Shown here one piece after another: positions 1 to 64,000 of a DNA stretch of 64,000 nt (position 1 is its first letter; every line of letters starts with the position of its first letter). The notes under the pieces are model-generated. The model ran no database searches and was not told the DNA's origin. It saw nothing but the letters and a program-made list of their open reading frames with translations. The stretch comes from Adineta ricciae (taxonomy: Eukaryota; Rotifera; Eurotatoria; Adinetida; Adinetidae): NCBI GenBank assembly GCA_905250025.1, contig CAJNOJ010000186.1, forward strand, positions 143,117-207,116, in the 5' to 3' direction. The position numbers and the translations under genes are program-made.

Positions 1-1
1 A

Positions 2-1140
2 AAAGATTATACATTGAATATTATTGATACCCCAGGTCTCCAAGAGGTTCGACAGGATCCAGACGAGACACGAACCGATGAACAACTCCTTACACTTTTT
101 CGAAATGTTTTCTCAAGCGGTAAAATTCGCGATCTTAATGTTATCGCTTTTGTTAGTGTTATTGGCAGAACGCATCAAAATGATATAGAAACGTTCAAAT
201 CATTGATTGATTTCTTTGGTGAACGTTTCAAAGCGATTTCAACTCTTATTCTTACCCATTGTGATAAAGTATCGCTCGATAGACTTCAACTCTNNNNNNN
301 NNNNNNNNNNNNNNNNNNNNNNNNNNNNNNNNNNNNNNNNNNNNNNNNNNNNNNNNNACGAACCGATGAACAACTCCTTACACTTTTTCGAATGTTTTCT
401 CAAGCGGTAAAATTCGCGATCTTAATGTTATCGCTTTTGTTAGTGTTATTGGCAGAACGCATCAAAATGATATAGAAACGTTCAAATCATTGATTGATTT
501 CTTTGGTGAACGTTTCAAAGCGATTTCAACTCTTATTCTTACCCATTGTGATAAAGTATCGCTCGATAGACTTCAACTCTTGATTAAAGATATCGAAGCT
601 CATCCTAAATGCTCTGATATCGTAAACTATTGTAGTTTGGGAATCTATCGTCATGGCACGCTTGATATTGATGACTTGGAAACATATGACGAAGAAATGC
701 AAGAGCGCATTAGGAAATCAACACTAGAACGTCTGAAACCAATGCGTACCGAATTGACAAAATTCTTTTTGTCACGATCGAATAACTATGTAGAAATCAC
801 AGCAAGTGATTTTGAGCGATTCGAAAAGCTGACAAAACATAAAAAAGTATCAAATGAAATGAACGTTCATGGAAGTTCAAGTACCAAACAATATGTGGTG
901 AAAGGTAAATTTCCTTTTGAAACGATCTGTGTATTACTTTGACTAACGAAGATTCATTAATAAATACTCTACTCTATATAGACTAATAGGAATTCTATTG
1001 ATGATGGTATTTTGGATGTTTATTTAAAACGTTCGATAAATGATGATATGAACAGAAAGCATCCAGGTATGGTGACGACATTTTACACTGAGAGTTCTCA
1101 CAAACATGCACATATTTCCGTACGTACGCTTGAAGAATAG
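2..1140 (+). CDS. AIG1/GIMAP-like GTPase, 5'-partial and interrupted by an assembly gap
   Basis: The frame is open from base 2 and enters from outside the window. It shows a G3 motif (DTPG, about base 30) and a G4-like motif in ILTHCDK (about base 255), the layout of AIG1/GIMAP GTPases, which bind GTP and often act at membranes; the P-loop lies upstream of the window. Ns at 294-357 interrupt it. The sequence after the gap (358-580) repeats 70-293 with one base missing, so the apparent frame break is probably an assembly artefact. The frame then continues from 490 to a GTAAAT donor near 906. A probable last exon lies at 990-1140, giving a charged tail that ends in RTLEE, but its phase does not join cleanly, so this splice is uncertain. 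The family call is fairly secure; whether the gene works cannot be judged. Confidence 0.55.
294..357. other. Assembly gap (64 N)
   Basis: A run of 64 unknown bases. Its flanks are near-identical direct copies (70-293 and 358-580, differing by one missing A in the second), which is typical of a failed overlap merge at a gap. Confidence 0.95.
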
Positions 1141-1263
1141 CCGCAATATGTATTCAAACAGTGTTCTTCAGAAAATTGCTTTTGGTTTTTCTTCAAATTT
1201 CTTCATGTAAGTCGACGAAGGCAAAACAAAAATGAAAAATATACACGCAACAGGAACAATAGC

Positions 1264-2235
1264 CTAGAAGCAAGTGGTTGCTGCAATGTAAAATTGCCAA
1301 CCTGATCTAATACATCTCAGAATGAAAATAATCAATGATATAGTCCAGTACGTATCTTTACTAAGATTTTTCTTGGAACGAGAGAATTGAACCAAGAGAA
1401 CAATTGCCGAAATGGAATTGAATAAAAACGCTATAATATTGTTCAAAAGATTGAAAATGATTTCGTATGTTTTTAACCATGCATAGCGATGGCGAATCAC
1501 ACACCATAGCCGTATATCAGATCACGGATCAGAAATTAACGTTCGATTAAAAAGCTGATGGATCGATGTTGAAATGAGAACAACGGAAAGAATCGGTATG
1601 ACTTATTTCGCAGCTTTAGTGCTTCTCTTCTTATCAAAACAGATTCCTTTCACGACATTGACCGTCCGTTCACATGCAATACATTCTACTGTAAACGATA
1701 CTAATTTGACTGATCAATAAATAAATGAAACGAACAACGAAAAAACAAAGTAATTTGACTTATCAAAAATAAGAGAAATAAATCATATCCACAGCCGTAC
1801 TGACGTATTTCCCCAGACGAAAATGTTAGTGCTAAACATAGATTTGAAATGAGACCAACGATCAATGTAACGATAACAAGAACGAAGAATATTCTCACGG
1901 AAATAGGTTGGCCTAGAAGTGAAACATCACTTCGAATCTCTCCACCGATAATCGAATCCAATGTTAACGAATCAGAAGTCATTGTAATTTGACAAAATTC
2001 TCCATGAAAACATTCCGGACAGACACAACTAAACATCGGTCGACCAAATCGTCTACTCTGTAGACATTGACCACCGTTCTCACAATAAACAGTCGGCATC
2101 GAGCAATTATTCATACCATGATTAAAACCTGAATAATCCAACACACCTTGTTTGTCGACGAAGCACATATAGTACTCATCATGAAAGCATTTGACATGCT
2201 GAAAATATTTATGATAAAGTTTCGCACGTCGTAGC
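1264..2235 (-). pseudogene. EGF-like plus 7TM protein, broken
   Basis: Read right to left, the region encodes an EGF-like module (the stretch CENGGQCLQSRRFG followed by SCVCPECFHGEFC, about 1995-2095), a hydrophobic helix (about 1850-1900) and further membrane-like segments (1290-1480). This is the layout of a bdelloid-expanded EGF plus 7TM receptor-like family. Translation stops near 1701. The same protein continues in another frame from about 1690 to 1500 with two in-frame stops, then reads on to 1264, where it ends early. At least one frameshift, two stops and loss of the C-terminal membrane segments mark it as a pseudogene. Its 5' side runs into the inverted repeat at 2262, which may have cut it. 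It has no counterpart beside copy B. Confidence 0.6.
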
Positions 2236-2261
2236 CATGTGTAACGATAAAGAGGGGAGAG

Positions 2262-2638
2262 GTAATCGGTGTGAAGCTAGCACGAACAAACGATATGTTA
2301 GCTAAAAACGTTTTTACTAAATATGTCCCGTCCATGAAAACTACACCATTCGACTCAGAATTTAATTCTGCATCGAATGATGGTACTTTTATCCGCCGAA
2401 CAAACTTTGGAAAAATGTTTATCTATATCTTTGTTCGTTTCCTTCAGGTCTATTTATAATCCAGATAGAATTTTTCCAAAGCTTGTTCCGTGAGTAAAAG
2501 TACCATCATTCGATGCAGAATTAAATTCTGAGTCGAATGGTGTATTTTTCATGGACGGGACATATTTAGTAAAAAAGTTTTTAGCTAACATATCGTTTGT
2601 TCATGCTAGCTCCGTTGTGCTAGCTTCACACCAATTAC
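2262..2638. repeat. Inverted repeat with nested palindromes (possible MITE or fold-back element)
   Basis: The left arm (about 2262-2418) is the imperfect reverse complement of the right arm (about 2466-2638), with a spacer of about 47 bases. Each arm also holds its own hairpin around GCAGAATTAAATTCTG, flanked by TCGAATG-type half-sites. The right arm in copy A carries a short duplication (about 2605-2620) that is absent from the copy B arm. Arms of about 160 bp with no coding content suit a non-autonomous DNA element or a fold-back structure. No target-site duplication could be established by eye. Confidence 0.6.
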
Positions 2639-2874
2639 AAACGAGTAGTTTCGATAGGATATTCCTCTGTGGCTGGGCGTAAGCAATACGGAACCAACTG
2701 ACGAGCACGTTTTTCATTGGTAAATAAATGTCGACAGATACAAAAATGTCGATAGATGCAACTATGACTTCCATCGCTATTTGTTACTAACGAGTGATAC
2801 AATCGCACTGGTTCTATAGATACGGATAGATCATTGTAGGTTAGGATGATTATTAATAGAGATAGTAAACGCAT
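2635..2874 (-). CDS. Small secreted ORF, copy A
   Basis: This encodes 79 residues with a hydrophobic start (MRLLSLLIIILTY) that looks like a signal peptide. The remainder is short, basic and has three to four cysteines. Compared with copy B (26242-26463) it carries an in-frame 18-bp tandem duplication around 2735-2770, and the reading frame survives. Several amino-acid changes separate the copies, so constraint is weak. The stop codon touches the end of the inverted-repeat arm (2638), so the ORF may be the remaining first exon of a longer gene cut by that element. I do not recognise a family. An upstream ATG two codons earlier is not conserved in B. Confidence 0.35.
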   Translation of the reverse strand: MRLLSLLIIILTYNDLSVSIEPVRLYHSLVTNSDGSHSCIYRHFCICRHLFTNEKRARQLVPYCLRPATEEYPIETTRL

Positions 2875-3821
2875 CCACATAGTTTTTTTTCTAACAAATA
2901 AATGGTATATATTTGATTGTTGCGTTCTCTATGTGAAACATTTTCTTATAGAATTTCAGATACTTTATCCATCATATTTAGCAAACAAGAACTGTCAATA
3001 TAAATCGACACGAACAACATGTTTACATGCATTGTTCTAAATTCAAAAACTAATAGCATTGAATTTTGGTTACTTCACGCTGTAAAAATACATTTGACTG
3101 GAATTTCAGTTATTTCGATCTCCACTGTACATGTACACCCATTTTCATTAGGAAAGATAAATCGCGATGGCAGATCATGCTGTTGTTGAAAATAAAGTGC
3201 TCCATTTCTAGCCCAGACGGACAAACATTGAAAAGTACGGTGTTTCTGAGCGTGAAGAAATGCGCTTTTTACACTTGAAGATCTTTTTTCCTAAAAGCAA
3301 GCTAATGGAGACATACTTTATTGCAATCAGATAGATTTTTCTGACAAAAAACAAGTTTTTTTCCAGCGTAAAAAGCACACATCTTCACGCTCAAAAACGC
3401 CCTATTTTTAATGTTTGTCTATCTGGGAGTTAGCTAAAGATCTAATGAATTCCCAAGAGAATCTGGAACTAATCTACGCACGCTTCGATATATATATATA
3501 ATTCTGCAGATTGTAAAGAACCGTATTGACATTTGCCAAAGAAAAATCAAAAAGTACACTCAATCACTGAAAATTCATTGTACTTGAAATAATATGTTTA
3601 GAAGAAACTACGGCTTCGTTTTACCTCTAAAAATTGTGATTGAAGTTAGAAAAAAGTATTACTTCTAGCGGAAAATACGGCTTCAGACTTTTGTATATAA
3701 ACTGGAGATCTCGTGCTTCGTATACACGCATTCGTCTAACAATTGTCGACATTCCTATAATCGAGTAAGTGACGTATATATTCAAAATAGCCAAGTTTCG
3801 AGCGAGCTTCACAAGTTGCCA
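2875..3821. other. Intergenic, no gene seen
   Basis: AT-rich sequence between the small secreted ORF and the FG-GAP gene. No conserved frame is seen. About 92 bases (3720-3811), close to the FG-GAP start codon, are present here and absent in copy B, with a short GCTTC match at the boundaries. The two copies therefore have different proximal promoters. Confidence 0.6.
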
Positions 3822-5327
3822 ATGGATTCTTCTGTGCCGTCAGTGACCAAGACGTCACCTAAGTACGTGTTCTTTATGTTGTGTGCACCCTTTCATGGAA
3901 ATTGATTTTGCAGACCTAAATTGTCACGGACTATAACTCGAATCGCCATTTGCACCGCTCTAATCTTGACATGTATCATTGTTGCAATCGTGGCATATTT
4001 TCTTATTACTCGCCAGAACAATTCCTCATCAGACGGCGTTACAACTAACATTAGTACGAGTACCACCACTTCGCAAAAAGCATCAACTACTAACGAAGGT
4101 AACACTACACTGACTCATGTAGTGATAATGACAGATAGATGCCGATCGATTGAATATAGAATGCTTTAATAAATGTTTGTTTTAGTGGCAAATTCGACAC
4201 TCACTAATCCTATTTCGAATGCAACGTCGACCAGTTAGTATGCCTAAGTTTTCATTTATCTACTTGATATTTATGGTTTAGATACACAGTGTCGAGCGTT
4301 ACCGTTCAGCAGCTATCAGTCTTACATGACTGGTAGTAAACCTTGGTCGATTAGCATTACCGATCTGAACAATGATGATTACCAAGATATTGTTGTAGTT
4401 AACGCATATGATCCAAGCGTGACAATCTATCTCAATTATGGGAATGGAACAATCAGAAATACTTCGTTAATCATTGTTGGAACTTATTCCGTATTCGTTA
4501 CCGCTGCTGATCTAAATGGAGATAATACAACAGATTTGATCGTGGCACAAGCCTCAGCTAACAGCTTGGGAGTGTTGTTTGGTTTTGGTAATGGAACTTT
4601 TAATACACGTTTAAACATTCCTGTTGGTAATTATCCATACGGTGTAAATGCTGCTGATTTCAACAATGACAATCATCTTGACCTAGTTGCTGTCAACGAT
4701 TACGACAATACTGCTAGCATCTTGTTGGGATTCGGTAATGGAACTTTCCAGAGCTACAATCTTTTACCTACAGGTCTTTATGTAACAGCAGTTGTTACTG
4801 CTGATTTCAATAAAGATCAACGTTTAGATTTTGCAGCAACAGATTATTCAAGTAACACTGTAAGTGTATATCTTGGCTATGGCAATGGAAGTTTCCAACA
4901 ACGTCAACCATATTCAACAGGAAAAAGCCCATGGGGAGTAGCTATAGCAGATTTTAACAATGACAACTACACGGATATTGTTACTGCTAATTATGACGCT
5001 TCTACAATGAGTGTATTCTTTGCCAATGGTGATGGTACATTTCGATCGCAAATAGTTTATTCAACTGGGCCATATCCAAGATCAGTAGCAGTTGGAGATT
5101 TAAATGACGATACAAATATTGATATTGTCACTGGTAGTGGCTCTGGCAATTACCTGAGCGTCTTTCTAAACAATGGGGACGGTACATTTGCAAAACCAAT
5201 GAGCTTAACAACTGACGCACAAGTATCAGCAGTAGCGATTGGAGATTTGAACGGGGATAATCGTTTGGATATCGTCACTACTAGTGTATCGACCAAAACT
5301 CTAAATATATTTTTAAACTCATGCTGA
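3822..5327 (+). CDS. Membrane-anchored FG-GAP/VCBS repeat protein, copy A
   Basis: Four exons restore one 439-residue frame: 3822-3862, 3914-4098, 4186-4233 and 4282-5327, all with GT-AG introns; phases agree at each join. The N-terminus is short and basic, followed by one membrane helix (residues about 25-45), suggesting a type II anchor. A Ser/Thr-rich linker follows, then seven or so FG-GAP/VCBS repeats with the calcium-loop pattern D-x-N-x-D and the FGNGTF signature. Such repeats form beta-propellers, usually outside the cell, binding ligands or partners; the partner here is unknown. The gene has a distinct paralogue at 8171-9611 and a near-identical copy at 27304-28810. An AATAAA signal lies at about 5356. 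Confidence 0.85.
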
Positions 5328-6748
5328 ATCTTCGCTTTACTTTAGTTTAGTTTCAAATAAAAGCTTTCAAAAATCACCACAATGTAAAGGACACACCGTA
5401 GAAAATCTGATGTTCAAATCAAATCAATAGTAATAAAAATACAGTAGTACATCAAATATCAGAGTAAAAACTGCCAGCATGCGACACAAGCGAAAGTCTG
5501 CTTATAAAAAAGTAAGGTATACCTAACAGCTGCTAACTGTTTCACGCGTAAGATACTGTGCAGTCGGGATTGTCTATATCGAATTATGAATTAGAAGTCG
5601 CGTTAACAAGGATACCACGATGACGGTCTAGATAATTCGATGCACTCCAAGATATGAGTACTTGAGAAACAGTTAGACGAGACTTTAATCTGAAGCGTTT
5701 ATCTATATTCCACCTCATCACGAGAAATAAGGAACCATAGAATAACTGCATTAACCTTCTGCTGTATTTTATACACAAAATGAATATAAATAAACGACCA
5801 CTCTATAGAATAGTTCGACATTCTTAAAATCATAGCAGTTGCACGAGAAGTATAGAAAACGATTGTGTTTCGTTAAAATAATTGTATTTAACCTACTTCA
5901 AATCATGGAAAAGAGAAATATGAAAGGTTAATGAAAACTGCTAGACGATAAAAATAACAAACTGAACGTGTTGTTTCAAACATGGATAGATTATATCAGT
6001 AAAAAGAACAGAATATGATCTACAAATTCCATAAGAATTAACGTCGATACTTATTCTGTCTTGAATCATGATTCTCAATCGTGGAGAATGTAATTGACAA
6101 ATATTTTCTGACGTTATATGAATATCGACGAAGAAACAAGAAAACTACCTTTCAACCAAGATTTTAATCCAATAGGAAAGGGTGTATTTAATCAATAAAA
6201 ATGGTATATAAATAAACACAGAACAAACTTCGTCGATTTTTTTATCCGTTAGTGATTTAGTTCATTGCAACGACCTAAGCGAATTTTCTTGTGAGGAAAA
6301 GATGACCAAAGGTCTCTTTTTAAATACGCGCAATGTTTGCCCAAAGTTGAAAACAAAAATAACGAGTTTTCATTTTGCTCATAAATACGTGTTTGCTTCT
6401 AAAGTACTGAAATTAGATTCGTGATTGAAGATAGTTCCAACGTCAACAACGAATTTATTATTTGTTCGAAAAGTTTTCAATTCAGTATGAACAAAAAAAG
6501 AAATATACTATACTGTAAAAGAAAAATAATTTCTCTTTCTCAAACGAATAAAAGTGTAAATAGTAGAGAAGACGAAGAATGCCATAGGCATTTTATTTAT
6601 TTTATTTGTCATCATTTTTAATAAGACTGTCCAATCACTTGAAATGTAACATTACTTCCCTTTTCTGCACAATTGCGTTGTTCGATTCTTGAAATTGCAG
6701 TATAAAATCGCACACCCATTTTCGCTTCGTGTTCTCATTAGACATAAG
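5328..6748. other. Intergenic, no convincing gene
   Basis: AT-rich DNA with AATAAA signals and short unconserved ORFs. The segment 5401-5578 is replaced in copy B by 19 bases of GT-rich, telomere-like sequence (28884-28902). The ORF at 6421-6621 is not kept in frame between the copies. Confidence 0.6.
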
Positions 6749-6961
6749 ATGTCGCGTGATTCAGATTTCAAAGCAAACAACAGCTCGTCCATTCCCTCTC
6801 CTCCTGCCGAATGCAAAGTCTTAACTATCGTTAATCGTGTTCTTGATGCTGATGGTACAATCTTAAGTGTTGAATACGGAGAAGTTAGTTGTGAAGCATT
6901 GGCTCGAGATAAATTCAATTTTGCTTTCAAAAATTATTTCAATCGAAGCAAAACAAATTAA
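6749..6961 (+). CDS. Conserved 70-residue small protein, copy A
   Basis: A single exon starting with MSRD and ending in NRSKTN. The copy B version (30055-30267) has the same length and no indel. In both copies a one-base indel just upstream closes the longer reading frame, which fixes the start at this ATG. The centre reads like a beta-rich stretch (residues about 23-46) followed by a short amphipathic segment. No signal peptide or membrane helix is seen. I do not recognise a family. It sits 330 bases upstream of the 7TM gene on the same strand and could be an independent small gene. Confidence 0.5.
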   Translation: MSRDSDFKANNSSSIPSPPAECKVLTIVNRVLDADGTILSVEYGEVSCEALARDKFNFAFKNYFNRSKTN

Positions 6962-7288
6962 TATTGGAAACTATTGTAATAATCTTGATTTTCTTTTCCT
7001 GTATATAGTCAAGCGTACCACCGATGATTTGCAAATAAAAAGAGAAAACATTTTCTATAGATCAAATTCGATATCATACGTCGAAAAACATACAGTCCGT
7101 TCGATTCTGCCTAGAACGAATTCCTTTTCTTTCTCTGATTCACTATCAAAATATATCTTCTACATTGTTGTTTCTTCATCGTCATACTGTTGCCTTATCC
7201 ATCTCAGATAAAGAATCCTAAAACAACTACGAGAATATGTGTCATTAGAATATCTTTTTTTTCCTTCAAACACCTTCAACACATAAAA

Positions 7289-8086
7289 ATGAACGAATCT
7301 TTTGGATACCCATATCCAACTTACATTCCAAGTAAAACTACAAACGGTTGTGTTGCTGGTGTAGTCAGTATATCTTTGATCGCCTGGTTTATTCAATCAT
7401 GTCAAACACGTTTTCAACCAACTCGTATATCTGTTCTCTTACTTGTTTCACATATGACCATTTTCATTGAACTTATTGTTCGTGCAACGGTGCCTGCAGA
7501 AAAACAGAACTCGCGAACGGTTTTCGCTATTACCAATATGCTTTTTGCCATTGGTCAACGTATGATTATCGTTGGAAATTTTGCATTTGTTATGGAAATT
7601 CATCATAAAAAGTCACGTTTCATTCTTCTCAGTGCTATGCTGTGCGTTATCACATCGGGTGTGCTCATGGTACCAGCAAATATGTTAGCCTTCAAACCAG
7701 AAAACATCAGTACAAGTTACCTTTTCCGTGAATTGTCGGCTTCGGTTTTACTCATTGGCACAGTCGTTTTCTATCCTGTTTGGTACTGGAGCCGAACAAT
7801 CCATGACATGAACAGCAAAGCACTTGTTCTTATGTGTGTTTCAAGTATTATGTGTTTGACTGTTGGAATATTTAATCTTCTTCAATCGTTACAAGAATTC
7901 TACACGACAATTAACCATCATGAAGGATGGTTCTTCGGCTTTCAAATGGTGCCTATTATATTTGCACATTTTACCTGGTCAGCTTGTCATCCAAAACGAA
8001 GTTTAACTACAAATTCTGGATATGAAAAAGAAACACAACGTGAAGGACTCGCGATAGGTGAACATTTTCCAGAGAATACGATCTAG
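7289..8086 (+). CDS. Intronless seven-helix membrane protein, RTA1-like, copy A
   Basis: This encodes 265 residues with seven predicted membrane helices, around residues 18-34, 45-64, 78-104, 110-132, 145-170, 180-205 and 215-238. It has a short outer N-terminus and a hydrophilic C-terminal tail. Helix count, size and the PVWYWSR stretch after helix five resemble fungal RTA1-like or related lipid/stress membrane proteins, but this is a resemblance only. There is no intron, unlike its spliced neighbours, which fits acquisition from a fungus. The ATG chosen is the one preceded by AAAA and shared with copy B; an in-frame upstream ATG at 7190 is not supported. It converges on the FG-GAP gene at 8171 with 84 bases between stops. 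Confidence 0.6.
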   Translation: MNESFGYPYPTYIPSKTTNGCVAGVVSISLIAWFIQSCQTRFQPTRISVLLLVSHMTIFIELIVRATVPAEKQNSRTVFAITNMLFAIGQRMIIVGNFAFVMEIHHKKSRFILLSAMLCVITSGVLMVPANMLAFKPENISTSYLFRELSASVLLIGTVVFYPVWYWSRTIHDMNSKALVLMCVSSIMCLTVGIFNLLQSLQEFYTTINHHEGWFFGFQMVPIIFAHFTWSACHPKRSLTTNSGYEKETQREGLAIGEHFPENTI

Positions 8087-8170
8087 TGCGAAGAAGAGCA
8101 AGATATAGGACTTTATTTTTTGATGTTAATATCATTCAATTAAAATACATGTATTAGGTCTGTTTGAGAA

Positions 8171-9611
8171 TTAAATACATTCTGCTAGTAGAACAGCCAA
8201 TTTATTATTTTGTCTATTGAGTATCGCTATGTCATCTAGACCATCTTCATTGAGATCGGAGATGATTATCGATTTTAATGTTTGACCTTGTGATGAAAGG
8301 GACTTCACTGAACCAAATGTTCCATTACCAGTCCCGTAGTAGATTGTTATATTACCACCTTGATTACTAACAGCTAGATCAACGATCGAATCTGCATTTA
8401 AATCATGTATAGCAATGTCAATTGGATTTACTATGGATGTTGTATACGTATACATTGCATTGAACGCACCCGAGCCATCGTTAATGAAAACGTTGATTGA
8501 ATTCGAATAAAAATTACCCACAACAACATCGAGTACTGCATCTCCATTGAAATCTCCTGCACGAACGAGATATGGAGTTGATCCAGTCGAATAAATAGAC
8601 ATATTACTTTGGAATGTTCCGTTACCCAAGCCAAATAGGATGTACAGCCGATTGTTGCCACGACTAGCTACAGCTAAATCCATCTTTCCATCATAATTGA
8701 AATCACCGCTGGCAACTGATGACGGTAATACCAGAGTTGTCATCGATAATCCAGGAAATTGAAATGTTCCGTTACCGTTGTTCAAAAACACAGTAATCTT
8801 GTCACTACCTGTATTTGTCACGACTAGATCAGATTTCGTATCATTGTTCAGATCGACATTGATGATTGAAGATGGTAAACTTCCACCGCTTAAAAAAGTT
8901 GTAGGCGACGAAAACAATGAGCTGTTGCCATATCCAAAGAGAATAGAAATAGTATTAGATCCTTCGTTGCAATTCGCTAAGTCGATATTTCCATCACTGT
9001 TAAAATCACCAGCAGTCAACCAGTAAGGATTACTACCGTTTGTAGGAAAAGTCAATACATTTGCATCGAACGATCCATCACCTAAGCCTACGAAAACTGA
9101 CACACTTTGCGCGTCTGTGTTGGTCACCGCCAAATCGATATGGCCATCTTGATTGAAGTCGGAAAACACCATTGCTGTAGGACCTGCGTTAGTAACGAAC
9201 AGAGATGGCGGTTGCTGAAAATCATATGTAGTGCATGCTAAAACAGCACACAGATATACGTCGTAAGAAGCAATGGTAGTAGTCATTTTACTTACAACTC
9301 AATGTGTCATTATCCAGAGAAATCACATTTGTACTTTGGTTTGATGACATTCTTCGGAGCCAGGTTTGTTTTACGGATGCAGAAAAAAGTGAGCAAGTGT
9401 TATTATATCCGTAGTAGGTAACCGTACGGCATTGAGATGTACTCAAGCACTGACAAAGGCATTCATACTGCGAAGTGATGTTAAACAATGCATTTAACAC
9501 GACAGTTGTATTCGATGGTACCAATCGAGCATCTTTTATAATGATAATTTTTGTTGCTGATATAGATACACAGCAAGCAAGAAGAAAAAGGACTACTGGT
9601 TGCCAAAACAT
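8171..9611 (-). CDS. Secreted PAN-like plus FG-GAP repeat protein, copy A
   Basis: Two exons (9611-9296 and 9237-8171) join across a GTAAGT...TTTTAG intron of 58 bases to give 460 residues. A signal peptide (residues about 1-20, MFWQPVVLFLLACC) leads into a cysteine-rich segment (C-x-C-x3-C spacing, residues about 50-80) like a PAN/apple module. Six to seven FG-GAP/VCBS repeats follow, with DFN-x-DG-x-x-DL calcium loops. The protein is predicted to be extracellular and adhesive or ligand-binding. It is a diverged paralogue of the membrane-anchored gene at 3822-5327. The nearest ATG is used; an in-frame GTG two codons upstream is not needed. Copy B is at 31474-32917. Confidence 0.85.
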
Positions 9612-10112
9612 TCTCACTCTTAATCAGAACTCTCAAGTTATGTTCCTGAAAAAACTGCAAAAGGCACACTAAGAAGAAATAATTTCCGTATCTGTAATGG
9701 AATAATAAAAAATTTAACAAACCAAGAGAAAGACACGGAACACAATCAAGAGCCTACTATTTGTTCTTGTCGATTTTACTCAAATAAGAAAAAAAAAGTA
9801 CTGACTCGATCGATCGCATTCAGAGCACATCCCTTGTTGATATAGTCTTCAGACTTGCTGTTTGACAACTAACGTGCAAGAAAAGTGCATCATCGACTAT
9901 TTTTATGAACATAATAATAGTGTTGAATTGTTCTAGTTAATCGTTTCAGACTAATAAAAGTCCTTGAGCAACTTTTATGTTTTGATTTTAAAGAGGAAAT
10001 TACAGACTCTTCAAATATTACTATCTTCCAGAGAAACCACGCCAGACATTGATTACATTTTATTCAAGACTGATATATACTTAAGAAAAAGAGAAGAATA
10101 GATATAGATACA
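9612..10112. other. Intergenic, no gene seen
   Basis: Upstream of the PAN/FG-GAP gene and downstream of the DUF4326 gene, both on the minus strand. AT-rich, with no conserved frame between the copies. Confidence 0.6.
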
Positions 10113-10562
10113 TTATTCTGAGATTTTTTTCGCCGATTGTTGAATCTCTCGTTTGAATAGTTCACAAAGAATGTCACCATGGCATGGTTTCGGTTTACAC
10201 CAACAACCTAATCGTTTTCCCTCGAGCTCATGAAGATCATTGAGAAGATTATTTTCATTCGATTCGATATGTTTTCTAAATTTTTCTAATGCACCATCTC
10301 GCCCATATTGTTTGACAGAAAATGGATTGTGCCATTTACTTTGCGGAAGATTCCAGCCTCCCATGTTACAAGCACGTGCAATATAGACATCGCAATCTTG
10401 CACAACTTTGCCTTTCGCACGACGTAAATGAACAACAGTTGGTGGAACGGGAAGTACTGGTTGAGTTTCGTCAGTTGGCTTATCTAGTTTGATGAATTTC
10501 GAGCGAATATCGGTTTGACTATATTCAGTTTGTTTACGTTTGTTGCCGTTCGTTGACGCCAT
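10113..10562 (-). CDS. DUF4326 domain protein, copy A
   Basis: 149 residues. A basic, polar N-terminal arm (residues 1-55) precedes a DUF4326 domain: VVHLRRAKGK, the R-A-C-N-M-GGWNLPQSKWHNPF segment, a YGRDGALEKFRKHI helix and the closing GCWCKPKPCHGDIL motif. The conserved Cys and His residues in the last motif suggest a metal or catalytic site, but the family has no established function. It is common in phages and bacteria, so transfer is possible. The ATG at 10562 is preferred; an in-frame start at 10667 would add a low-complexity leader. It lies head to head with the S9 peptidase, 304 bases apart. The copy B version is cut at 33807. Confidence 0.75.
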   Translation of the reverse strand: MASTNGNKRKQTEYSQTDIRSKFIKLDKPTDETQPVLPVPPTVVHLRRAKGKVVQDCDVYIARACNMGGWNLPQSKWHNPFSVKQYGRDGALEKFRKHIESNENNLLNDLHELEGKRLGCWCKPKPCHGDILCELFKREIQQSAKKISE

Positions 10563-10805
10563 GTTACACAGAAATGAAGAAAAGAGGGAGAGAGAGAGCG
10601 TATGATGAGTCATATTTTGTAATTTCATAAGATGACGACATGTTATGCTATTCTTTTTTCTAAACATTTGATATACAGCAGAACAGTATCATTTGTAAAA
10701 GGTTAACACAAAATAAATCCATTCGATATATATCAGTCCTTCCGAGGACATCTCGATAATCTTATTTAAATATTAAAATATATCCGTTTGTTTGATATTT
10801 TCTTG

Positions 10806-10812
10806 TATAAAA
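10806..10812 (+). promoter_or_regulatory. TATA-like box upstream of the S9 peptidase
   Basis: TATAAAA lies 55 bases before the ATG of the S9 peptidase, inside the 304-base divergent spacer shared with the DUF4326 gene. Position and sequence suit a core promoter; this is inferred only. Confidence 0.4.
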
Positions 10813-10866
10813 ACCCACAATACCGAAGAAAATTGTATCTGGATATAACTGTAGAAATAAGATTCG

Positions 10867-12903
10867 ATGATTTTGATTATCTCTTTGTCGATCATCTTCT
10901 GTGTAGGTCAATCATTGCAGACGAAATCGAACTTGACATTGGATGATTTTTTCAATAACACCGAGTTTGCATCATTGAGTTTTTCTCCAACTGGTCAGCA
11001 TCTTCTCTACCAAACAATGCGTCCAGCATGGAACTCGAATGCGTACGAGTACACGCTTTGGGTCTATAACATCGATTCGTACAAGAAAACGTCTATTATA
11101 TCTACACTTGGCTATTTTCTCAGTCCAAGATGGTCACCAAGTGGAAATACCATTGCATTTATTCATACTGAATATCTCCTTTCGAATTCCACGGATGATC
11201 ATCAACGTTTATCGGAGAAGAGTTACTACATCTATTTCTATTCCGTTTTAACTGAAGAATTACATACCGTCGAAAATACACTCGAAAAACCATCGACGTT
11301 CGCTTGGTCTGATCAAGATTCGTCTCTTTTTTTAGTCACATCCACATCGAGATTTGTAAACAATGATGAAGACATTCTTCCATATCGAGAACGGATCAAT
11401 AATCATATCAGTACAATACATCGACTAGATTTCGATTGGACGAATGATCGACCATCATTACGCCAATTCACGCCGATCATCACCATTCCATTACGTCTCA
11501 GCGATTTTCTGTATGTTCCGCTAGAACAAAAGCTGATTTTTTTATCTACATCACCGTTGATCGATGATTTGAATAGCTTTGAAATCTATTCCATCGACCT
11601 ACGAAATCAGTCGTTATTGACACGATTAACGCATAATCAAGGCTTTGAAATAGGATTGCAACTATCACCGAGTGGAAACCATCTTCTGTTTCGAAATTAT
11701 ACACGCCGATCAAGTCGAACGATATTCCACGATACACAACGTCGATTGTACTCGTTAGATTTGGCCAACGGACACACCGAACGTTATGGTAGTGATTTTC
11801 TTGGCAATATCGTTGGATATGTACCGAAATCGGATGGTGGTGTTTACTTTCTTGGGCAGCACAAAACGAATGTTGGAATCTATACCCAACAGTCATTAGA
11901 AGACACAACGGTGCATCATCTAGGCTGGGAGGGTACTTATGAGCATATTTCATCATCCATAAATCGACCACAGGCGATTGCATTCGCTTATTCGTCATTT
12001 GATCGGCCTAAGGAAATTTACTACGTTGACGATATTAAACAACTGCAATTTGCCAAAGCAATTACAAATGAAAATCAACATCTTACTGAAAGAATCATTC
12101 CGAAAGCAACAGTCTATCAGTGGAAAGACGAGGTAAGTAACGAAACTATCGAAGGTATTCTTCATTATCCACCGGGGAAAGATCAAGAAGATAATCTTCC
12201 ACTTTTCGTTCTCATGCACGGTGGCCCTTATGATGCAAGCGTCAATTCATTCTTCGCTGGATGGTACACTTGGGCTCCATTAGCTGCTGCACATGGTTGG
12301 CTGGTTCTCGAACCGAATTTTCGTGGATCGTCAGGATACGGTGATGAATTTCTCGATGAAATCCGTCGTCAACCGCTAACGCGTTCAACACGAGATATCA
12401 TTTCAGGCGTCGATCAATTAATCAAAGATGGAATAGTTGATTCGAACAGATTGACCATTGGTGGTTACAGTTACGGCGGCTTTTTAACGAACTGGATCAT
12501 TACACAAACCGATCGATTCAATGCTGCACTTTCCGGTTCGGGCTCAATCGACCATACTTCATCTTGGGGTACAATGGATTTACCTGTGCTTTTCCATCAT
12601 CTATTTGGCGGATATCCTTGGGATGAATCCCATATCTATCAAACACAATCGCCGATCTTTCAATTAGATCGAATACGTACACCAACGCTGATCGTCACTG
12701 GTGAAAAAGACATTCGAGTCGATCCGGCACAGTCGTATATGTTAGAGCGTAGTTTACATTACCTCGGTGTACCTGTCAATTTGATTGTCTTTCCTGGTGA
12801 AGGCCATGAATTGAGTGTTAATCCGTGGCATGGTAAAATCAAAGTTCGAGAAGAATTGAAATGGCTACAGAAATATGGACATCGAACAGCTAAGTTTTAT
12901 TGA
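10867..12903 (+). CDS. Secreted S9 prolyl-oligopeptidase-family peptidase, copy A
   Basis: 678 residues in one exon. A signal peptide (residues about 1-17) is followed by a beta-propeller-like region (about 30-400, with SPTGQ/SPSGN blade motifs) and an alpha/beta-hydrolase domain (about 410-678). The catalytic triad is visible: Ser535 in GGYSYGG, Asp615 in GEKDIRV and His647 in GEGHEL. The HGGPY oxyanion segment and NFRGSSGYG are also present. The family cleaves short peptides, as DPP4-like or acylaminoacyl peptidases do; the exact specificity is not clear. A 2-kb intronless gene among spliced neighbours suggests foreign origin. AATAAA follows the stop. In copy B only the last 110 codons remain (33808-34140). 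Confidence 0.88.
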   Translation: MILIISLSIIFCVGQSLQTKSNLTLDDFFNNTEFASLSFSPTGQHLLYQTMRPAWNSNAYEYTLWVYNIDSYKKTSIISTLGYFLSPRWSPSGNTIAFIHTEYLLSNSTDDHQRLSEKSYYIYFYSVLTEELHTVENTLEKPSTFAWSDQDSSLFLVTSTSRFVNNDEDILPYRERINNHISTIHRLDFDWTNDRPSLRQFTPIITIPLRLSDFLYVPLEQKLIFLSTSPLIDDLNSFEIYSIDLRNQSLLTRLTHNQGFEIGLQLSPSGNHLLFRNYTRRSSRTIFHDTQRRLYSLDLANGHTERYGSDFLGNIVGYVPKSDGGVYFLGQHKTNVGIYTQQSLEDTTVHHLGWEGTYEHISSSINRPQAIAFAYSSFDRPKEIYYVDDIKQLQFAKAITNENQHLTERIIPKATVYQWKDEVSNETIEGILHYPPGKDQEDNLPLFVLMHGGPYDASVNSFFAGWYTWAPLAAAHGWLVLEPNFRGSSGYGDEFLDEIRRQPLTRSTRDIISGVDQLIKDGIVDSNRLTIGGYSYGGFLTNWIITQTDRFNAALSGSGSIDHTSSWGTMDLPVLFHHLFGGYPWDESHIYQTQSPIFQLDRIRTPTLIVTGEKDIRVDPAQSYMLERSLHYLGVPVNLIVFPGEGHELSVNPWHGKIKVREELKWLQKYGHRTAKFY

Positions 12904-12951
12904 GTAAATAAAAAAACCAAAGTAGAAAAGGGAATCAATGTTCGTTCATGT

Positions 12952-13461
12952 TCATGCTTGTTTCTTTTTCAAATTATGAACTCGTTTTTCTGCCAAGATC
13001 TGCAATATCAACAATACGATTAGCAATCCTCCGATGATCGCATGATTGTCAGCGATTTCTCGTAGATATTTCTCTTTTGTTTTATCGTTTGCTTGAAGAT
13101 CAACCGAAATTGATTCAATCGACTTTTGAATTTTAAGGATGAAAATAGCGACAACTCCAAGAAACACTGGTACACTCAATGTATCATAAATTGTTCGTAC
13201 TATATTTCGAAGCATAATCAAAGCACCGATTAGTATCGGAGCGAGTGTCGTCAAGGAGGTGTACCACGGTTGACGAAACGCGTTTTGATAATACGAGGTA
13301 CATGTTTGCAATTGTTCGGACGAAAGAGACGTGGACACGAATAAATAATGATCACAGAACATATCGATTGCCAAAAGACCTGCAATGAACAGGATGAGAA
13401 ATGGAATGGAAAGAGACTACATACCCAGGACAAATGAAATGATACATGGTGCTAAACCCAT
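12952..13461 (-). CDS. Four-helix membrane protein with KKQA tail, copy A
   Basis: Exon 1 (13461-13425, 12 codons plus one base) joins exon 2 (13379-12952) across a 45-base GTATGT...TTGCAG intron, giving 154 residues. Hydrophobic segments occur at residues about 3-20, 52-72, 78-98 and 125-143. The C-terminus KKQA fits the KKxx signal that returns membrane proteins to the endoplasmic reticulum, so ER residence is likely. I do not recognise the family. Starting at the internal ATG would lose the first helix. It converges on the S9 peptidase, with 48 bases between the stops. Copy B (34188-34697) has the same structure. Confidence 0.7.
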
Positions 13462-13720
13462 TTTAACCGCCAACGAAACTGCACAGGTATGGTATGAAAG
13501 GTTTTATTTCTTATCACGAAGTAGACTACTTTTTCATTTGAATGAACTTTGACCAATGAAGAGAATATGTGAATTTTTCTATAAATCGTGAAGCTATTTT
13601 CAAAGAAAAGTATTCCTTTGGAGAAGAATCAATATTATGGCAGAAATATATTCTCATGAAAAGAAAACGAACGTGTACAGCTTTTCAGATGTCACTAGTC
13701 TTCAACTCATAGATGTAAGT

Positions 13721-15085
13721 TTAACTCTTGAAAAGTGTGCATATGTCATTAGCGTTCAATTCTCGACTGTAAATACGAAAGTCATCCATATCACCGATGT
13801 TAGGCGCTATCGAACTGACTGAACCAGGGTTACAAATGTCAGTACCATCCCAGCTATTTCGTATTGTCACATAAGTGGACATTGAACTTACGGTATATGA
13901 AGTCGCGAATCAAGTAGTCGATGAAAACAGAGCATTGTTTACGTACAACCGCAGGCTATTTTCTGGGTCCCATATTTCAACAACATGATTCCAAGCTGGT
14001 ACCATTGGTATAGGTGGACCTATGACAGATCGAATAACGCCATTGAACATTTGAACAATAACCTAGCCGTTGGTATCGACACCTACGAAAAGTATGCATC
14101 AGTCAGGACCAGTGGACAAACCAGAAATATGAACTAATGTTCCGGATAGTGATCGTGTTCGTATTCAAAACGGGATAGAAAATGACCGGTTGCTAATACT
14201 GAGAGTGGTCATATCCGCTATTTGAAAATATGATGAAGATGCACTGCTGAATGAAACTGCGCTCCCCGGACGACCGGCGGATGTGAAGAAAATCTATTGA
14301 ACAGTACCTGGCAGTGAATTAGGTCCTGGATCAACGGATGACATGCCAGAATCGAAAGTAAAATATGTGAATAATGTAGCTTTTTGTAGAATTTTGCAGC
14401 TTGATTTTGCTCGATCATTCATGATTAGTTGATCTATACCTCCTTCGAACGACAGAAGTGACTTAGTTTGTAACATAGACAAGCAAATCTGATTTGAAAA
14501 CGGATGTCTCCGCTCATAGGACCAAGTGCGCGTATATCACCGGTCGTGATGCTATCGAGAGCACTTTTGAAGGGTGTTCCTGCTGTGTACGTAGCATCCA
14601 ATTTCTCATTGATATAGGCATTTCGTGACAATGAAGCAGCGTCGAAAACAAACGCAACATATATCCATTTGTTTATTGATAGAAATGCGCTGCCAACACA
14701 ATCATCATTGAAGAATGTAAAATAAAGATTATGATTTCCACCACTGCCACAAACAACTATATATAAACATTCATAGGTCGTAACACTTGCACAAAGACCA
14801 ATAATGATATGGTCTTGAACAGTAGGCAAAACTGTCGTGTAAATTCATGTGCTAATAGTAAAATTTGTGCCATAATGGTTATTGAGGTGCCTTTAAAGAC
14901 AATTTTTTTTATCTATTTTCTAACGAAAAAGCACGGATTTACTTGGTATTGTGGCGGAGTTTGTCGTTGCTATTAGGGATTTCAGCAACAGACCGACAAG
15001 TAATATATCGAGTAGTGCACCAACGATGAACGCAATAGGTACAGCACCAATTAGACATGTATAGGAAAGTACATCGTTTTCTGTA
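13721..15085 (-). pseudogene. LamG-domain protein with N-terminal anchor, decayed, copy A
   Basis: On the minus strand the region runs from a membrane helix (about 15080-14960) into a first LamG-like domain (14829-14480, with NKWIYVAFVFD) and a second (about 14400-13725, ending in DDFRIYSREL and CTLF). Many frameshifts and in-frame stops interrupt it, and about 245 bases of the first domain still present in copy B (36093-36337) are missing near 14870. LamG/concanavalin-like domains bind sugars or matrix proteins at the cell surface, and bdelloids have many such anchored proteins. Both copies are broken, and many breaks are shared, so decay began before the copies diverged. Confidence 0.65.
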
Positions 15086-16085
15086 AGGAATACCAATAGA
15101 TATGAACGACAATCAAATAAGATTAGATTGAAATCTTCGTGTTTTCTTTTTCCCCGTCTACTCTAAGATATCACAAATAACACCCAGAGATTCAAGCCGG
15201 TCTGTTTGTCCATCGACAGTCTACTCTGATCGTGAAAATATCGTTCGAGTGAATAAAATTGTTTACCTCAATTCGACTGGAATTATGGAATACTACTGAA
15301 CTGTATGAGACACCGTCCTACAATGCAGATGCTCATTTTCGTAAAAGTGTTAAACAATGACATACGTCGAGTGGAATGGTATCACGCAAAGGTTATCCCT
15401 TGTTTATCCACACATTCTTGCGTGTCTACATTGTATCAGATCATTGCTAGTCTTTTTTCAAGGATTTCTCACTTGATCTTGTGTGCTAACGGAATGGATT
15501 TGATCATGTTCACGATAATGAGTCTGTAGAAGAAGTTCGGTGAAAACGAAAAACATAAAAGTTACGCCTCCTCCTAATAAGTTTACATCTCGTACTGGTC
15601 GAACACTCGTATGAATAATATTTTTCTTCAATTTGACCCTTTTAGTTACTTGGTGCCCACACTGAATGTACACAAAATAGGAAAGCTGATTTATAGATAG
15701 AAAATTTTTCCTACATATTTTCCATCGGATTCCGACGCAATGACGTTCAACTAACGTGTACCATCATCGTTGAGTTGTGTCGTCTTAATGTCACCGCTGA
15801 TTTACACGCGTATATATAGGTCGTTATTTTTAGGTTTTCTATATAATTTCATTGAGTTCTTAATCATTAAGGAAGACGTTGGGATGTTATTTGACAATGA
15901 AATACTTATCGAGATCGTTATCGATCGACAATTTTTATGTTGGAAAATTTATTTTTCGCTTGGAAAAAGTTACTTTTTTTTATTCGCTTCTGTAATCTGT
16001 GATTCACGGCCCTCGCACTGTAGGCTGCAATGGGTTTTTTCCTTGGTTTGGCGAGAGCTTCTGTAATATATATACCGTAAAAACC
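15086..16085. other. Intergenic, no gene seen
   Basis: Upstream of both the LamG pseudogene and the UAS gene. About 120 bases near 15230-15351 are absent from copy B, while B has about 50 extra bases near 37140-37190. No conserved reading frame was found. Confidence 0.55.
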
Positions 16086-17698
16086 ATGCAAATCGACGAT
16101 GTATTTTCATTTAACAGTGAAACAGTTTGCGAGGCTATGGTGAGTATCGATGTTTGAGTCACTTGTAATTCACATGCAATTACATCAAAATAGAGTAGTG
16201 AAACAGGTGTCGTTAGCCGTCAGTACATGCGGTCTTTTCGAAGAACATTTCAAGAAGCTCGCGAATGTGCATTTAATTCAAATGAAACAAGAGTAAGTTT
16301 TTATGGAATTAATTTTTTTTTTTTTTTCTTTTCGGATAGTGTCGTCCACTGCTAATTTGCGTTCATCATCGAAGAAGTTTTCCATATTTCGATGTTTATC
16401 AATATATGTTCTACTCTGAATATCTACTTGAGTTTCTGAATGAAAATTATACTCTTTGGCTGTGTGACATCACTCAATACTCGAATAGAACTATGTATGT
16501 GATATTATTAATGAAATGTTTTCTAATCAGATACATTTAGGTTATATCAAGTATGCCCGACTTTATTCGACATTGACTTTGTTGTAAATGATCCTTGGGA
16601 ACAGTTTCCACCCATCTTAATTGGCGTTCTGCGACAATCAGATGACGAGTTGTCCGATTGCGAATTTGAATTACTATTCGATGGTATGCATTTAATACAT
16701 ACCATGGGCGATTTAACTCTGGAAACTTTATTCGACGAACTACTCAAATTTAAAGATCAATTTGATGACAATGAGAAAAATTTCGTCAGTGTTCTCTTTA
16801 CTTCAATGCTGAGATCGTTAATTTTATTTTCTAGGTATTTGATTTCTTGCGAGTTGCCCGCCTATGTGATGATATGTTTTATGAAATAGTACCATATATG
16901 ACATTAAACGACGCATTAACGACATTTTCATCTAAATACGCCGGTATATTGCAAGAACGCAATATTAAATTATTACTCGATAATCCCTCGGATGAATTCA
17001 TGGCAGCAATCATTAATAGAATTCCGTCCGAATTGATTATAGCGTTACGCATTAAAGTAGATGATTTGAGTTCTAAATTGCAGTTACTCAAAGACAAAAA
17101 AGCTTCTGCTAATGTGACGAGATTGATTTTGACTAACATTGAACGACTAGATCGAATGAATGACTATCTCGCATATTTTGCCAATGTTACCTGCCTTTCT
17201 CTTTGCTATGCCAGTAATATTGACTTTCGTAATTTATGTAATTGCATCCGATACTTCCCAAGCTCAGTCAAACGATTGAAAATCGCTTGTACGAACGTTC
17301 TTTGTTCTCATAATCGAATGGATTATCTCTTCAGCAAAAGTTGCCATTTCAATTCCACAATCGAACATCTATTAATTAGTATCGAACTTATTTCCACGTC
17401 AATCGTAAACAGTTGCCATCAGTACCATCCAATATGCGAATTGAAAACGATCGCGGACTTCATTCGAGTTTTAACTAACATTCAAGACGTTCGTATAGTT
17501 GTCCATCATGGAAATCTCGTTCGACTGTTAGATCTCGTCGAATGGAAAGGTGTGTTACAACTACGTCCGACATTGAAGAAAATCGTACTGAAACCAAGTA
17601 CAAACGTGATAGTAGATGAGCAAGCAAGACAAAAGGCGTTAGATATTCAGCAACAAATGGCTGCTGTAAATCGAATAATTGAATTCGAAATTGCATAG
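16086..17698 (+). CDS. UAS-domain protein with F-box/LRR-like C-terminus, copy A
   Basis: Five exons (16086-16139, 16194-16292, 16340-16494, 16541-16784 and 16835-17698) give 471 residues with matching phases. Exons 2-4 encode a region like the thioredoxin-fold UAS domain of FAF1/FAF2: an FQEAREC-A helix, RPLLICVHH, a FLNENYTLWLCDIT strand and PPILIGVL. FAF proteins carry a UBX domain after UAS and recruit p97. Here UBX is absent, and exon 5 instead gives an F-box-like helical start (MFYEIVPYMTLNDALTTFSS) and leucine-rich segments. A ubiquitin-pathway adaptor is possible but inferred. The donor of intron 4 (GTCAGT) is weak, yet it keeps the frame in both copies. Copy B is at 37543-39154. Confidence 0.65.
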
Positions 17699-18004
17699 AC
17701 TCGACAGAACGATTATGAAATAAAAAATTTTCATTTTCTTTCATCGTTGTCTTCACCAATCATAGTTAAGAATGAGTTTGTCGTTAAAGGTCGGACAGGT
17801 GTAGGTTTTCTTTTCGTCCACGTACGACACAGCACTCAGTACAGATTCTTTAGTGTGTGTTCGCATTACGCCACACACTGATCTATGAAAGGTAATTGAC
17901 AAATTTGCCCGACGTCATAATGACGCAAATAGCAACAACATGTGCTTTTTCGATGAAAGGACACATTTGCGTAAATAGAGTCTTATTTCATTCGATTATT
18001 ATCG

Positions 18005-18955
18005 ATGGGTAAGATTGTATTAACCGGTTCAACTGGTGCCCTTGGCTCGAGAGTTTTACGCTTTCTACTAAAGTTCGGTGTTGATCCAAAAAATGTGATT
18101 ATTTCTGTTTATAATCCTAATGGGGTCGATTCTCAAATAGAGAAGATCGTATTCGATGTACGTCATGGTGATTATAAGAACAAAGAAACACTTGAAAAAG
18201 CTTTTCAAGGCGGGGAAATGTTATTCCTAATTTCGTCAATTACAGTCAACAAGGAGCAACGAATTGAAGAGCATCGAAATGCGATTGATGCAGCTAGGAA
18301 TGTAGGTATCAGACATATCTGCTACACAAGTACGATCCTCGCAGATGCAGTAGACGTGGATATAATGAATGCACATTTGCATACAGAGAATTTACTGAAA
18401 TCCTCGTCGCTTAAATATACAATTATTCGTGAAGGTTTCTATTCCGAAGTGTTTCCGCTTTTTCTCGGACATTTCGATGCTAAGACGACTAACGAGATTG
18501 TTATACCAGCTGACGGCGGAATTTGTTTCGTTTCAAGGGATGATCTAGCTGAAGCAACTGCGAAAATATTAATCGAAACAACGGATATTTACGACAATCA
18601 AACTGTTGTGCTAACTGGTTCGAAAGCTTACACATTGAGGGAAACCGCTTCGATTGTTTCGAATGTCTTGAACCGTCATATCCCGATAAAAATTGTTTCA
18701 TTTGAAGAATACGTTGTTCAACATTCGAAAACTCATAATGAAGTATGGATGAAAATATGGGCTGAAATTCACCTGGCTGTACAACGTGGTGATCTTGCAC
18801 AGAGTGATATGACATTGGAGAGATTATTGGGACGATCGCCGAAAAGTTTCGAAGAAACTGTTCGAGAAATGTTAACGAACACCGAGAAGGACAAGGAGGA
18901 AACACAAATTAATAATCGGTATGTTCACGCATCGACAATCGACAATAAAGCTTGA
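18005..18955 (+). CDS. NmrA-like NAD(P)-binding protein, copy A
   Basis: 316 residues, single exon. The N-terminus VLTGSTGALGS carries the glycine-rich nucleotide-binding motif (Gly8, Gly11, Gly14) of atypical short-chain dehydrogenases. The body matches the NmrA/quinone-oxidoreductase-2 pattern: a LFLISS strand, a helix after HRNAIDAARNVGIRHICYTST, YTIIREGFYSE and a TGSKAYTLRETA segment. Such proteins are redox sensors or NAD(P)H-dependent quinone reductases in the cytosol; which one applies here is not clear. No intron is seen, and the family is rich in fungi and bacteria, so transfer is plausible. The copy at 39461-40411 differs at about 16 residues. Confidence 0.8.
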   Translation: MGKIVLTGSTGALGSRVLRFLLKFGVDPKNVIISVYNPNGVDSQIEKIVFDVRHGDYKNKETLEKAFQGGEMLFLISSITVNKEQRIEEHRNAIDAARNVGIRHICYTSTILADAVDVDIMNAHLHTENLLKSSSLKYTIIREGFYSEVFPLFLGHFDAKTTNEIVIPADGGICFVSRDDLAEATAKILIETTDIYDNQTVVLTGSKAYTLRETASIVSNVLNRHIPIKIVSFEEYVVQHSKTHNEVWMKIWAEIHLAVQRGDLAQSDMTLERLLGRSPKSFEETVREMLTNTEKDKEETQINNRYVHASTIDNKA

Positions 18956-18998
18956 ACACATCTTGAAAAAGCTTTATTTTTTTTATGATAAATAATCA

Positions 18999-19431
18999 TT
19001 ATTGTCTGCTATGTCCACAATTTCCATTTCCACAGCATTCACTCGGCCCGGGCCATACAAATATATTCGTAACACAAAATAAAACTGCTTTATTACATCG
19101 AGCACATGAGTCAAACAGTGCTACACCTGGTATCCCTATATAAATATCAATGACAGAATGCGCATATAGAGAAATGTGTCAAACACGTTTGCTTACATGA
19201 CCAGCCCCAACTGTTAGAACGGCAACCATGTCTCTTATAGCACTCGTCATGACGATCACAACATTGACCCTTCGGACCACAACTAGGAATGATTGCATCA
19301 CACCCGTGATTATCTCTGTTTTGAACAAACATTCGCATCCAAGCTTGTTCACTCGTGTGCATAGTAGAACGAACATGAGGCATACAAAGACTTAGATTGG
19401 CGAGAAAAACAAGTACGCCTAACAATTGCAT
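18999..19431 (-). CDS. Secreted phospholipase A2-like protein, copy A
   Basis: Exon 1 (19431-19197) and exon 2 (19135-18999) join across a GTAAGC...TATAG intron of 61 bases to give 123 residues. A signal peptide precedes a cysteine-rich domain with the phospholipase A2 active-site motif CCDRHDEC (His61 and Asp62 from this start). Twelve or more cysteines suggest several disulfides. Such enzymes release fatty acids from the sn-2 position of phospholipids; digestive, defensive and other roles occur, and nothing here points to one. The protein is short for the family, and the usual calcium-loop glycines are only partly recognisable. An in-frame ATG at 19467 is an alternative start. Copy B (40455-40885) has the same exons. 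Confidence 0.75.
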
Positions 19432-19590
19432 TTTCTGACTGTTCGAAAACAGACACGATGAAAGCAATTTGTGAATATACGTTTCTTATGATTGCTCTAT
19501 TCTAAATCCTTGTGTGCATATCATGTCAATACGTATCTATTTTCCATCGGAATTACAGAAGGGTTTATATAATTGAAATGTTAACATGAA

Positions 19591-22291
19591 TCAGAAAAGG
19601 GAAACACACGAAAAGCTGAAGAAGATTAACGAATGAGTTTGAAGGAATTTTTTTAAATGTAAATTTTCATCAAATGAACGATTGTGTAAATCAGTATAAA
19701 GAGCCCATGCAGATAAGTGTTGATTAACAGTGGAAGTACCGCCTGCTGCTGTTTTAGTCGTCATTTTCTGTGTCGGATTTGAAGTAGTAACAGAAGAATT
19801 GGATTTCATGGGTAAACTCGTACTTGTACCTAGATAATTGCTTCATTTCGACATTGTTTGTCAGAAAAAATGTTTCACTTACCTAACGCTGCTGATCCAT
19901 TTGTAGAAAGAGTTGATACCCCTGTTTCGATGTTCAAGCATGATGCTAATATGGAAAACAAGAATCTTTTATGACACTATTCAAATCATTCAAACATACC
20001 ACAAAGAAGGGCAAATTTCTGAATACGGTTGTTCGTAATATCAACAACGAGCACAGCTCCCGTTGAATCCAGTCGGAGGTTTTTTGGCTGATAAAGCTGA
20101 TTTGGCAGTACTCCAGCTGTTGAACTTCCAGCGACAACAGTACCATAACTCGCTCCTACCATCCATCTCATAATACGATCATTGAAAGTGTCCACAATGT
20201 ATATATAACCATTCTCATCTCCAACAACTGCTCCTGGATAGCACAGTTGATTGTGTCCATTATCGCAATTACCTGTTTGTCCTGCCACAGTTCTGCCACT
20301 GGTTGCACCCGATAGCCATCTTTGAATTCGATGGTTGTATGTGTCAGCAACATACAATGTATTTGAAGCACTCGAGTCGACGAACACTCCGAACGGGTAA
20401 TAGGATTGGCTTGCTCCTGCTCGGTAACTTCCACAAACAGTAGTACCTGTAATTGAAGAATTCCATCGTACAATGCGATGATTGCAAGTATCAGCTAGCC
20501 AGATGCTTGACGAATTCTTCGGTATAAATATTCCATAAGAACAACGAAATTGATTTTCACTGTTCCCATTTCCATTACCTCCAACAGCGATTGTTCCGTT
20601 GGATGCGCCAGGTGACCATTTCATGACACGAGCATTACCACTATCAGCAATGTACATATTACCGTTAGCATCTATACTCATAGCATCCACTAGAATCATT
20701 TTAACAGTACAATAGTAGTCTGTGCACAAGCCAACTTACTGCTATAAAACTGATTCCATCTCGTACCATAACTACCATTAACTACTGTTGTTCCAACCGT
20801 TGAACCCGGAAGAAACCGTTGCACTCGATAATTTCCTGCATCTAACACATAGAGTGTTCCATTTCGCTCTATAGCAATATCTGAAGGTTCAGTCAGAAGT
20901 GCTGGTGAATGTCCACTCCAGCCAGTGGGTGATCCAGCGATAGTCGTTCCATTCAGCGACCAAATAGTGTTCGACATAGGCGCTAGAACAAACGAAACCA
21001 TCAGTGATGATACTACTTGCAATTCAGCTATCTAAATCTGAAGTATCTACCAGATGTTGTTGCAGGCGAAACTGTTGTTGAGATATTCTGTGCCGGTGCT
21101 GAAACCAAAGAAAATCAATAGCAATCTTCATCCAAATATCAACAAGCGCAACTCACGACAAGATATAAGGAACTTCTGAATCCGATTATTTGCTGTGTCA
21201 GCAACATACAAAGATCCATTGGAATCAAAATCAATGTTCATGGGATCGTATAGCAAATATGCCGCTACACCGTAATATATGTCACCTGCAATAATCATTC
21301 CTGAACTTAAGCCAATAGCCCATTGAAGAATACGATTGTTATTTGAGTCAACAATAAACATATTTCGATTATTATCTAATGTGACTGATGTTGGGTACCA
21401 TAATTGATTGAGACCATTCCCATAATAACCTGTGAGTCCCGCTACCGTCGTACCACTAGCAGCTCCAGTTAACCATCTTTGAATGCGGTGATTAAATGTA
21501 TCCGCCACATAAAGTGTATTTGAGTTACTTTCATCAAGAAATACTCCAAATGGATAGGCGAACTGGTCGTCCTCAGCTCCACGACTACCGCAAACTACCA
21601 TACTACTTGTTGGTGAAGTCCATTTCACTATACGGTGGTTGCTCGTGTCAGCAATCCATATAGCTGAGGCGCTTGTATCCAAAAACATTCCACGGGAGTA
21701 GTACAGCTGGCTTGCATTATTACCCAAAGCATTTCCGCCAGCCACGACCACTCCAGACGACGCTCCTCGTGCCCATTTCGTAACACGAGCTTTACTACCA
21801 TCGAGTATGTATATATTGCCACTATTGTCGATACTCATGTCATCCACTGGAAAAACAAACAATACGTGCATATGATAAACTATTCACCAAAATCTACCGA
21901 ACTTATGATTATAAAACTGATTGAATGCTATGCCTGCACTACCGTTGACAATCGTTGTTCCAATGGTAGAATTTGGAGAAAAGCGTTGCACACGATAGTT
22001 GCCACTATCGAGCACATATATGTTTGAATTCTTATCAACACGTACGGCGATTGGAGAGTAGAGTGTTGATGCATTAGAACCTAATGTACCCGCACTATCG
22101 CCAGCGACTGTTGTTGCACTTTTTTGCCATGTTGCTGTTGGACATAACATGACACTTTTACCTTGATCAACAAAAAATCTAAATAATGTAAACGATGCAA
22201 TCCGTATTATCAGTCTCGTTCAATATCTCGAAGCTTACATAGTTACGAAGAATATCAAATTCCGTAAGTGTGCGAAACATAACTTGATCAT
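19591..22291 (-). CDS. Secreted NHL-repeat protein, copy A, with one mutated splice donor
   Basis: Eight exons read right to left: 22291-22239, 22178-21907, 21846-21157, 21098-21051, 20982-20740, 20689-20000, 19945-19883 and 19829-19591. All phases agree, giving about 765 residues. A signal peptide leads into two blocks of about six NHL repeats (exons 2-3 and 5-6), each with the YVADT-NHRIQRW signature, separated by a short Thr-rich exon and followed by a Ser/Thr-rich tail. NHL blades form beta-propellers; the protein is probably extracellular. The donor of intron 2 reads ATAAGT (21906-21901) where copy B has GTAAGT, so this copy may not splice correctly. The C-terminal end also differs between copies through a 1-bp indel near 19697. 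Confidence 0.75.
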
Positions 22292-23593
22292 CGTGAGGAA
22301 CTATTCCAATTGCCTTTGGATGGAAAACAAAAAAAAAAGACTTCTTCTATGTATATACTCCTGATTGTTTTACTATGTTCTCATTAGAACATAAGTATCG
22401 CAAGACTCGTTTACGCAGTTGATATTCTAGCATCTTTCTCAGAGATCTTCTCCTATGCTTTCTTGAACAAATGAATTTTATTTTTTAATTAAATAAATAT
22501 TCAATGTGACGCAGTTTTTTGTTGAGTTGGATGAGTACAAGATATTCTTATGAAAATCGCACATTTACAAATTTCAGCAATCACTGGTGATTCTTCAACA
22601 AAATCATTCTTTTTAAAAACAATCAAGTGTTCAATTTCTAAATGCTAATTAGTTGTGAAGTGAAAAGGATCCTTTCGTCGACGAGAATATCATTTAAAAA
22701 CTCGTTAAAATGTTATTCTGATAAGAAAGAAAAAGACATTCAACATGTGAACGAACCATATTGTTAAATAGTTTCCGTTCATGATAGACATCGTAAACAA
22801 AATACAGATATTTTCTTCCAGCCGTCAAAATTTGTGTCTTTGTAAGAAAACTGAACATTGATTGATAGTCACCATATTTCAGATAAAAAAACGCTCAAAA
22901 ACTATTGAATTGTGATTGTCACAGAAAGAGAAAAGACAATAGACAGTTGATATTCCATTCGATATATTCGCCTCGTTTGATGGAAGTTCTTTCCGTTACA
23001 TATTCATTGTTTGACCAAGATGGAATCATAATCATCCGATATGTTCATTATATTTTTGCACATAGGTTGATAACACAAAACTTTCCCGTATGCGTTTCAA
23101 ATAATCTTATTACAATCTATAGCTGTTTACTGGAGCGAAATCATTCGTTCAAGCGTTTATCTTAATCAAGCTTCGAATTTCAATAAGAATATTGCATTTA
23201 TTCATGTGCGTTACAATCAGACGGACGGTTCCAACCTCGATCATTTTAGAGAGTAATACATCTTCCAACTCACAGTCATATGTTGGAAAGAATTTTTACT
23301 TCCAAATGAGTTTTTGTATTAAATTCCGTCGACACTATTTCTTTTGTGCACAATAAAGCATTGGCTAGAATAACAATTCGAAAACAGAACACACGCGCCA
23401 TGCATGCCTGTTTATTTTCATTTGTATATTTGATCAACGAAAGTACGGGAAAAAACCAACTTGAATAGCGTGTAGATATAATGCGAAGATCACAATTTCT
23501 TTTCGACGCATAAAATTCTTTTACTTTGTACATCAACGCATGTTGATAAACTATTTCTACGCCTCTATCGACCGTATTTAGTTTTAGGTCAAT
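22292..23593. other. Intergenic, no secure gene
   Basis: Divergent spacer between the NHL and vWA genes. A 112-codon frame on the minus strand (23276-23695) is free of indels between copies but has far more amino-acid differences than the real genes and overlaps the vWA first exon in antisense, so it is not called. Confidence 0.5.
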
Positions 23594-24537
23594 ATGAATA
23601 ACCGTGGGAATCATGCACAAGGAACAAATTATAATACCACGAGTTCGACTGATTTGGGACGCGAAGAAACGAACGGATTGGGTAACACTGATCATGGAGA
23701 ACAGAACTGTTCTGGTAGATTACGTAAGTATAACAGATAATTGCATCTTCCACAAGATTGTGTTCCTGCTAAGATGTCCAAAACTGTGATGTGAAGAAGA
23801 TCCTCTCACGTATAACCTTCTTCATTATAGAATCCCTGGAGATCAATCGTAAACTTGAAGGAATCATACTTCGATACGAGATACCAGCTGATAAATGTTA
23901 CCGTCTTCGTGCGCTGAAAGACTATGAGATAATCGTTATCGGTGATGATTCGGGATCTATGAATACAACTGTTGATAATACTAATGTAACTCGATGGGAT
24001 GAACTTCGCAACCTATTGAAGATCATCATCGAATTCGGAACAATATTTGATCCGAGCGGTGTAGACGTTTTCTTTCTTAACCGACCACAATGTACGGGGA
24101 TAACAGATCCACGAGGTATCGACCGTTTATTCATCGATCCGCCATCTGGATTTACACCACTTGCAAAGAAAAGTAAAGAGGTTATCGAATTTGCAAGAGC
24201 AAACATTGACGAAACGAAAAAAGTTTTATTGTTCATCGCAACTGATGGTTTACCAACAGATGACAAGGGCTATCCGGATTTAAACGAATTCACACGCGTT
24301 ATTCGCAATGAGATCGATCACGAGATCATACATATTATGTTTCTACTCTGCACAGACGAACAAGAGAGCGTCGATTATCTGACGGCATTTAGGACTACTG
24401 TGCCGAATGTTCATGTTTGTGATGATTATGAAACGGAAAGACGAAGAGTGCGTCATCTTTATGGCCGTAACTCCCAATTCACGCGAACTGATTACTATAT
24501 CCACGCACTAGTCAGTGCTATTACATCAGACCATTGA
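23594..24537 (+). CDS. von Willebrand factor A domain protein, copy A
   Basis: Exon 1 (23594-23723) and exon 2 (23831-24537) join across a GTAAGT...TTATAG intron to give 278 residues. The first 50 residues are polar and probably unstructured. A vWA domain follows, with a complete metal-ion-dependent adhesion site: Asp82-x-Ser84-x-Ser86 in DDSGSM, Thr152 in SGFTPL and Asp182 in ATDG. There is no signal peptide, so it is probably cytosolic, like copine or TerY-type vWA proteins that bind partners through a metal. The specific partner is unknown. Copy B (45017-45893) is interrupted by a gap and has lost the last metal ligand. Confidence 0.8.
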
Positions 24538-24935
24538 CAATCATCTTCAATGTCTATCAAAACGATTCAAGAGCATTGACTTCTTTGCGAATTGTAATAT
24601 TCTGTTCATTTTCAGTCGTATTTAAGACATCATCAAAACTTATGTCAAATTTTCGAAGTTTAAATATATCGTGAATGTAATTAAACATGAAAATAAGCGT
24701 GTTCACCACACTTCGCATGCTTGGCGATCAAACAAAACATGTCGTAGGTGTGCGAAACAAATCATTTCATTTTTCTTTGAATAATATTATTCTTGACAAC
24801 GAACAACAAAATTCCGTCGAAGTATTTTTCTTATTTCTTTTTAAATCGTGCCAGTTTGCATTGTCGTTTCAATTCACTTTCGGAGAGAATACATTTTTTC
24901 ATTTTACCACACATCGAATAAATCTCGAAGAAAGA
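24538..24935. other. Intergenic, no gene seen
   Basis: Short AT-rich spacer between the vWA gene and the MGNCCS gene. An upstream in-frame ATG at 24687 exists in copy A only; the frame is not conserved in B. Confidence 0.5.
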
Positions 24936-25100
24936 ATGGGTAACTGCTGCAGTGGATTAGGAAAAGATGACAAAAATGGACCTCCGCCACCTGATCGTCA
25001 ATCAGGCCCGCCACCACCACAACGCGGAAGAGATGATGACAATAGAAGAGGTGATCATCGTGGCGATGGTCCAGGTTCTGAAGGCAAGCAAAAAAAATAA
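24936..25100 (+). CDS. Small lipid-anchored, proline-rich protein (MGNCCS), copy A
   Basis: 54 residues. The start MGNCCSG fits N-myristoylation at Gly2 with palmitoylation at Cys4 and Cys5, predicting attachment to the inner face of a membrane. The rest is two PPPP runs (residues 16-19 and 24-28) and a charged Arg/Asp/Gly tail ending KQKK; it is likely unstructured and could bind SH3- or WW-type domains. Copy B (46298-46465) has 55 residues, keeps the lipid site and both proline runs and varies in the tail. That pattern of selection supports a real gene. No known family is recognised. Confidence 0.6.
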   Translation: MGNCCSGLGKDDKNGPPPPDRQSGPPPPQRGRDDDNRRGDHRGDGPGSEGKQKK

Positions 25101-25842
25101 GAAAAGCGACTTCAACACTTACTTTTGAACGGATTACATTATATTTATTATTTATTGTGAAAGCGTTTCTCCTCCATATTATACTTGAATATAAATTTTA
25201 TCATAATAAAATTCTCTTTTCGAATGAATTTAAGGCGTATTAGTTTTCGTTTTGAATGTGTCATAGGTTATGAATTCATTATGGGTTGTATTTAAATGGT
25301 CAGTTTGATATATTGATCAGTATGTTATTTTGTTGAAAAACTGTTGTATATTTCTTATCTTAGTAATTTAAACAGGTTTTTACCGATCGCCGGTGCGTCA
25401 TAAACATCTCTGCCAATTCACGGAAATAAGCTCTAGAGCTTAGGGATTATCTTCCCACATATTGATAGACGGTAGCTCTGGTAAGATTGCAGAAACGGTA
25501 TGGTGGGCATAAAACTATCAGACAATCTGACCACACCCACACCCATACCCACACCCCTTCATAGCTATAGTTCAATTTTTACTAAGAACAAACTTCGTAT
25601 GTAGAAAAAAAAGAATACACCTCGATTTGAAAATGTCAATCGCATTCGAAATGACATCTGTTCATGTAAATCACTCGTAAATGTCGATAAGTAGGTTGGC
25701 AAGAGAACGGAGAAGGGATAATGGATATATATAAGCCAATACAATTTCTTTCCATTCTGCTGGAGAATAAAAAGAAGAGAAAATGGATACGATTGATATG
25801 CTTGTCTCATAAGTATTTCTTCTCGTACAATTCAAGTTAGTC
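25101..25842. other. Intergenic upstream of the APH gene
   Basis: Contains a telomere-like tract at 25531-25557. Copy B has about 97 extra bases near 46597-46708 in the matching position. No gene is seen. Confidence 0.55.
25531..25557 (-). repeat. Telomere-like (TGTGGG)n tract, internal
   Basis: On the minus strand the tract reads as about four units of TGTGGG, with one TATGGG variant. TGTGGG-type repeats are reported at bdelloid telomeres. The copy B tract (47041-47074) is a little longer and has TGAGGG variants. Confidence 0.5.
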
Positions 25843-26056
25843 ATGGCGTCAGCACCCAAAGAACTCGAACGTCATGGTCCGACAGAAGGCTTAAATTTTA
25901 AACGTTCTCAAGCCGAACAGTTATTCAAACATTGTCTGAATAAAAGAATCAGTTGGTATGAGCCAATCGAAGAGGGTTTGAATAATTTTCTTGCTTTTGT
26001 TGATTGCGAGAACGATACACAACGATACGTTTTAAAAATCCGTGGTGCGTGTTGTG
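25843..26056 (+). pseudogene. APH-family phosphotransferase, 5' fragment, copy A
   Basis: The first 71 codons match the start of the complete gene at 47378-48460 with one amino-acid change (N for T at position 18). The frame stops at the single N at 26057, after which the sequence is that of the left end of copy B. None of the kinase motifs is present. This could be a genuine truncation or a contig end; the latter seems more likely. Confidence 0.8.
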
Positions 26057-26057
26057 N
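26057..26057. other. Single-N junction between copy A and copy B
   Basis: One ambiguous base separates the APH exon from sequence equivalent to 2440. It marks an unresolved join rather than ordinary sequence. Confidence 0.9.
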
Positions 26058-26084
26058 GTTTCCTTTAGGTCTATTCATAAATCA

Positions 26085-26245
26085 GATAGAATTTTTCCAA
26101 AGATTGTTCGGCGGATAAAAGTACCATCATTCGATGCAGAATTAAATTCTGAGTCGAATGGTGTATTTTTCATGGATGGGACATATTTAGTAAAAACGTT
26201 TTTAGCTAACATATCGTTTGTTCGTGCTAGCTTCACACTAATTAC
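26085..26245. repeat. Single arm of the inverted repeat, copy B
   Basis: Matches the right arm at 2466-2638, including the internal GCAGAATTAAATTCTG hairpin, but lacks the 14-base insertion seen there. No left arm is present because the sequence begins at the N junction, close to the repeat centre. Confidence 0.65.
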
Positions 26246-26463
26246 AAACGAGTAGTTTCAATAGGATATTCCGATCTGGCTGGACGTAAGCAATGCGGAA
26301 CCAACTGACGAGCACGTTTTTCATTAGTAAATAAATGTCGATACATGCAACTATGACTTCCATCGCTATTTGCTACTAACGAGTGATACAATCGCACTGG
26401 TTCTATAGATACGGATAGATCATTGTAGATTAGGATGATTACTAATAGAGATAGTAAACGCAC
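26242..26463 (-). CDS. Small secreted ORF, copy B
   Basis: 73 residues with a signal-peptide-like start (MRLLSLLVIILIY), matching the ORF at 2635-2874 but without its 18-bp in-frame duplication. Around eight residues differ. It abuts the repeat arm in the same way. Function is unknown, and weak conservation leaves its status open. Confidence 0.35.
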   Translation of the reverse strand: MRLLSLLVIILIYNDLSVSIEPVRLYHSLVANSDGSHSCMYRHLFTNEKRARQLVPHCLRPARSEYPIETTRL

Positions 26464-27303
26464 CTACATAGTTCTTTTCTCACAAATAAATGGTATATAT
26501 TTGATTGTTGCGTTCTCTATGTGAAACATTTTCTTATAGAATTTCAGATACTTTATCCATCATACTTAGCAAACAAGAACTGTCAATATAAATCGACACG
26601 AACAACATATTTATATGCATTGTTCTAAATTCAAAAACTAATAGCATTGAATTTTGTTTACTTCACGCCGAAAAATACATTTGACTGAAATTTCAGTTAT
26701 TCCGATCTCCACTGTACTCTCATCTTCATTAGGAAAGATCAATCGCGACGGCATATCATTGCTGTTGTTGAAAATAAAGTGCGCCATTTCTAGCCCAGAC
26801 GGACAAACATTGAAAAGTGCGATGTTTTTGAGCGTGAAGAAGATCTTTTTTTTCTAAAAGTAAGCTAATGGAGACATACTTTATTGCAATTAGATAGATT
26901 TTTCTTGGAAAAGGCAAGTTTTTTTTTCGAGCGTAAAAAGCGCACATCTTCACGCTCAATAACGTCCTATTTTTAATGCTTGTCTATCTGGGAGCTAGTT
27001 AAAGATCTAATGAATTCGCAAGAGAATCTGGAACTAATCTACGCACGCTTTGATATATACACATATATAATTCTGCAGATTGTAAGAAAGTGTATTGGTA
27101 TTTGTCAAAGAAAAATCAAAGAGTACACTCAATCACTGAAAATTCATTGTACTTGAAATAATATGTTTAGAAGAAACAGCGGCTTCGTTTTGTCTCTAAA
27201 AAAATGCGATTGAAGTTAGAAAAAAGTATTACTTCTAGCGGAAAATACGGCTTCTTCAGACTTTTGTATACATACTGGAGATCGTGTGCTTCGCAAGTTG
27301 CCA
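26464..27303. other. Intergenic, no gene seen
   Basis: Equivalent to 2875-3821. It lacks the 92-bp segment before the FG-GAP start, so here the ATG lies much closer to the upstream TATACATA stretch (about 27267). Confidence 0.55.
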
Positions 27304-28810
27304 ATGGATTCTTCTGTGCCGTCAGTGACCAAGACGACACCTAAGTACGTGTTCTTGATGTTGTGTGCACCCTTTCATGGAAATTGATTTTGTAGACCTA
27401 AATTGTCACGGACTAAAATTCGAATCGCCATTTGCACCGCTCTAATCTTGACATGTATCATTATTGCAATCGTGGCATATTTTCTTATTACTCATCGGAA
27501 CAATTCCTCATCAGACGGCGGTACAACTAAAATTAGTACGAGTACCACCAGTTCGCAAAAAACATCAACTACTAGCGAAGGTAACATTACACTAATTCAT
27601 GTAGTGATAATAACAGATAGATGCCGATCAATTGAATATAGCATGCTCTAACAATTGTTTTTTTTTAGTTGCAAATTCGACTTCCACTAATCCGATTTCG
27701 AATGCGACGTCGACTAGTTAGTATGTCTAAATTTTCATTTATCTACTTCATATTTATGATTTAGATGCACAGTGTCGAGCGTTACCGTTCAGCAGCTATC
27801 AGTCTTACATGACTGGTAATAAACCATGGTCGATTAGTATTGCCGATCTGAACAATGATGATTACCAAGATATTGTTGTAGTTAACGCATATGATCCAAG
27901 CGTCACAATCTATCTCAATTATGGCAATGGAACAATCAGAAATACTTCGTCAATCATTGTCGGAACATATTCTGTATTCGTTACTGCTGCTGATCTAAAT
28001 GAAGATAATACAACAGATTTGATCGTGGCTCAAGCTTCAGCTAACAGCTTGGGAGTGTTGTTTGGTTTTGGTAATGGAACGTTTAATACACGTTTAAATA
28101 TTCCTGTTGGTAATTATCCGTACGGTGTAAATGCTGGTGATTTCAACAATGACAATCATCTTGACCTAGTTGCTGTCAATGATTACGACAATACTGCCAG
28201 TATCTTGTTGGGATTCGGTAATGGGACTTTCCAGAGCTACAATCTTTTACCTACAGGTCTTTATGTAACAGCAGTTGTTACTGCTGATTTCAATAAAGAT
28301 CAACATTTAGATTTTGCAGCGACAGATTATTCAAGTAACACTGTAAGTGTCTATCTTGGCTATGGCAATGGAAGTTTCCAACAACGTCAACCATATTCAA
28401 CAGGAAAAAGTCCATGGGGGTTAGCTATAGCAGATTTTAACAATGACAACTACACGGATATTGTTACTGCTAATTATGACGCTTCTACAGTGAGTGTATT
28501 CTTTGGCAATGGCGATGGTACATTTCGATCGCAAATAGTTTATTCAACTGGACCATATCCAAGATCAGTAGCAGTTGGAGATTTAAATGACGACACAAAT
28601 ATTGATATAGTCACTGGTAGTGGCTCTGGTAATTACGTGAGCGTCTTTCTAAACAATGGGGACGGAACATTTGCAAAACCAATGAGCTTGACAACGGATG
28701 CACAAGTATCAGCAGTAGCGATTGGAGATTTGAATGGGGATGATCGTTTGGATATCGTCACTACTAGTGTATCAACCAAAACTCTGAATATATTTTTAAA
28801 CTCATGCTGA
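27304..28810 (+). CDS. Membrane-anchored FG-GAP/VCBS repeat protein, copy B
   Basis: Exons 27304-27344, 27396-27580, 27669-27716 and 27765-28810 have exactly the lengths of copy A and give 439 residues. The type II membrane helix and all FG-GAP calcium loops are retained. About 11 changes fall in the last 333 residues, several conservative, and no loop aspartate is lost in those I compared, so this copy appears functional. Confidence 0.85.
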
Positions 28811-30054
28811 CTCGTCACTTTACTTTAGTTTAGTTTCGAATAAACGCTTTCAAAAATCACCACAATGTAAAGGACACACCGTACAAAGGGTGGGTGAGGG
28901 TGTCGAATTATGAATCAAAAGTCGCGTTAACAAGGATTCCCTGATGACGGTCTAGCTGATTCGATGCACTCCAAGATATGAGTACTTGAGAAACAGTTAG
29001 AGGAGATTTTGTGCATTAACCTTCTGCTATATTTTATACACAAAATGAATATAAATAAACGACCACTCTACAGAATTCGCAGCGGTTGCACGAGAAGTAT
29101 AGAAAAAGATTGTGTTTCGTTAAAATAATTGTATTTAACTTACTTCAAATCATGGAAAAGAGAAATATGAAAGGTTCATGAAAACTGAACGTAGTTTCAA
29201 ACATGGAAAGATTATATCAGTAAAAAGAACAGAATATGATTTACGAATTGAATAAGAATTAACGGTGATACTTATTCTGTCTTTAATCATGATTCTCAAT
29301 CGTGGAGAATGTAATTAACAAATATTTTCTGACGTTGTATGAATATCGACGAAGAAACAAGAAAATTACCTTTCAACCAAGCTTTTAATCCAATAGGAAA
29401 GGGTGTATTTCATCATTAAAAAAGGTACATAAATAAACACAGAACAAACTTCGTCGATTTTTTTATCTGCTGGTGATTTAGTTCATTGCAACGACCTAAG
29501 CGAACTTTCTTATGAGACAAAGATGACGAAAGGTCTCTTTTTAATACATGCAATGTTTGCCCAAAGTTGAAAACAAAAATAACGAGTTTCGAATATATCC
29601 AACGGTTTCCTTCAATTTTCCGTGAGTCTGCTATCGTACATTCACTATCTCAAATCGATCTACGATGATTAAACGGCAATAAGTGATTTTAGTCGTTTGT
29701 AATACGTGGTTGCTTTTAATATACTGAAATAAGATTCGTGATCGAAGATAGTTCCAACGTCAACAACGGATTTATTTGTTCGAAAAGTTTTCAATTCAGT
29801 ATGAAAAAAAATATACTATTCTGTCAAAGAAAAATAATTTCTCTTTCTCAAACGAATAAAAGTGTACACAGTATAGGGAAGACGAAGAATGCCATGCATT
29901 TTATTTATTCTATTTGTCATCATTTTAATAAGACTGTCCGATCACTTGACGTGTAACATCACTTCCCTTTTCTGCACAATTGCGTTGTTCGATTCTTGAA
30001 ATTGCAGTATAAAATCGCAACCCATTTTCGCTTCGTGTTCTCATTAGACATAAG
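28811..30054. other. Intergenic, no convincing gene
   Basis: Equivalent to 5328-6748 but with a 178-base deletion filled by GT-rich sequence (28884-28902) and about 90 bases of different sequence near 29588-29700. The ORF at 29738-29956 is not in frame with its copy A counterpart. Confidence 0.55.
28884..28902 (+). repeat. Telomere-like GT-rich filler at a deletion junction
   Basis: Nineteen bases built of GGGTG units (about three TGNGGG-like units) replace 178 bases of copy A (5401-5578). The flanks on both sides align directly with copy A. Confidence 0.45.
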
Positions 30055-30267
30055 ATGTCGCGTGATTTAGATTCTGAAGCAAACAACATCCCAACCATTC
30101 CCGCTCCTCCTGCCGAATGCAAAGTCTTGACTGTCGTTAATCGTTTTCTTGGTGCTGATGGTACAGTCTTAAGTATTGAATACGGAGAAGTTAGTTGTGA
30201 AGCATTGGCTCGAGATAAATCCAAATTTGCTTTCAACAATTATTTCAATCGAAGCAAAACAAATTAA
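30055..30267 (+). CDS. Conserved 70-residue small protein, copy B
   Basis: Same length as 6749-6961 with no indel. Substitutions concentrate in the first 25 residues and near the end; the central VSCEALARDK is unchanged. A one-base difference upstream removes any longer frame, supporting this start. Family unknown. Confidence 0.5.
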   Translation: MSRDLDSEANNIPTIPAPPAECKVLTVVNRFLGADGTVLSIEYGEVSCEALARDKSKFAFNNYFNRSKTN

Positions 30268-30591
30268 TATTGTACACTATTGTAATAATCTTGATTTTCT
30301 TTTTCTGTATATAGCGAAGTGTGCCATCGATGATTTGCAAATAAAAAGAGAAAACATTTTCTATAGATCAAATTCAATATCATACGTCGAAAAACATACA
30401 GTCCGCTCGAATCTGCCTAGGACGAATTCCTTTTCTTTCTCTGATTCACTATCCAAATATATCTTCTATGTTGTTGTTTCTTCATCGTCATATTGTTGCC
30501 TTATCGACCACAGATAAAGAATTTTAAACAACTACGAGATCATGTGTCATTAGAATATATTTTTTTCTTCAAAGACCTTCAGCACACAAAA

Positions 30592-31389
30592 ATGAACGCA
30601 TCTTTTGGATACCCATATCCAACTTATATTCCAAGTAAAACTGCAAACGGTTGTGTTGCTGGTGTAGTCAGTATATCTTTGATCGCCTGGCTCATTCAAT
30701 CATGTCAAGCACGTTTTCAACCAACTCGTATATCTGTTCTCTTACTTGTTTCACATATGACCATTTTCATTGAACTTATTGTTCGTGCAACGGTGCCTGC
30801 AGAACAACAGAACTCGCGAACAGTTTTCGCTATTACCAATATGCTTTTTGCCATTGGTCAACGTATGATCATCGTTGGAAATTTTGCATTTGTTATGGAA
30901 ATTCATCATAAAAAGTCACGTTTCATTCTTCTCAGTGCTATGCTGTGCGTTATCACATCGGGTGTACTCATGGTACCGGCAAATATGTTAGCCTTCAAAC
31001 CAGAAAACATCAGTACAAGTTACCTTTTCCGTGAATTGTCTGCTTCGATTTTACTCACTGGCACAGTCGTTTTCTATCCTGTTTGGTACTGGAGCCGAAC
31101 AATCCATGACATGAACAGCAAAGCACTTGTTCTTATGTGTGTTTCAAGTATTATGTGTTTGACTGTTGGAATATTTAATCTTCTTCAGTCGTTACAAGAA
31201 TTCTACACGACAATTAACCATCATGAAGGATGGTTCTTCGGCTTTCAAATGGTGCCTATTATATTTGCACATTTTACCTGGTCAGTTTGTCATCCAAAAC
31301 GAAGTTTAACTACGAATTCTGGATATGAAAAAGAAACACAACGTGAAGGACTCACGATAGATGAACATTTTCAAGAGAATACGATCTAA
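30592..31389 (+). CDS. Intronless seven-helix membrane protein, RTA1-like, copy B
   Basis: 265 residues, the same seven-helix layout as 7289-8086, with about 11 amino-acid changes that are mostly conservative and lie in helices or the C-terminal tail. The same short convergent spacing to the FG-GAP gene downstream is retained. The RTA1 resemblance is tentative, as for copy A. Confidence 0.6.
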   Translation: MNASFGYPYPTYIPSKTANGCVAGVVSISLIAWLIQSCQARFQPTRISVLLLVSHMTIFIELIVRATVPAEQQNSRTVFAITNMLFAIGQRMIIVGNFAFVMEIHHKKSRFILLSAMLCVITSGVLMVPANMLAFKPENISTSYLFRELSASILLTGTVVFYPVWYWSRTIHDMNSKALVLMCVSSIMCLTVGIFNLLQSLQEFYTTINHHEGWFFGFQMVPIIFAHFTWSVCHPKRSLTTNSGYEKETQREGLTIDEHFQENTI

Positions 31390-31473
31390 TGCAAAGAAGA
31401 GCAAGCTGTGGGACTTTATTTTTTTATGTTGATATCATTCAGTTAAAATACATGTATTAGGTGTGTTTGAGAA

Positions 31474-32917
31474 TTAAATACATTCTGCTAGTAGAACAGC
31501 CAGTTTATTATTTTGTCTATTGAGTATCGCTATGTCATCTAGGCCATCTTCATTGAGATCGGAAATGATTATTGATTTCAATGTTTGACCTTGTGATGAA
31601 AGGGACTTCACTAGACCAAATGTTCCATTACCAGTCCCGTAGTAGATTGTTATATTACCACCTTGATTACTAACAGCTAGATCAACGATCGAATCTGCAT
31701 TTAAATCATGTATAGCAATGTCAATTGGATTTACTATGGATGTTGTATACGTATACATTGTATTGAACGCACCCGAGCCATTGTTAATGAAGACGTTGAC
31801 CGAATTCGAATAAAAATTACCCACAACAACATCGAATACTGCATCTCCATTGAAATCTCCTGCACGAACGAGATATGGAGTTGATCCAGTCGAATAAATA
31901 GACATATTACTTTGGAATGTTCCGTTACCCAAGCCAAATAGGATGTACAGCTGACTGGTGCCACGACTAGCTACAGCTAAATCCATCTTTCCATCATAAT
32001 TGAAATCACCGCTGGCAACTGATGACGGTAATGTCAGAGTCGTCATCGATAATCCAGGAAATTGAAATGTTCCGTTACCGTTGCTCAAAAACACAGTAAT
32101 CTTGTCACTACCTGTATTTGTCACGACTAGATCAGATTTCATATCATTGTTCAGATCGACATTGATGATTGAGGATGGTAAAGTTCCACCGCTTAAAAAA
32201 GTTGTAGGTGCCGAAAACAAGGAGCTATTATCATATCCAAAGAGAATAGAAATAGTATTTGATCCTTCGTTACAATTCGCTAAGTCGATATGTCCATCAC
32301 TGTTAAAATCACCAGCAGTCAACCAGTAAGGATTACTACCGTTTGTAGGAAAAGTCAACACATTTGCATCGAACGATCCATCACCTAAGCCTACGAAAAC
32401 TGACACACTTTGCGCATCGGTGTTGGTCACCGCCAAATCGATATGGCCATCTCGATTGAAGTCGGAAGACACCATTGCTGTAGGACCTGCGTTGGTAACG
32501 AACAGAGATGGCGGTTGCTGAAAATCGTATGTAGTGCATGCTAAAACAGCATATAGATATATGTCGTAAGAAGCAATGGTAGTAGCCATTTTACTTACAA
32601 CTCAGTGTGCCATTATCCAGAGAAATCACATTTGTGCTTTGGTTTGATGACATTCTTCGGAGCCAAGTTTGTTTTACGGATGTAGAAAAAAGTGAGCAAG
32701 TGTTATTATATCCGTAGTAGGTAACCGTACGGCATTGAGATGCACTCAAGCACTGACAAACGCATTCATACTGCGAAGTGATGTTAAACAATGCATTTAA
32801 CACGACGGTTGTATTCGATGGTACTAATCGAGCATCTTTTATAATGATAATTTTCGTTGCTGATATAGATAAACAGCAAGCAAGAAGAAGAAGAAGGACT
32901 ACTCGTTGCCAAAACAT
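31474..32917 (-). CDS. Secreted PAN-like plus FG-GAP repeat protein, copy B
   Basis: Exons 32917-32599 and 32540-31474 give 461 residues, one leucine longer than copy A in the signal peptide. The intron boundaries, PAN-like cysteines and FG-GAP calcium loops are kept. It should be functional. Confidence 0.85.
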
Positions 32918-33395
32918 TCTGACTCTTGATCAGAACTCTCAAGTTATGTTCCTGAAAAAAGTGCAAAACGCACACTAAGAAGAAATAATTTCCGGATCTG
33001 TAATGGAATAATAAAAAAATGAAACACAATCAAGAGCCTACTATTTGTTCTTGTCGATTTTAATCAAATAAGAAAAAAAAAATACTGACTCGATCGATCG
33101 CACTCAGAGCACATCCGTTGTTGATATAGGCTATAGACTTGCTGTCTGACAACTAACGTGCAAGAAAAGTACGCCATCGACTATTTTTATGAACACAATA
33201 ATAGTGTCGAATTGTCCTAGTTAATCGTTTCACGCTAACAAGAGTCCTTGAGCAACTTTATGTTTTGATTTTAAAGAGGAAATTACAAACTCTTCAAACA
33301 TTACTATCTTCCAGGAAAACTGCGTCAGACATCGATTACATTTTATTCAAGACTGATATATACTTAAGAAAAAGAGAAGAATAGACATGAATCCA
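32918..33395. other. Intergenic, no gene seen
   Basis: Equivalent to 9612-10112, with only small indels. Nothing recognisable. Confidence 0.55.
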
Positions 33396-33806
33396 TTATT
33401 CCGAGATATTTTTTGCCAATTGTTGAATCTCTCGTTTGAATAGTTCACAAAGAATGTCACCATGGCATGGTTTCGGTTTACACCAACACCCTAATCGTTT
33501 TCCCTCGAGCTCATGAAGATCATTGAGAAGATTATTTTCATTCGATTCGATATGTTTTCTAAATTTTTCTAATGCACCATCTCGTCCATATTGTTTGACA
33601 GAAAATGGATTGTGCCATTTACTTTGCGGAAGATTCCAGCCTCCCATGTTACAAGCACGTGCAATATAGACATCGCAATCTTGCACAACTTTGCCTTTCG
33701 CACGACGTAAATGAACAACAGTTGGTGGAATGGGAAGTCTTGGTTGAGTTTCGTCAGTTGGCTTATCTAGTTTGATGAATTTTGAGCGAATATCGGTTTG
33801 ACTATA
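33396..33806 (-). pseudogene. DUF4326 protein, N-terminus missing, copy B
   Basis: The DUF4326 domain is intact, including the GCWCKPKPCHGDIL motif, but the frame runs into the N at 33807 before reaching the start codon. Thirteen codons or so and the promoter are missing relative to 10113-10562. The upstream side is joined to the 3' end of the S9 gene. If the join is real, this copy has lost its promoter. Confidence 0.7.
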
Positions 33807-33807
33807 N
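33807..33807. other. Single-N junction replacing 2047 bases
   Basis: To its left the sequence matches copy A up to 10523; to its right it matches from 12571 onwards. The lost segment contains the DUF4326 start, the divergent promoter and 568 codons of the S9 peptidase. Confidence 0.9.
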
Positions 33808-34140
33808 ACAATGGATTTACCTGTGCTTTTCCAGCATCTATTTGGCGGATATCCTTGGGATGAATCCCATATCTATCAAACACAATCGCCGATCTTTCAA
33901 TTAGATCGAATACGTACACCAACACTGATTGTTACTGGTGAAAAAGACATTCGAGTCGATCCGGCACAGTCGTATATGTTAGAACGTAGTTTATATTACC
34001 TAGGTGTACCTGTCAGTTTGATTGTCTTTCCTGGTGAAGGGCATGACTTGACTATAAATCCGTGGCATGGTAAAATCAAAGTTCGAGAAGAACTCAAATG
34101 GTTACAGAAATACGGATATCGAACAGCTAAGTTTTATTGA
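33808..34140 (+). pseudogene. S9 peptidase C-terminal fragment, copy B
   Basis: The last 110 codons of the S9 peptidase, beginning exactly at the N junction. The Asp (GEKDIRV) and His (GEGHDL) of the triad remain, but the nucleophile Ser, the propeller and the signal peptide are absent, so no active enzyme can come from this copy as assembled. Confidence 0.8.
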
Positions 34141-34187
34141 GTAAATAAAAAACCAAAGTAGAAAAGAAAATCAATGTTCGTTCGTGC

Positions 34188-34697
34188 TCACGCTTGTTTC
34201 TTTTTCAAAGTTTGAACTCGTTTTTCTGCCAAGATCTGCAATATCAACAGTACGATTAGCAATCCTCCGATGATCGCATGATTGTCAGCGATTTCTCTTA
34301 AATATTTCTCTTTTGTCTTATCGTTTGCTTGAAGATCAACCGAGATTGATTCGATCGACTTTTGAATCTTGAGGATAAAAATTGTGACAACTCCAAGAAA
34401 CACTGGTACACTCAATGTATCATAAATTGTTCGTACTATATTTCGAAGCATAATCAAAGCACCAATTAGTATTGGAGCGAGTGTTGTCAAGGAGGTGTAC
34501 CACGGTTGACGAAACGCGTTTTGATAATACGAGGTACATGTTTGCAATTGTTCGGACGAAAGAGACGGGGACACGAATAAATAATGATCGCAGAACATAT
34601 CGATTGCCAAGAGACCTGCAATGAACAGGATGAGAAATGGAATGGAAAGAGACTACATACCAAGGACAAATGAAATGATACATGGTGCTAAACCCAT
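34188..34697 (-). CDS. Four-helix membrane protein with KKQA tail, copy B
   Basis: Exons 34697-34661 and 34615-34188 match copy A in length and phase (154 residues) with only four or so amino-acid changes in exon 2. The KKQA end and the 45-base intron are conserved, which supports the gene model. Function unknown. Confidence 0.7.
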
Positions 34698-34950
34698 TTT
34701 AATCGCCAACGAATCTGCAAAGGTAAGGTATGAAAAGTTTTATTTCTTATCGCGAAATAAACTACTTTTTCATTTGAATGAACTTTAACCAATGAAGAGA
34801 ATATGTGAATTTTTCTATAAATTGTGAAGTTGTTTTCAGAGAAAAGTATTCCTTCGGAGAGGGATCAATATTATGACTGAAATGCATTCTCCTGTAAAGA
34901 AAACGAACGTGTACAGTTTTTCAGATGTCACTAGTCTTCAAGATGTCAGT

Positions 34951-36510
34951 TTATGTCTTGAAAAGTGTGCATATGTCGTCAGCGTTCAATTCTCGACTGT
35001 AAATACAAAAATCATTCATATCGCCGCTGCAAGGCGCTATCGAGCTGATTGAACCAGGGTTACAAATACTAGTACCAACCGAGCTGTTTCGTATCGTCAC
35101 ATAAGTGGACATCGAACTTACGGTATATGAAGTCGCGAATCACAAGTAGTCAATGCAATTAGAGCATTGTTCATGTACAGCCGTAGACCATTTGCTGGGC
35201 TCTATATTTCAACAATATGGGCCCAAGCTAGTATCAGTGGTATAGTTGGACCTATGGCAGATCGAATAACACCATTGAGTATTTGAACAACAATCGGACC
35301 GTTGGTAGCAAAACCTACGAAAAGTATGCATCAATCAGGGCCAGTGGACAAACTAGAAATATGAACTAATGTTCCGGATAGTGATCGTGTTCGTATTCAA
35401 AACAAGATAGAAAATGGCCGGTTGTTAATACCGAGAGTGGTCATATCCACTATTTGAAAATATGATGAAGATGCACTGCTGAATGAAACTGCGCTCCCTG
35501 AACGACCGGCGGATACGAAGGAAATCTATTAACCAGCACCTGGCAATGAATTAGGTCCTGGATCAACGGATGACATGCCAGAATAGAAAGTAACACATCT
35601 GGATAATGTAGCTTCTTGTAGGATTTCGTAGCTTGATTTTGCTCGATCATTCATGATTAGTTGATCTGTGCATCCCTAGAACGACAGAAGTGACTAGTTT
35701 GTAACATAGACAAACAAATTTGACTTGAAAATGGTTGTCTCTGCTCATGGGACCAAGTGTGCATACATCACCGGTCGTGATGCTATCGAGAGTACCTTGG
35801 AAGGGTGTTCCTGCTGCATCCAATTTCTCATTGATATAGGTACTTCGTGATAATGAAGCAGCGTCGAAAACAAGCACAACATATATCCATTTGTTTGTTG
35901 ATAGAAATGCGTCGCCAACACAATCATAATTGAAGGATGTAAAATAAAGATTATAATTTCCACCACTTTCACAAACAACTATACATAAGCATTCATAAGT
36001 CGTAACACCTGCACAAAGACCAATAATGCCATGATCTGGAACAGCGGGCAAATCTGTGGGGTAAATCTATGTGCTAATGGTAAAATTTGTGCTCGTTAAA
36101 CTTATAGTAGATGATGTTAATGTTTGGTTGGCATTCAAGTTGAATGCTAGAGATTTATTCACATAACCGTCTGTGTACATAGTCTTACTTACAGCAGCGC
36201 TAATTGAATTCATAGCATTCTCCTGGAGGTTATTCTTAAAGTTCCATCTTACAAGCAAATTCGATCATGATATTGCCAATGTATTTTTACATGAAAAATT
36301 GCCAATAAATTGAGTAGCTGTGCTTGTGGATGAGGTTATAATGGTTATTGCGGCGCCTTTAAAGACAATTTTTTTATCTATTGTCTAATGAAAAAGCATG
36401 AATTTTCTTGGTATTGTGGTAGATTTCAGCAACAGACCGACAAATAATATATCGCGTAGTGTGCCAACGATGAGTGCAATAAATCCAACATCAATTAGAC
36501 ATGCATAGGA
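34951..36510 (-). pseudogene. LamG-domain protein with N-terminal anchor, decayed, copy B
   Basis: The same decayed gene as 13721-15085, read on the minus strand: membrane helix (about 36500-36400), Ser/Thr-rich linker, first LamG domain (36258-35660) and second LamG domain (about 35640-34955). This copy keeps the YTDGYVNKSLAFNL start of the first domain (36093-36258) that copy A has lost. Multiple stops and frameshifts remain. Confidence 0.65.
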
Positions 36511-37542
36511 AAAACACATCGTTTTCTGTAAGGAATACCAGTAAATATGAACGACAGTAAAAAAAGATTAGATTCTAATCTTCGTGTTTTCTTTTTCCTC
36601 GCCTGCTCTAAGATATCACGAATATCACCCAAAGACTCAAGTCGATCTGTTTGCCCATCGATAATCTACTCTGAAACAATGACATACATCGAATGGAATG
36701 GCGTTACGCTATGGTTGCCCCTTGGTTTATCCACACATTCTTGCGCGTCTACACTGCATCAGGTTATCACTAGTCTTTTTTCAAGGATTTCTCACTTGAC
36801 CTTGTGCGCGAATGTTCTTATCGCTAACAGAATGAATTTGATCATGTTCGCAATAGTGAGTCTGTAGAGAAGCTGGATGAAAACGAAAAACATATAAAAG
36901 TTACGTCTCCCCCTAATAAGTTTACATTTCGTACTGGTCGAATACTCGTACGAATAATATTTTTCAATTTTACACTATTGACCACTTGATGTACACACTG
37001 AATGTACACAAAATATGAAAACTGATTTATAGATAGAAAAGCCTTCCTATATATTATTCATCGAATTCCGACGCGATGACGTTCGACTAACGTGTACCAT
37101 CATTGGTGAGTCGTGTCGTCTTGGTGTCACCGCTGATCGTACGGATGACGGTGATCGAGAAAAGTCGGTTTTTGTTTCTACTGTGTGCATACACGCGTAT
37201 ATATAGGTTATTATTTTTAGGTTTTCTATATAATTTCATTGAGTTCTTTATCATTAAGGAAGACGTTGGGATGTTATTTGACAATGAAATACTTATCGAG
37301 ATCGTTCGATCGACAATTTTTATGTGGGGCGAAAGTTCATTCAACAGAAACATTTCTTTTTTTTGCTCAGCACGAAATTTAGCAGCGGTTGATTGGTTGG
37401 AAAATTTATTCGTCGGTAGGAAAAAGTTACTTTTTTTCTTTTCGATTCTGTAATCTGTGATTTACTACCCTCGCACTGTGCTACAGTAGGTTTTTTCCTT
37501 AGTTCATAGCGAGTACTTTTGTATATATATACTGCAAAAAGA
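36511..37542. other. Intergenic, no gene seen
   Basis: Equivalent to 15086-16085 with several indels. No conserved frame. Confidence 0.5.
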
Positions 37543-39154
37543 ATGCAAATCGATGATTTATCTTCATATAACAGTGAAACAGTTTGCGAGACTATGGTGA
37601 GTATCGATGTTTGAGTCACTTGTAATTCACATGCAATTGCATCAAAGTAGAGTAGTGAAACAGATGTCGTTAGCCGTCAGTATCTGCGGTCTTTTGGAAG
37701 AACATTTCAACAAGCTCGTGAATGTGCATTTAATTCAACTGAAACAAAAGTAAGTTTTTATGGAATTAATATTGAATTTTTTTCTTTTCCGATAGTGTCG
37801 TCCACTGCTAATTTACGTTCATCAGCCAAGGAGTTTCTCATATTTTGATGTTTATCAATATATGTTCCACTCTGAATATCTACTTGAGTTTCTGAATGAA
37901 AATTATACTCTTTGGCTGTGTGACATCACTCAATACTCGAATAGAACTATGTATGTGACATGATTAATGAAATATTTTCTAATCAGATCCATTTAGGTTA
38001 TATCAAATATGCCCGACTTTATTCGACATTGACTTTGTGGTAAATGATCCTTGGGAATTGTGTCCACCCATCTTAATCGGCGTTCTGCGACAATCAGATG
38101 ACGAGTTGTCCGATTGCGAATTTGAATTATTATTCGATGGTATGCATTTAATACATACCATGGGCGATTTAACTCTGGAAACTTTATTCGACGAATTACT
38201 CAAATTTAAAGATCAATTTGATGACAATGAGAAAAATCTCGTTGGTGTTCTCTTTACTTCAATTCTAAGATCGTCCATTTTATTTTCTAGGCATTCGATT
38301 TCCTGCGAGTCGCCCGTCTATGTGATGATATGTTTTATGAAATAGTGCCATATATGACATTAAACGACGCATTAACGACATTTTCATCTAAATATGCCGG
38401 TATATTGGAAGAACGCAAGATTAAATTATTACTCGATAATCCCTCGGATGAATTCATGGCAACAATCATTAATAGAATTCCGCCCGAATTGATTATAGCG
38501 TTACGTATCAAAGTAGATGATTTAAGTTCTAAATTGCAGTTACTCAAAGACAAAACAGCTTCTGCTTATGTGGAGAGATTGATTTTGACTAACATTGAAC
38601 GACTAGATCAAATGAATGACTATCTCGCATATTTTGTCAACGTTACCTGCCTTTCTCTTTGTTACGCCAAATATGTTGATTTTCGTAATTTATGCAATTG
38701 CATCCGATACTTCCCGAGCTCAGTCAAACGATTGAAAATCGCTTGTACGAACGTTCTTTGTTCTCATAATCGAATGGATTATCTCTTCAGCAAAGGTTGC
38801 CATTTCAACTCCAGTATCGAACATCTACTAATTAGTATCGAACTTATTTCCACATCAATTGTAAACAGTTGTCATCAGTTCCATCCAATATGCGAATTGA
38901 AAACGATCGGAGACTTCATTCGAGTTTTAACTAACATTCAAGACGTTCGTATAATTGTCCATCAAGGAAATCTCGTTCGACTGTTAGATCTCGTCGAATG
39001 GAAAGGTGCGCTGCAACTACGTCCGACATTGAAGAAAATCGTACTTAAACCAAGCACTAATGTGATAGTAGATCAGCAAGCAAGACAAAAGGCGTTAGAT
39101 ATTCAGCAACAAATGGAAGCTGTGGGTCGAACAATTGAATTCAAAATTGCATAG
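37543..39154 (+). CDS. UAS-domain protein with F-box/LRR-like C-terminus, copy B
   Basis: Exons 37543-37596, 37651-37749, 37796-37950, 37997-38240 and 38291-39154 have exactly the lengths of copy A (471 residues). The weak donor of intron 4 is GTTGGT here versus GTCAGT in A, and both keep the frame. The domain layout is unchanged. The same fusion in two diverged copies argues against an annotation accident. Confidence 0.65.
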
Positions 39155-39460
39155 ACTCGACAAAACGATTATGAAATAAAAACTTTTCTTTTTCTTTCAT
39201 CGTTGTCTTCACCAATCATAGTTAAGAACGAGTTTGTCGTTAAAGGTCGGACAGATGTAGGTTTTCTTTTCGTCTACGTACGACACAGCACTCAGTACAG
39301 ATTCTTTAGTGTGTGTTCGCATTACGCCACACACTGATCTGTGAAAGGTAATTGATAATTTCGCCCGACGTAATAATGACGCAAATAGAAACAACATGTG
39401 CTTTTTCAATGATAGGACAAATATGCGTAAACAGAGTCTTATCTCATTCGATTATTATCG

Positions 39461-40411
39461 ATGGGTAAGATTGTATTAACCGGTTCAACTGGTGCACTTG
39501 GCTCGAGAGTTTTACGCTTTCTACTAAAGTTCGGTGTTGATCCAAAAAATGTGATTATTTCTGTTTATAATCCTAATGGTGTCGATTCTCAAATAGAGAA
39601 GATCGTGTTCGATGTACGTCATGGTGATTATAAGAACAAAGAAACACTTGAAAAAGCTTTTCAAGGTGGGGAAATGTTATTCCTAATTTCGTCAATTACA
39701 GTCAACAAGGAGCGACGAATTGAAGAACATCGAAATGCGATTGATGCAGCTAGGAATGTAGGTATTAGACATATCTACTACACAAGTACGATCCTCGCAG
39801 ATGCAGTAGACGTTGAGATAATGAATGCACATTTACATACAGAGAATTTACTGAAATCCTCGCCACTCAAATATACAATTATTCGTGAAGGTTTCTATTC
39901 CGAAGTGTTTCCGCTTTTTCTCGGACATTTCGATGCTAAGACAACTAATGAGATTGTTATACCAGCTGACGGTGGAATTTGTTTCGTTTCAAGGGATGAT
40001 CTAGCTGAAGCAACTGCGAAAATATTAATCGAAACAACGGATATTTACGACAATCAAAATGTTGTGCTAACTGGTTCGAAAGCTTACACATTAAAAGAAA
40101 CCGCTTCGATTGTTTCGAATGTTTTGAATCGTCATATCCCGATAAAAATTGTTTCATTTGAAGAATATGTTGTTCAACATTCGAAAACTCAAAATGAAGT
40201 ATGGATGAAAATATGGGCTGAAATTCATTTAGCTGTGCAACGTGGTGATCTTGCACAGATTGATATGACATTGGAGAGATTATTGGAACGATTGCCGAAA
40301 AATTTCGAACAAACTGTTCGAGAAATGTTAACGAACATCGAGAAAGACCAGGAGGAAACACAAATTAATAATCGGTATGTTCACGCATCGACAATCAACA
40401 ATAAAACTTGA
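39461..40411 (+). CDS. NmrA-like NAD(P)-binding protein, copy B
   Basis: 316 residues with the same glycine-rich motif (TGSTGALGS) and NmrA-like segments as 18005-18955. About 16 residues differ, most in the C-terminal 70, where the protein is helical and more variable. Intact and intronless. Confidence 0.8.
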   Translation: MGKIVLTGSTGALGSRVLRFLLKFGVDPKNVIISVYNPNGVDSQIEKIVFDVRHGDYKNKETLEKAFQGGEMLFLISSITVNKERRIEEHRNAIDAARNVGIRHIYYTSTILADAVDVEIMNAHLHTENLLKSSPLKYTIIREGFYSEVFPLFLGHFDAKTTNEIVIPADGGICFVSRDDLAEATAKILIETTDIYDNQNVVLTGSKAYTLKETASIVSNVLNRHIPIKIVSFEEYVVQHSKTQNEVWMKIWAEIHLAVQRGDLAQIDMTLERLLERLPKNFEQTVREMLTNIEKDQEETQINNRYVHASTINNKT

Positions 40412-40454
40412 ACACACTTTAAAAAACCTTTCTTTTTTTTATTATAAATAATCA

Positions 40455-40885
40455 TTATTGTCTACTATGTCCACAATTTCCATTTCCACAGCATTCACTT
40501 GGCCCGGGCCATACAAATATATTCGTAACACAAAATAAAACTGCTTTATTACATCGAGCACATGAGTCAAACAGTGCTACACCTGGTATCCCTATATAAA
40601 TATCAATGACAGAATGCACATAGGGAAATGTGTCAAAAACGTTTGCTTACATGACCAGCCCCAACTATTTGCACGGCAACCATGTCTCTTATAACATTCG
40701 TCATGACGATCACAACATTGACCCTTCGGACCACAACTAGGAATGATTGCATCACAACCGTGATTATCTCTGGTTTGAACAAACATTCGCATCCAAGCTT
40801 CTTCACTCGTGTACATAGTGGAACGAACATAAGGCATGCAAAGTCTTAGATTGGCGAGAAAAACAAGTACGCCTAACAATTGCAT
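40455..40885 (-). CDS. Secreted phospholipase A2-like protein, copy B
   Basis: Exons 40885-40651 and 40591-40455 match copy A in length (123 residues). The CCDRHDEC active-site motif and all cysteines I compared are retained; changes are mostly in the N-terminal quarter of the mature chain. The intron is shorter by a few bases. Confidence 0.75.
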
Positions 40886-41109
40886 TTTCTGACTGTTCGA
40901 AAACAGACACGATGAAAGCAATTTGTGAGTATACGTTTCTTATGATTGCTCTATTCTAAATCCTTGTATGCATATCATGTCAATACGCATCTATTTTCCA
41001 TCGGAATTACAGAAGGATTTATATAATTGAAATGTTAACATGAATCAGAAAAGGAAACACACGAAAAGCTGAAGAAGATTAACGAATGAGTTTGAAGGAA
41101 TTTTTTGAT

Positions 41110-43681
41110 TTAAATTTTCATCGAATGAACGATTGTGTAAATCAGTATAAAAAACCATGCAGATAAGTGTTGATTAACAGTAGAAGTACCGCCTGCTGCT
41201 GTTTTAGTCGTCATTTTCTGTGTCGGATTTGAAGTAGTAACAGAAGAGTTGGATCTCATGGGTAAACTAGTATTTGTACCTAAATAATTGCTTGATTTCG
41301 ACATTGTTTGTCAGAAAAATTGTTTCGCTTACCTAACGCTGTTGATCCTCCTGTTTCGATGTTCAAGCATGATGCTAATATGGAAAACAAGAATCTTTTA
41401 TGACACTATTCAAATCATTGAAACATACCACAAAGAAGGGCAAATTTCTGAATACGGTTGTTCTCAATATCAACGACGAGCACAGCTCCCGTTGAATCCA
41501 GTCGGAGGTTTTTGGGACGATAAAGCTGATTTGGCAGTACTCCAAATGTTGAACTTCCAGCGACAACAGTACCATAACTCGATCCTACCATCCATCTCAT
41601 AATGCGATCGTTGGAACTGTCCACAATGTATATGTAACCATTCTCATCTCCAACAACTGCTCCTGGATAGCACAGTTGATTGTATCCATTATTGCAATTA
41701 CCTGTTTGTCCTGCCACAGTTCTGCCACTGGTTGCACCCGATAGCCATCTTTGAATTCGATGGTTGTATGTGTCAGCAACATACAATGTATTTGAAGCAC
41801 TCGAGTCGACGAACACTCCGAACGGGTAATAGAATTGGCTTGCTCCCGCTCCATAACTTCCACAAACAGTAGTACCTGTAATTGGAGAATTCCATCGCAC
41901 AATGCGATGATTGCAAGTATCAGCTAGCCAGATGTTTGACGAATTCTCCGGTATAAATATGCCATAAGTACAACGAAATTGATTTTCATTGTTCCCATTT
42001 CCATTACCTCCAACAGCGATTGTTCCATTGGGTGCGCCAGGTGACCATTTCATGATACGAGCATTACCACTATCAGCAATGTAAATATTACCATTAGCAT
42101 CTATACTCATAGCATCCACTAAAATCATTTTAACAGTACAATAGTAGTCTATGCACAAGCCAACTTACTGCTATAAAACTGATTCCATCCCGTACCATAA
42201 CTACCACTAACTACTGTCGCTCCAACTGTTGAACCCGGAAGAAACCGCTGCACTCGATAATTTCCTGCATCTAACACATAGAGTGTGCCATTTCGCTCTA
42301 TAGAAATATCTGAAGGCTCAGTCAGAAGTGTTGATGAATTTCCATTCAGCGACCAAATAGTGTTCGACATAGGCGCTAGAACAAACGAAACCATCAGTAA
42401 TGATACTACCTGCCATTCATCCCTATAAATCTCCAGAGCCTACCAGATGTTGTTGCAGGCGATACTGTTGTTGAGATATTCTGTGCCGGTGCTAAAACCA
42501 AAGAAAATCAATAACAATCTTCATCCAAATATCAACAAGCACAACTCACGACAAGATATAAGGAACTTCTGAATCCGATTATTTGCTGTGTCAGCAACAA
42601 ACAAAGATCCATTGGAATCAAAATCAATGTTCATGGGAGCGTATAGCAAATATGCCGCTACGCCGTAATATATGTCACCTGCAACAATCATTCCTGAACT
42701 TGAGCCAATAGCCCATTGAAGAATACGATTGTTATTTGAGTCAACAATGAACATATTTCGATTATTATCTAATGTGACTGACGTCGGACACCATAATTGA
42801 CTGAGACCATTCCCATAATAACCCGTGAATCCAGCTACTGTCGTACCACTAGTAGCTCCAGCTAACCATCTTTGAATGCGGTGATTAAATGTATCTGCCA
42901 CATAAAGTGTATTTGAGTTACTTCCATCGAGAAATATTCCAAATGGATAGGTAAACTGGTCGTCACCAGCTCCACGACTACCACATACTACCATACTACT
43001 TGTCGGTGAAATCCATTTTACTATACGATGGTTGCCCGTGTCGGCAATCCAAAGTACTGTTGTGTTGGGATCCAAAAACATTCCACTAGAATAGGAGAGT
43101 TGATTTACATTGCTACCGAGATCATTTCCGCCAGCCACGACCACTCCAGACGACGCTCCTTGTGCCCATTTCGTAACACGACCAATAGCACTATCAAGGA
43201 TGTATATATTGCCACTATTATCGATACTCATGTCATCCACTGGAAAAACAAACAATACGTGCATATGATAAACTATTCACCAAAATCTAAGGAACTTACG
43301 ACTATAAAACTGATTGAATGCTATGCCTGCACTACCGTTGACAATTGTAGTTCCGATGGTAGAATTTGGAGAAAAGCGTTGCACACGATAGTTGCCACTA
43401 TCGAGCACATATATGTTTGAATTCTTATCAACACGTACGGCGGTTGGAGAGTAGAGTGTTGATGAATTAGAACCTGATATGCCTGTACTGCCACCAGCAA
43501 CTGTTATAGCACTTCTTTGCCATATTGCTGTTGGACATAACATGACGCTTTTACCTAGATCAACGAAAACTCTAAATGTTAATGATGTCATCCGTACTAT
43601 CGATCTTGTTCAATATGTTAAAGCTTACATAGTCACGAAGAATATCAAAATCCATAATTGTGTGAAACATAACTTGATCAT
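41110..43681 (-). CDS. Secreted NHL-repeat protein, copy B
   Basis: Exons 43681-43629, 43571-43300, 43239-42550, 42491-42444, 42375-42169, 42118-41429, 41374-41333 and 41279-41110 give about 723 residues with consistent phases. Intron 2 has a normal GTAAGT donor. Exon 5 is 36 bases and exon 7 is 21 bases shorter than in copy A, both in frame and both in linker regions outside the blades. A 1-bp difference near 41153 gives a different, shorter C-terminal end. This looks like the working copy. Confidence 0.8.
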
Positions 43682-45016
43682 CGTAAGGAACTATTCCAAT
43701 TGCCTTTGGATGGAAAACAAAAAACGACTTCTTCTATATATACTCCTGATTGTTTTACTATTTTCTCATTAAAATATAAATATCGCAAGATTCGTTTACA
43801 CTGTTGATAATCCAGCATCTTTCCCAGACATCTTCTTCTCTGCTTTCTTGAACAAATGAATTTTCTTTTTTAATTAAATAAATATTCAATGTGACGCAGC
43901 TTCTATTATCGAGTTAAATGAGCGTAAGATATTCTTCTGAAAATCACACATTTTACAAATTTTTGCAATCATTGGTGATTCTTTAACAAAATCATTCTTT
44001 TTAAAAACAATCAAGTATTCAATTTCTAAATGATAATTATAGTTGTGAAGTGAAAACGATATCGACACTCTTGATAAGGATCCTTTCGTCGACGAGAATA
44101 TCATTTGAAAACCCGTTAAAATGTTATTCTGATAAGAAAAAAAGACATTCAATGTGAACGAACCATTGTTAAATAATTTCCTTTCATGATATACATCGTA
44201 AATAAAGTACAGATATTTTCTTCCAGCCGTCAATTTGTGTCTTTGTAAGAAAACTGAACATTGATTGCTAATCACCATATTTCAGACAAACGCTCAAAAA
44301 CCATTGAATTGTGATTGTCACAGAAAGAGAAAAGACAGGAGACAGTTGATGTTCCATTCGATGTATTCGCCGCGTTTGATGGACGTTCTTTCCATCACAT
44401 ATTCATTGTTTGACCAATACGGGATCATAATCATCCGATATGTTCATTATATTTTTGCACATGAGTTGAAGGTTAATTCTCTATAAGGTTGATAACACAG
44501 AACTATCCCGTATGTTTCAGAAGATCTTATTACAATCTATAGCTGTTTATTGGAGCGAAATTGTTCATTCAAGCGTTTATCTTAATCAAGCTTCGAATTT
44601 CAACAAGGATATTGCATTTATTCATGTGCGTTACAATCAGATGGACGGTGCCAACCTCGATCATTTTAATAGAGAATAATATACCTTCCAACTCACAGTC
44701 ATATGTTGGAAAGAATTTTTACTTCCAAATTTATTTTTGTATTGAAATCTGTCTTTACTGTTTCTTTTATGGGCAATAAAGTATAAACTTCAATAACAAT
44801 TCGCAAACAGAACACACGCACCATGCATGCCTTTTTATTTTCATTTGTATGTTTGATCAACAGAAGTATGGGAAAAAACCAACTTGAATAATGTATAGAT
44901 ATAATGCATAGATCACAATTTCTTTTCGACGCATAAAATTCTTTTACTTTGTACACCAACGCATGTTGATAAACTATTTCTACGCCTCTATCGATCGTAT
45001 TTAGTTTTTGGTCAAT
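43682..45016. other. Intergenic, no secure gene
   Basis: Equivalent to 22292-23593. The minus-strand frame at 44699-45043 corresponds to 23276-23695 but has diverged strongly in amino acids, so it is not called. Confidence 0.5.
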
Positions 45017-45893
45017 ATGAATAACCGTGAGAATCATGCACAAAGAATAAATTATGATACCACAAGTTTGACTGATTTGGGACGCGAAGAAGCGAATGGA
45101 TCGGGTAGCATTGATCTTGGAGAACAGGACGCTTCTGGTAAATTACGTAAGTATAAAAGATAATTGTATCTTCCACAAGATTGTGCCCCTGCTAAGATTT
45201 CCAAAACTGTGATGTGAAGAAGATCCTCTGACTTATAACCTTCTTTATTATAGTATCTCTGGAGATCAATCGTAAACTTGAGCAAATCAGACTTCGATAC
45301 GAGATACCAACTGATAAATGTTATCGTCTTCGTGCGCTGAAAGACTATGAGATAATCGTTATCGGCGATGATTCGGGATCTATGAATACAACTGTTGATA
45401 ATACTAATGTAACTCGATGGGATGAACTTCGCAACCTATTGAAGATCATCATCGAATTCGGAACAATATTTGATCCGAGCGGTGTAGACGTTTTCTTTCT
45501 TAACCGACCACAANNNNNNNNNNNNNNNNNNNNNNNNNNNNNNNNNNNNNNNNNNNNNNNNNNNNNNNNNNNNNNNNNNNNNNNNNNGTTTTATTCTTCA
45601 TCCCAACTAACGCTTTACCAACATATGATGATGGCTATCCGAATTTAGACGAATTCAAACGCGTTATTCGCGATGAGATCGATCACGAAAAAATACATAT
45701 TATGTTTCTACTCTGCACAGACGAACAAGAGAGCGTCGATTATCTGACGGCATTTAGGACTACTGTGCCGAATGTTCATGTTTGTGATGATTATGAAACA
45801 GAAAGACGAAGCATGCGTCATGTTTATGGCGGTAACTACCAATTCACGCGAACTGATTACTATATCCACGCATTAGTCAGTGCTATTACATGA
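45017..45893 (+). CDS. vWA domain protein, copy B, with internal gap
   Basis: Exon 1 (45017-45146) and exon 2 (45254-45893) match copy A, but Ns at 45514-45587 replace 132 bases that include the metal-binding threonine. Right of the gap the frame reads on to the normal stop if the gap is resized. There ATDG has become PTNA, removing the last metal ligand. The 110 bases after the gap are far more diverged than the rest of the gene. Confidence 0.6.
45514..45587. other. Assembly gap (74 N)
   Basis: Corresponds to 24091-24222 of copy A (132 bases), so the N count does not reflect the true distance. Confidence 0.95.
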
Positions 45894-46297
45894 AACAATT
45901 GACAGTCCTTTTCAATGTCTATCAAAACGATTCAATATTATTGTACCCGTTAAAGCGTTCTTAAACATTGACTTCTTTGTGAATTGTAATATTCCGTTCA
46001 TTTTCAGTCGTATTTAAGACATCATCAAAACTTATGTCATATTTTCGAAGTTTAAATACATCGTGAATGTAATAGAACATGAAAATAAGTGTGTTGACCA
46101 TACTTCGCATGCTTGGCAAACAAATCGTTTCTTTTTCTTTGAATAATATTATTCTTGACAACGGACGACAAAATTCCGTCGAAGTATTTTTCCTATTTCT
46201 TTTTAAAGCGCGTTAGTTTGCATTGTCGTTTCAATTCTCTTTCGGAGTGAACACATTTTTTCATTTTACCACACATCGAACAAATCTCAAAGAACGA

Positions 46298-46465
46298 ATG
46301 GGTAACTGCTGCAGCGGATTACAAAAAGATGGCAAAAATGGACCTCCACCACCTGATCGCCAATCAGGCCCGCCACCACCACCAGTACGCGGAAGAGATG
46401 ATGACAATAGAGGAGGTGATCCTCGTGGAGGTGGTCCAGGTCCTGCAGGCAGACAAAAAAAATAA
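46298..46465 (+). CDS. Small lipid-anchored, proline-rich protein (MGNCCS), copy B
   Basis: 55 residues. MGNCCSG and two proline runs are conserved with 24936-25100. One extra proline/valine pair and glycine-richer tail residues distinguish it. The upstream frame is closed, so translation must begin at this ATG. Confidence 0.6.
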   Translation: MGNCCSGLQKDGKNGPPPPDRQSGPPPPPVRGRDDDNRGGDPRGGGPGPAGRQKK

Positions 46466-47377
46466 GAAAAGCGACTTCGATTCTTGCTTTGGAACGGATT
46501 ACATTATATTTATTTATTTCTTGTGAAAGAGTTTCCCCTCCATATTATATTTGAATATAAATTTTATCTTAATAAAATTCTCTTTTCGAATGAATTTAAG
46601 GCGTCAGACGATTTTGCAAATATATTCAGTGACATGTGCGCCATATGCAAGATCAATACTGAACAAAACTGCTGAGTATCACGATATAAGATTTTTAATT
46701 GCATACTAGTTTTCTTTTTGAATGTGTCATAGGTTATGAATTCATTGTGGGTTGTATTTAAATGATCAGTATTTTTTGCCAATGATCAATCTGATTTATT
46801 GATCAGTAAAATCTGTATTTTGATCAGTATATTATTTTGTTACAAAACTATTATACATACCGCTTATCTTAGTAATTTAAGCAGGTTTTTACCGATTGTT
46901 GGCGTATCATAAACATCTCTGCTAATTCACGGAAATAACCCCTAGAGCTTAGGGATTACCTCCCCAAATATTGATAGAGCGTAACTCTGGTAAGGTTGCA
47001 GAGATCGTACGATGGGCACAAAACTATCAGACAATCTGAATCACACCCTCACCCACACCCACACCCTCACCCATGGTGAAAACGTCAACTGAATGCATAA
47101 CTATAGTTCAATTTTTACTAAGGACAAACTTCGTATGCAAAAAAAAAGAATATACCTCGATTTGAAAATGTCAATCACATTTGAAATGACATCTGTTCAT
47201 GTAAATCACTCCTAAATGTCGATAAGTAGGTTGGCAAGAGAACGGAGAAGGGATAATGGATATGTATAAGCCAATACAATTTCTTTCCATTCTGATAGAG
47301 AATAAAAAGAAGAGAAAATGGATACGATTGATAGGCTTGTCTCATAAGTATTTCTTCTCGTACGATTCAAGTTAGTC
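46466..47377. other. Intergenic upstream of the APH gene, copy B
   Basis: Carries about 97 bases not in copy A (about 46597-46708) and the telomere-like tract at 47041-47074. No gene is seen. Confidence 0.55.
47041..47074 (-). repeat. Telomere-like (TGTGGG)n tract, copy B
   Basis: On the minus strand this reads as about five units alternating TGAGGG and TGTGGG. It matches the position of 25531-25557 but with a different unit count and composition. Confidence 0.5.
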
Positions 47378-48460
47378 ATGGCGTCAGCACCCAAAGAACT
47401 CGAACGTCACGGTCCGACAGAAGGCTTAACTTTTAAACGTTCTCAAGCCGAACAGTTATTCAAACATTGTCTGAATAAAAGAATCAGTTGGTATGAGCCA
47501 ATCGAAGAGGGTTTGAATAATTTTCTTGCTTTTGTTGATTGCGAGAACGATACACAACGATACGTTTTAAAAATCCGTGGTGCGTGTTGTGAAAAAATCA
47601 AAACTGACTCCGAAGTTACCGCGATGGCGCTCGTTGCAAAACACACAACTTTACCGGTCCCGAGAGTGGTCGCGTATTCGTCCGACAAAACAAATGAATT
47701 CGGACTCGAATGGATTGTGATGACGCGTACCGAAGGCAAACCACTTCGAACATCGAGCCATGATAATGATATCTGGACGAAATTATCCATGGAAAAGAAA
47801 AAATTGATTATCGATGAACTTGTCGGTTATGTCAAACAAATCCATTCTCAGATACCATCAGCGCCGTTAATTGGAAATTACAAAGCTGATGGTACCATTG
47901 GATGTGATAATACTCGTAAAGGTCCGTGGAAGAATTATCGAGAGTATTTCAATGATCAATTAAAAGATAAAATCGAAATTTTGACAAATGACAACATTTT
48001 TGCACCGGTTCGCGCCGATGTACTTCAAGCAGTCAAAGAATTTCAAAGTTTAACTCTTCCGTCATTTGACGATCTACCAAATGTGTTTACCCACAATGAT
48101 CTTGGTTTGCAGAATTTAACGGTAACGGATGATTTACAAATTCGAGGCATTCTCGATTGGGAATGGTCAGGTTCGTATCCAATTGTCGAAGAATACTTTC
48201 GTTCGTACAAACCAATTGTGTATGATGAACAAACACGAACTTATCTGTTCGATCAACTAGACAAACAACAAATTCCGACTCCGCGAACAATACCACGGTT
48301 TTCACTGCTGAGAAAACTTTATGATTTACTACAAGCAATTGTACCATGGTATTTGACGAGTTTGGCCAATCCAGAGCACCCGACAGTGGAAAAAGAATTG
48401 ATTAAAAATCGAGATAAAGTGAAGCAACTTGTGAAAGAAATTCGAGAAGAATTGCAATAA
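47378..48460 (+). CDS. APH/ChoK-family phosphotransferase, complete
   Basis: 360 residues, no intron. The kinase-like fold of the aminoglycoside/choline phosphotransferase family is visible: an N-lobe ending in YVLKIRG (the ATP-binding lysine region), LPVPRVVAYS, the Brenner motif HNDLGLQN (His239, Asp241, Asn246) and the metal-binding LDWEWSG (Asp260). The substrate is unknown; family members phosphorylate small molecules such as choline, aminoglycosides or macrolides. Close relatives of this form are typical of fungi and bacteria, and the absence of introns fits transfer. The first 71 codons also occur at 25843-26056. The gene crosses the right edge of the duplication. Confidence 0.82.
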   Translation: MASAPKELERHGPTEGLTFKRSQAEQLFKHCLNKRISWYEPIEEGLNNFLAFVDCENDTQRYVLKIRGACCEKIKTDSEVTAMALVAKHTTLPVPRVVAYSSDKTNEFGLEWIVMTRTEGKPLRTSSHDNDIWTKLSMEKKKLIIDELVGYVKQIHSQIPSAPLIGNYKADGTIGCDNTRKGPWKNYREYFNDQLKDKIEILTNDNIFAPVRADVLQAVKEFQSLTLPSFDDLPNVFTHNDLGLQNLTVTDDLQIRGILDWEWSGSYPIVEEYFRSYKPIVYDEQTRTYLFDQLDKQQIPTPRTIPRFSLLRKLYDLLQAIVPWYLTSLANPEHPTVEKELIKNRDKVKQLVKEIREELQ

Positions 48461-48680
48461 TACAGATCTTTTTTTTTATTCAGTAAATTATGTATCAAAT
48501 TAATATATTCCAGCCAATTGTATTTTCGTACACTTTTCTGCTTCATTTTTTCTCTTGCAGTGTGTTAGACAAAAAAATCTTGTAGGGAATAGAAGGTCAC
48601 AGTGTCATGTTCGTGATTATATTGCATCATGAGGAACAGAAAAGATATTTCTGCATAACACATGGGTAGAATGCGCTCTA

Positions 48681-49469
48681 CTAAGGGTGAAGGTTATTCA
48701 TAGCCGAATCATCTGTTGTTGTTGATCCATACGTTGATGATTTGCTCGTGTTCGGACAAGGATAATTTTTGGTCGAAGATAGGGAATGTGGTTTGTGAAT
48801 GTTACCATTGAAATCTTTACTTCGAGCCCAAGAAATCATGGACCATCCATCGTGACCGAAAGAAAAGCCTAGCAAAATTGCGACGCTACTATCAATAAAC
48901 CAACCATTAGGCCAGAATTTGAAGATCAAAAATCCACTCAACAGAATGATATTCGAATACACGCAAGCCAGTGAACAACATGCCTCGCCATGCATGACCG
49001 AACTATTGAGTTCGGCAGCAATCCATGGTTTTGGTAGCCATAAAAGAGTACTAAAAATGAGCATGATAACGGAAATTATGAGAGCTGGTGTTGACGAAGT
49101 TGGTTTGATGTGATGAACTAGAGCAGTGATTGAAGCAGCCCATGTTCCGATTGCCAGAACAACTAAGAGTATACCAATACCAAGGGTAGATCGTCTTTCA
49201 AGCACTACATTCGCTGGAAAATCATTATTCAGTTCATGACGAAAACGATAGATGGTGAGCGCAGCGGATAAGATTTCAACAATTGATTGTATACCAAACA
49301 CAGTGAGAGATTTTGATTCAACACCGACTCCGACGCCAGTTGACACAACTCCTTCGGCTGCATTGTATGCGATGCTTATCCACGAGATAGCCAGTGCCAA
49401 CCTACGCATTTGCTGAGTGTCATATTTTTCGTGAGGAAAGAGACATTCAGGAAACGACTTTTTATTCAT
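48681..49469 (-). CDS. TMEM163/cation-diffusion-facilitator-like membrane protein
   Basis: 262 residues with six hydrophobic segments (residues about 24-44, 52-72, 95-115, 125-145, 160-182 and 187-205). The N-terminal part, AYNAAEGVVSTGVG followed by SLTVFGIQSIVEILSAAL, follows the pattern of TMEM163 and bacterial CDF-type metal transporters, where this helix pair lines the zinc path. The usual second metal-site His/Asp pair is only partly recognisable. It probably moves Zn2+ or related ions across an internal or plasma membrane. The Ser/Thr-rich tail is variable. It has no counterpart in copy A because it lies outside the duplication. Confidence 0.65.
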   Translation of the reverse strand: MNKKSFPECLFPHEKYDTQQMRRLALAISWISIAYNAAEGVVSTGVGVGVESKSLTVFGIQSIVEILSAALTIYRFRHELNNDFPANVVLERRSTLGIGILLVVLAIGTWAASITALVHHIKPTSSTPALIISVIMLIFSTLLWLPKPWIAAELNSSVMHGEACCSLACVYSNIILLSGFLIFKFWPNGWFIDSSVAILLGFSFGHDGWSMISWARSKDFNGNIHKPHSLSSTKNYPCPNTSKSSTYGSTTTDDSAMNNLHP

Positions 49470-50460
49470 ATTTACAAAAAGTCAAAGGTATATGTCCAAT
49501 ACAAAGCATGTTTCGATCGTTTTCTTGGTCACCTACTTTTCGCATTACCTATCAAAATGTAACGACATTTAACGCATTGACTTCACCGGTATAATTTTGT
49601 GTGTCATATCGGTACTGAAAGTTTGCTTTAAAAAGTGCTTGGAGAGAACAGATTGACACAAGGCGATATTAAGGGCAAAACATATTTAGTCAATGAAGCA
49701 TGGCATTAAAAAAAATATGTAAATAGAATATAGATTCTGGAGTTATCAATCTATGAACGGTAAGGAAGTTTCATGCTCGAATCGCATCTTGAAACTTTGT
49801 AAACATATTGGAAACTTAATGAAAAGAAAAATGTGTATTACTCATCACATACGTACCTTAGATAAAGTGTGCTGGCAGACATTTTATGTACACAAAAATT
49901 TCCAAGGCATCAATATGTTGTAACATTCTCAATCACCACAATCACATTCGATTGCTCCACATGATCTTGTATCAGATGAAGATTCTATTGTTTCTCAATC
50001 GATATGTGATGAACATTTCATGTGTGACTGCCATATTAAATAAATATCAAATGTGGATACGAATAGTTCATATTCATGTGCCAATTTTAGTACGTATTCG
50101 TATCAATAATGATAAACTGCTGTTATGTTATAGATGACCTATTTTATGTGTCCAAAATCCCAATGTTTGCACACATGAGCTCACTTTCAAAGATCTTCTC
50201 ACGCTAGAGTCAAAAGTACTATTTCGCATTCTCAGCAAGATTATCTTTGGAAATGTGTCACATTTTACAGTATAAGAAAATCTAAAACAGTAATTTTATA
50301 AGGTATATATCGTATTGCTTTTCTCCTTACCCTCCTTTTTCGTAGTACTAAGTAAGCGGGAATGAAGTGCACGAATCTACTTTATCTTCTAATCATCATA
50401 AAATATGCCCTTCTGTGTACGAAATTCTATATTTTTACTTTAGATTCACATGGACAAACA
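49470..50460. other. Gene-poor sequence
   Basis: No gene is supported. A 39-codon open stretch at 49924-50043 is rich in Ser, His and Asp and might be a leftover exon, but nothing extends it on either side. Confidence 0.45.
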
Positions 50461-50499
50461 GCACAATGAAGATAAATCTTAATTCATAGCTGTGCTGTT

Positions 50500-50810
50500 A
50501 TTTCGAAAACATACAAATGACATAATGATTGGCATTATGTAACACAAGGAAAAACTGATCGAATTGCTGTAGTCGAAAACACATAGATCCATAGAATCAA
50601 ACTAAACGCTATCGTCAACAGTTCAGCAACCGAGATAGGCTGTGAAACGCCAAATACTGCAAGCAATGAGTGACCGTGGCCATACCGAACCAGTACGAAA
50701 GAGATTGATCGGTGTTGGTGTTGGTTTTGCTGTTCATGATCATCTTGAGCATTGCTTTTTGAGAAAGTGAAGTGAGTGGCGCTACATTTCATTGTTGTGT
50801 GCTTCTACAT
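50500..50810 (-). pseudogene. Shrunken copy of the rhodopsin-like receptor
   Basis: Blocks of this region match separate parts of the intact receptor at 53534-54574 in the same order: 50510-50565 to about 53670-53740, 50573-50630 to about 53905-53955, 50631-50705 to about 54223-54305, and 50706-50790 to about 54535-54605. The parts between have been deleted. What remains cannot encode seven helices. Confidence 0.75.
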
Positions 50811-50829
50811 TGATATATTGCAGTGCTAG

Positions 50830-53533
50830 TGTCGAAGAACTAGGTGTGCTGAGATCTCCTTTCATGGACATTCGAGCTGAATTTAAAAATGTTTTTTAAA
50901 AGTCACCTTCTCTAGTATTGATAATTCAGGTTGCATAAAATTCTCTATCATCATATGTCTACGTTATTCCATATCTTCATGCATTCACCCTTTTTTAGTT
51001 AAGTGATGCTTAAAGATGGGGCGCGATTCTCAGAGTAGTCATCGTGAATTTTTCTTTTCAGAATATAAATCTGGATCGATTGTGAGTTTTGCTATGCGGT
51101 TTACGTTGTTCTTCTGATATAGCTGATCATGAAGGACAGTAATTCTGCATACAAGTTTCAGAAAATGTGCTATTTCGACATGCAAACACAGCTGCTACAA
51201 TGAGAGAAAGTTTTCGACTATCTTCAGCAGTAAGAATCTAAGAGACAATACTGAATGTAGATCCGTCTTACCTACCGATTAACCACTTTCGCTTCTATAT
51301 GAAGCCGTGTGTTGAGAGAGCAAAGTCATGTGTCTCGTGACTCCTGAAGTGTCTTTTTTCTAATTAAAATATACGCAATTAGTTTTCTTATAAGATTATG
51401 TGAAAAGCAAAATGCGAAAATTTCACCACTGATCCACACTACTTTCGTTGCCCACAAAGCGACTTTTACTCTTCAAATTGTATTCATAAAACTTAGAAAG
51501 AACTCTGTGAACGATATCCAAAGCCGAACAATATACTTACAGAAAAGTAGAATGTGAATGATCGTTAGGGTGCTACTACAAGATGAGGATTATAGAAAGA
51601 TAATGGATAACGAAAAGATACCGAACCTATAAATCTGATTATAAAAGGATACCTCCTCAATGGTAAATGTCAACATTATAATTAATTCAGAAAGAAGACA
51701 TTGTTCTATTTGTAGACACCCTGATTCGTCCGAACGTAACGGGTGACTCGCAAATGATGGAAGGCTCTGCAATTGACTTATAACTTCTTTGTTAGTTGAT
51801 CGTTGGAACTCATTCTTTCGGCAAAGGACGCATCGTCAAATTTTCCATAAAATCGTAGTGGACTAGTAGAATTTTTCATGGTACGTTATAATATATACTT
51901 TGGCTTCAAGAAAATAGGCAAACTTTATCCATTGATAAAATCTATGGTAACATTGAAATTTGAGTATTTCGTTGGGCTTTATTCTTTATTACGAGATGTT
52001 CCGTTACGGCTTGGTGAAAGAATAAACGCGTATCATGCATAACAACAAAAAAGGTTATACTCAAAATACAGTGGTCACCGTTATTTATGGCTCACTCCTT
52101 TTCATAAGTTAATAGGATCATAGTAAAATAGATTAACTTAGATAACTTGTAGTTCAAGCAGAAACATCAGAATTCAGAGTCTTGTACCAAGACAAGATTA
52201 AAGTGCAAATGCAGACATCTTTCAAACACCATGTAAATAATCTCATCGGATACAAAATGTGACCGATATGTTTCTTAGGCAAATTATCCCTCTTAATTAA
52301 TTCCCCGTCGTGCGATTAATTTTTCCTCCAATTGTTCAACCTCACATTTGATTTATTGAACGATATTAGGATCTATACAAAATAACGGATTGCCAATTGT
52401 TATCATTTTTCTCAGTACAAAGCAGAGGTGTGCAATTCAATTCAATTCAATTCTTGAGTTGAATTGAATTGAGTTGCCCAGTTCTGATACAAAGTTCGAA
52501 ATAGAAAAGTATGTCACAACACTTCCGACATCTTAGAAACACTGGTTCGAATACAAGAAAATCATGAGATAAAATCTTACTATATGATTATTCCATCAAC
52601 CATATTCGTACGCACTGCAGCGGAAAACACGCGACGGGTACAAAGATCTTCTAAGGCTATAGTAGACCGATTTATTAATAAGTGATCATATAAAACTACA
52701 CGAATGTCAATTTTCAATCTTTTTCTGTTCTTTTTTCTATTACAATGACGTCTAAATTATCCAAGGCCATATCCTTGTATTCAAAAGTCGCCTGATGAAG
52801 TCGTGATTGTCCTAAAGTGAATTGTTAATCACAAGAGCGACAGTAACGCTCTCACATGTTCTACAAATGGAATTAATTGACAACACAGGCAGTGCCGTTA
52901 TCAAACGTTGACAATGGTGACTCAATTATTAAAAAGAAAATGTTCTTGAGCAATATCATCCTGTTCATCAATATGCCGTCAAAGCGTCACAGTATGGGAA
53001 TATCAGGCAGTTTCATTATGGAGAGAGAATGAGTTAAGAAAAAATAATTTGTGTCAAACTTTTAACGCTTTGCAATTTGCATTGGAAATTCTAGAAAAAT
53101 GATGTTCGCCTAGTGCATATGAAAAATCATGTCTACGCAGATGTTCACTGTTCCAGCAACAATGCAATAAAAGTAATGTTTGCTACTTGGTGATTACTGT
53201 CAAAAATTTTCTCGTGTCTGTCTTTTTACCCGTCTTTCTATTAGATTTTCTATTCATTCCTCTTATCACATCATTCGTAAAGAAAGTGTCACTAAAATAG
53301 GAGAGACTTAGTATTGAATTAAAATGTTCTCGTCACACTGTTCATCTCAATCATGCGAAAGAAAAGGTTCAGCAATTATCTCTTTTCTTAATCTCTGAAG
53401 TTATATTTATACACCGATATTAATTATGTATTATATCGTTTATATAAGCCAAATTTATTTTTTACTCTGTGTGAAAAGACGATGCATGACAATGTCGAAT
53501 CAGATATGTCCAATAAACATGTTGAGACGAAGT
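50830..53533. other. Gene-poor sequence
   Basis: About 2.7 kb without a convincing gene on either strand. It contains a hairpin of AATTC units at 52432-52477. Otherwise it is AT-rich with many stops; it may hold decayed sequence that I cannot recognise. Confidence 0.5.
52432..52477. repeat. AATTC-unit hairpin
   Basis: Five AATTC-type units followed by their near-perfect inverted complement (TTGAA units), forming a stem of about 21 base pairs with almost no loop. Confidence 0.6.
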
Positions 53534-54574
53534 TTATTTGACGGATGTGCCATTAATCATTGTGTTGACAGCAAGTATTGGTTTGATTCTGTTTGCTTCT
53601 TCATGCCGTAAAATTCTATTGAATGGTTTTACGAGTCGGGGCCATAACTCATTGTACAAACCGAGAAAACATGCAAATGGCATAATGATTGGCATTATGT
53701 AACACAAGAACAAACTGATCGAGTTGCTGTAGTCAAAAACCATCGAGTTGCTAAAGTGACCAGTATAAGCAAGTGTGCATGTAATAGCGTAGGGCGTTTC
53801 GAGGACAATAAACAGTATTGTTATAACTATAACTTGCATACTTAACTTGTAGAATCGACGCCACTCATGTGAGCGTTTCATTCGTTTCTGTTGTCCAATG
53901 ACACGGACCCATAGAATCAAGCTAAACACTATCGCCAACAGCGCAGCAACTAACTGATTCACCGCCAGATACCAACTCGCCATGAATGGAACTGAGTTCA
54001 AGCATGTCGCATCACAGAACACCACATTGAAATTGTAGTTAGCAAAGCAAGCCGGTGTCAAGAAACAAGCAGCATTGAATCCAAACAGATAAATCACCAG
54101 CATGCCCAGCGGAATGTAATGAAATATTATTCGGTTACGAAGTACTCTCATCATGTTACTGTGATAGATGAGAATGTGCCTTTCGATGGCCGCCCATGCC
54201 AATAGAACATCATTTGCATTGCAACCGAGATAGGCTGTGAAACGCCAAATACTGCAAGCAATAATTGACCGTGGCCACACCGAACCAGTTCGAAAGAGAT
54301 TGATAGAGAATGGAGCATGAATAAGATTGAACTCGAGACTTGAGAATAGAATGGCAATGATGACATGATTGTGTGCTTCTTTGCGAAGGTTGCTGTCCAT
54401 GAGCAAATGATAAAGCACGAAGAGATTACAGAGAATAGCCAATGGTACGATGAAGAGAAGAATGATGTACTGTGCTTGACTGGGAACATAATCGTGAAGA
54501 GCGTGAACGAGAGAATCGATGAGATCATCTATGTCCACGGTGTTGTTTGTATTGGTTTTGCTGTTCATGAGCAT
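53534..54574 (-). CDS. Rhodopsin-like seven-helix receptor
   Basis: 346 residues, intronless. The N-terminus has NNT-type glycosylation sites and no signal peptide. Seven helices follow from about residue 30. The end of helix 3 reads AAIERH where most family-A receptors have DRY, helix 6 lacks the canonical CWxP, and helix 7 lacks a clear NPxxY, so it belongs to a divergent receptor group like those expanded in bdelloids. The ligand is unknown. ATGs at 54574 and 54568 fit best; an upstream in-frame ATG at 54787 would add a hydrophobic leader that breaks the usual topology. A shrunken relative lies at 50500-50810. Confidence 0.7.
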   Translation of the reverse strand: MLMNSKTNTNNTVDIDDLIDSLVHALHDYVPSQAQYIILLFIVPLAILCNLFVLYHLLMDSNLRKEAHNHVIIAILFSSLEFNLIHAPFSINLFRTGSVWPRSIIACSIWRFTAYLGCNANDVLLAWAAIERHILIYHSNMMRVLRNRIIFHYIPLGMLVIYLFGFNAACFLTPACFANYNFNVVFCDATCLNSVPFMASWYLAVNQLVAALLAIVFSLILWVRVIGQQKRMKRSHEWRRFYKLSMQVIVITILFIVLETPYAITCTLAYTGHFSNSMVFDYSNSISLFLCYIMPIIMPFACFLGLYNELWPRLVKPFNRILRHEEANRIKPILAVNTMINGTSVK

Positions 54575-54787
54575 CTTGAGCACTGTTTTTGAGAAAGTGA
54601 AGTGAGCAATGTAGAGATGAGATACATGGAATAGATAGGGGAGAGAAAGAGAAAAGAGAAGTGTGATAGATACTGTAATAAATATCGTCAGATGATGACG
54701 GTAGTAGAAAGACAAGAAGAAAAAGAGGAAAATATGAATATGGAATGTTATAGAGCTAACTATGATGTCACGCTCTAATAACACCAA

Positions 54788-55609
54788 GGTCTTCCCTCGT
54801 AATCGGAAGCTAACAAATGATAATCCGCATGTTCTTTTCTAATATTATGCCTTTGTAGTGAATTATTTACGTAGTGTAACGGAAGTCGTACATATTCGAG
54901 AGGTAATGTTTTATTTGTAACTAGGATACAACGAGATGATAGATGGAAACTTCTAGAAATAAGAATTTATACTTTGCACTTGTTTAGAAAGGCGTGGCAA
55001 TGAACTTTCCTGACACAGTAGCGATCGTCTATGAGGCGCGAAACACAAGGCATGCTTATAAAGGAGAAATAATGTTTTCATCATTTCACGTTATATCATT
55101 GCGTATTCAAATTCAATCTATTTGATTCTTTTGTCACAATATAAAGATAAAGAAAAGTCCTAAAAGGTTGATCTCTATGATGCTTTTTATAAGGGGCGTG
55201 AAGTATCTAGAGGAATTGCGGTGACGGGCTTTGAACGATACTCATTTATTACATCCTAATTTTACCTTTTTCTCTGCTAATAGTTTTCATGTTTTGAAAA
55301 TTTTCTTTCTTACCGATACCATGCTTACAACTTCGACTTTTAAAAGCTTTTGTGATTAGATGTCTCGAATCGTAGCTGTATAGATTAGAAATTTAACCGG
55401 GGGAACCAATAGCCGACAATATTTCTGAAGTGCTCTGATCAAAGGTAATGCATGATAACAGATATGATTATATTTAATTAATACGTTTATTTTTACACAA
55501 ACTAAATCTTGTGACTGTCAAGGTAATTATCTAACATCTGGTTTCATTTCATATCCTTCGAATACATATACTCCGATGGATCCACCTCCGCCGTTGTTTT
55601 ATTTTAATT
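54788..55609. other. Intergenic, nothing recognised
   Basis: AT-rich spacer upstream of the receptor and downstream of the type II membrane protein gene. No conserved motif is seen. Confidence 0.5.
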
Positions 55610-56993
55610 TTAGTTTGCATCCACTCTGCGTAATATGTCTTCCCATTGTTCATATAATCTTTCCTTTAATTTTACATTGTAGATCTTCATAGATTGACTG
55701 ATCTCATCGAGATTCGCATGCATTAATTTCTCGACGAGATCATCGGTAGAGTTGAAATAAGTTATATATGGCCATTGATAAAAATCACTGAATTGCAACC
55801 AATAACGAATCGCCTTTCGATCAAATTCGTTGTTTGGATCGGGAACTTCTACTCCCAGCACACCTGGAATAATCGAAGTATTACTTGGTTGCGAATTAAC
55901 ATCATCCCAAGTACGCTGGTCGATGACACGATAAATATAATGCCATTCCGTGAGCAGATCAATGGACGGAAAAAACAATGGAATATTCATTCGATATTGC
56001 TCGAATAGACTCATCAAGGAAACCTGATATGGCACATAGATCATTCCCGGATGACCTGCAATGTCTGAATAATCGTAATGATCTTTGTAGAGAGATCGCA
56101 AATAATCGACAGTCAATGTTGAGTTGAGCCGTTGAATGGAATGCGTCAGATTGAAAATAAATTCTGAACGAAACTGTTGTTTGAAGATAGTTGCTATAAG
56201 AAAAGATCTTCCTGGTTTTGGTGAATAGGACACTTTCGTATAATCACACAAAGACGGCAAAATAATTGGTTTAATACCGGTAAAATATCGGATATATTCA
56301 GCATCGTACAAGTTATTCGCAGCGATAATATTCCTAAATGGAAAAGTAGGAAATCTAATGTTCCTTGCGGGAGAATTTAAGCAAATACCGAGGATTCAAA
56401 GCTATGAGTCGAAAATTTTTATTCCATTTTGTCCATTCTTCGCGAGAAAATCTTCCCATTTCATACCTCGTCGATGCTATGATAATCAATGGTCGATTGA
56501 AAGGCATGAATACTTCGCACATCGCTGTTGGATGAAAACAAATAAACGCGTCAACCTGGTTCATCACCGGATCATTCTTATAAGCTTCATAAAATTCTTG
56601 ACGTTCTTTAATCGTTGGTGAAATTCCATTTTGTTTATTCAAAACTTTCAATTTCTCTGCACAAGTTTTCGTTAGACTACAATGATTTGACAGGCTATTA
56701 TCTATGAGAACAACGTTAAACGATTGCAGTTGATACTTGACATCCTGTATGGTACTGTGAAACACATCAATATACCAGAAATGCGTATGTATGTTGGAAA
56801 TTTCTTCTCACCTTATGTGAAAATCATTACTCCAAATAGTTAAATTCCGTCTCGAACGTTTAATTATCGTTTGAGGCTTCTGTGGTAGATTAATCAAGAG
56901 TAGAAAGCTGCTGATTGAAAGTAACACCATGATCAGTTGTCTCATCGTTTTGAATCGACGATATGGAATTCGTGATAGTCGAATCGATGTCAT
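55610..56993 (-). CDS. Uncharacterised type II membrane protein, glycosyltransferase-like
   Basis: Three exons (56993-56812, 56754-56389 and 56333-55610) join with matching phases to 423 residues; the introns are 57 and 55 bases. A short basic N-terminus precedes one membrane helix (residues about 12-32, RQLIMVLLSISSFLLL), followed by a large luminal domain, the layout of Golgi enzymes. Segments such as NQVDAFICFHPTAMCEVFMPF and RNIIAANNLYDAEYIRYFTGI look like a conserved family of unknown function in invertebrates and algae; a GT-like fold is a guess. An in-frame ATG six codons upstream (57011) is an alternative start. Confidence 0.65.
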
Positions 56994-57011
56994 ATGCAAG
57001 CGTGGGATCAA

Positions 57012-57583
57012 TTTTGAGACGATATGTTTCTTTTCCTATTCGATCTTATTTCAACTATTGGCACGTGTGTTGTGACTCATTGAACCATGTCGTGTGTAAC
57101 GTCATGAGAGCAATGAAGCAGTATCGTTACATTCATTAGAAGAGGAGAAAAAAGTAATCATCAATGATCAACCGTCACCTTATGATATTTCAAAAAAATA
57201 CATTCAAAGCAGAAAGAAAAGAAATCAACGTGTGTAAGTGTGTGTCGAATATGAACACGTAATGCAGTATAACAATTATTTCAACACTGTCGACAGTTAA
57301 CGCAGTGCTCCGAAAGTTGTTTTACATGTTGAATTTTGAGTGTTGATCTCGGAATGATTTTTTCCAACAAAAAAACAAATTCATTTTGAAAACAAAAAGA
57401 GAAGATTTTCTTTATTTTTCTTCGAAATGTTGTTTATCGTCGTTTAAACACGGCTTATTTTTCACGTCCTCTGCTCGCCACGAGAAAGAAAGAAAAGAAT
57501 AACAACATGGTGTCTAAGTTAACAAAAAAAAAACACTTTTTCTTACATTCCTGCAATTTACTTCATAGTTTCAGCCAACAACC
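57012..57583. other. Divergent intergenic spacer
   Basis: Separates the minus-strand type II protein from the plus-strand PARP gene, so it should hold both promoters. No clear TATA box was found near either start. Confidence 0.4.
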
Positions 57584-60500
57584 ATGGCGAACGACAACCA
57601 ACAAAAACTAAAAAAATCTTTAGAATTACTGATTACTGCTGTATCGGATGAAGTTAAAAGTCCCAAGAATGATTTGAAGGCAAAAATTCAAGCAGTTCTT
57701 GGTCAAAATCCATTTTCATCATCAACTCAATGTCGAGGTTATCTTTTACGTGCAGCAGAACCATTCGTGAATTTAGGTAAAGTTAACCTGGCACAAGCAT
57801 TACATGATCTTCGAGGTCGACTGGCTCTAATCGATGCGGCTCAAGCTGCCTATGACGGAAACTTTTCGATCGTGAAAACTTTCGTGGAAGCCTATCCAAA
57901 TTTGAAAAATGCATCCGGTGTTTTCGGAACGACTCTCCTCTATTCATCAGCAAGGAACAATCATTTTGATATAGTTAAATACCTTATTGAAACAGCTGAC
58001 TGTTTAGTGAATGGGGAAAATGTTGAATATATTACTGATCAAGCAGCGGCGTCACCCAAAGCAACCGTTGGCTCCACTGCACTTCATGCGGCATGTTACA
58101 ACGGACGGTTGGATATTGTGAAATACCTCATTCAACATGGTGGTGACTATTTCGCGGTGAATAATATTCACGAAACTCCGATTGAGAATGCACAGTATCA
58201 AAAGAATGTTCGAGAGTTTTTCTGCAGTTTTCTTCTCTATTCATATTCGAGAGAAATTGCTCGTGCTCCAACGAAGACAGTTCTCGGTGAGATTCGCAAG
58301 ATGAAAGAGTTGATCACCGATTGCTTTTGGGAATATAAACCCGTTGTGGCTAATCAATGGTTTTCATTTGGTTCCGATCACGCTGCGCAACTTCAAGAAT
58401 CTCTTAACGAACAGCAGTTCAACAACAACGTACCTTTGAGTGGGACAAGAGATGCACATTGTGTTTCACTGATACGATTCGTACGTTTCAAACGTAGTGA
58501 TCCGGATGATGGAAACTTTGCTTGGGTTCGTTGTCGCGGATCGTCTCTACTAAACTTTCATTGCTATGGTCAATGGCAATTGATGTTCAACCAGCATCCA
58601 ACTGCTGTAACAAATCTTTCATCTCTATCACAAATCTTTCAGACATCATCGCCAGATCCAATAAAACTCCATTCGTGGTATAACTTCGATGAAGAAAACA
58701 ATTTTCTACTCGAAACGGCAGTGAACTATCGACGAAAATATCTTAATGTTACGCCAGATTTTCTCAAGAAGGAAAAGCTCGTATTCGATTTAGAAAACTT
58801 TGCATTTACCAACCAACAGAATACAATTACTGGATTTCTTCGTTGGATACCACGAATCATTGCTAATGACAGCAAGTTTACCGTACTTGATAATTTTCAA
58901 ATACCGAACAATAGCGATTGTTTACTTTTGACAACCGCGCGCACGAAAACAAGCAAAACTACAGGAGATAATGCAGAAATGGAACCCTATAAATTGAAAT
59001 ACGAACGCGTCTTTAAAAATGATGAAATAGATTTACCCGAAAAAAAGGTGCGAACAAAAAAAGCTTTCTTCAAACTACAAACTAATCTGAAACTATCTAT
59101 TTTAGTCATCATCACATGATAAAGATCTCGGAACATTACTTCACGTTACTCAAGATAGTTTAACACAGACTGACGTAAGTCACTAATACATTGAAGATAA
59201 ATTCTATAGAACGATTCCGTCATTGTTTAGGTCGATGTCATTGTCGTTTGTACTTCATCAAAAGCTCTTCTCGGCAATGTTCTAAAATTCCTCGGTAAAT
59301 CTGCTGAAGAAACCTTTCTGAAAAAAGTTCAAGAAAGCAAAGACGAACTCATCATTAGCATTCCTACAAATAAAAAACTCCCATCGAAGATGGTTTATTT
59401 TGTTCAATGGCAAGCCAATCCCGATCCTCAGATAAATCGTGATTCGATCGAAAATCTTGTTGCACAGGTGGTACAACAAGCTAATAAGGATGGTTTTAAG
59501 AGCATTGCCTTTCCTGCGATCGGTTGTGAAGAACAAGGATGTTCGATAAGTACAAGTGCTCAAATATTAATTGATGAAGTTGTTCGTTGGGTTCTCAAAT
59601 CTCCTATAACAGTCACATTTGTTATTTTAAACAGGAGAATGGATATCCATGAAGAATTTGAGAAACGAATCAATCGATATAAAAAACAAGGACAAATTTC
59701 GATTTCTGTTGGAAAAGGAACAATATTTGTCGAAAAAGGAAATCTTACTAAGCAAAACGTAATCTATTTATATTCATTTTTTAGTTGGAAATATGTTTTC
59801 GTATGTGTTCTCATAGGTTGATGTCATTATTGGAAGTTCCTCCTCGGAAAACCTTCAACGCGCTTTATTCAAAGCCGGCGGCGATGAAGTAGAAACCACA
59901 TACCACAAAGAAGATACTGGTAATCCAAATTCTTTGATTATATCAACTCCGCCTGGCAATTTGCCATGTAAACGCGTATTTTTCCTTCGATGGGAGCCTG
60001 CGAGTGATCCCGATGAGCTCCGACAGTCGATCATTGACTTGATTTGGAATCTAATTCAAAATGTTAACTCGCATCATTTCAGTTCCATCGCATTTCCAGC
60101 CATCGGCTGTGGTGAACATGCGTGTTCAGTTGATGTCGTAGTTAAAACAACGGTGAGAGAAATGAAAAAACAAATTCTCACACGAAAATTGCCGTGGACA
60201 GTGAAGTTCATCATCGAACCTAACCAGCAAACGATTTATGATGAATTTTGCCGACATTTATTATCATCCGATGACAGTGAGATCTTTCCAAAGTTAACTA
60301 ATTGTAATAAAGGTTCTTTCCATAGATAAAAAACCGGATGGAGATTTTCAAGTGCCTTCAACATGGCAGAAATCCAAAGATCATAAAATTCGATTTATTG
60401 TACCACCAAACAGTCAAGAATATAAATCCATTATCAATGATTTTCTTCCACCGATGACTCCATACTGTAAAGAAATCATTCGTCTTGAACGTATTCAAAA

Positions 60501-60960
60501 TGAACGATGGTATATGCAATATCTTGCACATGCGAGAGATTTCCAGAAACGTTTGAATGAGAATACCGAAAAGCGTCTATATCACGGATGTCCTGAAGTT
60601 GCCGCAGATGCGATCATTGAAGATTGCTTCAATCGAAGTTTTGCAGGAGTTAATGGTAAGATCGTACGTGTCTTCTTTTCTTCAGCCATGTTTCTTCCAT
60701 GCCTTCTTATAGGAACGTCATACGGTTATGGAGTATATTTCTCGTCGAATGTCATCTACAGTCACGGATATACAAGAGCAAATGCGAATGGAGAACGATG
60801 TATGTTTGTTGCTCGTGTTCTTGTTGGCAAGTCAACATTAGGAAATAGTTCGATGAAAACTCGACCGATTGGGTTCGATTCGACAACCGATGGAAACCAT
60901 ATGACGGTTACCTATCACGATGCTCAAGCTTATGCGGAATATTTAATTACATATAAATAA
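57584..60960 (+). CDS. Ankyrin, double-macro, PARP-catalytic protein
   Basis: Six exons (57584-59047, 59106-59174, 59231-59758, 59817-60276, 60326-60655 and 60713-60960) give 1032 residues. Order: helical N-terminus, ankyrin repeats (residues about 80-210, GSTALHAACYNGRLDIVKYLI), a middle region of unknown fold (230-480), two diverged macro domains (about 512-687 and 688-840, each with SIAFPAIGC), and a PARP catalytic domain (about 845-1032). Catalytic His927 (LYHG) and Tyr959 (GVYF) are present. The third position aligns with Met1014, not Glu, so mono-ADP-ribosylation is expected, as in PARP14-type enzymes. Each macro domain starts at a phase-0 intron with VDVI, which suggests exon duplication. 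Predicted to be intracellular. Confidence 0.8.
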
Positions 60961-61132
60961 ACAAAACATTTCGATTGAATTTTGACTTTTAAACGAGATT
61001 AAGATCAAACAGGTTTTCATTGAGAATAAACATTTTGAGTCTTTTTTTTTATAACATAATTCTTATCAAATTTGGTAACAGTAGAAAAGATAAAAGCATG
61101 CTGAATATTTCACTCATCGCAAGATTGACAAA

Positions 61133-62680
61133 ATGTTGTTTGAGGTTGTTATATTCACACTCGCTGTCCGGTTCGTTTCGGCAGGAAAATGTCCTGGCCA
61201 AGCGTATTCGACACCGTTCAATTCATCTTCACCGATTTTGACAAGGCAATTAAATGTTTTCTGGTCGATTTACGGTACGTGTGAAGAAAAACTGGATACA
61301 AATGATAATCCATTCGGTGATAATCCTGCATGGGCGGAATGGGATGCAATAAAATTCAGTTGGAATAATCATAATGGTTATCGCGATCATGCCCAAGCAA
61401 CGTTATCTCGATTTCCAATTAACGGAATCGATGGGACGATAGGTAATATGTCCGATGGTTTCATTTGGTCATGGATGGATTCAGAACGATGGCCGGATGC
61501 TCGCGGCTCACATGGATCAATCGCTTCTTACCATTTCGATCAATTACCGCGATTCCCCGCTGCTGTCTATCAGTACTACGCCTGGACTCGCAATCGAACA
61601 TTTCTCCAAACCATTCTTCCACGAGTTGAATTCGTCATGACTTACTTACTAGTGAATATGAATGGATCCTATGGTATACCAATTAATCGAGTCAATGATG
61701 GAACACCAGAAGCTAGTCGCCCAAGTACGTACATGGACCAAGTGAAATCAGGTTGGAAAGATACATGGGTTACAATGACGTTCTATACAGCTCTCACAAG
61801 TATGGTGGAATTAGAAAAGGTTGTTGGAAATTACAATCAGATGAAGTTCTATCAAACATTAGTGAATAATTTTGGTGAAATCTTTGATGGTGCTTTTTGG
61901 AACGAAAGCTTAGGTCGATATGTCGGATGGGTAGATCGAAACGGTTATCAACATGATAGTGGTTATGTATTTATTAACCTTGAAGCACTTGCTCGTGGTC
62001 TAGGCAATAGAACAAAAGCTGATCGTATATTTCAATGGTTATCCGAACCAGCCGATCCAATTGGTATTGGTCCGCATAATGGTAGTACTGATGTTTATCA
62101 TAATGTGTTAGCAGCGAGAACAACAACAAAGAATGTCGCACAGCCTGATTGGGATGGATGGTCAGATCCTGACGAAGGACGACGACCCTATGGAGGTCTC
62201 GTTGAAAGCGGAGGAACCATGATTTGGTTAACTTATTATGATATAATGGCTCGTCTTCGTTTTAACCATACAGATGAAGCGTTTGCAATCTTGACAAGAA
62301 TGTTAGATCGAGTCGACAATGATTCTCATTGTTTGACATTCAATTACGAAAAAGGTCGACCTCAGGATGATTTCGGTGAAGATTTTGTTCAGATTGGAAG
62401 TAATTTTCCCTTTCCCGAATCTGGTATAGCTGTCGTTGCATTCCTACATGGTTTTGTTGGCGTTCAAGCAAAAACAGATGGACTTTACATCTGTCCTCAG
62501 CTTCCATCTTCACTTGATTTTGTTCAAGCACAAGTTGATTATGATACATCAAGATTAACAATCCAAATAAGCAAACAAAATGCATCAACGATCTATCATT
62601 TAATAATTCCAGAACAGCAACTGTCGGTGGACATTATCCCTGGCGCTTGTTACAATCTTTCTTTCGATTCCTCGGAGTAA
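61133..62680 (+). CDS. Secreted six-hairpin glycosidase-like enzyme
   Basis: 515 residues, one exon. A signal peptide (residues about 1-17) precedes a protein dominated by paired helices and acidic/aromatic loops: NHNGYRDHAQ, GFIWSWMDSERWPD, KDTWVTMTFYTA, HDSGYVFINLEALARGL and GGLVESGGTMIWLTYYD. This is the style of (alpha/alpha)6 six-hairpin glycosidases such as amylo-alpha-1,6-glucosidase-like or GH78/GH94-type proteins, followed by a small beta domain (about 440-515). Several NxS/T sites suit a secreted glycoprotein. A role in digesting plant or microbial polysaccharide is likely; the bond cleaved is not known. Intronless, so possibly transferred from bacteria or fungi. AATAAA follows the stop at about 62694. 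Confidence 0.7.
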   Translation: MLFEVVIFTLAVRFVSAGKCPGQAYSTPFNSSSPILTRQLNVFWSIYGTCEEKLDTNDNPFGDNPAWAEWDAIKFSWNNHNGYRDHAQATLSRFPINGIDGTIGNMSDGFIWSWMDSERWPDARGSHGSIASYHFDQLPRFPAAVYQYYAWTRNRTFLQTILPRVEFVMTYLLVNMNGSYGIPINRVNDGTPEASRPSTYMDQVKSGWKDTWVTMTFYTALTSMVELEKVVGNYNQMKFYQTLVNNFGEIFDGAFWNESLGRYVGWVDRNGYQHDSGYVFINLEALARGLGNRTKADRIFQWLSEPADPIGIGPHNGSTDVYHNVLAARTTTKNVAQPDWDGWSDPDEGRRPYGGLVESGGTMIWLTYYDIMARLRFNHTDEAFAILTRMLDRVDNDSHCLTFNYEKGRPQDDFGEDFVQIGSNFPFPESGIAVVAFLHGFVGVQAKTDGLYICPQLPSSLDFVQAQVDYDTSRLTIQISKQNASTIYHLIIPEQQLSVDIIPGACYNLSFDSSE

Positions 62681-64000
62681 TTCGACATGAACAAATAAAA
62701 CAACTTATTCCCGCACTTGATCAACTTTATCTCAGAAGTTTTATCGATGTTTTTCTTTTCATGATAACTCCCATTATTAGACATTGTAGTTGCGAATTCT
62801 AAAGCAGACTATGTTCATAGAATGAAACGAAAAAAAACATTTCTTCCGGCTCGTCCTCTGCGAATGTGTTAGGAGAAAGAGAGAGCGCACAATACATTAT
62901 ATTTCCTCCTTTCTCTCAAGCATGAAAAAAACATTGTTTCTTCATTGAATGACACCGTTGATTCTTGATTAACAAATGTCACACTCAATTATACCCATTA
63001 TTCATCCCTGATGAGAAAACGCTTGATTTTCTCTTATACTTATGCGTAATGTCGAGTAATATCAGAGTTATCGTTTTCCTCTATGTTTCACGCGAGTAAA
63101 AAGATCAGTCAGACATTATAGTCGAAAGAAAATGAATTAGTATTCGTGTGTTTGAACATGTTGTAAAAAGATGATCAATGATGATCATTAGAAGTTAACA
63201 ATACTTCGCGAGCGCATAGACATCGATTAACCTTCTAATCACAACAGAGGAAAAAAAAGAGAATCTGATGTGAAATTCACGACATTGTCCAATGTCGTAC
63301 TTGTTAAAGTGGCTGATGATCGATTATTTTCATTTGTCCATCTGTTTCATTCAATCTCATTTTCTTCAAAGAGAATTTCTCTATGTCTTAAATAAAGGAA
63401 AAAGAAAGTGCTGACTTGACCGACACATTCATCTAAATGATTTCCTTTGACGGCACAGATGCATATTATAATGACGGATGATAGGCTCACACCGTAAATA
63501 ACTAGCCTTGTTCGCGCAGCGTGTTCTCAATTAGAAATCGTTTTTCTTTCTACAAGCAATGAACTTCCAGTTTCAAATAAATCTTATTACAAGTCAAGGT
63601 GGATCATTTGATGATGACGTAAGAGAAGAATTAAACTTTGACTACGGATAATTAAAGGTGTTGACTGACATTTAATCTACTAATATGTCTTTTATTTCCC
63701 TTCTTCATGTTAAATTTTTCTCTTTTAATGATGTTACATCATTTGACGTTCTTTTTTTTCTTCCTGGAAATTCCAGCGGATAATAAGGAGAAAAGTTGAT
63801 TAATATTTCATCGAAGTCAATTGTAGTCGATCTCTTTCTTTTTGATTTCATATGAACAAGGTGTGTATGTTTGACCACTAGAGACATAGTGCAAGAACGT
63901 GATGCTTATAAATAAAGCAACCGATCGAGTTCATATGCATTCTATTTCATACTTGTCAGTCATTGTCCTCTTTCGTTCTACTTAAAGATTTCCTTCCTGT
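62681..64000. other. Intergenic to window end, nothing recognised
   Basis: No supported gene on either strand. Contains several AT-rich runs and short palindromes such as ATGATCAATGATGATCAT near 63171. Confidence 0.5.

Follow-up and report, generated by a model that had tools for sequence, protein, structure and literature searches.

The two collinear, same-orientation copies that blastn self-comparison reveals in the window (the whole stretch of 64,000 nucleotides analysed here, which is the final 64 kb of the 207,116-base scaffold C186) are almost certainly two alleles, or haplotypes, of a single Adineta ricciae locus that the assembly appears to have laid end to end, and so an artefact. 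The original prediction had recognised two such copies, and in this it is borne out; it left two explanations for them. Strong support for a false joining of two haplotypes comes from the N between the copies, contig ends that overlap exactly, the copy order P / P'Q' / Q and four more such blocks on the same scaffold. For alleles really lying on one chromosome and preventing meiotic pairing we found no support. The copies and their boundary are as follows.

2431–26056, + strand: copy A (haplotype 2; the numbering is arbitrary), from blastn self-comparison, with 6.53% substitutions relative to copy B
26058–47591, + strand: copy B (haplotype 1), running into the right flank without an N, from blastn self-comparison and N-run positions
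26057, unstranded: single N, the scaffold join between copies A and B, from N-run positions
33807, unstranded: single N within copy B, where about 2 kb of copy A is absent, from self-comparison, N runs and an assembly search with the missing piece
45514–45587, unstranded: gap of 74 Ns within copy B, from N-run positions
294–357 (C186:143410–143473), unstranded: gap of 64 Ns with the same 224 bases on either side (70–293 and 358–580; 99.6% identical), an unmerged contig-end overlap, from self-comparison and N-run positions

These four are all the N runs in the window. The single N at 26057 sits exactly at the A/B boundary and is the kind of mark that scaffolding leaves; since this base is an N, the join is crossed by no sequence. 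The copies are thus separated by an assembly gap, as in false heterotype duplication, and the unbroken sequence over the junction that a real tandem should have is absent. The gap at 294–357 also breaks a piece of an AIG1-family gene at 2–292 (Pfam 29.7 bits, cut-off 27).

The ends of the contigs carry most of the information on how the copies came to be adjacent. The contig holding copy A (C186:138237–169172; 30,936 bases, 30.9 kb) is bounded by single Ns at 138236 and 169173 and has internal Ns of its own at C186:140749 and 143410–143473. Three features of the window belong to these ends.

1–26056, + strand: in-window part of the inserted alternate-haplotype contig (left flank plus copy A), from the bounding Ns and from its first 187 and last 161 bases, which match the outer edges of the other version exactly
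26058–26238, + strand: first 181 bases of copy B, an exact match to the 181 bases directly ahead of the N at C186:138236 (C186:138055–138235), forming a contig-end overlap
25896–26056, + strand: last 161 bases of copy A, an exact match to 47431–47591, where the homology to B ends

On C186 the 181-base overlap string has two occurrences, one before the N at 138236 and one after the N at 169173. The first 187 bases of the inserted contig are identical to C186:129678–129864 and its last 161 to C186:190547–190707, and these end matches are the two longest among 1,700 exact runs (mean 15.5) between the inserted contig and the flanking pieces, counted from alignments with an offset of up to 4,000 bases, a count that may include short overlapping stretches twice. 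Exact runs of 139–153 bases are also present inside the alignment; since internal runs reach 153 bases, long exact runs alone are no proof. When the flanking pieces are joined at their overlap and the insert is omitted, the resulting 30,311 bases are collinear with the insert over 28,083 columns. Given the exact end overlaps and this collinear alignment, the flanking pieces most likely belong end to end, and the inserted contig is most likely the locus in its other version, placed into a break between them. A second inserted contig, C186:99883–107349, shows the same three overlaps, with 148, 194 and 97 exact bases.

The same pattern extends along the scaffold, which carries 11 N runs in its 207,116 bases, with just 0.7% of its length lying within 60 bases of an N. 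Exact matches for the 22 ends of these runs were sought within C186 from 20 bases up: 14 ends match another place over 97 bases or more, and the other eight reach just 0–39 bases, a point against our reading. The N at C186:98502 has the same 221 bases on either side (100% identical), and at the N at C186:99882 a 224-base stretch recurs (98.7% identical). The scaffold carries five doubled blocks longer than 5 kb, and in all five an N run abuts a copy boundary.

C186:51994–71711 with 78919–98501: doubled block 1
C186:99956–107349 with 107351–114854: doubled block 2
C186:115215–121547 with 121716–127696: doubled block 3
C186:129678–138235 with 138237–145727: doubled block 4
C186:145547–169172 with 169174–190707: doubled block 5, which is copies A and B

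The other four blocks (C186:51994–145727, including window positions 1–2611 and otherwise mostly outside the window) are about 6–20 kb long, each have an N run at a copy boundary and appear to be the same artefact. Two features of block 1 fit this less well: the inserted contig opens with 7.2 kb (C186:71713–78918) that lack a partner on C186, and the overlap between the outer pieces is inexact, at 98.6%. The left flank of copy A is the second copy in block 4: positions 560–2250 have a 95% copy at C186:136179–137869, so that this left flank is not single-copy, as it had been taken to be. The count of five covers blocks above 5 kb; C186 also carries shorter repeats whose copies are not separated by an N, and examples of these, which do not enter the count, are given here.

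C186:6396–6875 with 10180–10659: shorter repeat, uncounted
C186:15353–15936 with 17868–18724: shorter repeat, uncounted
C186, 127.8–128.8 kb: local repeat cluster, uncounted
C186:193621–193825 with 196781–197420: shorter repeat, uncounted

The sole other sample, 40 kb read from contig C100 (GC 34.4%, against 36.4% for C186), contains a single N with a 225-base contig-end match 4 kb off, and no clean doubled block, which likewise counts against our reading.

The order of the copies and the recurrence of the Ns bear directly on the possibility that the alleles truly stand in tandem on one chromosome, an arrangement that would block ordinary meiotic pairing and in which the N at 26057 would mark nothing more than a repeat left unbridged by short reads. 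The copies do share order and orientation, and their divergence is allele-like, as such a tandem would have it. However, the sequence is interrupted at the join, P / P'Q' / Q is unlike the PQP'Q' order of a single tandem duplication, the outer pieces share the exact 181-base overlap, and an N stands at a copy boundary in five of five blocks on C186; we consider a real tandem of alleles very unlikely. If, as we propose, two alleles were laid end to end by assembly software, their adjacency has no bearing on how the chromosomes pair, and the doubled block cannot be cited in favour of alleles on one chromosome.

What could have broken the assembly at this place is visible in the window and in its counterpart.

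2262–2611, unstranded: dispersed inverted repeat, each arm about 160 bases long, counterpart at C186:137880–138239, from self-comparison, assembly search and N runs

Its haplotype-1 counterpart is the site at which the alternate contig is inserted. A 901-base query containing the inverted repeat gave at least 80 matches on at least 37 contigs, mostly 85–93% identical and mostly confined to the repeat, a lower bound because 40 of 322 candidates were scored; the repeat has the appearance of a foldback or MITE-type element. Such inverted repeats often bring short-read assembly to a stop. We infer the following course of assembly and scaffolding. In this highly heterozygous bdelloid, the assembler would have kept differing stretches of the two haplotypes as separate contigs and collapsed matching stretches into one. 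Haplotype 1 may then have broken at the dispersed inverted repeat into two contigs, one ending at C186:138235 and the other starting at 169174, whose ends still share the 181 identical bases. The scaffolder would finally have put the haplotype-2 contig (138237–169172) into the haplotype-1 break, which would yield the order P / P'Q' / Q, its parts separated by single Ns.

The reading of A and B as alleles draws on their divergence and on their copy number in the assembly (130.46 Mb in 1,033 contigs). Over 20,696 aligned bases, or 87.6% of A, the mean substitution is 6.53%, unevenly spread from 3.0 to 11.5% in 1-kb bins, and the segments of the chain in the self-comparison of the window are 82.5–96.4% identical with gaps counted, some of them just 82–88%, an unevenness that counts against the favoured reading. 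Chance likeness of the two copies is ruled out by the alignment scores. Thirteen selected ORFs give a dS of 0.129, a dN of 0.033 and a nucleotide divergence of 5.15%; they have at least 80 codons, no stop in B and dN below 0.6 dS, other ORF rows being dropped, which pushes dN/dS down. A looser pool (any length, dN below 0.5 dS, right offset) gives a dS of 0.1745 and a dN of 0.0499. The published median homologous divergence in A. ricciae is 4.6% (Nowell et al., 2018; PMC5916493), and the A/B divergence (6.5% substitutions; dS 0.13 in selected ORFs) is in keeping with bdelloid alleles. The identity observed lies at or below the lower edge of the 93–98% given beforehand; the call of allelic divergence itself holds, both from the 6.53% of substitutions and from a 93% partner of another part of the window on a separate contig.

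That part lies in the right flank.

47592–64000, + strand: right flank, from contig matches in the assembly

Positions 55000–58000 have their 93% partner on contig C825, apparently the same kind of allele, not misjoined there. Nearer to copy B, positions 47592–50500 have one match in the assembly, themselves, and are therefore collapsed, homozygous or missing their partner. Two pieces of the block each occur at full length in two places of the assembly, all of them on C186, and one piece also has 18 partial matches, 63–79% identical, mostly to its NHL-repeat part. A and B thus show both properties by which we define alleles in this analysis, two copies in the assembly and allele-like divergence.

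This copy number weighs against an old tandem segmental duplication, in which A and B would be paralogues, each with alleles of its own. The divergence does vary and is high in places, reaching 11.5% in one 1-kb bin, as old paralogues might have it, and each paralogue might be expected to have its own allele, yet the two block pieces show two full-length places each. The assembly does hold at least one separate haplotig of C186, while collapse of near-identical alleles could mask extra copies. Old paralogy would moreover explain neither the exact matches at the two contig ends nor where the Ns lie, and we regard it as extremely unlikely. Bdelloids also retain homoeologous gene pairs from their tetraploidy (PMC10665377), and A and B could in principle be such ancient homoeologues. 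However, the one homoeologous pair compared, a ligase of A. vaga in that source, has 68.5% protein identity, against the 5.15% nucleotide divergence of the selected ORFs here, and tandem placement would be unexpected, which leaves homoeology with a negligible probability, the smallest we assign to any reading.

Pfam scans of a subset of the block ORFs placed seven of ten stretches above cut-off in one set and three of seven in another. A tRNA search found no genes. The genes that matter for the argument, and matches above the Pfam cut-off in copy A, include these.

4248–5324 and 8174–9298: FG-GAP repeat proteins, copy A
10116–10535: DUF4326, copy A
12955–13416: SH3-type ER membrane protein, copy A
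17978–18949: NmrA-like protein, copy A
19989–20735 and 21131–21883: NHL repeats, copy A
10861–12903, + strand: open frame of 680 amino acids, stop to stop, copy A, its last 110 codons matching peptidase S9
25846–26056, + strand: 5' part of an APH-family gene that is interrupted at the join, from open frames, its start in A being set by the A/B offset

It had been claimed that the copies share every gene; the copies are collinear and in the same orientation, but not all genes are complete in both. The 680-residue frame is truncated in B to its last 110 codons (33808–34137), beside the single N at 33807, and the APH-family gene is cut at 26056 in A, while in B its frame runs on from 47381 (Pfam APH match 47381–48400). 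Genes cut at both Ns (26057 and 33807) are to be expected from contig ends and from scaffold gaps of the wrong size. The stretch present in A only (10524–12570, about 2 kb) contains most of the peptidase-like open frame; since B has a single N at this site, missing sequence and a true allelic difference are indistinguishable there. In the assembly this stretch has no full-length second place, with partial matches of 68–76%.

The closest known parallel is what the Vertebrate Genomes Project termed false heterotype duplication, in which likewise diverged alleles are assembled as adjacent paralogues with a gap between them and genes are cut or doubled (PMC9516828). The cases in that source are backed by read depth and linked reads, whereas ours is built on contig-end overlaps and order, and comes from a rotifer. 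The marks of a false duplication named there are a gap between its copies, halved read depth and discordant pairs (Ko et al., 2022; PMC9516828). The 2018 assembly of A. ricciae likewise had homologous tandem blocks on one scaffold (PMC5916493), and its authors state that scaffold Ns lie within many of the breaks in collinearity, some of which may be errors of scaffolding (Nowell et al., 2018; PMC5916493). However, the account there is of two linked homologous blocks, both tandem, found via genes, whereas C186 alone, in what is seemingly another assembly, has five at the DNA level (PMC5916493). In the 2013 assembly of A. vaga, as described in PMC5916493, alleles also lay on one scaffold and were taken as evidence against meiosis, but they were mostly palindromes (23 of 25 blocks, with two tandem), unlike the tandem arrangement on C186 (Flot et al., 2013). 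Erroneous scaffolding can create artificial palindromes as well (Jaron et al., 2020; PMC7953838), and in A. vaga the amount of haplotype sequence that long-read assemblers fail to collapse varies (Guiglielmoni et al., 2021; PMC8178825).

Alleles on the same scaffold were once argued to speak against ordinary meiosis in bdelloids (as described in PMC5916493). C186 illustrates how such a pattern can arise, with five doubled blocks in 207 kb, every one of them having an N at a copy boundary. The chromosome-level A. vaga paper of Simion et al. from 2021 is said to report homologous chromosomes. If the rest of the present assembly is alike, gene counts, estimates of duplication and collinearity tests would be inflated unless haplotigs are purged.

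The bdelloid origin assumed in the original prediction agrees with matches to the spliced leader. The query was the 23-base bdelloid spliced leader; it has no exact match in the assembly, and at up to three mismatches it has 46 places, 41 of which differ in the first base only, with none for a reversed control. The bdelloid spliced leader is thus present, bar its first base. Spliced-leader-like sequences often occur in divergent pairs, mostly about 150 bases apart (contigs C6, C8, C43, C77, C79, C99 and C146). The first 1.5 kb of C186:71713–78918 resemble stretches on eight other contigs, seven of which also carry spliced-leader-like copies.
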